64,000 bases of DNA from Porogramme epimiltina (lineage: Eukaryota > Basidiomycota > Agaricomycetes > Polyporales > Polyporaceae): NCBI GenBank assembly GCA_900155495.1, contig FTLJ01000339.1, forward strand, positions 1 through 64,000, written 5' to 3'. The position numbers and the translations under genes were made by a program. The notes beneath the pieces were generated by a model. The model saw nothing but the letters and a program-made list of their open reading frames with translations, was not told the DNA's origin and ran no database searches. Positions 1-64,000 of this stretch are shown in pieces. Each line of letters starts with the position of its first letter. Position 1 is the stretch's first letter.

Positions 1-2
1 CA

Positions 3-195
3 ATTCTCCTTTGTGTCGTGCCGCGTGTGCACGAGCGGCGAAATTGCGATCTTCCCGGGGCCCTTGAGCGTGCCTGCCGTCAGGCTGTGCGCGCGCCGGT
101 CCTCGGGCACGTTCAGGTATGGCTGCGCCTCATACCACTCCTCCGCACTGCTCGCCGCGCAGTGCGCGCTCAGCGGAGCGCGGCGAGCTCCGCCT
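3..195 (-). CDS. Possible exon of an unknown gene, cut by left edge
   Basis: On the minus strand one frame stays open from about position 195 to the left edge and has protein-like composition, with segments such as EEWYEAQPYLNVPEDRR and AGTLKGPGKIAISPLV. No start, stop or domain can be assigned because the frame runs off the window. A second minus-strand stretch at about 290-365 (containing CRAHLVRGATTLSGVAYYV) is closed by a TAG and may belong to the same, possibly decayed, gene; similar short stretches recur near 9.7 kb and 34.55 kb. I do not recognise the family. Confidence 0.25.
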
Positions 196-591
196 CGAGG
201 TCGGCCGCGTGTGTGAGTGCGGTGGGTGACTCAGGGTGTGGGGCTACGAGGCGGGGCACGGGGAGAGGAGGTGCGCGATCTAGGGCGGGTAGAGCACGCT
301 GACATAGTAGGCCACGCCTGAGAGCGTGGTGGCGCCCCTGACGAGGTGGGCGCGGCACCAGAAGGTGGAGGGGGCAGAGGATGGGGCGTCGCCAGGCGCT
401 GACGTGGAGGCGTGGCAGGTGGAGGTGCACGCTGCACTGGCAACCTAGCGGCGGCAGGGGGCGGAGAGCATGGTGGTGGTGGTGGTGGTAGGAGAGGAAG
501 AGGTGCGGGGCCGGCTAGGTCATCGTACGGTGCATGTCCATCCCTGATCACGCTGGACGGTGTCCGCACGGGGCCCCGGAATGATGGTTCT

Positions 592-808
592 CGGTCAATG
601 GCAATACGGTCAATGGGATACCAGTATCACGGTCAATGGTCATTGTAATACGGTCAATGGGTTAATAACATCACACTTATTGGACATTGGAATGCGGTCA
701 ACGGGAAGTTAATGGTGTCACGGTTATCGGACATTATAATATGGTCAACTGTTAATGGTATAACAGTTGTTGGGCGATCACAATACGGTCAATGGGTCAA
801 TGGTATCA
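592..808. repeat. Degenerate tandem repeat of a GGTCAATGG-type unit
   Basis: The motif ATACGGTCAATGG and variants (CACGGTCAATGG, ATATGGTCAACTG, ATGCGGTCAACGG) recurs about every 15-40 bases. The tract has no coding potential and lies about 500 bases upstream of DUF-A. It looks like an old, diverged minisatellite. Confidence 0.6.
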
Positions 809-1310
809 TTGAAGGCTGGGCACTTAAGCTTGCCGTGAATGCTCCGTAATGTCGTCCCATTGTCGTCACAGATGATGTCGCCGTCACCGCCGACCACGTC
901 TACTTGCTCCTAGGAGCAGGTGACAGCTATAACTTGGCAGAGGATGCACACCGCCTGGGTCAAGCACATTCCCTTGACCTTCGTAGCCCAGGTCTGCCCG
1001 GAGGGCCTTGTTATGCATAAGTATATCGTTCTAGGACGGGCGCCCTCGTGTAACGGGCAGGTCACGGAGTGACCGCGTTACGGTAACCCAAGACGCCGAG
1101 ACACCGAGAACGGGCGCTCCCCCCGTGAGGTTGAGGCTGAGGGCGCTGTAATAGCTATGGGAAAGTGGGACGGATAGTCCAACGGTTGTGCGCGGTGCAA
1201 TTCCCGCACGTTCCTTTTCCCCGGTTGTTACACCTCGCCACCACTCGTTCTTCCGACCGTCGTCTTTCTTCCCATTTTCTTGTGGAACGTCTGCATAATA
1301 CCAAGACGAT
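809..1310. other. Intergenic, 5' flank of DUF-A
   Basis: No gene is visible. The stretch contains the nested inverted repeat at 1051-1080 and pyrimidine-rich sequence just before the proposed DUF-A start, as expected of a fungal promoter and leader. No convincing TATA box was found at the usual distance. Confidence 0.4.
1051..1080. promoter_or_regulatory. Nested inverted repeat upstream of DUF-A
   Basis: GGTCAC-GGA-GTGACC (1060-1074) is perfect and is enclosed by TAACG (1051-1055) and CGTTA (1076-1080); a further GTTAC-G-GTAAC follows at once. Dyads of this kind can bind dimeric regulators, but no function can be shown from sequence alone. It lies about 230 bases upstream of the DUF-A start. 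Confidence 0.25.
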
Positions 1311-4300
1311 ATGGACCAAGACGTTCATGTAGTGACGCCAGTGAGTGAGGATGGTAGTTACGTCCCTTCGCAAGTCACCTAATATCTCTGCCCCGTGCCA
1401 TAGGAGATATCTGGAAACTCTAGACCAAGCGATCCTGGAGCTTCCAGCGCACCATCCAAGAAGGTGCGTGTGCTACTTGGCGTTCCGAATCGCCCAAACC
1501 CTCCGCTGACAAAGGGTACGAATATAACAGTCCCGCAAGCGTTCGAATCGCTCCCTTCGCAGTCAAGGATCCTGTTCGGTATCCGATAAACCTGATCCTA
1601 CACATGCGAAAAGCGAGGGTCAATCGCTGATGGAGCCTGAAGTGGGTATAGAACGAGCTTCCGAGCCTGTGAGCTGTTCCTCTTCATGCCGTTGCAGGAG
1701 GTCGAGGACACGTCCTGATGTCAGTTGACGGTCCTAAAGGCTGCTGTACCTCCAGCGGAGGACGCCGTCGCTTCGTCCTGCCAGGCTCCTAATGCCCCGG
1801 CCTGTACCAATACACCAGAAGTATGTTATAACGTGCTTAACTACGCTGTTCCCGCCCCGCTCATATTCTCAGCAGGATCGTGATACAACCAAAGGGGGCT
1901 CGCCCGTACCACAAGAGGAAAGAGGGCTGCATCCACCGGTAAAGGATCCTGACTCACCACAACCTGTGGGTCAGAATGCGGTACGTCCAGATAAGGATAT
2001 TTTCCGGGAGGAAATCTGTGTTGATCGTCATTTCATGTCGATGTGTTCAGCAAACTACCCAGAGTCACGATTTGAGACCGGGTGGTACTCCATCTGTGAG
2101 TGTGTAGAGCGATACGACGACAGTGTCAGCTCGACAGATACCGATAGCATCCCCCTGCAGGGCGACGAATCAAGAAAGCCTACACCACAAGACAGGGGAA
2201 CTCGATTACCGGAAGTACCGGGAAACACAGATTTGGGACCACAACTTCCAGAGGGTTCTAAAGTTAGTATTGATTCGAGTCACTCGATGTACCTATGCCT
2301 AAAGCTTATTGGAAACCGCGAAACCCGTAATTGATGTCTACAGGGCAAGGAGAAGGCTGTTGATCCATGGTCGAAGATTACGGAGACGGTCGAAAAATAC
2401 AGTGAGGAAATGATTGAACAGTGGAACAAAGAGATAGATGGTCTCCTGACCTTTGTACGCTCCTCCTGATTTGCCACCCCGCCATTTCACATATTGACAA
2501 ATATACGTTACGACAGGCGGGTCTCTTCTCGGCTATCCTCACCGCCTTCAACGTCCAGTCCTACCCCCTCCTCCAGCTCTCCCCAGCCGATCAGACGAAC
2601 ACTATACTAGCCAACATCTCAGCTCAGCTCGAGAGCTTCCGGATCAACCCGTCGTTCATCAACTCCACCCAGCCCGCGTTCAATCTCTCATCTCCGCCGC
2701 AGCCGTTCAAAGCGCCTCTCTATGCGATCTGGCTCAATGCTCTGTGGTTCACGAGTCTCGTGTTCAGTCTCGCGTCGGCCATGATCGGAATCATTGTGAA
2801 GCAGTGGCTCAAGGAGTACAGCACCGGACTCTACGAACACTCGCGGGACATTGCGCGCCGTCGACAGTACCGGTATGGCAACCTGGAAAAGTGGCGTGTC
2901 GGGGTAATCGTCGCAATTATTCCTGTGCTACTCCTCATCGCTGCGGTCCTCTTCCTTGCGGGGCTCCTCATCCTCCTCTACAACACCCACGATACTGTCG
3001 CCCGGGTGGTATCCGTGTTCGTTGGACTCCTCTTCCTCTTTGTCACTCTAACAACCATACTCCCGGCAATATCTCGGTCTTGCTGTTATTACTCTCCACA
3101 AGCACGTGCATTTTTCAGCCTAAGGAACAGTGTCACAACTCTCCTGAGACCAGCATTGCTTCTGGCCTATGTTTCGCTCATCACAGTGTATCAATATCTC
3201 GTTGTGCGAATCAAATACGGTGATGACAGTGATGACAGTGATGACGAACTCAGCGGTCAAGTTGCGGACATCTATCACCGAGTCTGCCGACAGATATACC
3301 CAAAGTTTACTCGCTGGATGCCCGTCCCCGTCTGGCGTAGCGGCGAAGCATCTTCTCAGTCAGAAGCTGCAGCTCTCGACTTCGACATCCTCCTCACCGC
3401 ATACTCTGCAACCCTCGACATCACCACTATCGATACTTCTGTCGCCGCCTGCGCTTCAGACGGAGTGGGCCTTAAATTCTGGAGGAACTACATTCACAGA
3501 ATGGAGACAACTATTGCCGACCGATCTGGCCAATGGGAGAGCTTGCCAAGGCGTGTTCACGATGTCTTCAGGCACGCTGTTCAACATATGGTCAAAAGTC
3601 CAGTGGTAGCAAATAGCGGCCTAAAGGGGGTGGGTTCTCATGACAGGACGTCAGAAATGCGTGACCTCGGACTGGAGGACCATGATTCAGAAAAATCCAA
3701 TGTTCTATGCAGTGTGTGGAAGGACCTTGACTTCACAAGCGACTTACGCGCGCGCGCGCAGGCATTGGTATCTATGTGCTGTACGACGAACGCCACAGAA
3801 GCGAATAAAGCATTTTCCAAGTTGGATGAAGGGAACGACATTAACGCCATACACGATCCCGTTACCTGCAGGATTGGTGTGTACCACTCACAACGTCCGC
3901 GGTCAGAATATACTGATTAACAAACTTGGGGTGTTAGTCGTGGTCGCCGTGGCCCACAGGTTACACTCACTCGTCGCTAACCCCCGCCTCGGCTCCCCCT
4001 ATCCGCAGCGACACGTCGAGTGGGAGCTGTGCAATGTGATCTTGCCCCCTCTAGGCATCATCGAGAAGCTGGTTAGGGCTTGTGCAGGCTCAAACGGGCT
4101 CGCGGGCATTGAACCATTAGTCGCTGATGCTCTGGGCTTGGTGCAGACATTCCTGCGGGGAATAGATTGGAACAGTCCCGAGAGGAACCTGCAGGGGGAG
4201 AGCTCTTTTCTCGGGAGTATCCTGCAGGTGGTCGCGCGCATTCACGGCAACGAGCAAACCCGGGATCGGATTACCCCTTGTTTAGTCGAAGCCCTAGACA

Positions 4301-5290
4301 GGACTTGCGGGGCGGGTATGTGCATTATACATCCCGCCATTTTCTCCCCTCTAACTTCGCACACAGTTGCACAGGCCGCCACGGATAGCTTGCGCGCCTC
4401 CGTCGATAACCCCCGCCTCGGCTCCTGCCATCCGCAGCGACACGTCGAGTGGGAGCTGGACCATGTGATCTTGCCCCCTCTACACATCATCTGGGCGCTG
4501 GGTCGCACTCGCGCAGTCTCAAACGGGCTCGCGGGCATTGAGCCATTAGTCGCTGATGCTCTGGGCTTGGTGCAGACATTCCTGCGGGGAATAGATTGGA
4601 ATAGCCCCGAGAGGAACCTGCATGAGGAGAGCTTTGCTTTCGGGAGTATCCTGCAGGTGGTCGCGCGCATTCACGGCAACGAGCACACCCGGGATCTGAT
4701 CACCCCTTCCTTGGTCGAAGCCCTGGTAACGACCAGAAAGATTCGTACGTCCATCGTGCATCCCGCGTGCGATTTTCTCGCATCTAACTTTGCATATAGT
4801 TGCACAGGCCACCACGGATAGCTTGCGCGCCTCCGTCGATAACCCCCGCCTCGGCTCCCCCCATCCGCAACGAAACGTCTCATGGGAGCTGGACAATGTG
4901 ATCTTGCCCCATCTATCCACCATCGGGGTGCTGCTTGGGACTCGCGCAGTCTCAAACGCGCTCGCGGGCATTGAACCATTAGTCGCTGATGCACTGGGAT
5001 TGGTGCAGACATTCCTGCTGGGGATGGATTGCAATAGCCCCGAGAGGGTCCTGGAGATGGAGAGCCTCTATTACCGGTGGAGCCTCGAGACTATCGCGGA
5101 GATTCACGGCAACGAGCACACCCGGGACTTGATCACCCCTACCTTGGTCGGAACCCTGACAAGCGCGTTTTCGCGCATCATCGGCGAGGACGACTGGGAG
5201 CACACTGCGTCCACACATGGCGAGGTACAGAAGTGCAGAGATGTGCTGGTACGACTGTGCTCCACAGTCGGGATATCGGGTTCGTCTTGA
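1311..5290 (+). CDS. DUF-A: DUF6535 membrane protein with 3 C-terminal repeat units
   Basis: Hand-built model of 12 exons: 1311-1340, 1404-1463, 1531-1668, 1740-1820, 1876-1980, 2051-2095, 2161-2262, 2344-2454, 2517-3876, 3938-4315, 4367-4744, 4800-5290; 1092 aa, one open frame. Exons 1-8 all end in phase 0 and encode a Ser/Pro-rich, probably disordered N-terminus of about 190 residues, then the conserved lead-in ending EIDGLLTF. Exon 9 carries the DUF6535 core: hydrophobic AGLFSAILTAF, the motif KQWLKEYSTGLY, two long helices (IVAIIPVLLLIAAVLFLAG and the next), and SCCYYSPQ. It should be an integral membrane protein. Exons 10-12 are about 126-residue helical units; the last is longer and supplies the C-terminus. 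The start ATG was chosen because exon 1 (10 codons ending VTP) matches DUF-D exon 1 in length and end. The domain name is recognised; molecular function is unknown. Confidence 0.8.
3938..5290 (+). repeat. Exon-encoded repeat array of DUF-A (3 units)
   Basis: Units 3938-4315 and 4367-4744 are both 378 bases and very alike, sharing the long block around ALGLVQTFLRGIDWNSPERN; the third unit, 4800-5290, is the terminal type. Introns of 51 and 55 bases separate them and are also alike. Each unit holds the family signature GSP-x-PQRHVEWELD near its start and IHGNEHTRDLITP near its end. Both full units begin and end in phase 1, so a unit can be gained or lost without a frameshift. Confidence 0.85.
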
Positions 5291-5870
5291 GCACACCATG
5301 AGGTTTCGGCCGCGTGCGTGTGAACGCCCTCGACAGGTGCGTCGAGCTCTGGATTTCACTTGTTTGTGCTCACATCCGTCTCGCAGTGCATCACCTACGT
5401 GTACTAACTACATCTCTGAAAATGTCACAACATCTCCTAGACTCCTTGTATCTAAAATTTCTCGCTGTCACCCCGACGCTTGTCTAGTCCTCGATAGTTG
5501 CCCCGTGTACTCTTTTTATAATAACACCTCCCCGGCTTCCTGTAGTCAGCTACAATATCTTCCATAATATATGTTCCCGCTTCTTGTGACACACCGCCAC
5601 CACGGTACCTCAATTTATTGCATCCATGACCCTTGTCTGTCAATGCCCCCCACTAAGAATTTACTGAGAGGCACCGATACGACCCCCCCCCTATGCAGCT
5701 ATATCGTCCTGTGGAAAAAGCCTTCCCCAACACCATCTCGGCACTGCAAAACGAGGAGTCACCTGGCTTCTGAACCTCTTTCGACTGATCCGGCCGGCAC
5801 TGTAACCAACTTTCAGGACATCCTCTGCGGCGCTGTCGTATATTCCACGCCGGGGGTATATTTCAGAACA
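5291..5870. repeat. DUF-A 3' flank, copied downstream of two other family members
   Basis: The stretch is non-coding. It resembles 15291-15720 (behind the pseudogene) and 43425-43760 (behind DUF-D) in order and content, for example GCTCACATCCGT, GTAGTCAGC-ACAATATCT and TATGTTCCCG. It shows that duplication of these genes carried at least 300-500 bases of 3' flank. It probably includes the 3' UTR and termination region. Confidence 0.7.
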
Positions 5871-6929
5871 CGAGTTGCGGGCGTGGCGGCAGGTTCGGAA
5901 GCGGATAGCACCCGATGGCGCCGCTGGAGCCCAAGCCATACGAGCAACCAGCCTGAGAGGGGAGGGAAGTGCCGGTGTACACGTGCGCGGCCGGAAGAGC
6001 CCGCGGAGACGGAGGCGCCTGGTGCGCACTTGTATTGACATGCCGGTGAGCTGGGCCGGACGGATACGAGAGAGCAGAATGTGAGGACTGCAATCGACTG
6101 CTGCCCGAGCTCGCCAATTTGGTACACATGACGTACGGCGGGGCACGAGTCGGTAGTCTTCGATGGTGTGGACGGGAATACACGGCGACGATTGCACAGC
6201 AAGGATACGTAGAACAAGCTACCGTATAGCGCAAGCGAATGGAAGAATGAACACAAGCACTGGTATAGTATTTGCAGGGCGTGTTTTGACGGACACGATC
6301 ATCTTCGAAGGAGAGCAGGCATGTAGCCAGAACGGCACTGCCCGCGGCTGAGATGTGATCTGGAGGAGGCCCACGGAAGCGTTCTAGATCTACGACTGCT
6401 GTATTCAGCTGGAACATAGCATACAAGGGGTGAACAGGCATCGCGAAGCAACGGCAGGTAGGTAGGAGTCACGTTAGCCGGGACTGGGCGGAAAAGGAAG
6501 GCAAGACATTGTTGACCAAGGGGGAAGGAGAAGACAAGAAGGGCATACGGTGAAAGAGAGAAAGCGGGACGCAGGATGCGCCCCAAGACAGGGTTCTGCT
6601 TGAGTGCGGGGGAGGATACCGGGGGAGGAAGGTAGCGGAGCAGGGGGGGGGGACACAGAAGGTGGAAGGTGACACACCGGGAGGCAGAACGATCCTAGCT
6701 CCGCACTTGGTAGGGCCATCGTTCGGCACACTAGTACTCCAAGAAATCTATGCGGACAGACCGGAGCGGAGGGAGAGCTCAGAAGTTGTACACGGGTGGG
6801 GATGTCCGCCGGTGAGAGGGCTGTTTGCTAGATAAGAGAGGAGAGGCGTATGAGCAGCTTGCGGAGAACGGTGGAGCAGAACAGAAAGGAAGCCGCTCAC
6901 TTTTCCCGTCGGGCCGTAGGGACTTTCGA
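5871..6929. other. Intergenic; no gene seen
   Basis: Six-frame reading gives only short frames with unnatural composition. The ends (5871-5990 and 6790-6929) resemble 15720-15840 and 15890-16000 behind the pseudogene. The middle, about 6000-6780, has no counterpart there and is probably an insertion in this copy or a deletion in the other. Confidence 0.4.
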
Positions 6930-7560
6930 CGTCGTTGGGGAGGCTGTGGGCTGCACCAGGTGAGACCACTGGTCGCGAGCGTGTCCGAGGAGTCGGAGCA
7001 GCGGGCGGACGCCGGAGGCCTCTCGGGATACGGCGTGGGAACTATGCCGGTCATGGCCCGGGAGCCAGGCACCAGGCACAGACTTGGCCGACGTCCAACC
7101 CGCCGGTCCGCGGGTCGGGCACCAGCCCCTTGGGAGGCTCAGGCTGGGACAGACTTGTCTCTGCCTGTCGCATATCCTCGGCTCCACGAGTTGCTCGCCC
7201 TTCTTTCTCACAGTATCGTTCCGCCACACCACACGAGACCTCCGTCGGCCTTCCACGTCGCTAGTATCCGTCGCATTCTCAAAACCCCAGCCAACCAAAC
7301 TTGCAAGCTTGCGTCGCCGTGGGGTTTGACAGGTCTACCCACTCTCCAGCCCCACCCTCCCTCCCTTCTTCCACAGCCCGCCATTCTACATGCTTCTCCC
7401 CACATAACCCCACTTGCCCTTCCACCTGCACCGCCAATAATTATACCTTGGTACCAGGGCAAGTACTGCGTCAGAGGCAGCAGTCTTCAATATGCAAGCG
7501 ACCAGCACCTTCACCTACGACGCTCTCGTGCGCTGCATATCGGAGCAACAATGCGAGACG
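6930..7560 (+). repeat. Fragment of dispersed repeat family A
   Basis: The part from about 7080 on matches the internal portion of family A at 29240-29620 and 45070-45440: CAGGCACAGACTTG, then a pyrimidine-rich tract, CACATAACCCCACTT, and GCGTCAGAGGCAGCA. No frame is conserved between copies, so it is probably non-coding or long decayed. Confidence 0.6.
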
Positions 7561-8050
7561 TACAGGGCTGCTCTCCCGGGAAGTGAAACACTCCTTTATG
7601 GAGATGAAAACTAGTGCGTACAACTTACCCTTCTGCTTGTATTCCCTCTCAAGACGATCCAGGCCGATATCCTCATTCTCTGCCCCCCCCCTTCATTAAA
7701 ACGGACGTTTCTGACCCAATGGGCAAGTCCAACCATTTGACAATGCCTTAAGATGTCACCTGTGGCTGCCGTATGTAACACCACCCCTCCTCACGCGTGT
7801 CATACCAATCCCCCTGTCCTCGCCAGCTAGGCGTCGTCCGCTCATATCTGGCAGCTCGGGGCCTTCTACCCCGTCTTACGCCGAAAGCCATCACATGTGA
7901 GTGCAGAAATCTTTCAATTTTAACTCCTTTCTGTTAAGCTCACATAACCCTGGATGATCAAAGCGAAACAGAGCCTTGCGACAAAGAGCCATGCTCGCCT
8001 GTTGTAGGACATAGCGTCCTAAGGTCCTAGACGACGCGCGCCAGCCAGCG
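7561..8050. other. Intergenic, 5' flank of the small spliced candidate gene
   Basis: No coding or repeat structure was recognised in this stretch apart from a short C-run near 7683. Confidence 0.35.
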
Positions 8051-8487
8051 ATGACCAAGCGACCCGAGCCCTCGAACCAGGAGCAAATCGTGGCGGAGAT
8101 GCTATTTATCTCGTCCAAACAAGAGGCGCGGCACCCGGGCGAGCGGGACAGGTGAGTGTGCTCTGCCCTTCCCTCGACTACCCTAACTTAGCATCCGCAT
8201 CGGTAGCTCAGCCATGGAGATGCGAGCATCTCACACGACTCTTCCATCGCTTGGAAAATTCCTTCGAGGTAAGTCTGTCCACTAAATCCGGATCACCGCT
8301 CTCACAAATTGGCGACAAGATTGTCTACCAATGCCCCGTCTTGTCGGGCCCGAGGGCTGCTCCCGTAGTGAAGCGCCCGCCGGAGTATGGACGCGTTCGG
8401 GGCCTCTGGTAAGTTGTAACCACCCTATTGCTACTGCCGCGATGTTCACCAAGGAGCCAGGTCGTCATTCGACGCCCCTATAACTGA
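8051..8487 (+). CDS. Small four-exon candidate gene, unknown function
   Basis: Exons 8051-8151, 8207-8268, 8320-8408 and 8461-8487 join into one frame of 92 codons beginning MTKRPEPSNQEQ and passing through EMLFISSKQEARHPGERD. The three introns are 55, 51 and 52 bases, start GTGAGT, GTAAGT and GTAAGT, and end in AG, just like those of the neighbouring DUF6535 genes; finding three such introns in frame by chance is unlikely. The last exon is the weakest part, since other acceptors nearby would end differently. No domain is recognised. It could be a real small gene or the surviving 5' end of a larger decayed one. Confidence 0.4.
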
Positions 8488-10975
8488 CGGTCAACAAGAG
8501 TCCGTTGAAGGTCAAGGGCTCCGATCGTCCAGCGCATCGCCGGCGCCTAATGCCGCACTCTCCCTCGTGGAAGCCCGGTTCAACATGTCCCGGATACCCA
8601 TAACCTCCATGATACCGCCTCACAACATCTACGACAGCGTTGAACAGCTCAACGTGTTTTCGCAGATCATGAGGAGCATCCCCAAGCACTGTGCCAACGC
8701 GCACTGGCGTCGGTATCCACCCCCGCTCTATCTGCGACCTGCGCCGCCTCCCCGCCCACTGCAACTCCCAGCGCCCCGCCTCCGCTGTCGCCCCATTCGA
8801 CGTCTGTCCACCACACCACTCCTCGAGGCCGTTGACGCCAGCGCGTGGTTCTACGGTGGCCGAACTTGGCGCGACGATCCAACCTCTGATGCGATCTTGG
8901 GAACGGGCCGTCCGCCAACTTCAAGTCAGTGTGACTCGGCCTCAAGGATGTGTCAGTCAGCAGGCGGAGAAGGTAGTTGGGAGGAAGGATGGGGCGGTGT
9001 ATGGCTTAGGCTAAGCCTGAGCGCTAGGCGTTTGGAGCTGCCCAACACCGCCCTGCGAGTTCGTTGTATGCATAGAAAGGCTCTGTAGGTGAGATTTATT
9101 AGCGAAGCTACCATTTTTGATGTCACTACATGTTTCCACTGCTGTCCGATACTATCTTAGTTTCTCATACTCATGCTACCCGTTCCTCACTGCCCTTCCA
9201 CCCAGTCGCGCCTCACATAATAACTTCTCCGCCTTTCAAACCCCTATAACATCAGTTACCCTAGCTTTATGCGTACGCATATCGTTACCCATCCTGCGTC
9301 GCTAACAACATCTAATGATTTACTGTCTATCTACGCGTGATTACAACAATGCTGATGCTAGAATCTCCTGAGTCCAAATTTGTGACCGCACCAAGGCCTA
9401 GCCGATGCCGTTGCCGGTCCTCCGCCTCCTGCTTCAAACCACATAGTAGCGTGCAGCCTGCGCTCGTGATCAAGCTTACTAGCTCTAAGCCAGCAAAGGT
9501 CAACAGGTATCTACCACAAATGAAACACAATAGGGTACACTTTGCTTAAGCAACGGACTAGGACTCACTTTGCGACAGGGAAGCCTACATCGTGCGGCCG
9601 TGTAGGGTTTCCGTGTTCAGTATCTAATAAGGGAATCGACTCACGCTCATTCAAATAGTGTTAAGAGGGGCGCCACGTGCCCATACAGCAAGCCGTGAGC
9701 GTGGTGGTGCCCTCGTAGAAGGCATGTGCAGGGCATGTCGATCGCTGTATGTCAGGAGGTCGTGTTAGGGACCCCACAGATCGTTTTGGAACACCTCTTT
9801 CAAGACAGTAGGTGCAGAAGCCCCTCCTAACTGCAGCTCCCATTTGTTAGGGTTATATACTTCCTTCGTATACCTCCAGATGAGCACTTCGAACGGTGTC
9901 GAGCCATCTGTGTGTCGAGAGGCTGCGCACTGTACCCGCTGCACGATGCCGCGTTTGAAGATGACGCAGGTCTCCTTTCGACGAGCCAGCTGTCTCTCCG
10001 AGGCTGTAGAGCCGGGACGTCTGGGGTACAGTGAGCGTGTTGTAATGTATTCACCAACGGCTCTCAGCGATTGAGTAATCGTACTTGTGGCTCAATTGCG
10101 TAAGCGCCGATGATGTCTCTCGCAATGCCCTGAAGTCGTCTCGGAGGTACGTTCGTCAGGCCGTATCGAACCTCATCCTGACATCAGCTTACAGCAGGCG
10201 TTGTTACCCCCTCCGACGTCTGTCCTCTACACCACTCCTCAAGGTCTTCGAGACCGCCGCGCGGACCACATTGATCGGATTTGGCGTGGCGACCTAGCCA
10301 CAATGTGATTTTTTGAATGAGCTGACCGTCAATTTCGAGTCCCACTACGCAGCATGGCTCAGCCTCGAGGACCTATCACTCCACAAACCAAGGTAGTTGG
10401 GAGGAGGGACGGGGAGGTGAATGGTGTACGAGGAGGTGGAACAGTGCCCCGTTGACAATGAACTAGACATTAGGACGGCACCTGGGGGATACAGGTATCT
10501 AGGAGTCGCAGTAGATACATATAAGCCAGGGAAATCGTGGTATAGAACAGTGACGGGAAGGGTAGTGTGCGAGGCATATCTAGGTGGAAGGATAGTCGGA
10601 ACTGGGGACATAGGTACAAGGAATAAATACGGTGCTGTATGAGAGTGAACACACATTGAGGTACACAGACAACGGTCGGTCGCCACATTCGTGAATGCCG
10701 CTTATGGGGCCTTCTAATCGGTAAGACGGGCGGGCAGCGCCACACACACCGCGGGGATGCCCCCCGCTAGACTCCCCATCCTTTCCCCAGCTCTCCCCGG
10801 TCAGCATTCCTTTTCATATGACATAACACCACCACGGGACTTTGAGTTATTGCATCCACGAATTTCCCCTGTCAACGGAAGAAATGCGTTTGAGTTAACC
10901 GAACACTTTCACAGTGGAGAAAATGATAGAGATTTACCAACATTCGCCGATCATCAAAATATTCAAGAGTGAAAT
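8488..10975. other. Intergenic; decayed fragments only
   Basis: No gene can be supported. Around 8640-8830 and 10100-10270 there are two similar stretches sharing GACGTCTGTCC-CCACACCACTCCTC. The minus-strand stretch around 9670-10070 resembles 16740-17030 (FCTYCLERG versus AYCLEHL in the same relative place), which suggests two relics of one old gene. No intact reading frame remains in either. Confidence 0.35.
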
Positions 10976-13513
10976 CTACTCATCGACCTCGGTAGTATTT
11001 TGGCTAGGCATCGCAACGGACAAGAAGTGGACGCAATCGCTGGGGCGCAGCCGATTGAGGATCTCCCTGCAGAGGGTGACATCACTAGACGAGGACAAGG
11101 GTTGTTCGTCTTCAGCACCTGCAACTACTCTGCGGACGTGCTCAAATGCTGTTGTGAGGGCGTCGAAGAGAGAGGGTGTGATGACACAGCTTGGATGCGT
11201 GTTGAAGTGAACCTGTTCTATAGTGTACAGGATAGACTTGTAAATCTCCATGACATCGTGACATTCGGCGGGATCCGGCGAGTCTACTGCTTCCGGTAAC
11301 ACCTCTTGGATGGTGCGGAGTACCTCGGTAAAGAACGGTCCAATATAATTTTGCACTTCTCCACCCGGGCGGATGTTGTCATTTAAGAGTAGTTGCTTAA
11401 TGACGAGCAAGGGCTTGCAGATACCATCATCCAGGTTCCGTGACACGATAGGTTGTCCATTACACTGTGGGCCATGGGGGACAGAAATTGGGATAAATGA
11501 GCTTATTTTGTACGCGGCTGCGGCGGCGACTAAAGATCGGTCAGTTCTTGTCTGAAACTCTTATAAACTGAGCCATACACATACCTATCCGACAAGTGAC
11601 CGGATCTTGTATTCCTACAAGATCTTCCTCAACCAACCCCCAAGCTTCCGAGCTCGAGAACTTGAGGCCGTTACTGAGCATGTATACGAGTGCCTTCAGC
11701 CTAACTTCCAGTTCATTCCTGAACGGCCCCCGCTGTAGTAGAGGAAGGCAGCGCTTGAGGTTGGCAACCTTCTCCTGCACACGTGCGCATGCTACGGACC
11801 CGAGGGTATCCTTCTCACAGGCGCGGAGTTCCTCCTGCAATGAGCGTTCTACAGCTTCCGAAAAGTGAGATAGGAAGTCTCCGGGCCATTTCGCTCGGAC
11901 CCCGAAGAGTTTCTTGCCAGCTTCATCTAGTTTAGAGATATAGTTGTCCAAATTGCAGCTTGAGTCAGCTGTTTGAGAGAGCCATGCCGATGAGCCGCTC
12001 AGAATGGCGACATCCATAGTAGAGGAGTAGGCAGTGATAAGAATATTGATGTCGACATCCGGGGACTCCGAAGCCAATACCTCCTCCGATTTCCGAACTT
12101 GGTGAGTCTTGTTCCAGGATGAGAAACAATGATTGCCCAGATTTGGGGGCCAATTAAAGAGGTGGTAAGTGGCATTGATTAGATGAGACATTGCTGACCG
12201 CATAGTAAGGAGAACCGTTGTTTTCATCCAGATGATGGTGCGTGATTGAGGGGAATAGTAAGAGCATGATTGGGATATCGCGGGTAGCACCGTGGTCATT
12301 ATGATGAAGAAGAATAAGTGGCAGATGAGTATCGACAACACGCTGGCAACAACAGTGTTTGTGTTGTAGAAGAGAACGAGAATACCGGTCAAGAATAAGA
12401 TGGTTGCGATGAGAAGAAGGACGGGAATGATAGAAATAACCGTGTGGACGCCCCACTTGCTGAGGTTGTCGTATCGGTGCTGCCGACGGCGGGCAGTGCT
12501 ATGTGAGGCTCCATGCAGGTTGGAATTGTACTCCTTGAGCCATTGTTTAGCCAATAATCCAAGTGTTGCAGATGAAACACAGAGGGTCAAGCTTGCAAGC
12601 CAGAGGATGTTCAGTGATACTGCATATTCCGGTGCCATAAACACTGGACCAGGATTGAACAGTGATGCGGGGCTCAGGCCAGGGGCGGTAGAGTTGACAA
12701 AAGTCGAACTGACTGTGAAACTCTGGAGTTGGCTGGATATTTGGAACAAGATACTGTTGGTTATATCGAAAGAGTTGGGCTGGAGGAACGGAATAGCCTG
12801 TATAGAGAAAGTAGAAAACAAAGCTGCCTATTCTTCCGGTCAGTCATACCGTTTGATAGCTAGTTCTAATCGAATGCCTTGGAGTGCAATATACTCACCC
12901 AAGTGATGAGCCCATCGATATCTTTGTTCCACTGCGCTACAAGCTCCTTGTTGATTTCCTGGAGCGCCTTTGTGACGTCATCCTGGATATTGGAACTCGA
13001 TGTATTGTTTGTATTTTTCCAATTTGTGTTTTCACTGGGTATCATCCTCTGTATAGTATCAGTGATTAAAAAATCAGTCCTGCACATATACAAGTGAGGA
13101 GTCCTACTTGCCATGTAATCTAACAGCGTGAGTTTAGGCTGCGCATCTCCTTGTCCCATATGTGCAGGATCCATGGCAGAAGGCTGCGTGTAGCGATCAA
13201 ATCGTGGAGATGTGGATACAGTTAGAATGTTATGTACGAATGGTCCCTCAAGCTAAAATTGTTCACTAACCCGGGGTGTTTCTTTGGTTAACGCCGTTTC
13301 TCCTGGACATCCAGCCACAAAATGAGGGGACGTGGCGCCCTGTGTAAAAGGTGAATCTCTAAGGTTCCGCGAGAGTAATAGTGGTCGGGAGTATGGATAA
13401 GACGGTGAAACATACTGGGGCTGAATAATCTCTTGCTGTGGTAGCCATTTTGAGTGGATTGCTGGGAGCGTATTCGATGTGGTTATAGGGAGAAAGGGGT
13501 GTGCATACAACAT
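10976..13513 (-). CDS. DUF-B: divergent, minimal DUF6535 membrane protein
   Basis: Minus-strand exons in transcript order: 13513-13271, 13183-12899, 12827-11585, 11529-10976; 774 aa in one frame. A GC-AG intron may also remove 13111-13049 (in frame, 21 codons). The first 81 residues are Pro/Ser-rich. The lead-in ends NKDIDGLITW in place of the usual LLTF. The core exon keeps KQWLKEYNSNLH, the long hydrophobic helices (SIIPVLLLIATILFLTG), SCSYYSPQ and VDINILITAYSSTMD. Only one C-terminal unit follows, of the terminal type, and it is the most diverged in the window, having lost the GSP-PQRHVEWELD signature. The gene faces the opposite way to all its relatives and lacks the run of tiny N-terminal exons, so it is probably an older lineage rather than a recent copy. 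Domain assignment is strong; the start is likely but not certain. Confidence 0.75.
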
Positions 13514-13538
13514 AGCAAGTGTCTCAAGATATATGCCT

Positions 13539-13544
13539 CTTATA
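13539..13544 (-). promoter_or_regulatory. Possible TATA box of DUF-B
   Basis: TATAAG on the minus strand lies about 26-31 bases before the proposed DUF-B ATG. That spacing would put transcription start almost at the ATG, so either the leader is very short or this is a chance match. Confidence 0.2.
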
Positions 13545-14227
13545 AGTGAGGGTGGTTGCCCCCCAAGAGCGCGTTTACTACGAAGTGGTCGGATGTGATG
13601 ATATTCCTGTGCTATCAGACACTTCCATGTGCTGTCGCATTGCGTTCTGTTGCTGTTGGGAAGAAATGATCTTATCAGGCGATGTACATCTGAATTCGCA
13701 TGGCGTCACGGTTGTTAGCGCAAAAAGAAGAGGAACCCGTCCGTTTTATCCCCTCTCGCCGATTCCTATTTATAGATTGACATCACGACAACACAGATAC
13801 CGGCATCCTTTGTGGTCTGACTGATGCCGTCGTTGTCCGTCCCCCGCCACTACACCGGCGCAACACATCCCAGATATGCATAGCTTCTCAAGCCGGCGCA
13901 GGTACTAGGTGGGCAGTGCCAAGCGCTTATTACGGCACATCTGTGCTCAATGTGGCCATCTCAACGCTCTTCTCTTCGCCTTCCAAACAAGAACGACTGT
14001 CTCCTCGCTCAACGCGTATCCTAGACGCCCATCTCTCCATCACCGGACAGTCTTCTTGCTTTCCCCGGGCGGGCATCCCAGCAGCTTCTCGGGCTGCCCC
14101 GTTCACTGCCGGCCATCCCGACTACACGACTCACGTGTCATCTCCTTTGTCTGCCCAAACCTTACACCGTTTATGTACTCCCATCATCCACTAAGACTGT
14201 CCGCAGCTCCATCGCCAATTCTATACC
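13545..14227. other. Intergenic; no gene seen
   Basis: No supported coding sequence. The part around 13970-14020 (CTTCGCCTTCC-ACAAGAAC) resembles 36295-36320 upstream of DUF-D, a hint that the pseudogene downstream came with sequence related to a DUF6535 gene flank. Confidence 0.3.
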
Positions 14228-15290
14228 TCTGTGCACCGTGTGGAAAGCCCTTGCCTTGACAGGCGACTTGCAAGTCCGGGCGAGGACGCTGGACGTATCT
14301 ATGTGCTGCAAAACGAACACCGGAGAGTCACGGCGGATAAAGTATTTCTCAGATTGAACAGAAACAGGGACATTCAGGACATACACAGTCTCACCACCTG
14401 CATAATTGGTATGTACATCTTTCGCACTGATTGATAGACTTTGGGTGATAGTTGCGGTCGCCGTGGCCCACAGGGTACTACACTCATTGGTCGAGAACCC
14501 CCACTGCGGTCTGCTCCCCTTATTCTTAACGACGCGTCGAATGGGAGCTAAGCAATGGGATTTTAATCCCTCGGCGCAACATCAGGAGCCTGCTAGATAA
14601 TCGTGCAGTTTCAAACACGTTCGAGCAGTGCGTCGAGCCCTTGGTGGCGGAGGCACTGGGCTCCGTGCAGGAGGAGTTCGCGCGGATTCGCGGCAACGAG
14701 CACCCCCGGGGCCTCATCCTCCCGCATTGGTCAAAGCCCTAGCTAAGAATTACGGTGCGGGAATGTGCGTTGTGCATTCCGTACGTGTTTCCTCGCCACT
14801 TAACTTGACATACAGTTTTTCAGGCCAACACAAACAGCTTGCGCCTCCCTCGAAAATCCCGGCCTCTGCTCCCCTGATCTGGAACGACGCGTCAACTGGG
14901 AACTGTGACCTGTCCAATGCGATATCGCCCCCTCTGCCCATCTTCGAGAGGCCGCTAAAGAATCGCGCAGTCTCGACCGTGCTCGCGGACATAGAGCCAT
15001 TGGTCACGGACACTGAGCTTTGTGCAAACGTTCTTGGTGGGAATAGATTGGAATAGTTCCTAGGGGACATGCGTTGGAAGAGCATTCGCCACGGATTGAC
15101 CCTCGAGGAGATCGCGAAGATTCATGGCAACGAGCACACGTGGCGAGACCTGATCGCCCCCATCTTGGTAGAGAACACGGCGAGCGTATTTTCCCGCCTC
15201 ATTAGCAAGGATGATTGGGAGGGCACTACGTCGGTAGATCCCGATGTGCAGAAGTGCAGGGATATGCTGTCCAACTGAGCTCCGTAGACG
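14228..15290 (+). pseudogene. 5'-truncated DUF6535-family pseudogene
   Basis: Sequence similar to the family begins abruptly inside the end of the large core exon (LCTVWKALALTGDLQVRAR at about 14229) and continues through a relic of that exon (to 14408), one full-type unit (14452-14760) and a terminal unit (14816 to about 15290). The frame shifts between 14310 and 14330. The first unit has lost the segment that normally carries TFL..MDWN. Its splice donor is GA instead of GT at 14761, and the terminal unit is broken by further shifts. The transmembrane domain and everything upstream are absent. The downstream flank still matches that of DUF-A, so it arose by duplication of the 3' part of a DUF-A-like gene plus flank. 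Confidence 0.8.
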
Positions 15291-16000
15291 GGATTTCGAG
15301 TGTGTACACGGCCTCGGCAGGTGCGTTGACTTCCGGCTCACTTCACTTGCCCGTGCTCACATTGTCCCCGCGGGCCGCGGTACATCGCCTGCGTATGGTG
15401 CGTCTATGCGAATGTCTCAACATGCAGTGTAGCATCGATCCCTTGGCCTCCTAATCCCTCTCTTTACTTCACCGGCTTGCAGTCAGCCGCAATAACATAT
15501 GCTCCCGCTTCTCTCAACACAATGCCACCACGATACCTCGACTCGCTGCATCCGTGGCCTTTCTCTTCCGGAAACAGCTTGAGGGACATCGACGCAAGCC
15601 CTACTCACGCCCTCCCATAGGAAAATCTTTTTCCGTAGTCGCTTAGACACTGCCAAATGAGGAGCCACCTTAGCTTTCCAACCTCTTTAACTCATTCGAC
15701 TGGCGCTGGAGCGCCTCTCAGCACACCCCAGAGGCCCTGTATCGGAGCACGAATCGCCCGTGTCGGGCCCGGCGTGGCTCCAGGTTGCACCCAAGGACGT
15801 ACCGCAGCCTGAGCAATAGCAGATGGGCGTGAAGTGTACATGCGCATCGTAGGGCGCACCGTAACGCTAAGATGTGAATGTAAGAGGGGTGAGGCCAGAG
15901 GGGCCTTGACGCCTTGACGCCCAGGAGGAGAGGACAAGCATGTAGGAAGCATGTGGAGAACGGTGGGGTAGGAAGGAAGCCACTCACTCTTTTCATCCCT
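15291..16000. repeat. Copy of the DUF-A 3' flank behind the pseudogene
   Basis: This stretch follows 5300-5990 and then 6790-6920 in order, for example GTCAGCCGCAATAACATATG, then GGAGAACGGTGG..GGAAGGAAGCC. It lacks about 0.8 kb found in the DUF-A copy. No gene seen. Confidence 0.6.
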
Positions 16001-16400
16001 CTCAGGGCCTTTAAATTTCGACGTCGCCTCCGAGGATGGAGTTGGCACCATTTCGGAGATTCGGATCAGTACTGAGTACTGACGCCGAAGGCCTGAGGCT
16101 GCTGGGTGTGCGGCGTGGGAACGAGACGAATCGCTCCAGGCACAGACTTGTCTCCAAGTTCCTGGCAGCGAAAGACGCTCGGCTTTCATTGCTTTTCGCA
16201 TCGCTCCATCGCCCTTCTGCTACCTAGTCCCACCCGGGAGCGTCATGCTCCTCTGAAGCGCAACCACGGCGGCGGTCAAGTTTTCGAAACAGCTCCCCTC
16301 TGCCGCCTTATCTACCCTTTTCGATGCGTCCTCCTTCGCCTCTGCAGCGCTGTAGCAGTCGAATGCTCCACTAGCCCTCAGTGCATCATCTAGTCGCCCC
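16001..16400 (+). repeat. Diverged fragment related to 6930-7560 (family A)
   Basis: TTTCGACGTCG, GCGGCGTGGGAAC and CAGGCACAGACTTG occur in the same order as at 6910-7090; the later part (CGTCCTCCTTCGCCTCTGC) matches family A near 29480. Non-coding. Confidence 0.4.
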
Positions 16401-17206
16401 CCTATCTTCGACTGCTGAAAAAGGCAACCACCATGATCAACAAATCAGATCCAGTGCTCTTCAACTCTGATGCACCGCGGGCTAATAATCGTCCCCTGCC
16501 TTCAACCTGCACTCAGCGGATGTATCGCACAAGTCCCATGTGAGGAGCACATGGTCATCCGCACAGCTGAGAAGACGTTCTGTGAACATTTGCACCGGTA
16601 CGTGTCCTTCGCACTAAGTCTACACCCCCACTCCCACCCTCCTCCGGAACTTCTTGCCAATCCCTCCGTCCTTCCTCAGGCATCGTTGCCGGCGACGGGT
16701 GCTCGGAATACTCCTAACTCTGCTCTACCGATATCCATCAAGATGCTCAAGACAGTAGGCACGGAACGTCCTCGGACAGCAGCTCCCCCTTATCGGATTC
16801 GCATACTCGCGTCGCATACCCCGAACGAAAACGGACGACGTCGTCCCATCAACGCCTGGCTGCTGCAGGGCGCGACTTTGAAGATGACTTGTGCATACTT
16901 CCAAGCCTACGGGGCGCATTCGTGCAAGAGAACGCGGAGTAGGGTGCGAAACCGCTCGGCCGTGTAGGGGTTTTAGTGCGAGAACGCGTAGTACACGGTG
17001 AGCGTGCTTCGCTGTCTTCTTTAGCCATTCGCCACTCACAAGTCATACATGCAGCCCGACTGCGTAGATTCGAGCGTCGATTGCCCCTCTTGTGGTGCAC
17101 GGAAGTCGTCTCAGAGGTGCGCTGCATATTTCACCTCCGCCACCCCTCTCGCGCGAGTTTACGTTAGGATCATCTAGGGATCATTCTGTCACCAGGCTGA
17201 GAGGGT

Positions 17207-17447
17207 CTACTTGAAGTGAGGACAACAATGTGCGCCCTTAGGGTGAGTAGTAACACTTATCAAGCGGAGCGAGGTTAACGTCGAGGGCCTCAGGTCGTGA
17301 TTTGCCGTTGATGCGGATACCGACGCCACGGGCAGTCGACAAAGTCCTGCATGGATACAGCCCCTCCTCGTGCTCCCGCCGCAAGTCAGCGTCGCGCTCC
17401 ACTTCATTAGCTGCCGCGCCCCTGCGCAAACAAGACACACTGTTCAC
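17207..17447 (-). pseudogene. Relic of an unknown protein, also present at 63.3-63.4 kb
   Basis: The minus-strand frame contains AAANEVERDADLRREHEEG. At 63318-63415, also minus strand, a matching frame reads KAATDMQRDIDLRWEHEEG before a stop. Protein-level similarity with many synonymous differences suggests both descend from a coding sequence. Both copies are short and lack recognisable start or splice structure. The family is unknown. Confidence 0.35.
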
Positions 17448-18427
17448 GATGTCGTCCAGAAGACACCGAACGCTGAATTGGTCCTAACGCACGGCACTAC
17501 TCCACCCACGCAGAACGCACTAGTGATACCTCCGAGTCAGCAGCTCCCTACAGACGTCGACACCTCCGCCTCCGCCTAAGCTGCCTTGCTACGTCGTCAT
17601 CATCGAGCTCACGAACTCGCAGCGGCTGCCGCCCCTTCAAGCACCTGTCCATTGGACCGTTCGCGGGGAACAACATTGGCGCCCGATGGACGCCAGGAGG
17701 GTCTTAGGAACAAGCCACATCTCAGCTTCAAGCGCAGCTACGTGTCGTGTGTCGGAGGATCGAAGGGGGGCTAGGAGTGTGAGGGCGCAATGGGCGTATG
17801 CCGGGGCCGTTTCCTCCTACCTTGCGGGCGCGCTTCGTTTGTAGTGGGGTCCCGCAGGTGGCATCAACCCGATCGGTTACCGTCGCCGACACACATCCAC
17901 CTGGCCTCCTGCTCCCCCATTCTCGTGCAGTACTACCATCATTACGGCTTTGTTATACTTGTTTAACCTTTCGTTTCGTCGTGTGGTCCCTTGTACCCCC
18001 AGCCCCGCCTCGCCTACTCCATTCGCCACCATGACTCACTCCATGTTTTCTCTTGGCTGGGCGAGAGCTCTTGTATCACAAATGGTCGCTCTGACACCCA
18101 GACCTACTCATAATGTATGTCCACTGGTATAGTCTAGGCGCGGCACCGTATGCAGGCCACTCGTGCACGTCCCTTAATCGCTGATTACAGTTACATAGCC
18201 GTAATAACGCGAGTGTCCTATTTGTCGCCCTTCGTCAACCTGACCAATCTCGGTGCCGCTGTCCGTCCACCTCACGCACTCCTTATCACGCAAAAGTTAC
18301 TCGCGAACGTTCATGAATTGTGATCATCAACACGAAGTTAGAACATTACGAATGTCGACATCCCTTTCGCAGCCCTGGGCCCTCGGCGTCCTGACCCGAC
18401 CGATGCCGATGGCTTGACACCCGCCGT

Positions 18428-18798
18428 TCATGCCCAGATCAGCTCGCGGCATCGCTTAATAAAGGTAGCGGCAAGAGGGATCTGTCGCACATAAAACACA
18501 TTAGAGGTTAGATGGTTCCACCAACGAACCAGTACCCACTCTAGGACAAGGCAGTGCGCGTCGTGCCGTGACACAGGGGTCTTGGTTTCTACGTATGAGA
18601 AGGGAGCTAGTTTGCGTGTGGCAAGAGGGGTCACGACTAGGGCGTCGCGTGCGAAGCTGTCAGAACGGGAGTAGGGAATCAGCTTCTGAAAAGAGACATA
18701 GAGAAGTGTCTTACAACTCACCCGAAAGCCGTTGAATCGGAGGTATCCAAATGACGAAAGAAGACTATGAAGGACGCCGCGCTACGGGTTCAGCCAGG
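18428..18798 (-). CDS. Weak two-exon candidate, unknown function
   Basis: Minus strand: an exon ending at 18722 joins in phase 0 to 18685-18428 across a 36-base intron with a GTGAGT donor and TCTCTTTTCAG acceptor. The joined frame contains FGYLRFNGFR-KLIPYSRSD and ends FIKRCRELIWA before a stop. The intron is short for this genome and the upstream exon meets a stop unless another acceptor (about 18798) is used, so this may be a relic or chance. Confidence 0.2.
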
Positions 18799-20182
18799 GA
18801 GAGCCGGATGGCGGGGTCTACCCATAGTAACAATGCTGAATGCATCCTAGTGTTCGGATACTGGAAATCGTTGACCTCCGTAGCAGAGTTTAGATCTTTC
18901 GGCATCACTGGGTGTAGAAGGGGTTGTGACGCCTTGTGTTGGACGCGGCGTGTGCGCCAATCACTAGATGAGAAGTGGAGATGAGTACTGAGCTGTTGTT
19001 CGTATAGAAGAAAGAGGGCACGGCCCAGACATTGAAGAGTACGAGGAAGATGAGGCGGGGATGGGGTATAAAAGTAGATAAGGGCATGATATGGGGCGCT
19101 TTCATCGCAATGCATACATGGGCAAAACGGCGCAGAGGGGAGGGGAAAGGAGGTGCGCGTGCAAAGAGGATATAGCGAAGAATACGACATACCAGAAGAG
19201 CGCTACGCGCAACGTGAGCTCCCTATCCCAGCACCAGTCGTATGTCTTCTCCAGATGGACGCGAGAGATGGAGCGGGGTGGATGGCGTTTGAGGAAAGGA
19301 GCAGGCGGGCGCGGCGTTGAAGATCCTAAGGTGCGTCATGCGAGGATGGCTATAACGAAAAGGTAAGCATGAATGGAGAGGCAGCTGGGCCCCGAGCTGC
19401 TCACCCACTGTGATCTGCGTGCAGACAGCGGCGGTTTGAAGTCACCAGAGGGCTCAGCTAGCTAGCCCGGGCTGGGAGACCGTACGCGCTCAACAAATGC
19501 GATCGCGGTAGCCCCTCGTGCCGGAGGTGCATATTGGGGTGTGTCTTCGCATGGTGGAGGACAAGAGGGCAGAGATATCATACGGAGATGCGGACAGCGC
19601 CATGGTGGACGAGTAGCAGGCAGGAGGGTGGGCAGGCCGGCAGACATGGGCTCCCACAGGCGCGGCCTCGGTGCCACCGGCGAAAAGAGGCTGGGCGCTC
19701 GGGGTGGTCTGTCCGCAGTTGATATTTCCAACTCAACGCTTCTCTTTCCCCGCCGTCCGAACATGAATGACAGACTGGTCCCAACTTTGATTGTCTACCC
19801 TCGGGCCTCAGTGTTTGACAAACAGTGTCGACGTCGACTGTTCTTCAATTTCCGTGGACTCGAACACATCATACCCACTTACCGGCTCTGTAGTACGTCC
19901 ATTTCAAGACGTCTTCCTCGTCTGTGATCCCGTCATCCAAACACTGCGACATACCGCGTTGTCATGAGTTCTCCGTTATGTCAATAATGATGTTATATCT
20001 GATCGCTGGGTCGGTATTTGCTAGGGCATCACTCGACAATGAACATTTGTGGCTAGCTAGACCCCGTGTGGGCAGCGCGCCGGGTGTCAGCCTAAGCCAT
20101 AATGACATGCCTTCCCGAAGATGCATATGGTCACATTAATCCCAGACACGCTTCATCGTGCTCGCCGTCGCAAAGACGCGCC

Positions 20183-20188
20183 TATATA
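20183..20188 (+). promoter_or_regulatory. Possible TATA box of DUF-C
   Basis: TATATA within CGCCTATATACC lies about 96 bases upstream of the DUF-C ATG; DUF-D has a similar CATATATACC about 125 bases upstream of its ATG. The similar sequence and position in two paralogs give modest support. Confidence 0.4.
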
Positions 20189-20283
20189 CCTTGCCTACAG
20201 AGACATTTACAAGCACTCCCCCCAACCGCCACGGACTACTCGATTGGCATCCTCCAGGATTCCTTACAACCGCGACACGAGTC

Positions 20284-23200
20284 ATGTCAACTCAAGAACC
20301 TCAAGACGACACGGGCGAGGACGCCACCGCAATGATGGTGAGGGAGCTCACCAGCTACGTCGACCCAAGTGAAGTCTGATGACACATAACCCGTGCTGCA
20401 GGAGAAGCCTACTAGTAGTGACCCTAACTCGGAGTCGAATGAATCTGGAGCGGCGCCTGGTCAGGCTTCCGAGAAGGTGCGTGTCCTCGAGTCGCTGGTG
20501 CTATAATCTTCGCGAAACGCTGGAATTTGACGTCGGGGTGCACGTGTTTAGTCCCCCGAACGTTCGATACACTCTCTTCAACCCCGACCATCCTCTCACG
20601 AGCCAGGAATATCCCATCCTGCAATCGTCGACAGCACAGGTCAACCTCTCGGGGAGGTTGGAGCGGATCCCGAACGAACTACCCACGGAACAGTAAGCGA
20701 TCCACATTAGACCACACGGGTTTATGTTCATCGATCGGGCATATCGCTTCAGACCAACGGGTCCTCCGATGCTATAAATCCTGTCCCTTCGTCCTCCTCA
20801 ATCCCTAAAGCCACCGACAACAGCGAAACGCACGTGGTACGCTCTCAACGCTCTCAATAGCCACGTTCTTATCGAGCTGATATTCGCAGCAGCGTCCCAA
20901 CGCTCCTCAAGAGGGTTTGCCCCCGCAGCAACGTAGCAGCGGGGACGGTCAACAAAGCGGGCCTCCCGGTCCACTGCCACCTGCGGCTCCGAATGAGGTA
21001 CGTCTGCGCGTGGATATTGTATATATATACCCTCACTGATTATTTGTTGTGTCCGTTTGTAAAGAATACTGAAGAGGGTGAAGCTCCGATCCAAACAGAA
21101 GCGGTTAGTACTCCAACAGTAAGTGTAAGTTGTATTTTAGCGATGCTATAGAGGTTGATGGCACATTCCTACAGGATGAAGCGCCAGTAGAACCCCCGAT
21201 CAAAGAAGAGGAAATCCAACTTCCGGACGTTTTTGAAGTCAGTATACATCATTTATTGGTGATTGTTATACTTCGCTTGCTGACCAGACCTCACGAAGCT
21301 TGCAACAGGGGACTATTCGAAGAAAGAGAAGACAGAAGCGTGGCCTAAGGTGGCAAACACGGTCAAGGATTACAGCGACGAGCTAGTTGAGCAGTGGATC
21401 AAGCAGATAGACGGTCTTCTCACATTCGTAAGCTCTTTCGAACTGTTCGCGCAGGTGCACGTATACTCATCCATATATCTGATGACAGGCGGGTCTTTTC
21501 TCGGCCATTCTAACCGCCTTTAATGTCCAATCCTACCCACTCCTCCTTCCCGCTACAGCCGATCAAACAAATGTCATTCTCGCGAACATCTCAGCTCAAC
21601 TAGAGAGCTTCCGACTGAGCCCTCCCTTCGTCAACTCTACAGGGGCCGCTTTCAACCCTTCAGCTCCGCCGACACCATTCAAGGCGCCCCTCTACGCGAT
21701 ATGGCTCAACGCTTTGTGGTTCACCAGTCTTGTATTCAGTCTCGCTTCGGCCACGATCGGAATCATCGTCAAGCAATGGCTAAAGGAGTACAGCACTGGC
21801 CTCTATGGGACTTCGCGGGACATTGCGCGCCGCCGACAAGATCGATATGACAACCTCCAGAAGTGGCATGTCGAAATCATCGTGGCTATCATTCCCGTCC
21901 TCCACCTCATCGCCGCCGTACTGTTCCTCGCCGGGCTCCTCGTCCTCCTTTACAACATCAACAACATTGTGGCGGACGTCGTGGCGGTGTTCGTTGGGCT
22001 CATCCTTCTCTTCGTCGCCACGACCACTGTCCTACCTGCGGTATCTCGATCATGCTGCTACTACTCCCCACAGGCACACGCTTTCTTCATCGCAAAGAAC
22101 GGCATCGTGCGTCTTATGAAAGCCACGATGTTCCTAGTCGCTGGTTCAATCGCCATCGCATCACGCTCTCTCTTTGCACGTAACGCAGACCCCTCTTCGC
22201 CACGGTCACCCTTTCAAATTTATCGTGATTCCCGCAAAAAGATAAAGGAAGGGCTTCCCCCCTGGATGGCCACCCTCGTTTGGCGCAGTCGCGAAGTCTC
22301 TTTCGAGTCAGTAGCCGAAGATCTCGACATCAACATCCTCGTCACCGCGTACGACGCTACCCTCGACGCCGCCACCCTCCACAACTCCATAGCTGCCTGC
22401 GCCTCTGACGTGGCAGGACCGTCGTTTTGGAAGAAGTACATTTCCAAGCTGAAGAAAGCTGCCATGGACCGTTACGGCGCTTGGGATCACTCCTCCAAAC
22501 CAGCGCGGGCTCTTTTCAGAAAAGTCATCCAATGCATGGTCCAACGTCCAGACATAGCACACGCTCTTTATAAGGAACTAGTATTAGCGGCGCAGTGGAA
22601 AGCATCCAAGAGCACCGAGTCACTACCAGAGGAAAATGACGCGGCGGACGACCTCGGATTTCTGCGCAATACATGGCGTGAATTTATGCCCCTCAATGAC
22701 AATGTGGACAATGACAACGTGGACAATGACAGCGTGAACAGTGATAGCGTGGAGATCCGTGTAGGGGCACTGGTATCGACTTGCCGCGGGATCGACTCCG
22801 TGCCAGTGGGAGATGCGGATGAGGCATGGAACAGGATGAGCCAGTGGTCCGAAATCGACATGCATAGGGTGTGCGACCAAGTCACCGGAAAGATTGGTAT
22901 GTGCTCGTCGCGGTTCACTTACCAGACTTCATTAACATTACGTGAAGTTGCTGTTGCCGCTGCGCATCGATTGCGTTCGTTCGTCCAGCACCCCAGTCTC
23001 GGCTCCCCCAAACATCCACAACGGCACCCCGCATGGGAACTTGAAAATATCGTCGTCGGCCATCTACGCATCATCAGAAGGGTGTGGGCGAGTCGAGACG
23101 CTTCCAGTGACGCACTCACTGACATCGGGCCATTCATCACCGACGCACTACGCTCCGTCCAGACGTTTCTTCTAAAAATGGACTGGAGTGGTTCGGAGAG

Positions 23201-26200
23201 GAATTTGGACGAGGAAAGCGTGCAATTCGTTTCTGTTCTCGAGGAGATAGGGCATATTCATGGCAGCAGGCACACCCGCGATCTGATTACCCATCCCCTG
23301 ATAGAGGGATTAGGAAACACTTGCAAGACTTGTACGTGCACAGTGCATTCTACATGTGATCCTCGAGTCATTAACATCTCACAGTGGCAGAGGCCACGGC
23401 GAACAGTTTGCGCGCGTCCGTTGAACAACCCCTCCTCGGCTCCCCGAAATCTCCCCAACGGCACGTAGAATGGGAGCTGAACAATGTTGTCTTGACACAT
23501 TTGCGTGTCATTGGGAAAGTGTGGGAGAGTGCAGTGCTCTCACCCGCAGCGCTCGCAGACGTTCGGCCCTTCGTCGCAGATGCACTCCGGTCCGTTCAGA
23601 AATTTGTCCAACAGCTGGATTGGACTGGATCGGAGAGAAACTTGGGTAGGGAGAACGAATATCTCTTGTCAATCTTCGAGGAGATAGAGCAGATTCATAA
23701 CAATGATGACACCCGCAAACCACTCACCCGTCACCTAGTGGAAGCCCTGGGAAAGACTTGCAAGACGTGTATGTTCATAAGTCATGTATATACGACCCCC
23801 GAGATGCTAACTTCTAGCACAGTGGCAGAGGCTGCCGTACATAGTCTGCAGGCGTCTGTCGAAAAGCCCTACCTTGGTTCCCCCCTTGACTCTCAGCGGC
23901 ACGTGGAGTGGGAGCTGGACAATGTCGTCTTGGCCCATCTGAGCATCCTCAGGAAAGTGTGGGGGAGTCAAGTTGTCTCAAGTGACACCCTCGCAGACAT
24001 CCATCCATTCCTTATCGATGCACTGTGCTCCATTCAGAAATTCGTCCGGGAAATGGATTGGGATGGTTCTAAGAGGGACCTGGATGGGGAGGCAAGGTGT
24101 TTTACGTCTATCCTCGGGGAGATAGAGCGAATTTGTGGTGATGGAAACACATGCGATGCCGTTAAGCCTCCCCTGGTCGAAGCCCTGGCAAACACTTGCA
24201 AGGCTTGTACGCACTCGATTTACTCTACACATGATCACTGAATCGTTAACCGTAACCTTCCACACAGTGGCGGAGGCCACCGCAAACAGTTTGCGCTTGT
24301 CCGTCCAGAACCCCTGCGTAGGCTCCCCCCGCGATCCTCGACGGCACATAGAATGGGAGTTAGACAACGTCGTTTTGGCCCATTTGCGCATCATCAAGAA
24401 CGTGTGGGGGAGTCGAGCGGTCCCAAGCAACACCCTCGCAGATATCCAACCATTTGTCGTCGATGCACTCCGCTCCATTCAGACATTCCTGCTGGAAATG
24501 GATTGGAACGTCTCGGAAAGAAGTTTACGCGGGGAGCGCATTTCCTACAAATGGATCCTCGAGGAGATAGAGTACATTCGTAGCATCGAGCACAGTCCCG
24601 ATGCGAAGGTTGCCTCAGGTCCCTTATTTGAAGCTCTCGCAAGCATTTGCCGGGCTGGTACGTGGATGATTCCTTCTGTACTACACCGTACACAATCCTA
24701 ACTTTGCATACAGTTGCGCAAGCTGCCGCAAACAGTTTGCGCGTCTCTGTCCAGAACCCCCGCCTCGACTCTCCACACGATCATCGGCGACATATAGAAT
24801 GGGAGCTAAACAATGTCATCCTGGCACATCTGCACATTCTCCGACAGGTGCTGATGAATAAAGCGACTTCTAACGCACTTGCAGACATGGGACAAATCAT
24901 CACTCATATTCTCCGCTCCGTCCATACATTCCTACTGAAAATGGATTGGGAAGACTCTGAGAGGAACTTGGATGGGGAGAGCGAACATTTCATGTCTATA
25001 CTCGAAGAGATAGAGCAGATTCATAACAACGACAACACCCGGGATCTGATGACCCCTCACGTGGTAGAGGGCCTAGCAAACACTTGCAAGATTTGTAAGT
25101 CGGACATTCTAAACTCTATGTTACATGATCACTAAATCATTGACTGTCCTCCACACAGTGGCGGAGGCCGCCGCGAACAGTTTGCGCTTATCCGTCCAGA
25201 ACCCATGCGTCGGCTCCCCCCATAGTCCCCGACGGCATGTAGAATGGGAGCTAGACAATGTCGTCTTGGCCCACCTGCGCATCATCAGGACGGCATGGGG
25301 GAGTACAGCTATCTCAAGCAACACACTTACAGACGTCCAACCGTTCTTTATCGATGCTATGGGCTCCATCCAGAAATTCGTCCAGGAAATGGATTGGAAT
25401 AACTCCAAGAGGGACTTGAATGGGGAAAGCGAACATTTCGTGTCTATACTCGCGGAGATAGAGGATATTCGCTGTAAGGGGAACGCCCGCGACCTGATTA
25501 CCCCTCCCCTGCTTGAAGCTCTGGCAAACACACGCACGACTCGTACGTATATCCTATGTTCTATACTACACGATCTCAAAGTCACTCATTTTCCCCATGG
25601 CAGTGGCGCAGGCTGCTGCGAACAGTTTGCGCTTGTCCGTCCAGAAGCCTTGTGTTGGCTCCCCCCACGATTCTCAACGACACGTAGAATGGGAGCTAGA
25701 CCATGTCGTCTTGGCCCATTTGCGCATCATCCGGAAGGTGTCGGAGGGCGCAGCAGTCTCAGCCGCAGCCCTAATAGACGTCCAGCCATTTGTCACCGAT
25801 GCACTCCACTCCATTCAGACATTCCTCCTGGAAATGGATTGGAATGTCCCGAATAGGAGCGTACACGGGGAGAGTGTCTCGTATGGATGGATCCTCGACG
25901 AAGTAGGGCATATTCGTGACATCGAGCACCCCCCCGATGCAAAGGCTGCCGCAGCTCCCTTAGTTGAAGCCCTCGTCAAGATTTGCCAGACCGGTGCGTG
26001 GATGGTTCATTTTATACAGAGCCGCTCAGTCTTCAACTTCGCACGCAGTTGCGCAAGCTGCAGTAAACGGTCTGCGTTTATCCATCCAGAACCCGTGTGT
26101 CGGCTCCCCCCATGATCCTCAACGCCACGTAGAATGGGAGCTGGACAGCATCGTCTTACCCAATCTGCGCTTCATCAGGAAGGTGTGTGAAAGCGCAGCG

Positions 26201-26542
26201 CTCACAGATGTCCGGTCATATGTCACCGATGCACTCCGCTCCATTGAAACGTTCCTGTTGGGGATGGATTGGAATATCTCGGAGAGGAACCTGCCCGGGG
26301 AGAGCGTATCGTACCTGTGGATCCTTGAAGAGATAACGCACATTCGTGGAAGCGAATACGGCCAGGGCCTGCTCTCTGTCGAGACCCTATCGACTGCGTT
26401 TTCACGTCTCATCGGCGAGGTCGACTGGGAGCACACCACGTCAAAACATTCCGATGTACAACAGTGCAAAACCATGTTGGTCGAGATGCGCTCGACAGTC
26501 GGGATATCGAGTTCGTCTGGAGCACGTGGCCACGAAGCTTGA
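20284..26542 (+). CDS. DUF-C: DUF6535 membrane protein with 8 C-terminal repeat units
   Basis: Seventeen exons: 20284-20337, 20402-20476, 20552-20692, 20753-20836, 20890-20997, 21065-21118, 21175-21237, 21299-21427, 21489-22896, 22948-23331, 23385-23768, 23823-24206, 24268-24657, 24714-25094, 25159-25542, 25604-25993, 26049-26542; 1768 aa, one open frame. Residues 1-236 come from eight phase-0 exons, mostly Ser/Pro/Gln/Glu-rich. The core exon starts AGLFSAILTAF; predicted membrane helices fall near residues 237-255, 305-331, 363-391 and 396-421, followed by SCCYYSPQ and LDINILVTAYDATLD. A linker holds a five-residue repeat (VDND type). Eight helical units of about 127 residues follow, ending in the long terminal unit (FSRLIGEVDWEH). 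No catalytic motif is seen. This is the cleanest large member and should be a multi-pass membrane protein with a long soluble C-terminal solenoid (inference). Confidence 0.85.
22695..22751 (+). repeat. In-frame 15-base minisatellite inside DUF-C
   Basis: About four tandem copies of a 15-base unit (GACAATGTGGACAAT type) encode NDNVD-NDNVD-NDSVN-SDSVE in the linker between the core domain and the repeat units. The unit is a multiple of three, so copy changes keep the frame. Paralogs have no counterpart here, though DUF-A has a GATGACAGT triplication (about 3219-3247) elsewhere in its core exon. Confidence 0.7.
22948..26542 (+). repeat. Exon-encoded repeat array of DUF-C (8 units)
   Basis: Seven units of 381-390 bases (22948, 23385, 23823, 24268, 24714, 25159, 25604 as starts) and one terminal unit (26049-26542). 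All intervening introns are 51-64 bases. Each internal exon starts and ends in phase 1. Consensus blocks: VAEAAANSLR at the start, GSPHDPQRHVEWELDNVV, then LAHLRII, DALRSIQTFLLEMDWN, ILEEIEHI. Several units share SVQNPCVGSP exactly, so they are closer to each other than to units of DUF-A or DUF-D, as expected from duplication within the gene. Confidence 0.9.
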
Positions 26543-27654
26543 GTCGTCTGAGCCACGCATATACATTCGCGGACACACCAAACTGGTACGTTGAGTTCTG
26601 ATTCATTTTACAAATGTACGCTCACATCGATACTACAGTACGTTGTGTATTCAAAGCACGTGAAGCAGGTGGTCGGTGCTGGATAGACGAGGCAGGTGTC
26701 GAAAGGGGCGCATCGGCTCTTGGGCAACCATAGGAAACGAAGGGGCGGACGGGCGCCTGACATCTGATGTGTTGCTTTCGACCTTTTTGACACTCCGGTT
26801 CAAGTTCTATATGCATAAGTGCGCGTTGTGTATACTTTGGTCGTGCCAATTTGGGAGCTCTCAAACGCCATATACCTAAAGGACGCGCAAATTGGAGATG
26901 TGAGATTCGTGAAGGGCTGTGCCGCATGACGCAGGACACGCGGACGTACCCATGAGGGCTTCGCCATTGCATAGCGAAATAACGACGATATAGCGCGAAG
27001 ACGCTTGATGACCCGAGTTCGCTCTCGCAGGGTGACTGAGAGAATGCGGGCGTGGGTCTCATTTGCCTGAGATGCCCAGTCCGTTAAGTTCCCCGGATGT
27101 GCACTGCGTGATAGTCGCTCTGATGAAAGGATAGCATGAGGTGCGAGGAAAATGACGGCATCCTAAAGTTCTGCCAGGGTAGTAGCATATAAGTAAGAGC
27201 TCGCGGCGATGGAGAAGCACATACAGCGACAAAGTTAGTGACTGCTGCTCATTGGACGATACGCACACAGAAAACTCCCTCCATGAGCGCGAGATCGTAG
27301 TGGGGTAGAGCGTTTTGCAGCAGAATCGTAGTCTAGGTACGCCTTAGCTCAAGACCATACGCATGGGGCATTCTGAGTCCGTTGTACCCTCCTGATATCT
27401 GGCGGATAGGCTTCTCGAAGCAACAGCAGGCGGCCACTGGGTGTCGCGTTCTTCACGAAGGGAGGGTCGGCTGCTGGTCTCGAGGGGCCTCCAAGACAAC
27501 ACATTATATTAGGGCGACATGGAGTAGGCGGGGTTGAGGAATGTTCTGAAGAAGAGGTTAGGCATAAGCAAAGCGAAAGCAAGGCGACACACCAGGAGGC
27601 TGGGGGACGTATATCAAGTACAAGCCCAACAGGGTCTAGCTTCGCTCTCCCCAT
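26543..27654. other. Intergenic; no gene supported
   Basis: The longest frame (26622-27062, minus, 146 codons) has no recognisable features and no visible splice context. The 3' UTR of DUF-C is expected at the start of this stretch. Confidence 0.35.
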
Positions 27655-30600
27655 TCTACGTTGCATGTTGCTGTTTCAAAATGCCTGTCAGGAAAGAAAA
27701 TGGTTTAGAGAGCAAGATATAGGCGATGATGTTCCAGTGAAATCATTGGCTGACACTGAACATGAACGGGGGTGTAAGCGGCAAGTCATGGCAATTGGTA
27801 CCAGGGACGGAAGAAAAGTCACTCACTACTCACCTCTCCGGGACACACGGGTCGATTCGGAGCGGTATTGGCTAGCCAACACAACCGGGGAGGACTTCTA
27901 GTGGTCTTGCGTATTGGGATTGGACGCGCAATTGGACGCGCAATGGCTCGATAGCGACCTTCAAGTCTGGCGTGCTCGCGGGGCTGGGCTTACTTCTGCA
28001 GTGGAGTCGGAGCTCCCGGCCAATGCTCGGGCGCTTGGGTTTGAGGGACCCCGCCCACCGCACGTAGTGACCGTCCTCCTCCCATCTGCCCACCGCGATG
28101 CGGCATGCTCTCCACCCTATCCTCTGCTCCTCACACCGCTCCTCGGCGCACTGCGAAAAGGCTACGGGAGTAAGAACGCCCACCGAATAGCTGCTCATCC
28201 TTTGCTCGGGAAGCTCCACCTCCACTCTCTAATATCACCTGTGCTCCGCCTTCGGAGTCTGCCCGCCCAGTCTTTTGTCCGCACAAATATGCCAATGCAC
28301 TCGTCCAGCCCTGCAGCGTCTCGTCAGGACGCCTCCCTTGTCGTCGTTTGTCGGACCCGGAGGTCTGCTCAGGATGGTTGATGGGGACGAGCGTATGATG
28401 TGCGTCATGCTTCTTTCTCTCTTCGCATTTTCCTGACTGCTTCTTCGACGTATACCTATTTCATTCCACAAGTAGGTAGACTATGGGAAGGCACGTCGCT
28501 CAGTACCACTTTCCTACCATTTGACCCTCAAATTTGGCTCGTCTCGCCCATGCACAGACCTCGAATCGAGTCACTACGCCCAAGCCCTCCTCTCATCATC
28601 GTACATCAAAGGTTAAACTTCGCGGCTTACCTCTAATCGGGCTGTTGAGGTGTATCCATGTCTTCCCCCGCATTTGTCACTGGCTACGCGTACGTTCCAT
28701 ATCCATCGGCTTCAACGTCCTATTGAATATTTTCTTCATACAGTAGGACCATCGCTTCCAAATCTCAAACGGACGTATGCAATACACAGGATGAATACGA
28801 CCTCTAACTACTGGCGGGAGTATGTCCGACTGATGTCGCCCTCAGCGTGACGACAGTCACGAAGATGCGCGTCGTCATCACCAACACACCCTCTCCTTCT
28901 CCCATGGGCTTTCATTGTCTTTCTCGCCCTCCATCACCCCCTTCCGCCGACGCACCGCCCGGTAGTCCTGCCCTCTCCGCCTCATGCCGAAGGCCGCCTA
29001 CTCCAGACATGCGGGGCGAATGCAATGCGGCCAAATCCACACGCTTGTCGGATCGACCTCGAGCTAAGGTCCCTGGTACCGCCCCGTGTCCTGGGGAAGA
29101 CCCCCTTCACGAATTCATTGGAGGCTATGGGTATTGGAGCTTGCGCACGCTTCTGCAAGCACTGGAGCGCGAAGATAGAATTGGGGCTTGTGGGACAAGG
29201 ATCGGGAGGGAATATTACGTGGTATGTCCTATCGCATCCTCTGCAGTCGTCCAAGCACAGACTTGTCGGGCAGGCCCTCGAGACATCTCCTCGGCTTCAA
29301 CGCAAACTGCTCCTTGCTCCCTTCTCTTGCAAGATTCTACCCCCGTACCATGCTGGACTGTCGTCGAACCTCCACATCACCAACACCTGGCACGTCCTCA
29401 AACCCTCGGCCAATCGACCTGGAACGCTCGCGTAGCCGCGACTTTTGACGCACCTGTCCACCCCTTCCGGCACCGTCCTTCTTCGCCTCTGCCGCGCGCG
29501 CCGTTCTACCTGCCTCTCTCCACATAACCCCACTTCCCTCCTCTCTGAAGGCACCCACCGTCGTAACACGCAACCAGTGCAAGCACCGCGTCAGAGGCAG
29601 CACCCTTCGACACGGAAACAAAGGGCTTCTCTAGCACCGCGTCGTTTCGCTCTTCTTCAAAGAGTATGCGCGCAAGCGAACGTCAGTCCTTGGTTCATGC
29701 AGCCGGCGGCGATGGAGATGCTGTTCACGGGCACGTCAAGGACGAGGCCCCCGATTCCGACCATGGAGGCTGGCGCGGAATGGGCATGTTGCTGACAAGT
29801 TCTTCGAAACCGCCTATGATAGGAGGTACGCTCCAGGCGACGCTGAAGGTACGCTTCGCTGCTTGCCGCCCCCCTACACGCAAGATAGTTAGACTGACGG
29901 CGCGCCACGTCGGCGGGTGTATAGCCAGTATCGACAGTGGATGCTTGCAGCGCGACACCTCCAAAGCCCGATACCCTACGAAGCGGTTTCTTCCGCCGCC
30001 GGTGCGCAGGTGCGCAGGGGCCGCCGATGATGAAGCAGAATGGCGTAACCTCACATCGTGACGGTTTCAGGCGGCAAGGTCGAGGACGTTCCAAGCGTGC
30101 GCAATGGCCACGTCGACGTGTCGGCGCAGAACACGCCGGGAGGCAGCTCCGTAGCTCGCACTTGGAGACCCCGGCAACCTACCGACAACCACGTCGTCCG
30201 CGCTGAGCGTGTTCGCGAAGGCGCCGTCGTCACTCTCTGCGCTCACAAGGTCCCAAGATCATGAATACGTAGAAGTGGCCCTCACCCCGAGTCCCGTCGT
30301 CGACCGTACCCGCAGTAGTACCGACGCTGGACGCGCTCGTGGAAATGGGCCTGGGCTTCCTGGTCGACTTTGGTGTCGACTCGCTCGACCCGACCTTCCT
30401 CTCCAGGAAGCCAAGGATCAGCTTCGAGCGTGACAATGCCGCGTGGTTGAACCCGCGAACGCGGCGTGAGCCCATAGCCGGGCTCGGGGCTGCGCGACCA
30501 AGCGTGCCGAAGGGAGGTTGGGTTCCCCAGAGGACCCACGAGCGCGGCGTCTCGTGTCGGCGGGCGTGCGGTACGACGCGGGATCTCTCCGCCGTATACG

Positions 30601-31110
30601 TGCACATATCCGCGTACGGAGTTACAATGTCGACTTTACTGCTTATCCGAGTCCTTTGCGACCATTTATCACTCCAAACTTGCCGCCGCCCTCCCCCGAG
30701 GCATATTTTCCGCCCATCCCAGTACCCTTTCGCTCTCCGCTCGCTGCCTGCCCCTCATTCTGTCCATCGCTACGTCATCGTCATATCAATTATACTGCCA
30801 GTGCTCATTCGCGCGCGCCATGCGGGATCTCGTTCTCCTGGCTGCTAGTCAAAGTCAGTAGTGGCACTGTCCTCACTTGTAAACTACCTGCTATTCCACG
30901 CCTGAAAGCATCTTCGCATGACCAGAGCTCCTTCCCGAGCGAGAGAAAGCGAGACCCTGAGGGTGGACGGTGCGTGAGTCAGCGTCAACGCGCGCAGGTC
31001 TGTGCCCAATGGGCGCTTGATCCAACGGAGTCCTTGCTCCAGGCTGTAACGGTTCTTCTCAACACTCAATCCTCATCGCTGTTTCTTGAGCAAATCTCTT
31101 CTGCTTCCAT
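27655..31110 (+). repeat. Dispersed repeat family A, copy 1
   Basis: From TGTTGCTGTTTCAA onward the copy parallels 53440-55080 and 43740-46930 for long distances, e.g. TGAACGGGGGTGTAAGCGGC, CGTCCAGCCCTGCAGCGTCT and CTACTGGCGGGAGTATGT. Copies 1 and 2 alone share the distal 1.5 kb, including GCCGGCTCGGGGCTGC-type sequence near 30.48 and 46.3 kb. No frame stays open in all copies, and no reverse transcriptase, integrase or transposase motif was seen. It may be a decayed gene family or a non-autonomous element; its ends are not defined by terminal repeats that I could find. Confidence 0.65.
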
Positions 31111-31149
31111 TGACCCTCAGATCTGAAGCGCTGATCTCCTGCCTCTGGC

Positions 31150-32900
31150 GTCGACGTCATTGTCCTCAGGTCGATGACTAGAGTCTCTCCCCGCTTCTCG
31201 GGCTTAGTGGCTCATTCCTCGACTGGCTTAGGTACGTCCATTTCGCCCTCCCGCACACCATGTTCCTTCTTACTATTATATATGTCTACAGGCGCGGTTG
31301 CTCAGATACACCTCTGGAACAAAGGGCGATGGCGACTGCAGTGTGTGGAAGGCGGTAACAGGGCTTTGGGAGCATGCAACTTGTAACTGGTAAGTCCTAC
31401 TTTGGCACCCAGCAAGCGTCTTCACAAACTTTTCTCGGTTACATCTACAAGGATGATGCTTCACGCTGAGGCTCAGAAGAACCCCGCCAACCTCTGCGTG
31501 TTCGTGAAGAACGGCCCTCAAATATTGGTCTCTACACTTTCGCATAATGCCTCATTGCTGATATATGGCTCGATGACTCGCATTTGGAGAAAGGCGACAC
31601 ACACCCAGGTTTTGATCCATGTTGAAGTTCTGCTGTTCATCCCCTGGTTGGCGCGCCGATAATATGAGACCGGCGACGGCTTGAGGAAACAGGCGAATGT
31701 TCGGTGGACTCTGCTGCTCGCCGCTGTCTCAATACGATCGTTTTCACGTCGCCCGTTTGCTGTTGAAGAAACGTTCGTGGGAAATGTGGACACGTGGAGG
31801 ACCTTCCTCGACACGCACGCATGGGAAACCCGGGGCGATTCGGCCAAACCCGGAATAGACACGCCCCTTCCGCCTCGCTAACAGTACCTACAGTGCGTCT
31901 TCAGGCGTTTTTAGATGCAGGCACCTTGTCGCTCTCCGCACACGCTGAATGTGATACGCCACCTTCCACTTCAACAGCGGTGTCCCGAATTATCTGGGAT
32001 CGATACGTGGATGCCGCGCACACAAAGCCGCACCAGCCTTAACGTCGATCCCCCCCCAACCGAAGCTTCGACCTCATAGAACCCCTCAATCTAACTCGAC
32101 CCTAGAATACGCTCAGCGGCGAACAAGCGTAATCACAGTGGGATATGTGCAGGGAAGCGGCGGGACGTACGTACTGCTCCATGCTGTTTGCACACCCAGC
32201 TCTCACGTACCTGCACGCTTGAACTTTGCTTGTAGCCGCGACCACATCAGCTGCTTTGTTGCCCATCTATCTGTCCGGTCAGGCGGGCTACTGTCTCTTC
32301 TCCATCCATCTGAGCCGTGCTCACACACTCCTGCGATAGGACTACTTCCATTAGTTGGTCCAATACATAGTACAGTGTTCGCTGTTCGGAGACATATCGG
32401 CCTAGCTACGTCAACATGTATTTGTAGTGTACGGAAATGAATGTCAGGGCATAGTCGCGCTGATCAGAGAAGAGGAAGAACGTCGTGCGTCCCCTCGTGT
32501 ATTACCAAACAAAGTTCAGGGGTGAACAGCTCGAAGTGCAGATGTGGGCCACATCACGCCTTTGCGTAGCAAGGAATGGAGTGAGGGAAAGAGAAGAACA
32601 AGCAATGGCGTGAGGATGGCCACATGCGTGGCTACAGGCCCTTCGGATCTATGTGCTTCTCACTTCTACCAGATGTGTGAGTGGAGTGGAGTTCCTGGCT
32701 TCCCGGGCTCCTCTCACAGCTGTGTATTGAGCAGGGTGCTGAGTGCGCCCTGTTGTCTACGTAAGATGAACAGCGCGCGCCAGACGAGCATCTGCGAGCA
32801 GCACTCAGTCGATGAGATGATGTGAGGACTGATTGAACACGCGCCGTTCGTAGTTGCAGGGCCCGTGAGCATGCCCTGCCAAGATCAAGTGCCGTTCTAA
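31150..32900 (+). repeat. Dispersed repeat family D, diverged copy
   Basis: The order of blocks parallels 51170-53110: a possible intron and exon around 31231-31390 (acceptor CTACAG, then GCGGTTGCTCAGATACACC, cf. GCTGTTGCGCCCAGCCG at 51452), ATCTGGGATCGATACGTGGATGCC near 31995, GTACGTACTGCTCC near 32165, and TCGCGCTGATCAGA near 32455. Much more diverged than the copies at 51 and 55 kb. Confidence 0.5.
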
Positions 32901-33252
32901 CTCAAGGTTAGCTTGACGACAGGACGATGAGGAGCCCAGTCCGCAAGGGCTCGGACCTCACGGCAGCAGGCATGCATGAGCCTACGTTTTGAAGAACCCG
33001 GAGGTGGCGTACCGGGATCACGATGCGCACGGCGCTGACTTCCCATTCCGGCACAACATGCATGCATACAATGCAGATTCTGAATGGCTTCACCGCCCAG
33101 ACTATGATCTTCGTGCCATCCGTGCAGAAGAATTGATGGCGCTCGATGAAAGGTGTAGGAAATGTCGACGTTGAACATGGTTTGAAGGTCTGTCCCTCAA
33201 AGATGGCGCGGCGGGGCTGTGACAAATGTGAGAGCAACAATAGCTGTTAGGC

Positions 33253-33734
33253 TATGGTGCACTCCGACATCTAGACACCGCTACTTTTGTCCAACAATAA
33301 GCGCCCGTTCCAGGTCACGTGCCGCGGCAGTCCCCTCAAGGGTATCTCGCCTGGTCGAATTTTTTGCGATTTCGTGCGCGAAAAGCGAGTTTATCTTATT
33401 GGATAGCCTCTACGTATGCGCCTTTGGTAATTCAACTTCTCTACTTCTCTGAGCAGTGGCATAATATGAGAGATACACTGAGCTTAGGGACATGACGTCA
33501 CGGTGCTGACCTGTAAGGATTTACTATATATGGTATTTGGCCCCAGTGTCACGTGCTTTGGCAGGTGCGAAATATTCAACTCGGTCAATTTTGAGAATTT
33601 CGAAAAACCGTCTTGAGGATCTGTTCCTCCTGTGAAATGCTCGCGATTGACTAGACCGATAAGGGGTTGGCTTAAAACTAGGTGACTTATAAACTTTGTG
33701 CAAAAGTAGCGGTGTTTAGGTGGAGTGCACCATA
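33253..33734. mobile_element. Non-autonomous DNA transposon (MITE) with TA target duplication
   Basis: Element 33255-33732 (478 bases) is flanked by TA at 33253-33254 and 33733-33734. Its ends are inverted copies about 42 bases long: TGGTGCACTCC at the left, GGAGTGCACCA at the right, then CACCGCTACTTTTG inward at the left and CAAAAGTAGCGGTG at the right. The inside encodes no transposase. TA duplication and TIR layout fit the Tc1/mariner superfamily (family knowledge), so it was presumably moved by an enzyme encoded elsewhere. The ends are still near-identical, so insertion is fairly recent. Confidence 0.85.
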
Positions 33735-34929
33735 GGTAACGGAGAGACAAGCTGCTCAGCATTTATCGCATCCTTGGGAGAGAGTCGAGCGGGGCTAGTG
33801 GACAGGAGAGGGAGTTGCAGGCGCAGTCATCATAACGTTCAGAGAGACGACTTGACCATTATCGCGGGCGTCCAGAGTACACTGTGTAGCTGCGTCCCTA
33901 CGTGCACACAGCATCAAGAAATTAGAAGAGGAAAGTTAGCGAGGTCATGGCGACGGAGTGTCAATCCCCAGATGACGGCGAGAGGTGGTGAGATGAAAAC
34001 ATTACATGCGGCGATACGAACATGGGGACAGCTGTCTGCACTGGCCTTCTTGTCCGGTCCGTGGAAGGTTCAGCCTCCATGCCCTACTAATGAAAGTCCC
34101 CTCTACGAGCCCGCCTGCCCATTACTCCTACCATGCCCACATTAGCTCGCATGTTAGGCTTAAGTTGCCAGCGTCCGAAGACTGAGCTCACGGGTAAAGA
34201 TGTCTGGGGAACCGGCCGTATCTCTATCCTATGCAAGCGTAGTCGCTTCCGTCTGTATGCCCTTGTGCGATGCGCACAGTAGAGTGGACAGCGTCTGAGA
34301 AGAGGACGGGATGTTGACTACACGCTGAGAGTTCTGAGTGCGTGACGCGTCCTTCGGGCATGAATCAACGTCGGGCGTTTCAACGTAGAGTCAGCAGATG
34401 TGCTGCTGGGAGGCGAGCTACCTACAAAGCGTATTCATTGGACGGAGTTAGCCTAGCAGGAATCGCAGCGTTCATGGAGGATAGACAATCCGTCACACAC
34501 CGTCGTACATCAGTGCTACTAGATGGGGGAAGCGCTGGCTATAGTCAGGTGCATGTGGGCAGGCCGCGAACGTGGTGCCGCACGCCCTCATAGAGAGGAC
34601 TATGCAGCATGAGTGCGTCTATGGCTGTATGCCGGCCGGTGGCTCGAGGGAGGGAAGAGGAACCTAGGCAACGATACCGCGCCGCGAGAAACCTCTAACC
34701 TTCACGATCGTCTCCTCACAGCCCCGGTCTAGACCCCGACAGACTCACTCAGGGACGGGCGCTTATGATAGTCCGATCCACGGCCGATGCGGCGAACTTG
34801 TTGTACCGCGGGGGCGACCCCGCCGGATCCGATTCTACAAAAAACATAGCTACATTTCCCCACCATCACACTTCAACTTAGTGATGTTGTACAGCACAAG
34901 TCTCTAATTTCACTTGCTTGGCCTCCCAC
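33735..34929. other. Intergenic; no gene seen
   Basis: Only short, unconvincing frames. Around 34555-34600 (CGTGGTGCCGCACGCCCTCATAG) there is a faint match to 9695-9725 and 320-345, possibly a relic of the same old gene as at the left edge. Confidence 0.3.
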
Positions 34930-36005
34930 TCACAGCGCGTTCGCTTCCAAAACTTCCACGCTCTTCATAAACGCGTCCACAATGTTCTCCACCTCCTGAT
35001 CCGTGACGTTATACGCGGGCGAGAGCATGCAGTGGTTTCCCCTCTTCCCGAAGAAGCTCGCGCCGCCCGTGAAGCCCATGATAACCAACTCATTCTGCAG
35101 CGCGCGCGCCTGCACCTCCATCGCAGCGTCTTCCCTCGTACCCCTTCGCCGTCGCCTCCTCGCCCTCGAAGTCGAAGTCGTTCCCCCACCACGCTCCGGC
35201 GCTGCGCACGTCAAATGTGAACGGCTTCGCGCGCGCGCGGTCACCCTGCAGCCGCGCGCGGAGCACGGCGCCCATCTTCGGGCCCCACTCGCGCACGCGC
35301 TCGAGTAGCTTCTCCTCCGCGAGCTTCTTCTGCACCGCGAGTGGTGCGGCGCACGCGAGCGGGTGCGCCTGGTACTTGTGGCCGTGCTTCAAGCCCGCGG
35401 CGCCGTTGATGGCGTCGGCGATGCGCTTGTGGAGGAGCACGGTGCCGATCGAGGCGTACCCGCCGCCGAGGCCCTTCGCGACAGCCTGGAGGTTGGGTAC
35501 CGCGCCGTCACCGAAGGTCTGTCTCCCGTGCGTGCAAGGTACCCAGGCCTGAATGAGGAACGAGGGGGGGATATGCAGCATAGATAAGGGCGAAACGGAG
35601 GGGGGAAGACGTACGGCCCATTCCATTCATGGCTTCATCTAGGATGAAGAGCGCGCCGTACTTGTCACACACAGACTTCATCGCCTTGAAGTAGCCCTTT
35701 GGAGGGGTGACCACGCCGGTGGTGGCTCCGACGACCGTCTCCGCAACGACTGGGATGCATCATCTATACCGTCAAAACGCGCACATAGGCCCGGAAGAAA
35801 TATACTCACAACCAATGACAGCATCCGGGCCCAGCTCCTGGAACTTGTCATCCATCTCCTTCCGCAAGCGCTCAACATACTGTTCTTCTGTCTCGTCCTT
35901 GCTTTGGAATCGGGCCGCGTACACAGGCGAGATGTGGTAGAAGGTGTCAGTGTCGAGGAGTGGGGTGTACAGCAGACGGCGAAGAGGGTGGTATGTGAGG
36001 CCAAG
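34930..36005 (-). pseudogene. Class III aminotransferase pseudogene, 5'-truncated
   Basis: Minus-strand exons 36005-35810, 35749-35615 and 35548-34930, joined by two normal GT-AG introns, encode the middle and C-terminal parts of a PLP-dependent class III aminotransferase. Visible blocks: SPVYAARF, ELGPDAVIGFVAETVVGATT, ALFILDEAMNGMGR, the PLP-lysine segment AVAKGLGGGYASIG, YQAHPLACAAPLAVQK, and GKRGNHCMLSPAYNV before the stop. The N-terminal part, including the cofactor phosphate-binding region, is missing: a stop precedes the first matching codon and sequence identity ends there. Two frameshifts are present, one near 35505-35525 before VPNLQAVAK and one near 35130-35150 after FDFEGEEA. Intact family members make about 450 residues; this copy cannot make a working enzyme. 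Confidence 0.85.
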
Positions 36006-36190
36006 TGAGTTAGATTACTTAAGCGGGAGAGCGAGAGCCTCACTTGAAGCCTGAAGGAGAGTCAAAAAGGGAAACGGCCAGCACGACCAATGAGCGAACA
36101 GAACGGTGGGTTGGATTACTTAAGCGGAAGGGCGGGAGCCTCATTCCAAGGGGAGCCCAAAACGGAAGGCGGCTTTTCCACCAATAGAAT
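36006..36190. repeat. About 100-base imperfect direct repeat at the pseudogene's broken end
   Basis: GGTTAGATTACTTAAGCGG-type sequence followed by GAGCCTCA occurs at about 36006-36045 and again at about 36108-36147. The first copy abuts the point where aminotransferase similarity ends, so it may mark the rearrangement that removed the 5' part. Confidence 0.5.
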
Positions 36191-36905
36191 CACGCCATCA
36201 ATGATGGTGGTACGAAATGACTAAGCAAATCTTATGTAATCCGCGCTTCCTCCATTGTAAATCCGATTCACTGCGTAGAATCGGAACACGTTGCTTCCCT
36301 CTTCGCCTTCCGGACAAGAACCGCAGACTCCTTTCCGGATGCGTGCTCATCGCTCCCGCCGCGCTCGCTCACATGTACAGCACAGCGTTGAGTGTCCCCC
36401 TTTCCGTCCCCCGCGGCATCCACACTTCACCAGACGATCTTCCCCATTGGCTCCGGCCCATCTCGGTCGTTCCCTTGGACCCGTTCATCAACTCTACTGC
36501 GTGTCTTCGCCTTAGATCTCATGTCCCGTTCTGCTCATGTTCTTCACTCCGCCATTCATCTCGTACTTCTTCGATGTTAGAGCGTCATTAGTTGATGGTG
36601 TCTCCGGCGATGTCTATTTGTTTCATCATCCGAGAAGCTGACCTCAAGTATGCTTCCTTAGGGTGCGTTCACCGCTCAGTGCCTGCGATTCAGGGTATGT
36701 GCTGCAATGGCACCAGGTTCCTGTACAAGGTGTTCCATACACGCTGTAGTACACCACTACGAACTATCGCGAGCATATATACCCTTGTATATCTTACTGG
36801 GGGACGCATCCTTTTGCCATCGCTTGTTCTTACGAGTGTCGTATTTCTGCTCACTCAATTCTCGCACAACACTTCTTTCGAGCTCCAACGTACCACCGGA
36901 ACGAC
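36191..36905. other. Intergenic, 5' flank of DUF-D
   Basis: No gene seen. The last 130 bases are pyrimidine-rich leader and promoter sequence, with the TATATA listed separately. Confidence 0.4.
36776..36781 (+). promoter_or_regulatory. Possible TATA box of DUF-D
   Basis: TATATA in CATATATACCCTTG lies about 125 bases before the DUF-D ATG and matches the DUF-C counterpart (CTATATACCTTG) over most of its length. Confidence 0.4.
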
Positions 36906-39900
36906 ATGAGCGTGGAGAATTCTGGGGTGACACCGGTGAGCGAGAATGCTATCTGCGTCCCTCCGCCAGTCGTCTTATAGCTACTACGCCCTCCAGGAGA
37001 TGACCGGGATCATCGGAACTTCTAGGAGGTCCTCTAAGGTGTGTGTGCTCACTGGTGCTACCTCTTTCCAGAATCCCTATATTCCGCTGACAACGGGTGC
37101 ATATTTCAGTCCCGTAAATCCTCGTTTCACTCCCTTCGTGGCCAAGAATCATGTCCTGGATCAGACACACCCAATCCTCCACTTATCGACGGTGAAGGCG
37201 AATCACCGGTGAGGCCCATAGCAAGTAAAGAAGAGATACCCCAGCCGGTGAGCAGCTCTCGATGCCGTTGTAGAGGTATAGGAGCGCCTCATGACCCGGG
37301 TTGAAGGTCGCACAGACGGTTGCACCTCCAGCCAACAACGCGAATGTCGCGTCCAACCAGATCCCCACTGCCCCTGGAAGCGGCAACATACTTGCGGTGG
37401 GTTTAACCGCTCTACTAATATCGACTGATCACGCTCATCAGGGCCATCAGACCCCACCCGCCGCGCCAGGGGATGATGAATCGCATAGACCGCACGGGGA
37501 CCTCAATCTACCGCTACGTAAGGCGCAGAATGTGGTGCGTGCGGATACGAATATTGCCTCGGACATTATCTTTAATGCTGATATGTTCAGCAGAACGCGG
37601 AGGTACACGAAACGATGCCTACGGAACTAAATGGTAACCTGTCTGTGAGTGTGCAGCACGATGCTATAATGGCGACAGCATTTCGGATGAAGTATACTGA
37701 AGCTGTCTCCTATAGGATATGGGACCCGGAATTCTCGGCGTGAAAAACGAGAAAGTCCAATTATCAGAAATTTTCGAAGTCAGTATTGATCCAGGTCCCG
37801 CTATTCCCATACGATTGCTTACTAGACACCACGAAGCGCGCAATGAGGGCTTATATGGAGGAGAAGGCAGAAGCATGGTCCAATGTAGCGAAGACGGTCG
37901 AGAGCTACAGTAACGAGATGGTAGAGCAGTGGATCAAGGATATAGATGATCTTCTGACATTTGTACGCCACTCTCGATTTGGCACTCTTTTATCTTGTGT
38001 ACTAACCAATATATGCCACGATAGGCGGGTCTCTTCTCGGGTATCCTGACAGCCTTCAACGTTCAGTCATATCAACTCCTCCAGTCCGCACCACTCGATC
38101 AGACAAACAATATACTATCAAATATTTCTGCTCAGCTCGAGAGTTTCCGGCTCAACCCATCGTTCATCAACTCGACCCAGCCCGCCTTCAATCTTTCGTC
38201 TCCACAACAACCATTCAAGGCGCCTCTCTACGCAATCTGGCTCAATATTCTTTGGTTCGCTAGTCTCGTTTTCAGCCTCACGTCGGCCATGGTCGGGATC
38301 ATCGTCAAGCAGTGGTTGAAGGAGTACAGCACCGGCCTCTACGGCAACTCGCGGGACATTGCGCGTCAGCGACAATACCGGTACAACAGCCTAGAGAAGT
38401 GGCGTGTCGGAATGATCGTAGCCGTTATTCCTGTGCTCCTCCTCATCGCTGCTGTCCTATTTCTCGCAGGCCTCCTTGTCCTCCTCTACAGCGTCCACCA
38501 CACCGTCGCCCGGGTTGTGTCCGGGTTCGTGGGTCTCCCCCTCTTCTTTGTCACTGTGACAACTATACTTCCCGCGGTCTCTCGGTCATGCTGCTACTAT
38601 TCTCCTCAAGCGCATGCCTTCCTCCGCCTAATGAAAGGTGCGACAAGTCTTCGAGAACTATCACTCTCTCGACTGGGACCATACAGCCCGTTTTTCAAAA
38701 TAGTGCGGGTCGTTGCATGGCTCCAAGACCGCCGTGTTGCATCCCTTAACCCGTTGAAAGAATATAACAAGATTGGCAAAATAATATACAAAAGGTTTAC
38801 CTACTGGATGCCCACCCTCGTCTGGCATGGTGCCGGTGAAGTCTCGTCCCAGTCAGAAGTTGCAGATCTCGACGTCAACATTCTCGTCACCGCTTACTCC
38901 GCTACTCTCGATGTCGGTACTATCGATAACTCCATTGTTGCCTGTGTTTCTGATGGAATGCGCGTTCCATTCTGGAGCAATTACATTTCAAAGCTGGCGG
39001 GAGCTGTCGTCAGCCGACTCGGCGTGCGATGGGAGGAATTGCCCAACCACATTCACAACGTCTTCAGCAAGGCTGTTCAATGTATGATACAAAGTTCAGG
39101 CACAGCGCGCGACCACCTTGGAGGGTTAGTCCTCGGAAATACAGCACAGTCGCTTGGAATTTTTGGGTTGGAGAAGCACGTTTCAGAAATACCCAAGGTT
39201 CTGTGCACGGTATGGCAAGACCTCCCCCTCACGGGCGACTTGCAGGCACGCGCGAGGGCACTAGTATCTATGTGCTGCAAGACAGACATAAAGAACGCAA
39301 ATGAAGCCTGGTTCAGAATGCATGGTGACGATGACATTGAAAACATATGTGATCCCGTCACTTGCACGCTTGGTATGCACGAACGACGGTATCCAGCTTG
39401 ATGAATGCTCACTAACTTTGAGCCGTAGTTGCGGTCGCTACTGCTTGCAGGCTGCATTCATTCGTCGAGAAGCCAGAACTCGCCTCCCCGTATCCAGAAC
39501 GAGTCGTTATTAATGAGCTGGTCGATGTCGTCCTTCTTTCTCTATCCACAGTCGGACAGTTGCTGGAGAATGATACGGTTTCAAGCGCCCTTGTGGACAT
39601 CGAACCATTCGTCACGGACACACTCAAATACGTACAAGAATTCCTGCGGAAAATAGATTGGGAGAACTCCAAACGGTATCTGCCGGTGGAAAGTTGTGTT
39701 TTTGAGGACATTCTCCAGGTGATCGAGCAAATTCAGGGCAACGAACACGCACGATAACACGCACGATATCTAATCAAACCTCCCTTGGTCGAAGCCCTGG
39801 AAGTAACAGGCAGGAACCGTACGTCCATCGTGCATGTCGTTTACGATTCCTTCGCCGCTGACTCTGCACATAGTTATGCAGGCCCTCGCAGACAGCTTGT

Positions 39901-42900
39901 GCGCGTCTATCGTTAGCCCTCGCCGCGGCTCCCCTCATCCTCAGCGACACATCGCGTCGGAGCTGGACAACATGGTACTACCCCCTCTGCGCATCATCGG
40001 AGAGCTCGTGGATAATAGCGCAGTTTCGACCACGCTTGAAAGCTACAAGGAAGTTTTTGCGAATGTACTGTGCCACGTGGAGATATTCATGCAGCAGGTG
40101 GCCAACACGGACTGGAATAGTTCTGAAAGGGATACTAGGGGGGGGAGTGATTCTTTCACAATGATCCTACGAGCCATTTCCCAGATTCACAGCAACAAAC
40201 ACGCTCGAGATCTAATCGAACCTCCCTTAGTCGGGGCCCTTGCGGTGACAGGAAAGAATCGTACGTCCATCGTTCACTATGTCGTATACATGTATACGAT
40301 TCCTTCGCTTCTGACTCTTCCGCAATACAGTTATGCAGGCCCTCGCGAAGCGCTTGCGTGCGTCCATCGATAATCCTCGCCTCGGCTCCCCTCACCCACG
40401 ACGACACGTCGCGTGGGAGCTGGACAACGTAATTTTGACGCCTCTACGCACCACCATAGAGCTCTTGCGGAATCGTGAAGTTTCGTACAAGCTTGAAGGT
40501 GACAAGCAAATTTTCATGGATGTACTCGAATCCGTGCGAAAATTCCTGGAGGGAATGGAGCACACCGGCCCCGAAAAGCACCTGCAGATGGGGGACTGGT
40601 CTTTGAAGAACATTCTAGTGGGGATAGAGCAGATTCAAGACAAAGAATACACCTGGGACCCGATCAAAGTTTCCTTGGTCGAGGTCCTGGCAATGACAGG
40701 CAGGATTCGTAAGCACATCTCGGACTCCGTACGCGATTGCTTCTCCCCTAACTTTGCATATAGTTATACAGGCTCTCACAGACGACTTGCGAGCATCCGT
40801 CGAAAACCCAAGCCTCGGATCCCCCTACCCGCTAAGACACGTCGCATGGGAACTGGACGAAGTGATTATCCCCCCTTTGCGCATCATCGGACAGCTTGCA
40901 GAAAATCGTGCCATTTTGAGTGCACTTACAGACTACGAACATGTTTTTACTACGGAGGTACTCGGCCCCGTGCAAACGTTCCTGCAAGGAATGGACTGGT
41001 CTGTCCCCGAAAGGAACTTGGGTGGAGAGAGCTCTTCCTTCAGGTATATTATCCGTGAAATCGCGCGTATTCACATCAACCAGCGCAGCCAGAAAATCAT
41101 CCCCTCTCCCCTAGGAGAAGGACTGAGAAACACTTATGGGGCCGGTATGCGCATCGTTATGTCTACACACAGTTTTCTGACCTCTTTGCATGCAGTTTTG
41201 CAGGCCAATGCAAACAGCTTGCGCGCATCTATCAAGAACCCCCGTCTCGGCTCCCCCCATCTACACCGACATGTCGGATGGGAGCTGGACAACGTAATTT
41301 TGCCTCCTCTGCGTATCACCGCACAGCTGCTGAGGAACCGGGAAATTTCTAACATGCTAGTGGGCGTCGAGTCATTCGCCGCGGACGTACTTAGCGCTGT
41401 GCAGACGTTCGTTTCGGGGATGGACTGGACCGGACCCGCGAGGAACCTGGGTAGAGAGAGCTCTTCCTTCAGGGATATTATCCGTGAGATCGTGTGGATA
41501 CACAGCAACCAGCGTAACCAAGACTTTGCCTCCTCTTTCCTAGGCAAAGCACTAGGAAACACTTATGGAGCTGGTATGCGCATAGTGCCACCTACACACA
41601 GTTTACTGACCTCTTCGCATGCAGTCGCGCAGGCTATCGCGAACAGCTTGCGCGCATCTATCAGGAATCCCTCCCTCGGCTCCCCTCATCAGGACCGAAA
41701 TGTCGAATGGGAGCTGGACAACGTGATCATCCCCCCTCTGCGCATCATCGAAGAGCTCGTGGGTAGCCGCGCGGAAGTTTCGGCCGCGCTTGGAAGCTAC
41801 GAGGAAGTTTTCGCGGATGTACTGGTCCCCGTGCAGACATTCCTGAAAGGCATTGTCCGGATGGACCAGAACGTCCCCGGGAGGAATTTGGGTAGGGAAT
41901 GCTCTTCTTTCGCGACGATCCTACAGATAGTTGCCCAGATTCACGGCAACGAGTATATCTGGGATCTGATCAAACCGTCTTTGATCGAAGCTCTGGCGTC
42001 GACGGGCTGGATATGTACGTCCACCGTGCATTCAATACGCGATTCACTCTCCCTTAAAATTTGCATTCAGTTATGCGAGCCACCACCAACAACTTGCGCA
42101 GATTCGTCAAGAACCCCCGTCTTGGCTCTCCCCATCCGCAACGACACGTTGGATGGGAGTTGGAAAACGTGATACTGCCTCCTCTGCGCATCATCGGAGA
42201 GCTCGTGGATAATCGCGCAGTGTCGAGCGAACTGGAAGGCTGCGAGGAGATCTTTGCTGATGTACTGCAGCCTGTGCAGACATTCCTTGAGGAGATGGAT
42301 TGGAATAGTCCGGGGAGGGACCCTGGTAGGGAGAGCTCTTCTTTCGCGATGATCCTACGGGCGGTTGCCCAAATTCGTGGCGGGGACCTGATCAAGACTC
42401 CCTGGGTCCCAGCCCTAGCAGTGACTTGCAAGACCCGTACGTCCATCTTGCACTTCGTATGCGATTTCTTCTCCAACTTCGAATATAGTTATGCAGGGCC
42501 TCTCAGACAGCCTGCGCGCATCCGTGAGAAATCCCAGCCTCGGCTCCCCTCACCCGCAACGACACGTCGCATGGGAGCTGGACAACGTGATATTCCCCCC
42601 TCTGCGCATCATCGGAGAGCTCTTGCGGAGCCACGAAATCTTGGAAGAGCTTGAAGGCTACTACAAGCGGTTCATTGAGGACGTGCTGGGTTTCGTGCGG
42701 ACGTTCTTGCAGGGAATGGATTGGAGTAGCGCCGAAAGGAACTATGGATCGGAAGCCTCATGTTACAAGAGGATCCTCAATGCGATCGCTCAGATTCATG
42801 ACAACTCAGGCACCCAAGACCTTGTTACTCCTACCTTGGTCGAAGCCCTTGCAACGACGTGCCAGAATCGTATGTTCATTGCACTCTCCGCCTGCGATTT

Positions 42901-43424
42901 CCTCGCCTCTAACTTTGTATATAGTTGTGCCTGCCCTCGCAGACCGCTTGTACGCTCCCGTCAGGAACCCTCGCCGAAGCTTTATCTGCCCTCGTCCGCA
43001 ACGGCGTGTCGAGTGGGAGCTTGACAACGTGATCATACCCTCTCTAGACACCGTCAAGCCGCTGCTAAGGACCAGCGCAGTTTTCGACGCGTGCGCTGAG
43101 CACATTAAGCCATTAGTCAAGAACGTAGTCGGCTCTGTGGAGAACTTCCTATTGGGAATGGATTGGAATGACGCCGAAAGGAACTTCGGGTGGGAAGCCC
43201 AGTGTTACGGGAGGATCCTCGAGGATATCACGCAGATTCACGACAACGAGCACACCTCGGACCTGATCACCCCTACCTTGATCGGAACCCTAACCAGGGT
43301 GTTTTCACACATCATCGGTAACGATCACTGGGAGCACGTTGCGTTGGCACATCTCCATATGAAGAAGTGCAGAGATGCGCTCGTCAAGCTGCGCTCCATA
43401 GTCGGGATATCAAGCGCGTCTTGA
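36906..43424 (+). CDS. DUF-D: DUF6535 protein with 9 repeat units, interrupted by one stop
   Basis: Eighteen exons: 36906-36935, 36997-37038, 37110-37247, 37316-37396, 37442-37534, 37591-37644, 37716-37778, 37837-37962, 38025-39372, 39429-39818, 39874-40260, 40331-40708, 40764-41144, 41196-41573, 41625-42014, 42071-42436, 42489-42869, 42925-43424. Exons 1, 3 and 4 have exactly the lengths of DUF-A's (30, 138, 81), and exon 7 matches DUF-C's (63). The core exon carries AGLFSGILTAF, KQWLKEYSTGLYG, the paired long hydrophobic helices and SCCYYSPQ. All splice phases fit, so the model runs 1842 codons, but the first repeat exon holds an in-frame TAA at 39755-39757 made by a 12-base tandem duplication. 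As it stands, translation stops after 767 residues, near the end of the first unit; the other eight units still look intact. Either a very young pseudogene, a shortened allele, or a sequencing error. Confidence 0.75.
39429..43424 (+). repeat. Exon-encoded repeat array of DUF-D (9 units)
   Basis: Eight phase-1/phase-1 exons of 366-390 bases and a terminal exon of 500 bases; introns are 51-70 bases. Units starting at 39874, 40331, 40764, 42071 and 42489 share a VMQAL/VIQAL/VMRAT opening and use LPPLRIIGELV where DUF-C units have LAHLRIIRKVW. The first unit (39429) is the most diverged at its start (LASPYPERVV) and includes the 12-base duplication. The last ends FSHIIGNDHWEH..CRDALVKLRSIVGIS like other terminal units. 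Confidence 0.9.
39740..39769 (+). repeat. 12-base tandem duplication creating an in-frame stop
   Basis: ACACGCACGATA occurs twice in succession. One copy would read EHARYLI, matching the EHTRDLI of other units; two copies read EHAR, stop, HARYLI. The insertion is a multiple of three, so only the stop, not the frame, is affected. Confidence 0.85.
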
Positions 43425-43739
43425 GCACGCCATGAGGTTTCGGCTGCATGTGTGTGCGGACGCCCTCAGCAGGTGCGTTAATCTGTGGCCCATTCTACTG
43501 ATCCGTGCTCACATCCGTTCCGCTCGCAGTACATCGCCTACATGTGCGTCGGTAAAAATGTCATAACATCTCTAACACTCCTTGGATTTTCTCGCTGCTG
43601 TCTTGACGCTTGTCTCACCGAGCTGAGAATGGTCGCCTCCTCGTGCACTATTTCAACACCTCCTAGGCTTTTTGTAAAATTGTAGTCAGCAACAATATCT
43701 CCTTATGATATGTATGTTCCCGTTTCAGACTTCTTGCGC
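43425..43739. repeat. DUF-D 3' flank, similar to that of DUF-A
   Basis: ATGAGGTTTCGGC, GTGCTCACATCCGT, ATGTCA-AACATCTC, GTAGTCAGC-ACAATATCT and ATGTTCCCG follow the same order as at 5298-5580. Probable 3' UTR. Confidence 0.7.
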
Positions 43740-46700
43740 CGCACTGCATCCGTGGGCGGCCCAAGTTGTCTGCCAATGCCCCCAATTGAGACGCTCCCGG
43801 CTCCGGGCCAATGCCCGCCGGGCGCTTGGGTTCGAGGTCTGAGATCTGAGATCTGAGGGGCCCCGGGCCCAACAGCCCAGCACACCGTGACGAGGTGATC
43901 GTCCTCCTCTCATCTGCCCACCGCGGTGCGGTGTCCTCCCCATCCCGTCGTCTGCCCCACTTACACTACTCCTCGACGCACCGTCGAAAGTTTTCGGGAA
44001 GACGAACGCCTGCCGAATAGTTGCTCATGCCTGCTCGGGAAACACCACCTCGGCTCTCCAATATCACCCATGCCCTGGCTTCAGAGTTTGTACGCCGAGT
44101 CTTTTGTGCGCACGCCTATGCCAATGCCCCCGTCCAGTATGGCAGTGTCTCATTAGGACATCTCCCTGTCGTCGTTTGTCCTTTCCGGAGGTCTGCTTAG
44201 GATGGTTGATGGAGAGGGGTGTATGATGTGCGTCATTCTTATTTCTCTCTTTGCCTTTTCGTGACCTCCCCTTCGACGTGTTCCTATTTTGTGCTATAAG
44301 TAGGTAGACTACGGGAAGGTACGTCGGCCAATACCACTTTCCTACCATTTTGCTCTCAATTTTGGCTCATCCCGCCCATGCGCAGACCTCGAATTGAGTC
44401 GATACACCCAAACCCTCCTCTCATCATCGTACATCAAAATTCAAGCTTCACAACTTACCCTCAATTGCGCTGTTGAAGTGCATCACCCTCTTGATGCCGA
44501 TTGACCGTTGCTCAAGTGTACGTTCCATATACATCGTCTTCAACGTCATATCGAATGTACTCTTTACATAGTATGACCATCGTCTCCGAACCATACACGG
44601 GCGTATGCAATACACGGGATGAACACGACCTCTAATTACTGGCGGGAGTATGTCGGATGATATCGCCCTCAGTATGGCGACTGTCACGAAGATGCGCGTC
44701 GTCATCACCAACACACTCCCTCTCCTCCTCGCCTTAGCTTTCGTTGTCTTTCTCGCCCTCCATCACCCCCTTCCGCCGACGCACCGCCCACTATTCCTTC
44801 CCTCCCCGCCTCAAGGAGCAGGCCACCCAGTCCAGACGTACGGCGCGAACGCCACGCGGCCAAATCCATACGCTTGTCAGATCGACCTAGAGCCAAGTCC
44901 CTCAGTATCGCCCTGTGTCCCCGGGAAGACTCCCTTCACATATTCATTGAAGGACTTGGGTATCAGAGCTTGCGCACGCTTCTGCAAGCACTGGCCCGCG
45001 AAGATAGAATTGGGGCTTGGGGGATAAGGACCGGGAGGGAATATTACGTGGTATGTCCTATCGCGCCCTCTGCAGTCATCCAGGCACAGACTTGTCGGGC
45101 AGGCCCTCAAGACATCTCCTCGGCTTCAACGCGAACTGCTCCTTGCTCCCTCCTCTTGCAAGATCCTATCCCCGTACCATGCTGGACCATCGTCGAACCT
45201 TCACATCGCCAACACCTGACCCGTCTTCGCACCCTCGGCGGATTAACCTGGAATGCTCACGTAGCCACGGCTTTTGACGCACCTGCAGACCCCCTCCGGC
45301 ACCATCCTCCTTCGCCTCTGCCACTCGCCGCCGTTCTACCTGCTTCTTCCCACATAAACCCACTTCCCTCCTCTCTGAAGGTGCCCATCATCGTAACACG
45401 CAACCGGTGCAAGTCCCACGTCAGAGGCAGCACCCTTCGACATGGAGACAAATGGCGTCTCTAGCACCATGTCGTTTCGCTCTTCAAAGGGTATGCGAGC
45501 GAGCGAACGTCAGTCCTTCATTCATGCAGCCGGCGGCGATGTAGATGTTCGTGGGCACGTCAAGGACGAGGCCCTCGATTCTGACCACGAAAACTGGCAC
45601 GGAATGGACATGTTGCAGATAAGTTCGGTGAAACTGCCTATGATAGGACGCACGCTCTAGGTGACGCCGAAGGTACGCTTTACTTCCTCCCGTCTATTTA
45701 CACGCAGGACAGTTAGACTGACGTCGCGCCACGTCGGCAGTTGTATGGCTAGTATTGGCAGTCGATGCTCGGAGCGCGCAAGGCGCGACACCTCCAAAGC
45801 CCAATACCCGACGAAGCCGTTTCTTCCGCCGCCGGCGGGCAGGTCCTCAGGGGCGGTCGATGACGAGCAGAATGGCGCAACTACGTTATCGTGACGGTTT
45901 CAGGCGGCAAGGTCGAGGACGTTCCAAACGTGGGCAACGGCCGCGTTGACGTGTCGACGCAGAATACGCTGGGAGGCATCTCCGTACCTCGCACTTGAAG
46001 ACCTCGGCATCCTACCGACAAGCGCATCGCCCGCGCCAAGCGTGTTGGAGACGGCACCGTCGTCACCCCCTGCGCTCGCAGCGTCCGAAGGTAATGAATA
46101 CGGAGAAGTAGCCCTCGTCCCGTCGTCGACCGTACCCTGAGTAGCACCGACGCTGGACGCGCTCGTGGAAATGGGCATGGGCTCCTTGTCAACTTTGGTG
46201 TCGACCCGCTCGACCCGACCTTCTTCTCTAGGGAGCCAGGGGTCAGCTTCGAGCGTGACCACGCCACGTGTTTGACCCCGCGAACGCGGCGTGAGCCCGT
46301 AGCCGGGCTCGGGGCTGCACAACCAAGCGTGTCGAAGGGAGGTTGGATTCCCCAAGAGGTTCCATGGGCGGGATGTCTCTTGTCGGCAGGCGTGCGGTAC
46401 GACGCGGGATACCTCCGCCGTATACGTGCACATCATCTGCGTACGGAGTTACAATGTCGACTTTGCTGCTTATCCGAGTCCTTCGTGACTATGTCTCACC
46501 CCACACTTGCCGCCACCCTCCCCCGATGCATAATTTCCACCCACCCCAGTGCCCTTTTGCTCTGCGCTCTCTGCCAACCCCTCCTTCTGTATATTGCTAG
46601 GTCGTCGTCATGCGGGTACTCCTACCAGTGCTATTCGCCGTGCGTCCCGTTCTCCTGCCTGCTTAGTAGTCAAAGCTAGTAGTAGCACTGTCCTCACTTG

Positions 46701-46930
46701 TAAACTACCTACTCTTCTACGCCTAAAAGCATATTTGTATGACTAGAGCTCCTTCCCGAGAGTGATGCCCCCGGGGTTGATGGTGAGATGAGGTGGAGTC
46801 GACGTCGTCGCATGCAGGTCCGTGCCCATGGGCGCTTGATCCAGCGAAGTCCTTGCTCCAGGCTGCGAGCGGGTTTTCTCTTCAATTCTCATCACCGTGT
46901 CTGGAGCAGATCTCTACTCTATCCGCTTCT
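43740..46930 (+). repeat. Dispersed repeat family A, copy 2
   Basis: Begins directly at the end of the DUF-D flank and parallels 27920-31110 to its end. A 178-codon minus-strand frame (45900-46436) is partly shared with copy 1 (GYGLTPRSR, VTLEADPWLP, EEGRVERVDTKVD) but broken there by frameshifts, so an old coding sequence on that strand is possible. No known domain. Confidence 0.65.
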
Positions 46931-48229
46931 GTAGACTCTGGGACGCCATCGAAATCTAACCTCCTGCATCCACACTCAAGTCCCATAGCTATGCCCTCAT
47001 TTGCCCAACAATCCAAGAAATTAGCATGCATGGTCGTCGTGTGCGGGCGTAGGTCTGTCTCCCTTTCTTAAGCCTGCTATTCTTCGTGTCTATAGCTGAC
47101 AAACCCTCCGCTAGTTTCTCTCCATAATAACCATTCGCCTACTCTCATGACGAAACCCCAATACTGAAAGACACTCGTGATCTTCGACCATGTCGGCAGA
47201 TATCCTGAGAAACCTGTCTACACCATCGGAGTGCCGCATTGTTGGGTTACAAGGCCCGGAATTAGAGTCAGCTCTTCGAAGGGCCACTCTGCAGCTACAC
47301 GGCACGGGAAACTGGTGCGTATCTCCTACTGTCTGTTTGCACTCGAGTTTGTTCGGGTTGGGGTGCTCGTTATACTCTATGCGAGTCATACAAGTCGATG
47401 GCTTCGGGTAGAAGGGCATAGCCCTTGATACTCGTTCAATTTCGTGCATGATCCCAGATACCTATGCCTTCTTCCCCTTTTCGTCTCCGTCGCCCTGACA
47501 CAATACCCCCTCAGACACCAGCACGAAGACATGTCCCCATCTGCCCGGTCTTTCAATGGAAGTACAACCAAGCGACCAACGCCGATAGCACAAAGGATTC
47601 TCCGTTCTCGGTGCTCTTGTGTTTCGCTGAGATGGACGTCAAGCTTCTCAATATGACGACGTAGCACGGCTGCTGAAGACACGGCGTCGGCGGGCGCCTG
47701 CGCCCCTTGTACGTGAAACACTGGTTTACGCATGCGGATGCGGGGCACTCAGCAGAGAGGGGCGCAATGTCAGGACGCGCAGGATGTAGTGAGTGTTCTG
47801 CGTTCTGTTTTCGGCTTCCATATCCAACATGTACACTTGTCTTAGAGGGACGAACATTGGTCGCGTCTGCCATACCCCTTTGAGGATTCCATGCAGGTAC
47901 GTGCGTCCTTATCTTTTAGGACATCACCCTCACAAGTTCGTGGTAGAATCGATGTTTCTTTGCACCGGATGCCCTCTTGGGTACATCCCGCACCGCCGGT
48001 GATTCGAAGACCTTACCAGATGTCCAAGTCTCGGGCCGTCCATCACCTCTCCCGAACTTCACATTACACCTCCGTTACTACGACTACCACGTTACCCAAC
48101 CCGGATGCTCTGCACTCACTACCGGGCGGGCAAGGCAAGAGGCACGACGCCGCCGCCATCGTCCACAACGACGGCCAATGTTCCCAAGAAGCGCCTCTTC
48201 GTACGTTTACGGCCGCGCTAAACGTGATC

Positions 48230-48557
48230 AACACCCCGGAACGCGACATCGGCACGAACCAACGTCGATACCTCTTACACCCCACAGCCTGTGGTCCCGG
48301 TACCATTATCACTGGACGTCAGGCCCCTCGACGACATCGACACCAGCATGCCGTCTGCAGAGACCGACGACCTGGACGCCGACGTTCATGTGGACCGGCC
48401 ATACCTCAATTTCGAGCACGACTCCGTGACGAGGTTCGACCTCGAGAACGAACGGAGCGGCGTGCTGATATGCCTAGAAGGGCGAACGCCCCGGCGAAAC
48501 TCCTTCAGATGGCCTGCGACGGAAACTTCTCTGGGACATGCATACGGCTTATCCTGA
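48230..48557 (+). CDS. Possible exon of an unknown acidic protein
   Basis: One frame is open for about 109 codons, containing NVDTSYTPQPVVPVPLSLDV and then SAETDDLDADVHVD and NFEHDSVTRFDLENERSG. The Pro-rich then acidic composition resembles real coding sequence more than the overlapping frames do. No start or splice site was secured, and the family is not recognised. Confidence 0.2.
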
Positions 48558-48916
48558 TGCCACTCACTCCCTCTCCGAGGAGGTACGCTGACTGGTCTCC
48601 CCCGTCAATGCCTCTCCGTCTACTCGCCTGTTCTACTGTTAAAGCGTATCTTCCACCCTCATTCCCTTCCGCGCCTCGGCGCACCGTTCATTATTAAGAC
48701 GTCCTCTCCCCAACCCATTAGCTGTATTTGTGACGTCCTAACGGTCCGAACTACGACGTAGAACCTCATATACTTGTTCCGACGCACTTCTTTCATTCGC
48801 CTTTTCTGCTTACTATCCGTCTATTCTACATATCTCCCTGGACTGCGCGTTCCGGTTCATGGGCAGTTTATCTGAAAACGAATATGAACCCGCGCGCCGG
48901 TATGTATCCCTGATGA

Positions 48917-49309
48917 ATGTCCCCCGCGAACAGGATAAATTTGCAGATTCGATTATCCTATCTCATACTGTATTTACACGGGGAACGTAGAACGAAGATG
49001 ATTTACACTAAGAAACGTTTCCGCTTGGCACGACTTGATAACCATGTGCTTGTCGTAGACGGCACTGTCGAATGCGTGCGCCGTGTCGAGAGCACTGGTA
49101 ACAGCGAGTTTGTCAGCACGATATGGCAAGGCACTAACGTTACTTACCTACGACTACATGAGCGGGACGTAGCGGCCCATTGTGGACCCTTGATGTGGAG
49201 CACTGGGGAGCTATTTGCGAATAACGCTATGTGGGCCAAGTGGCAGGCCAGGTGCATACGGGCCCACAAGAACCGTTGTGACATTGCGACGCGTCGACCT
49301 AGTGGATAA
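48917..49309 (+). CDS. Uncharacterised 130-codon frame
   Basis: An ATG-to-stop frame with balanced composition (KKRFRLARLDNHVLVVDG, GELFANNAMWAKWQARC). Nothing supports it beyond length; it could be chance. No repeats or paralogs in the window. Confidence 0.15.
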   Translation: MSPANRINLQIRLSYLILYLHGERRTKMIYTKKRFRLARLDNHVLVVDGTVECVRRVESTGNSEFVSTIWQGTNVTYLRLHERDVAAHCGPLMWSTGELFANNAMWAKWQARCIRAHKNRCDIATRRPSG

Positions 49310-51169
49310 GTTGCGCATGCGGAAACGGGGCTTCGTACCGGTTAGACATGATTCTCATGTCCTTGGTGCCGCTGCTTCCGCACGCCGATATGCATGTTCC
49401 GCTGGGGCTTCGTAACGTCAGAGTGACTGACATTCAGGGGGGGCGGGACGAGAGCTTTCGGAGCTACACGTAAATGAATGTAGCAAGAGTAGAAAACATG
49501 CATCGACGCACTGGAGACCACGAAACTGAGGATAGAGCTCGCGTTTAGGAGCATAAACAAGGGAGGAGGCGGTTCGGGACTGCGAACGTACTACGTGAAT
49601 ACATCTTCAACTAGTCGCCGAGATACGCAGGGACAACTGACTACTCACCTCCGATTTGCGTTTCCCTCTCCTGCGTAGAATAATGCCTTGAGAGATGGGC
49701 ACTCACAAATGAACGTCTGGGCCAACAGTCCGCGCCGGGTGGGGCCTTGAGCGATGCACGTCGTAACCCAGTGCAGAAAGAATGGAAGAGGGCGGTCCTA
49801 GACAACGTAGATATGAGCCTGCAGCGCTTGGGCAAGCCGACTGATAGTCACGAGTAAACCAGAGCACGGTGTAGTAGAACGGCTACGAGAGCCCTCCTTG
49901 GACGCAGCGGTGGCTGCTTGTGTCTCCTCTTTCCGAGCGATGAACACCCGCAGACGAGAGTCAGTGCGTGCCCATTTCCCTGAGCGAACTCGGATTCCCA
50001 TGCACACATATAGCAATGGACTTCGATGAACACTCACCTAGCCTAAGCGGTATTGGAACCTGATAACGCGGGAGGAAGGGTTTGTGCTCATTGGCGAATG
50101 GCTGTCGAACGAAAAGTCAAGCGGTTGTCTCACATAGGGAGCAAAGGATGGCATAATAGGATGATGAATGCGTAGGAGGAATTGAGGGAGACATGCAATC
50201 GCACGTCTGTTGAGGAAGGGGGTGCGAAATGGGAGGGATGTAGGGGTACGGGGATAGAGAGAAGAAAGGCTGAGCGGCGTATCATGAGGCGACTGTGCAT
50301 CTAGCAGCTTGTCCTTCGCACCATATCGGGCCACGGCTCTTCGCTATGGATGTGCAGAGCACTTTGGTAGTGCCCCCGTATTGGACAAGAGGAGGGAAGG
50401 GGGGGAAAGTCAAGGAGAGGGCCCGCGGGTGACAAGAAGGAGGAGCCGTGATACGTGATGATGAAGCTTGAATCGGCAAGGGGATGTTAGCTGCTGTGGA
50501 CGGTGAAGGGAAGCGAGCATCTCACCGGTCGGCGGTCGTTGCCCTAGGATGGGCCTAGCTTATGGAGACAGGAGGAGACAGGATGCAAGCGGTGGGTTGT
50601 TCCCTCGCGGTACTAGGCTACCGTACTCTCAGGCGCCTATTTATTTCACGAGCCGAGGTCGTGGCGGGGCTTTCGTGCCGAAGCCGAGATCTCCGAATGT
50701 CGCGAGTCGCCGCCTCCTCCATCTTCATCGTTCCCAAGCCTACCATGAACGATGAGCCAGAGTCGTCCCTAGTTGTCCCTGCTCCTCCCTCTTCTCTCTG
50801 CACGCCACCTTGTTACACCTCACTGGGCGACTTCGACAATACTACAAGCCAGCTTCTAGTCCTCACGCACCCTGTTGCTGTCTCAGTGCCCTAATCTCCT
50901 GTCTGTGTTGATGTCAATGCGCTCCCTGACGTCCGCTCTATCCCTGCATGCTCATGCTAATTTTACCTCCTGCTCAGTGCTCATCAGTTGCTCCTTTGTG
51001 CACCATGAGAACCCCACGCTTCGCCCAACGTTGGATGTCTTTCGTTCACCATGGCCCATGAAAAGCTTGGCGGAGAGGCGAAAGGGAAACGCTCACGATG
51101 TGCGTCATTTTCTATCGCTTCCACGTCTCTATTTGACATTATGCATGACTCGCAGCTTGTCCGTAACAA

Positions 51170-53330
51170 TGCGTAGTGCAGTCCATCGCTGAAGAAAGTC
51201 AGTTCATCTGTTTTCGCCTCCTTTTCCTCGCGCTCAACTTCACCCTTCGTCTATCTCGTGCGCGGGCAGGTTGCATCCTTAGTCTTTCCCCAAGCACAAA
51301 AAATTGCCCTCGGCACCCAAGTATGCTGTGCGAGACCTATCACTGTGCTTCACGATACAGAGGCAACCCAATTCCTTGGACAGTTCAGATATGTTCATCG
51401 CGTCTTTGCGTACACGCTCCGCGACATTCTCTCTTACGCATGTGTCTGTAGGTGCTGTTGCGCCCAGCCGAATACACCAGGGAAGTCGACTGCAGTGGGT
51501 AGGCATTTGAGCTGGTGCGTTATAAAGTGACTGTCCCTCATCGTGTATCCAGCTTCGCAGTGCCTGATCACAGCGGTGTATTGTGGAAGTCCGTCGGTCT
51601 ATTCACGTCCGCGGCATGCTTGACAGTACTCATTCCAGTAACTACGGGTGCTGTCGCGGTTATCTCGGGTCTCCCAGGACAATACTCCAGTTGCAAACCA
51701 CGATTTCTCTCCACCAGGACACAAGTCACGTCGACGTCAGCGTACCGCTACCACCGAATACCTCACAACTAATGTATCGCTTGAAGGTTCGAATTTAGTG
51801 TAAGTTGGTGGGCATTCGGATGTAGATCAACATCGAAAACCCGTTGGCTGCATAACGCCCGAGACTGGGGTTGGCACGCAAGTAGCAACGCCCTTGAGAG
51901 ACGCACTTATGGACTGATGTATGAACGACGTTCTTCTGAATGTGACACAAGCGAGACTTGAGGTGCGCTTTGCATTGATTGTTACTCCAAGATAGTCACG
52001 TTGATGCTACTTTGCTCTGCGTTCATTTTCATATATAGTGTACGGGTGCATAGTCTCGGCTACTAGAGAACTTATGCATGATACAATGAAATCCGATGCC
52101 CAACTCCCACAATGGGGATAACGTCTCCGCCGTTGCCCGCGGAAGCTATGGACGGTCGTAATCCTATTCCCGCCTACGCCGCTGACGACGCGTCACCCCC
52201 ACGCCCCATCAACGGCACCCCGCGTCATCTGGGGTCGACGCGTGGATGCCGTACACACGGAGTCCTACCTCAAGGTCGTCCGCATCGATTTTCCGAGCTG
52301 GAGCCTCGGCCTCAGCCTGCGACGACCGCCGTCGTAGCTCAGTCCCGGATTGCGCGCGACAAGTCGAACTTCCCTTCGATGATCAGCCCGGTGCGCGATC
52401 CGCGGGGACGCGGCGGCGGAGTGTACGTACTACTCAATACTCTCCGTACACCGGAATCTCACGCGTCCACCCTGCGGACCGTCTTTGCAGTCGTGAAGGC
52501 ATGAGTTGTCCTGTTTCGTGCGTATATGTCCGCCCACGCATGCTGCTGTTTGTTCTCTTTTTCTCCGATCTACCCTCGCTCGCCCCTGAGATAGGACCGG
52601 ACTGTATGATCATCCAGTTGACTACTGATCTGATCCTCAACTACGTTGTGCGATAACCCAAGCCTATGTATGTCAGCACGTATATACGTCAGATGCACAG
52701 GACACAACGCCGGGGTATGGTCTCGCTGATCAGAAAAAAAAAGTGCCGTGAGCGGTGTGCCACCTCACCAGATCAGCAGGGGTACAATCAGACAGGGTCC
52801 AGGGACGAGCAGATCGAGCGCAGAAGCAGGCTGTATCCTCTCTTTACAGACTGTATTGTGAAACAAGGTTGTAAACCAGATGGAGAACAAGAGGAGAAGA
52901 AGCACTTGCAACGTGGAGATGGCCACCCGCGTGGCGGCAGGCTCCCGCACCGTGCGTGCTTCTTCTCACTTCAACCAGATCTATATGTTCCTAACTTAGT
53001 TTCCCGGGCCCCTCAAAATGAATATGCGATTACATGTAAGGTGCCAAGTACGCTCTGTTGTCCATGTGGAATGGATAGCGGCAGCCGTCCCTGATTAGTG
53101 CCTGCAGATACTATGCGACACTCGACTGCATACATATACCGCTCGCGCCATTGAATCGCTTAATGGGTAGGTTACCTCTACGGTGACAGGCGTGCGCGCG
53201 CAGAAGTTCGTGGTCCACCGAGCAGGCCCGAGATCGGACACCCGAGCGCTTCTACTATGAAGTCGCCTTCTTCGCTCTTCTTCGAGCTCGTATTCCAGAA
53301 GCTCCTTTCTTGCCCATCGCTTCCGAACTG
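51170..53330 (+). repeat. Dispersed repeat family D, copy 1
   Basis: Closely paralleled by 55170-57060: e.g. TTCAG-TATGTTCATCG, CGACATTCTCTCTTACGC, TTGACAGTACTCATTCC and GGATAACGTCTCC. Both copies keep a possible intron (GTATGTTCATCG to GTGTCTGTAG at 51389-51449 here; GTATGTTCATCG to GTTCCTGTAG there), suggesting descent from a spliced gene, but reading frames are broken. The last part (52700-53330) also matches 59270-60000. Confidence 0.65.
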
Positions 53331-53439
53331 GTCGTGAGTACTCGGCAGGTTCCGCTCTTTATCACTTACGGCACCTCCTGTTTATCGAACAATCCTTTGG
53401 GCCTGCCCTGGCTAATCCAAATTCTTGCCGCCGTGTAAG

Positions 53440-55080
53440 TGTTGCTGTTTCAAGATGCACATGCCACGCCGGAAAGAGCCTCAGTGGTCGAGAGGGCAGG
53501 ATATGAGCAATGATTTTCTGGTAAAGGTGCTCAAGCCATTGGTTGACACTAGATATGAACGGGGGTGTAAGCGGCAAGTCACGATGATTGGGAAACGGAA
53601 AAAAGTCACTCACGTCTACTGTACTCGCTTCCCTGGCATACGCGATTCCATTGGGAACGGTGCTAGCCAGCCAATGGAGTCAGGGTGGACTTCACTCGTT
53701 CTTGAGCATTGGTACAGGACGCTATAGCGACCTCCAAGTCTGGCGTGCACAAGGGGCCGAGGAAAGTAGCGTCCCTGGGCCGGGCCACTGTTTGACTCAG
53801 CATACACTGTGCATACCTTGTAATTGGGCGCTTGAGGTTGAGGGCCCCACCAACCCACTACACGAAGTGATCGTCCTCCCATCTGCACATCGCGATGCGC
53901 CACCCTCTACACCCTATCCTCTGCTTCCCTCACGCCGCTCCTCGACGCACTGGCAAAATACCACGGGAAGAAACACGCCAGCCGAATGGTTGCTCGAGAA
54001 GCTCCACCTCCACTCTTCAATATCACCCGTGCTCCAGCTTCGCAGTTTGCCCGTCTAGTCTTTTGTGGGCACGAATATGCCAATGCCCTCGTCCAGCCCT
54101 GCAGCGTCTTATCAGGACGCCTCCCTGTCGTCCTCTGTCGTTCCCGGAGGTCTGCTTGGGATGGTTGATGGGGAGGGGCATATTATGTGCGTCATTCTTA
54201 TTTCTCTCTTCGCCTTTTCTTGACCTCCCCTTCGACGCGCATCTATTTTATGCCACTAGTTGGCAGACTACGCGAAGGTACGTCGGCCAATGCTACTTTC
54301 CTGCCATTTTTCCCACGATTTTGGCTCATCTTGCCCATGCATAGATCTTGGATCGAGCCGATACGCCCGAGCCCTCCTATCATCGTCGCACATCGAAGCT
54401 CAAACTTTGCAAGTTACCTCCAATCGCGCTGTTGAGTTGTATCAACCTCTTCGCGCCCGTTGGCTATTGCCTAAGCGTACGTTTCATATACATCGTCTTC
54501 ACCTTCCTATTGAACGTAATCTCCATGCAGTATGAACGTCGTCCCCGAATCTGAGACGGACGTATGAAATACACAGGAAGAACACGACCTATAACTACTG
54601 GCGGGAGTGTTTCAGACTGATGTAGCCCTCAGTGCGGCGACTGTCGCGAAGATGCACGTCGACAACACCAACACACTCCCTCTCCTTCTCCCTCGGTCTT
54701 CGTTGTATTTCTGGCCCTCCATCACCTCCTTCCACCGACGCAACGCCAGTAGTCCTGCCCTCTACGCCTCGTGCCGAAGGACTCCTAGCCCAGACGTGCG
54801 GCGCGAATGCAATGCGGGAAAATCCACACGCTTGTCGGATCGACCTCGAGCCAAGGCCCCTGGTACCGCCCCGTGTCCTTGGGAAGACCCCCTCGCGAAG
54901 TCATTGGAGGCGTTGGGTATTGGAGCTTGTGCATGCTTCTGCAAAGCACCGGAGTGAGAAGATAGATTTGGGGCCTGGGGGATAAGGGCTGGGAAGGAAT
55001 AGTACGTGGTATGTCCTATCGCGTCCTCTGCAGTCACCCAGACACAGACTTGTCGGACGTCCAACCCAGACTCTTGAGAC
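53440..55080 (+). repeat. Dispersed repeat family A, copy 3
   Basis: Parallels 27655-29290, then stops abruptly at GACATCTC, where the 55107-55170 palindrome and family D follow. The proximal part with TGAACGGGGGTGTAAGCGGC is shared with copy 1 but not copy 2. Confidence 0.65.
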
Positions 55081-55106
55081 ATCTCTTTGGGGCATAGGTA
55101 AATTGA

Positions 55107-55170
55107 CGCGAACAGGCGCGAACAGACGCGGTCGCGTCTGTTCGCGTCTGTTCGCGTCTGTTCGCGCCGG
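55107..55170. repeat. Palindrome of GCGAACAG / CTGTTCGC units at a repeat junction
   Basis: Two copies of GCGCGAACAG-type sequence (55108-55130) face three copies of GCGTCTGTTC-type sequence (55133-55168); GCGCGAACAGACGCG and its near-inverse CGCGTCTGTTCGCG are adjacent. The DNA could form a long GC-rich hairpin. It sits exactly between the end of family A copy 3 and the start of family D copy 2. Confidence 0.8.
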
Positions 55171-57060
55171 TCACATTTGAGTATGTTGTGCGAGGCCTGC
55201 CTTCGTGCTACACGAGACAGATGCGGGTCAATTCCTTAGATAGTTCAGGTATGTTCATCGTGTTTTTGGGCGTACGTTCCACGACATTCTCTCTTACGCG
55301 TGTTCCTGTAGGTGATGTTACGGTCAGCCGAATACATCGTTTGAGCGAAGCCGACTGCAATGGGTAGGCGTCTAAACCGTCTGACTGTGTGCTGGTGCGT
55401 CATAAAGTCGCACCACCTAGACCTATCCCACATCGTGTATTCAGCGTCCCAGCCCCCGATCACTGCGTTCCGCCGTGGGGGTCTGTCGGTACATCCACGC
55501 CCAGGGCGTGCTTGACAGTACTCATTCCCGATAACTACGCGTACGATCGCGGTTATTCCGGGTCACTCAGGACAACACTCCTGTTCTCGTACGCGATGTC
55601 TCTTCACCAGAGCACAAGTGATCTAGACGTTGGTGTCAAATACCTCCTAACTGATGCATAGCCTTAAGGTCGAATTCGGGGCAAGACGGTGGACTTCCAG
55701 GTGTAGATCGGCATTGGAAACCTGTCGGCTAGGTAGCGTCCGAAACCGATGCAATTAGCATGAGAGTAGCCACAGCCTCAAAAAATGTGCCTATACGCTA
55801 ATCCTCGAATAGGTTTATTCTGGCGGCGGCACAAACGAGACTATAGGTGCGCTTTGCTACATATTGTTATTCCGATAATCACATTGGCACAATCTTGTTC
55901 TGCGTTCGTTCATAGCTTGCAGCCCGTAGGGTCGCTGACTACCAGAGTGCTTGTGCAGGATACTATATAGCCTGCTGCACAGCTGTCCGAATTAAGATAG
56001 TGTTTCTGCCGTTGTCTATGGACGGTGTGAGCATCGTGGACGGTATATACACGCGGACTGACTGCGTCTGCAAGCCCCACAGAGCGTCCCGAGAGATATG
56101 TCGAGGTCCGGCTCCGGAGTGATGTCCTTCACCATCACTGCTGATGCTTTCGCTGCGTCCCTCCACGTCTCGAGGTTCTGTGACCCTATCGCCAACTGCA
56201 ATCCTGTTTCCGCTCACGCCAGTGACGATGGACTACTCCCGCACTCTAGCAGCGGCGCCACGTATCATTTTAGCATCGACGCGTGAATCTCGTACACACG
56301 GAGTCCGGCCTCAAGAACCTTCACATCGATTTCCCCTAGGCAGGGGCCTCGACCTCAGCCTACAAACTCGGCCGGCCTAGCTCGACCCTGGGTCGCGCGC
56401 GGCATTGTACCACAGAAGCTCAGACAGATAGTCGGACTTCCCATAGATGTTCAGCCGCGTGGAGGCGGCGATGGGGTGTACGCACTCAATCCTCTCCATG
56501 CACAGAAATCTCACGCGCCCACCTTCTAGACCCTCCTCTGCAGTCGTGAAGGTGTCAGCTGTTCTGTTTCTTGTGTATATGTCCGCTCATATACCCTCAC
56601 TCATTCCTACGATAGGGCCGTACCTCTTCCCCTCAGTTACTAACTCTCGTCTACGCTTTCTAGAACCCAAACCCACGTATATCAAAACATATACATGTAT
56701 AATGTACAGGAATTAATAACAGGGTTTGGTCTCACTGATCCAGATAGAATAGTGCTGTGCGTCACCTCAGCAAACCAACAGGGGTACAGGGTCTAGGGAC
56801 GCGTAGATCGAGTGCAGAAGCAGGCATCATCACGCCTTCGCGGGGTATATTGCGTAACAAGGTTACAAAACGGGGAGCGAAAAGGGGGAGAAGCACACGC
56901 AACGTGGCCGTAGGGTCCCGCGCGGTGTGTGCTTCTCACTTTAACCAGGTCCGTCAGCACTTCTCTTAGTTTGTCCTCAAAATGAATCTACCATCATATG
57001 CAAGGCATCAAGTGCACTCCGTCGTCCATGTTAAATAGAGAGTGATGTGCAATCCTAACA
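55170..57060 (+). repeat. Dispersed repeat family D, copy 2
   Basis: Second closely matched copy (see 51170-53330), with TAGATAGTTCAGGTATG, CTGTCGGTACATCCACGC and GTTGTCTATGGACGG in the same order. Reading frames are broken at different places from copy 1. Confidence 0.65.
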
Positions 57061-57229
57061 TAACTAGTGCCTGCAGGTACTACATATGCGATGTGCACGC
57101 ATTTTAGGGGGCGTCACACTGATCCCCCTCATGATCATTATATCCTTTAAATTTACCTCGACTCCCTAATTTTGCTATGATCCCAGTCCTTCCAAATTCA
57201 TACGCGGACGCTCAGGCCAATGTCCTGTT

Positions 57230-57540
57230 ACAACACGTGATGTCTCTTCCCGGGACCTCCATGCTGTCGTCTGTGCTAGTCGAACTGCTGAGAGCGATCA
57301 TGAGGATAGGTACATAGTGTGTGCCATCTTCCTTTCACTCATTATCCTTTCTTAGCCGTCTTATCGACCGGTATTTGGGTATTTCGGGTCACACGTAGGT
57401 AGACTGTGTGAAGGTGCGTCGGTTTATACTGCTTTCCTTTGACTTTCACCCTTAATCTTGCGCAGTCTCGCCCATGCATAGAGCTCAATTACCCCTAATC
57501 GCCAATAGAACGGCTGTCGTTCTGCGAGGGCCATGAGATT
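57230..57540 (+). repeat. Short fragment of family A
   Basis: GTGTGCCATCTTCCTTTCACT, GTAGGTAGACTGTGTGAAGG and CTCGCCCATGCATAGAGCTC match 28400-28560, 44225-44400 and 54185-54350 in order. It ends where the GC-rich minisatellite begins. Confidence 0.6.
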
Positions 57541-57542
57541 TT

Positions 57543-57660
57543 TGCGCGGACGTGCGCGGCAGTGCCAGCTGCGCACGTCCGCGCACGTCCGCCGCGCACG
57601 CCGCGCACGCCGCGCACGCCGCGCACGTCCGCGCAAGTCGATGCACAGCCGCCGCGCTCT
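57543..57660. repeat. GC-rich minisatellite, cluster 1 (CCGCGCACG units)
   Basis: Tandem CGCGCACGC and CGCGCACGTC units. The left edge contains GCGCGGACGTGCGC, the inverse of the following GCGCACGTCCGCGC, so the cluster begins with a hairpin. Confidence 0.85.
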
Positions 57661-58206
57661 GTGGCGCATAGACGGGCGCTTCAGCGCATGCGCCGGCGCA
57701 GATTCAGTAAGAGGATTCTGAGGTATACGTGTAATCACCTACTTGTGCATCTCATACACCCCAGCCAAGTGGTTATAAGGTACCAGGGAACATATAACAG
57801 TATCAGGTTCGCCACGAGATGAAGGAGAACCTTCTTAAACATGGTACTTACACAACTTGTTGAACCTTCAAGCCTGTATACGAGTACCCTCAACTTTTGG
57901 CGCCCCATGAATATAACATATGCTCAGATGCATACTTGGTGTGCCTCTTTCGCTAAAATTTGGATATATCTATGCTACTTGCGGGGTTTTGACTCGAACA
58001 TGCTATAAGTCTGCCATGACTTGTGCAGCCAGGGTTGGAGTGCCACAGTCAGTGTGGCTTGTCTCCTTGTTGGAATCGCTTGAAAGTTGGCTTCATTTGA
58101 ATCAAGGATGTAAAGAGGTACTATATATATAGCACATAGCACTTGAGACACCCAATAACTTCTCCGTTTTGGTTCCCTCTTAGCCTCAAGTGATACGAGC
58201 GCTAGT
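57661..58206. other. AT-richer spacer between minisatellites; no gene supported
   Basis: Base composition drops sharply compared with the flanking clusters. The short frames here are not supported by splice sites or paralogs. No match to families A or D was seen. Confidence 0.4.
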
Positions 58207-58430
58207 GTGGCAGTGCGCACGCAGCCGCGCACGTCCGCGCACGGCCGCGCAAGCCTCTACACTCTGCCGCGCACGCCGCGCACGCCGCTACACTCTGCCG
58301 CGCACAGCCACGCATGCCGCGCAAGCCTCTCTACTATACCGCGCACGGCCGCGCACGGCCGCGCATGCCGCGCATGTGGTATACGAGTGCCGCGCACACC
58401 GCGCACGGTCGCCGCGCATGTACCATGTAG
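58207..58430. repeat. GC-rich minisatellite, cluster 2
   Basis: About twenty copies of CCGCGCA followed by CG, TG or AG, interrupted by short TCTACACTCTG-type spacers that themselves repeat (58254-58264 and 58290-58300). Confidence 0.85.
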
Positions 58431-59087
58431 AATTAGTGGGTTTGCTTCTGACATCCATATATTATTCTTGTGTAAACTCTATCAACGGTCAAGCACGTAT
58501 TAATGGTAGTATAGTATGTACTCACCTCTCTCTTTTGTGGGTGATTATCGCGCATGTATACAGTGCATCGATTTCAATTGATGTATGTGTGTGTATCCAT
58601 TATACTTACGTTGCCGTCAAAGTGAGTACTGAGCAGGAATAGAGGGCATTCTAATATTCTATTGTGAGTCGGAGGCTGACCGCGTCAGATGCCACTGGCA
58701 GAGCCGCGCACATGCTAAAAAAGGAAGGCGCGACAAAGCAGGCTACACCTCACAATGAGTGAATTCTCCGCTAACTCTGGTGCATCCTAGAGAGATATAA
58801 ACTTGTTTCAGCTACTCTAATACCTCATGCTCATTCAAGGAAATTGGTTTGAGGGGATAAAATCTTATCTCCACTCAGATAGGAGAGATTCACTGAGGCC
58901 ACTAACGGCGTCTAAGAGCTGATTACACGCGGGTTCGAGTCCCTTTAGGGCCCACTCTAATTTCGTTCCTGTCTCATATACAGTGTCTACATCTGCATTC
59001 AAGAACAGTAGTATATAGCTTCGTAAAAATACTAGTACAGTCTTGTAGCTACCATACATAGCTGCACCCGAATTCTCAGTACTCTCT
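58431..59087. other. AT-richer spacer; no gene supported
   Basis: Contains a minus-strand frame (58865-59122) with LEWALKGLEPACNQLLDAVSG that looks protein-like but is short and partly overlaps the next minisatellite. No homology to other parts of the window. Confidence 0.3.
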
Positions 59088-59262
59088 GTGCGCCGCGCAC
59101 GTATGCCGCGCATGCCGCGCACTTATGCCGCGCATGCCGCGCACGTATGCCGCGCAAGCCGCGCACGTCCCCGCGCAGCCGCGCACCTCCGCGCACCGCC
59201 GCGCACCGCCGCGCAAAATTCCGCCAGCCCGTTCTGCGACATTCCCAAGTACAGCCGCGCTG
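59088..59262. repeat. GC-rich minisatellite, cluster 3
   Basis: CCGCGCACGTATG and CCGCGCATG units, then CCGCGCACCTCCG and CGCGCACCG units, tandem over 130 bases. Same core heptamer as clusters 1 and 2. Confidence 0.85.
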
Positions 59263-59269
59263 ATAAGAA

Positions 59270-60000
59270 GTGATTGGTACCATGGATCACTCCTGTGAAC
59301 CGATGGGAGCTTGATCAAGCAAGGTTCATGGATGAGCTACAGATCGATCGCAGAAGTAGATCACGCCAGGTCTTTATTGCGCAACAGGGCCAGGAAACGC
59401 ACGGAGCGAAAGAGAAGTACAAGCAACGTGAAGATGTCCACCCTCGTGGATACAGGTTCTAGCGCGTTACGTGTCCCTTAGGTCTATCAGATTGATATCC
59501 TTTGCATGCGAATTACATTTCTTGGTTTCCCGTATACTGCCAAGTAAGTAAGCTAGCCTTTTTCAAGGCATTCCTTCGAGCTTAAACAGGAAGGGAAGAG
59601 CCATCCTTGCTCGTAAGCAGGTCCACTTCTGTAAAGATAACACTCACAGATCACCGGTATCAGAGACGTGAATGACGAGACCTACCAGTAAGTATTAAAT
59701 TCTACCAGAAGTGTGCCAGGTTTCATGAAGAAATGAATACATGGATCGTGAGGCACACTACGAAGAGCTTCTAGAAAATCATTCGGAAAGACATGGATGC
59801 CGATAATAAGTACCATTCCACCATTTTGTGAGTATACTACGTGCTCTGTAGACCATGACAGGCGTGGGTGCATAGAAGTTCGAGGTATGCCGAGCGGGCC
59901 GAAGATCGGTCACTTGAGCGCTTATAATACCCACTCCTTCTCATGCACGCCTCCATCTGTCTGAGATCTACATTGCAGAAGTTCCCATCTCACGCACTAA
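59270..60000 (+). repeat. Family D, 3' part only
   Basis: GAAGTACAAGCAACGTGAAGAT and GTCCACCCTCGTGG match 52890-52940; GACAGGCGTGGGTGCATAGAAG through CACTTGAGCGCTT matches 53187-53250. The 5' part is missing, replaced by the minisatellite region. Confidence 0.55.
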
Positions 60001-60121
60001 TTCTATTATTCCAAGCTAGGCTCCTTTACCTTCCGCGTCTTCTCGGCTTTCCCCGGGAGCGATCGAACGATCAGCTTTGAATTTAGGTCTAGGTCCCTCT
60101 CCCACGAATCGTCTATGGTAC

Positions 60122-60127
60122 TATAAG
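60122..60127 (+). promoter_or_regulatory. Possible TATA box of DUF-E
   Basis: TATAAG lies about 137 bases before the DUF-E ATG, a spacing close to that seen in DUF-C and DUF-D. Confidence 0.3.
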
Positions 60128-60263
60128 TTGATGCAATATCGGTGTGAACTCCATCTTTCGACCGCGGTCATCCTACTCTTTTGATTCCTTGACAAACATT
60201 GCTCCGGGCCCCTTCCAGTACGCCGTTACCTACACGAGACCAGCTCGAGCATCCATAGAGAAC

Positions 60264-63169
60264 ATGGAGGCTACGGTAAGTGGATGTGCTACCAGGCTAT
60301 ATAAGGGAAACCCTTATACTCTTCCTTGTCGTAGGAGACACCTGGAAACTCTGGTTCGAACTGCCCTGGAGCTTCTAGCAAGGCATGTAGGAGATATACT
60401 CCAGGGATACCAGTGCGACCAAATTCCCCACTAACACTGGGGTACATTCTTGATATATTCAGTATACCGAGGCGGATGCCGAAGCCTGTATGGTAAATAG
60501 GTGGTAGACGATGGTCGTAATCCGTGCGCTGATGGTATTCTCCTCATACCTATAGCGTAACTTACCAGATATCTTCGAAGTTAGTATTTACAACTACACT
60601 GCCGTCGTCTACACTAAGTATACTTACTAAGCTCCACGAAGTTTGCAACAGGAACCTATACAGACATGCAGAAGGCAGAAGGATGGGCCAAGGTATCAAG
60701 TCCACTCCAGAAACACAGCGACGAGCTCCTTGAGCAGTGGATTAAGGAGATAGATGACTTCCTCATTTTCGTAAGCTCCACGATTAGTCAGGTAGGCACC
60801 CGTGTGTTCATTTTGAATGTAACCTTCAACAGGCGGGTCTTTTTTCGGGTATATTGACCGCTTTCAACGTCCAATCCTACCCACTCCTCCAGCCCGCCCC
60901 AACTGATCAAACAAACGCTATCCTAGCTACAATTTCAGCTCAACTCGAGAGCTTCCGACTGAATCCACCTTTCGTCAACTCCACCGGAAACACCTTCAAT
61001 ATCTTGACTCCGTCACCGCCGTTCAAAGCGCCCGTCTATGCGATCTGGCTTAACGCCCTTTGGTTCACTAGTCTAGTGTTCGGCCTAGCGTCGGGAATAA
61101 TCGGTATCGTTGTCAAGCAGTGGCTCAGGGAGTACAACGGCGGCCTGGGTGGAGACTCACGGGACATTTCGCGCCGCCGACAGTATCGTTACGACAATCT
61201 GCGGAAGTGGCGCGTGAGGATGATTGTTGCTATGATACCCGTCCTCCTCCTCATTGCTGCCGTCCTATTTCTGGCCGGACTCCTGATCCTCCTTTACAAC
61301 ATCCACAATACCGTCGCTCAAGTGGTGTCCGTATTTGCCGGTCTTCTCCTCCTCTTTGTCTTCGCAACCACCATACTCCCAGCAGTTTCTCGATCGTGCT
61401 GCTACTACTCCCCACAGTCCCTTGCATTTTTCAAGTTAAGGAACAACGCAGTGCGCGTCATTGGAAATGTACTCTTCTTGACAGTCAACACACTTTCTGA
61501 AGCATTCAACTGGATCACAGATCGTGTTCGGTGGGGACCCTTCTTGACATGCTATTGGACCTTCACGAGGTTGAAATCCCAAGGAAGCCCTCAGTGGAGA
61601 ATACCACGCAGTTGGCACGGCGGCGAGGGGTCCTTCGCGTCAGAATCTTACAATCTTGATATCAACATCCTCGTCACTGCTTACTCTGCCACACTCGACA
61701 CCGCCATCATTGATCATTCCATTGCCGCTTGTCTTTCCGACCATGTAGGTCATCGATTTTGGGGGGAATACACCTCCAAGTTGAAGAAGACCACTGTCAA
61801 TCTTTTCGGACCATGGGAATACTGGCCCAAGCCTGTCCTTAACGCCTTCGGAAAGATTGTTGGGAAGATGATACAGAGCTTATACAGGAATGAAGAAAGA
61901 AGGTTGGAGAGCGACGGATGGGACTCAGACTCAGGTCAAGCAAAGGACGTTTCCTCAGAACAACTCGACGTTCTGCGCACCATTTGGCGTGAATATCCCC
62001 AGTACGACACGAGGATTCGGCTGAGAGCCTTTGTTTCCCTTACTCATGGGGTCGATCCTCAAAATGCGCATGATGCGTGGAGAAGGATATTCTTCGACAA
62101 CGACATCTCCAAAATATGTGATATGGACACTAGCAAAATTGGTATGTGTTAGTTTGAATACTGCATAAAATCTGCACACATTGAGTCGCTGACATTGTTG
62201 TGTATGGTAGTCGCGCTCGCTGCTGCATATAGGTTGCGCTCGTTCGTCAAGAATCCTTCTCTCGGCTCTCCCCACAGCCCACGGCGACATATTGAATGGG
62301 AGTTGAAGGATGTCATCTTGAATCATCTATCCATCATCGAGCTCCTGTTGAGGAATCCTGTCATTTCAAAAGCGCCCGTAGACATTGAACAATTCGTCAC
62401 CGATGCTCTCAGCTCAGTGCAAGCGTTCCTGATGAAAATGGAGTGGAATATCCCCGAGAGGAATCCCCGTGCGGAGTGCTTGTCCTTCTTGGATATTCTT
62501 GAGGTTATCGGACGTGCTCACAACGAAAAGCATTCTTCGGATCTGATCACCCCTTCCCTGGTCAAAACCCTGATAAAAACTCGCGTAGCTGGTAGGCGCA
62601 TGGTGTATTACGTACGCGATTGGGAGCCGCTAACTTTGCGTGTAGTTGTTCATGCCGCCGCAAACAGCTTGCATGCGTTTGTGGATAACTCGAGCCTGGG
62701 ATCTCCCTATAATCAACGGAATGTCTTATGGGAGCTGATCAACATAATTTTACCCCCCCTACGCATCATCTGGCGGCTACTTGGGGATTCCGCTCTTTCA
62801 ATTGCGTTCGTAGGCATCGAGCCATTAATCGCTGATGTGATGGGCTCTATGCAGAAACTCTTGCTAGGAATGGATTGGAAGAGCCACCCCGAGATGAGAA
62901 GCCCGTTAATGGAGAGCATTTATTTTGCAGCCATTCTCGAGATCATCATGCAAATTCACAGGAACGAGTTCGCCAAAGATCTGATCACCCCTACCTTGGT
63001 CAAAACCTTAACGAGCACATTTATACAACTCACGAACGACAGCAACTGGGAGCACGTCGAATCAACGGATCCCGATGTGGAGCAGTGCAGAGAAATTCTT
63101 GTCCAACTACATTCCGAAATCGTGATAAGGGGTTCTTCCGGTGCACATCACGAAGTATCAGCCACTTGA
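60264..63169 (+). CDS. DUF-E: DUF6535 membrane protein with 2 C-terminal repeat units
   Basis: Eight exons: 60264-60275, 60335-60382, 60463-60492, 60556-60579, 60642-60770, 60833-62141, 62211-62591, 62646-63169; 818 aa, one open frame. The N-terminus is reduced: four phase-0 exons of 4, 16, 10 and 8 codons, lacking counterparts of DUF-A/C/D exons 3-5. Exon 2 (ETPGNSGSN) matches DUF-A exon 2; the donor after it reads GC, not GT, so a GC-AG intron must be assumed. Exon 5 has the same 129 bases as in DUF-C. The core exon shows AGLFSGILTAFNVQSY, KQWLREYNGGLG, the long helices and SCCYYSPQ. Two units follow, the last being the terminal type (WEHVESTDPDVEQC). Core and repeats are secure; the first three exons are less so. 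Confidence 0.8.
62211..63169 (+). repeat. Exon-encoded repeat array of DUF-E (2 units)
   Basis: One full-type unit (381 bases, phase 1 at both ends) and the terminal unit. Signature blocks GSPHSPRRHIEWELKDVIL, then DALSSVQAFLMKMEWN, LITPSLVKTL, and in the terminal unit LGMDWK and LITPTLVKTL. The two units are less alike than those within DUF-A or DUF-C. Confidence 0.85.
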
Positions 63170-63645
63170 GACACATGCTACATTGGCATCAAATATCCTA
63201 AATAGTTGCGTTAGATTATTTATCATTTAACAGTACATGCTTACATCTGTCATCAGTTCTACAGTGCTACTTGTCGTTGATGTTGCTACCGCTGCGAGCA
63301 GTTAACAACTTGACACTTCTATGGACCCAGCTCTTCGATAACATTCCACCCCTCCTCGTGCTCCCACCTCAGGTCAATGTCACGTTGCATATCAGTGGCT
63401 GCTTTTCTCGTGCAAGATGACCGTGGACCACACTTCCCAAACGACAGCCAACGTCTCTGAAGGTTATCGCGCAACCGAAACCGACCCTATAGTACTACTC
63501 AGTGCATCTACACGCAATACGGAAAACGCAATCGGCGCCAAACGGACTGGACGCCGGGACGGTCGACGACATCAGCAAACACCGCATTTCATTCTATGTA
63601 TTTAGGGCATTGCAATTAGTGATCTGGTTTGCAAGCGCGCGCAAT
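63170..63645. other. DUF-E 3' flank with relic also seen at 17.2-17.4 kb
   Basis: AT-rich probable 3' UTR to about 63290, then the minus-strand relic at 63318-63415 (see 17207-17447). Plus-strand sequence shared with the 17.3 kb copy includes CCCCTCCTCGTGCTCCC. Confidence 0.4.
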
Positions 63646-63689
63646 TGACGGCAATTACTTACAACCGGGGCGCGAGATTGGAAACCGCC

Positions 63690-63998
63690 CTAACCGCTTG
63701 TAATGGGGTGGGCCGTATTGGGACAACTTGCAATGTACGGGGGGTATTGGGACCGATTGTGACGGATTGTGAGCAAGCAAAATGTGTTGTGATAGTCAGA
63801 ATAATATGGACCGTTGGCTCCATCCGCCGCACCCACAAATGCGACGTACAGCGACTCCCCGTCTGTGAATGTGAACTCCACGCCCCCCAACCGCGGCCGC
63901 TCGACACGGTTGAGCGTGGGCCACGCGGCGAGCAGCGCATTCGTGTACATGCGGAGTGCGTCGCAAAAAGGGCCCCCTGCGGGCTGCGAGCGAGCCGG
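63690..63998 (-). CDS. Partial coding exon cut by the right edge, unknown family
   Basis: On the minus strand a frame is open from the right edge through GGPFCDALRMYTNALLAAW and GGVEFTFTDGESLYVAFVGA to a stop at 63690. Composition and the amphipathic, structured look of this segment suggest real coding sequence, whose 5' part lies beyond the window. The part after GAADGAN may be intron rather than protein. No family recognised. Confidence 0.35.
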   Translation of the reverse strand, partial: PARSQPAGGPFCDALRMYTNALLAAWPTLNRVERPRLGGVEFTFTDGESLYVAFVGAADGANGPYYSDYHNTFCLLTIRHNRSQYPPYIASCPNTAHPITSG

Positions 63999-64000
63999 CC

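Follow-up and report, generated by a model that had tools for sequence, protein, structure and literature searches.

The HNWD genes of Podospora anserina (het-d, het-e; NACHT-WD40) are described as varying in repeat number, as exchanging repeats within and between paralogues, and as undergoing diversifying selection on a few positions of each repeat, located where the repeats interact (PMC1805685, PMC12222747). Brown algal LRR-ROCO genes are reported to encode one repeat per symmetric exon, with shuffling of the exons and diversifying selection on few surface sites (PMC11378527). The 90-bp-exon LRR genes of Tetrahymena form arrays of same-length, same-phase exons in very variable number, a pattern ascribed to unequal crossing over (PMC6564038). 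A full-text search turned up one paper that names DUF6535, as an entry in a table of down-regulated genes (PMC12387923). A preliminary description of the locus reported here knew of no published account of an exon-repeat architecture in DUF6535 proteins, and our search of the full-text literature likewise found none.

We analyzed positions 1 to 64,000 of contig FTLJ01000339.1 from the assembly of the basidiomycete Porogramme epimiltina (GCA_900155495.1), a stretch of 64,000 nucleotides denoted here as the window. To find repeats we used a profile built from six window units, which scores 127–181 bits on all 22 units of genes A, C, D and E (best score in five shuffled windows, plus strand only, 5.3 bits) and places the units of gene A at 3943–5164; it also picks up a single divergent unit on the minus strand and unit fragments at 14.5–15.2 kb. 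The repeat unit comprises ~118 residues, is all-helical by prediction, and occurs in one copy per exon. The main exons of A, C, D, E and of a minus-strand gene exceed the Pfam cut-off for PF20153 (DUF6535), a match confirmed by hmmscan for A, C and the minus-strand gene. A Pfam scan covered seven window proteins, namely the main exons of two genes, the ORF on the minus strand, three single units and the E array ORF; among these, DUF6535 alone reaches the cut-off. The genes and their parts are positioned as follows.

2433..2981, plus strand: gene A, DUF6535 domain (PF20153, 160.7 bits); the main exon ends at 3876 (donor from the splice model)
3938..4315, plus strand: gene A, unit exon 1 (126 codons, phase 1-1)
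4367..4744, plus strand: gene A, unit exon 2 (126 codons, phase 1-1)
4800..5290, plus strand: gene A, terminal exon (unit 3, C-terminal tail and stop)
11153..12824, minus strand: minus-strand DUF6535 gene (DUF6535 at 12366–12824; single divergent unit at 11153–11521)
14229..15182, plus strand: "gene B", a degenerate relic (main-exon scrap at 14229–14336 and two broken units)
21489..22896, plus strand: gene C, main exon (DUF6535 at 21489–21953, four hydrophobic stretches, then a helical middle region)
22948..23331, plus strand: gene C, unit exon 1 (128 codons)
23385..23768, plus strand: gene C, unit exon 2 (128 codons)
23823..24206, plus strand: gene C, unit exon 3 (128 codons)
24268..24657, plus strand: gene C, unit exon 4 (130 codons)
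24714..25094, plus strand: gene C, unit exon 5 (127 codons)
25159..25542, plus strand: gene C, unit exon 6 (128 codons; stretch 25161–25541 used for structure prediction)
25604..25993, plus strand: gene C, unit exon 7 (130 codons)
26049..26542, plus strand: gene C, terminal exon (unit 8, tail and stop)
38025..39372, plus strand: gene D, main exon (DUF6535 at 38025–38489)
39429..39818, plus strand: gene D, unit exon 1 (in-frame TAA at 39755–39757 inside a 12-bp tandem repeat, 39744–39768)
39874..40260, plus strand: gene D, unit exon 2 (129 codons)
40331..40708, plus strand: gene D, unit exon 3 (126 codons)
40764..41144, plus strand: gene D, unit exon 4 (127 codons)
41196..41573, plus strand: gene D, unit exon 5 (126 codons)
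41625..42014, plus strand: gene D, unit exon 6 (130 codons)
42071..42436, plus strand: gene D, unit exon 7 (122 codons)
42489..42869, plus strand: gene D, unit exon 8 (127 codons)
42925..43424, plus strand: gene D, terminal exon (unit 9, tail and stop)
60827..61297, plus strand: gene E, DUF6535 domain (PF20153 match)
62211..62591, plus strand: gene E, unit exon 1 (127 codons)
62646..63169, plus strand: gene E, terminal exon (unit 2, tail and stop)

The unit counts of the preliminary description (A 3, B 1, C 8, D 9, E 2) agree with the profile search for A, C, D and E. Its one-unit gene B is instead a relic with stops and frameshifts in all three frames, which holds the remains of two units and retains a 30–36-residue scrap of main exon from outside the DUF6535 domain; a PF20153 search found no DUF6535 match on the plus strand near 13–15 kb. 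With the in-frame TAA in its unit 1, gene D is broken in the assembly, or polymorphic, or affected by a sequencing error, and it may be dead or polymorphic.

Other repeated DNA was observed in the window. In the main exon of gene C, a 15-bp minisatellite of four copies (22694–22753) lies between DUF6535 and unit 1 and encodes in-frame five-residue repeats. Positions 34796–36295 are multi-copy in the genome, where C198 and C426 each carry a copy at 94% and dozens of shorter matches occur, and contain a minus-strand ORF that we take to resemble a class III aminotransferase fragment. Positions 50500–53500 are partly repeated at 55180–57082 with 64–69% identity.

The 41.9-Mb assembly (926 contigs) contains 72 PF20153 matches, and leaving out 14 short pieces we tallied 58 loci. 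The unit is present in at least 29 of the 58: 13 loci have a single unit and 16 have two to nine. These counts per locus, from two unit searches, are lower bounds because the first queries were weak. Units begin 880–1,414 bp past the DUF6535 domain in all unit-bearing loci. Beyond the window, arrays are found on contigs C474 (seven and two units), C673 (four and two), C557 (four), C475 (three), C435 (two) and C69 (eight and seven), with two-unit matches on C342 and C717 as well. One four-unit array (L030, C673:300–4700) has a short main exon with a 248-residue open frame, in which a PF20153 search found no DUF6535 match; it is a truncated or diverged gene.

The closest named relatives come from polypores such as Dichomitus, Lentinus and Trametes. 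Polypore PF20153 proteins share the N-terminal domain, and their C-terminal segment distantly matches one unit; they differ in that 118 of the 120 listed relatives have no recognizable unit at E 0.01 (two have it). None of 7,995 scored candidates (842–2,679 residues) matched the multi-unit region. An hhalign comparison of the unit profile with the C-terminal region of 45 DUF6535 proteins, a selection from the 120 listed relatives, scores 38.5 (probability 62%), and the best of 30 column-shuffled controls scores 17.8. Judged by this one moderate profile match, the unit is most likely the ordinary, single C-terminal module of the DUF6535 family, amplified in this lineage.

The arrays consist of consecutive symmetric exons of the same phase, one repeat each. 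Across 49 unit junctions from 14 loci, the best frame-keeping GT-AG intron is in phase 1 at 47 and in phase 0 or 2 at none; the two junctions lacking an intron model are in the B relic and at D unit 1, which contains the stop. Under an alternative scoring, one C69b junction falls in phase 0 with a poor score of 1.8, and the first scoring places it in phase 1. Candidate introns with a good donor and a YAG acceptor number 4, 59 and 3 in phases 0, 1 and 2 over the 49 junctions. Since the introns are copies of one another, their phases do not count as separate events. The intron 5′ of unit 1 is likewise in phase 1 in 14 of 14 modeled genes. Thirty-two of the 48 modeled inter-unit introns have a length that is not a multiple of 3, so their removal is needed to keep the frame, and one of the other 16 contains an in-frame stop. 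The spliced models are open to the stop codon in 13 of 14 cases, the exception being D with one stop.

Internal unit exons in the window measure 122–130 codons in the splice models and modeled inter-unit introns measure 51–70 bases, both as the preliminary description had stated; every exon length is a multiple of 3. Its claim of one unit per symmetric phase-1 exon holds for the internal exons and fails for the last unit, which is always fused to the tail in the terminal exon and is therefore not swappable alone as a cassette. Introns had also been said to be duplicated along with the exons. Intron core identity is 0.649 within genes (n = 108), 0.611 between genes (n = 1,020) and 0.559 after shuffling (n = 400), and the introns of C69a and C475 are duplicated nearly exactly (98% core identity; D introns 4 and 5, 81%). 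Co-duplication is thus seen overall and is recognizable in young arrays such as C69a and C475, but not in gene C, whose introns have a mean core identity of 0.61, not above that of introns from different genes. The unit-exon anatomy is real and genome-wide.

The likeness to LRR-ROCO genes extends to one repeat per symmetric exon, shuffling, and few selected surface sites; LRR-ROCO genes have 72-bp LRR exons in phase 2 and a ROC-COR GTPase, whereas here ~380-bp helical exons in phase 1 accompany a membrane domain. With the Tetrahymena genes the likeness concerns the exon-array part alone, that is, arrays of same-phase exons whose number varies per gene. The Tetrahymena genes differ in encoding LRRs, in their phase 2, in numbering thousands, and in lacking a membrane DUF6535 domain.

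Structure prediction of one unit (gene C exon 6), which the preliminary description had proposed, yielded an all-helical model of five helices (pLDDT 85, pTM 0.74). The main exon is predicted to be helical throughout (pLDDT 73) and has four hydrophobic stretches by hydropathy. Comparison with solved folds gave no convincing match for the unit or the main exon, and none naming a function. We also considered the unit as an LRR and rejected this assignment, as it has no Pfam LRR match and its model is all-helical. In an array, the last helix of one unit would lie against the first helix of the next where the intron is removed. This makes a continuous solenoid likely, and the C-terminal solenoid of stacked units proposed in the preliminary description is plausible.

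A 66-unit tree groups all eight C units together (96/78) and, separately, D units 2–8 (98/96), and each array therefore grew inside its own gene. Unit number had been claimed to be changeable, and it does differ between close relatives: A has 3 units and C474a has 7, the identity of the two genes across the DUF6535 block is 92.4% over 778 bp, and in the unit tree their first units pair with each other, as do their last units. In a 12-gene tree of the DUF6535 block, the nearest relative of D (9 units) is C474b (2 units) and that of C (8 units) is C673b (2 units), each with support of 0.84. Units 6 and 7 of C69a are a tandem duplication, 97.6% identical over 381 bp, with the intron copied along (cores 98%), and the units of C69a and C69b mostly pair by position, with single-unit duplications.

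The DNA 3′ of gene A (5400–8400) is duplicated on C673 and C474 at 75–87%, and shorter parts of it recur near 29.4 and 45.3 kb at 70–73%. The flank of gene A was thus copied as well, and the cluster expanded through segmental duplications that comprised both gene and flank.

We find that 3′ modules have moved between loci. Silent differences between A and C673b affect 10/124 sites of the terminal exon and 84/154 of the DUF6535 domain (p = 3e−17). Of the 10 pairs compared, four of which involve C557, five have terminal exons with much lower silent divergence than their DUF6535 blocks (p = 3.7e−7 to 5e−18). Terminal exons are much younger than DUF6535 blocks among A, C474a, C474b and C673b, and the DUF6535 tree and the terminal-exon tree conflict accordingly. 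For A and C474a, the domain and the terminal exon do not differ in age, and among the four pairs with C557 three lack such a difference and one is weakly different (p = 0.019). Identity between A and C673b is 87–89% in the terminal exon, then 69% and 54% past the stop; the likeness of A and C474b continues >1 kb past the stop codon. Conversion run tests detect over-long identical runs in 6/91 pairs of A-clade units, 0/28 pairs of C units and 2/21 pairs of D units 2–8. Unequal crossing over and conversion both fit the exchange data and are not separable here. The contigs with A, C474 and C673 may be neighbors in the genome.

Turnover by unequal crossing over, as the preliminary description proposed it, thus finds support in A and C474a, in C69a and in the terminal exons, but the C and D arrays show no clear recent change. 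The rapid change attributed to those two arrays is not supported: the median proportion of silent sites differing between units is 0.59 in C and 0.55 in D, so both arrays are old, and the conversion run tests detect few over-long runs in D and none in C. Median Ka/Ks between units is 0.28 in C and 0.39 in D, and site models found no positive selection in C units or in D units 2–8 (2ΔlnL 0.00 each). To call the locus "built to" change array length implies a purpose, of which the sequence gives no sign. The silent divergence, Ka/Ks, run tests and missing selection signal of C and D are what would be expected of an old exon duplication with no present role, in which unit number now has no functional effect or is fixed, as is the case for many modular proteins. 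We judge this explanation unlikely, since it misfits the difference between A and C474a, the duplications in C69a and C475, the exchange of terminal exons, and the site-specific selection in A-clade units described below.

Ka/Ks of the DUF6535 block is 0.06–0.19 in 10 pairs (A, C474a, C474b, C673b, C557). Terminal-exon Ka/Ks is 0.69–1.90 in 10 pairs (A, C474a, C474b, C673a, C673b) and lower, 0.33–0.38, against C557. Among the 30 unit pairs of lowest Ks, which overlap and are not independent, 17 have Ka/Ks >1; a whole-exon excess of amino-acid change (pN > pS) reaches p < 0.05 in just 1 of 10 pairs. For 14 A-clade units, comparison of site models M1a and M2a, implemented in our own code with branch lengths fixed up to scale, gave a 2ΔlnL of 61, with ω of 4.7 at ~9% of codons. 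Because recombination can mimic positive selection, we ran null simulations. The maximum 2ΔlnL was 17.7 in 40 neutral sets with five block-specific trees and 12.1 in 20 single-tree neutral sets, with numeric overflow warnings in some simulated fits.

The selected sites lie on helix 27–47 (40 and 44, with weaker support for 28 and 32) and on helix 86–107 (87, 91, 92 and 95). Outside the two helices, residue 1 and, with weaker support, residue 122 are selected as well. Core positions are not among these sites, which are hydrophobic in 6–41% of units. Unusual variability at the six best-supported helix sites recurs in the independent C array (p = 0.0016) and across a further 22 units (p = 0.0002), but not in D2–8 (p = 0.41) or in the C69 units (p = 0.11). 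The A-type clade, which is the youngest, thus has diversifying selection at a small number of surface positions of two helices and a strongly conserved DUF6535.

Could the same values arise from relaxed constraint, with redundant young copies, some of them dying, and Ka/Ks lifted towards 1? The B relic, the stop in D and the clustering of the clade's whole-exon Ka/Ks around 1 would agree with it. We nevertheless think it quite improbable: frames are kept in 13/14 models, the core positions of the units remain hydrophobic, and relaxation is not expected to raise ω above 1 at few sites, yet the M2a fit does so beyond the null.

Copy-number change, exchange between paralogues and few selected positions are common to HNWD and the A-type clade; C and D units show no such selection, and their repeats, unlike those of HNWD, are not homogenized. 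The systems differ further in that HNWD proteins are NLRs with WD40 β-propeller repeats >80% identical, whereas here a membrane DUF6535 domain is combined with a helical repeat, one per exon. We considered membership in the fungal NLR/HNWD domain class (NACHT/NB-ARC with WD40, TPR or ankyrin) and rejected it, DUF6535 alone being over the cut-off in the seven window proteins scanned. HET, NACHT and WD40 were absent from the main exons and units covered by the Pfam scan.

Nothing in the sequence calls for alternative splicing, and short fungal introns are usually removed by intron definition, which counts against it. That symmetric unit exons are skipped or chosen so that one gene yields many array lengths is highly improbable, even though every internal unit exon is phase 1-1 and could be skipped without loss of the frame, and such use is reported for brown algal ROCO genes with LRR exons (PMC11378527).

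On balance, we think it probable that these genes encode membrane-anchored DUF6535 proteins with a helical binding array that is renewed by cassette gain, loss and exchange together with point selection. Each protein would carry a DUF6535 domain that crosses the membrane about four times, followed by a helical middle part, one to nine units and a short tail. Because the unit exons are phase 1-1, crossing-over between misaligned unit exons keeps the frame, and it could thereby add or drop whole units. The stacked units would form a putative binding array that may recognize a variable partner, whether non-self, a microbe or a symbiont, and its specificity would be kept changing by gain, loss and exchange of cassettes plus point selection. 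The C and D arrays would be older products of the same process, without visible present turnover. The evidence for turnover and selection comes from one strain.

Selection on one surface together with the swapping of units would be the pattern expected of a recognition surface. By analogy, the best reading would be a membrane-anchored helical binding array diversified much like HNWD repeats on an unrelated scaffold, with a putative ligand and function. More tentatively, these genes could constitute a non-NLR recognition repertoire of membrane receptors, with a helical sensor of traded exon cassettes, as a membrane counterpart of HNWD and perhaps serving allorecognition or the sensing of microbes; we regard this as possible rather than probable.

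DUF6535 defines a large fungal family of unknown function, and the unit is a second, so far unnamed domain. The selected residues name a likely contact surface and so provide a testable role for DUF6535 proteins. If the recognition reading is true, a cassette-based recognition family would have been built independently in fungi other than those with NLR repeats.
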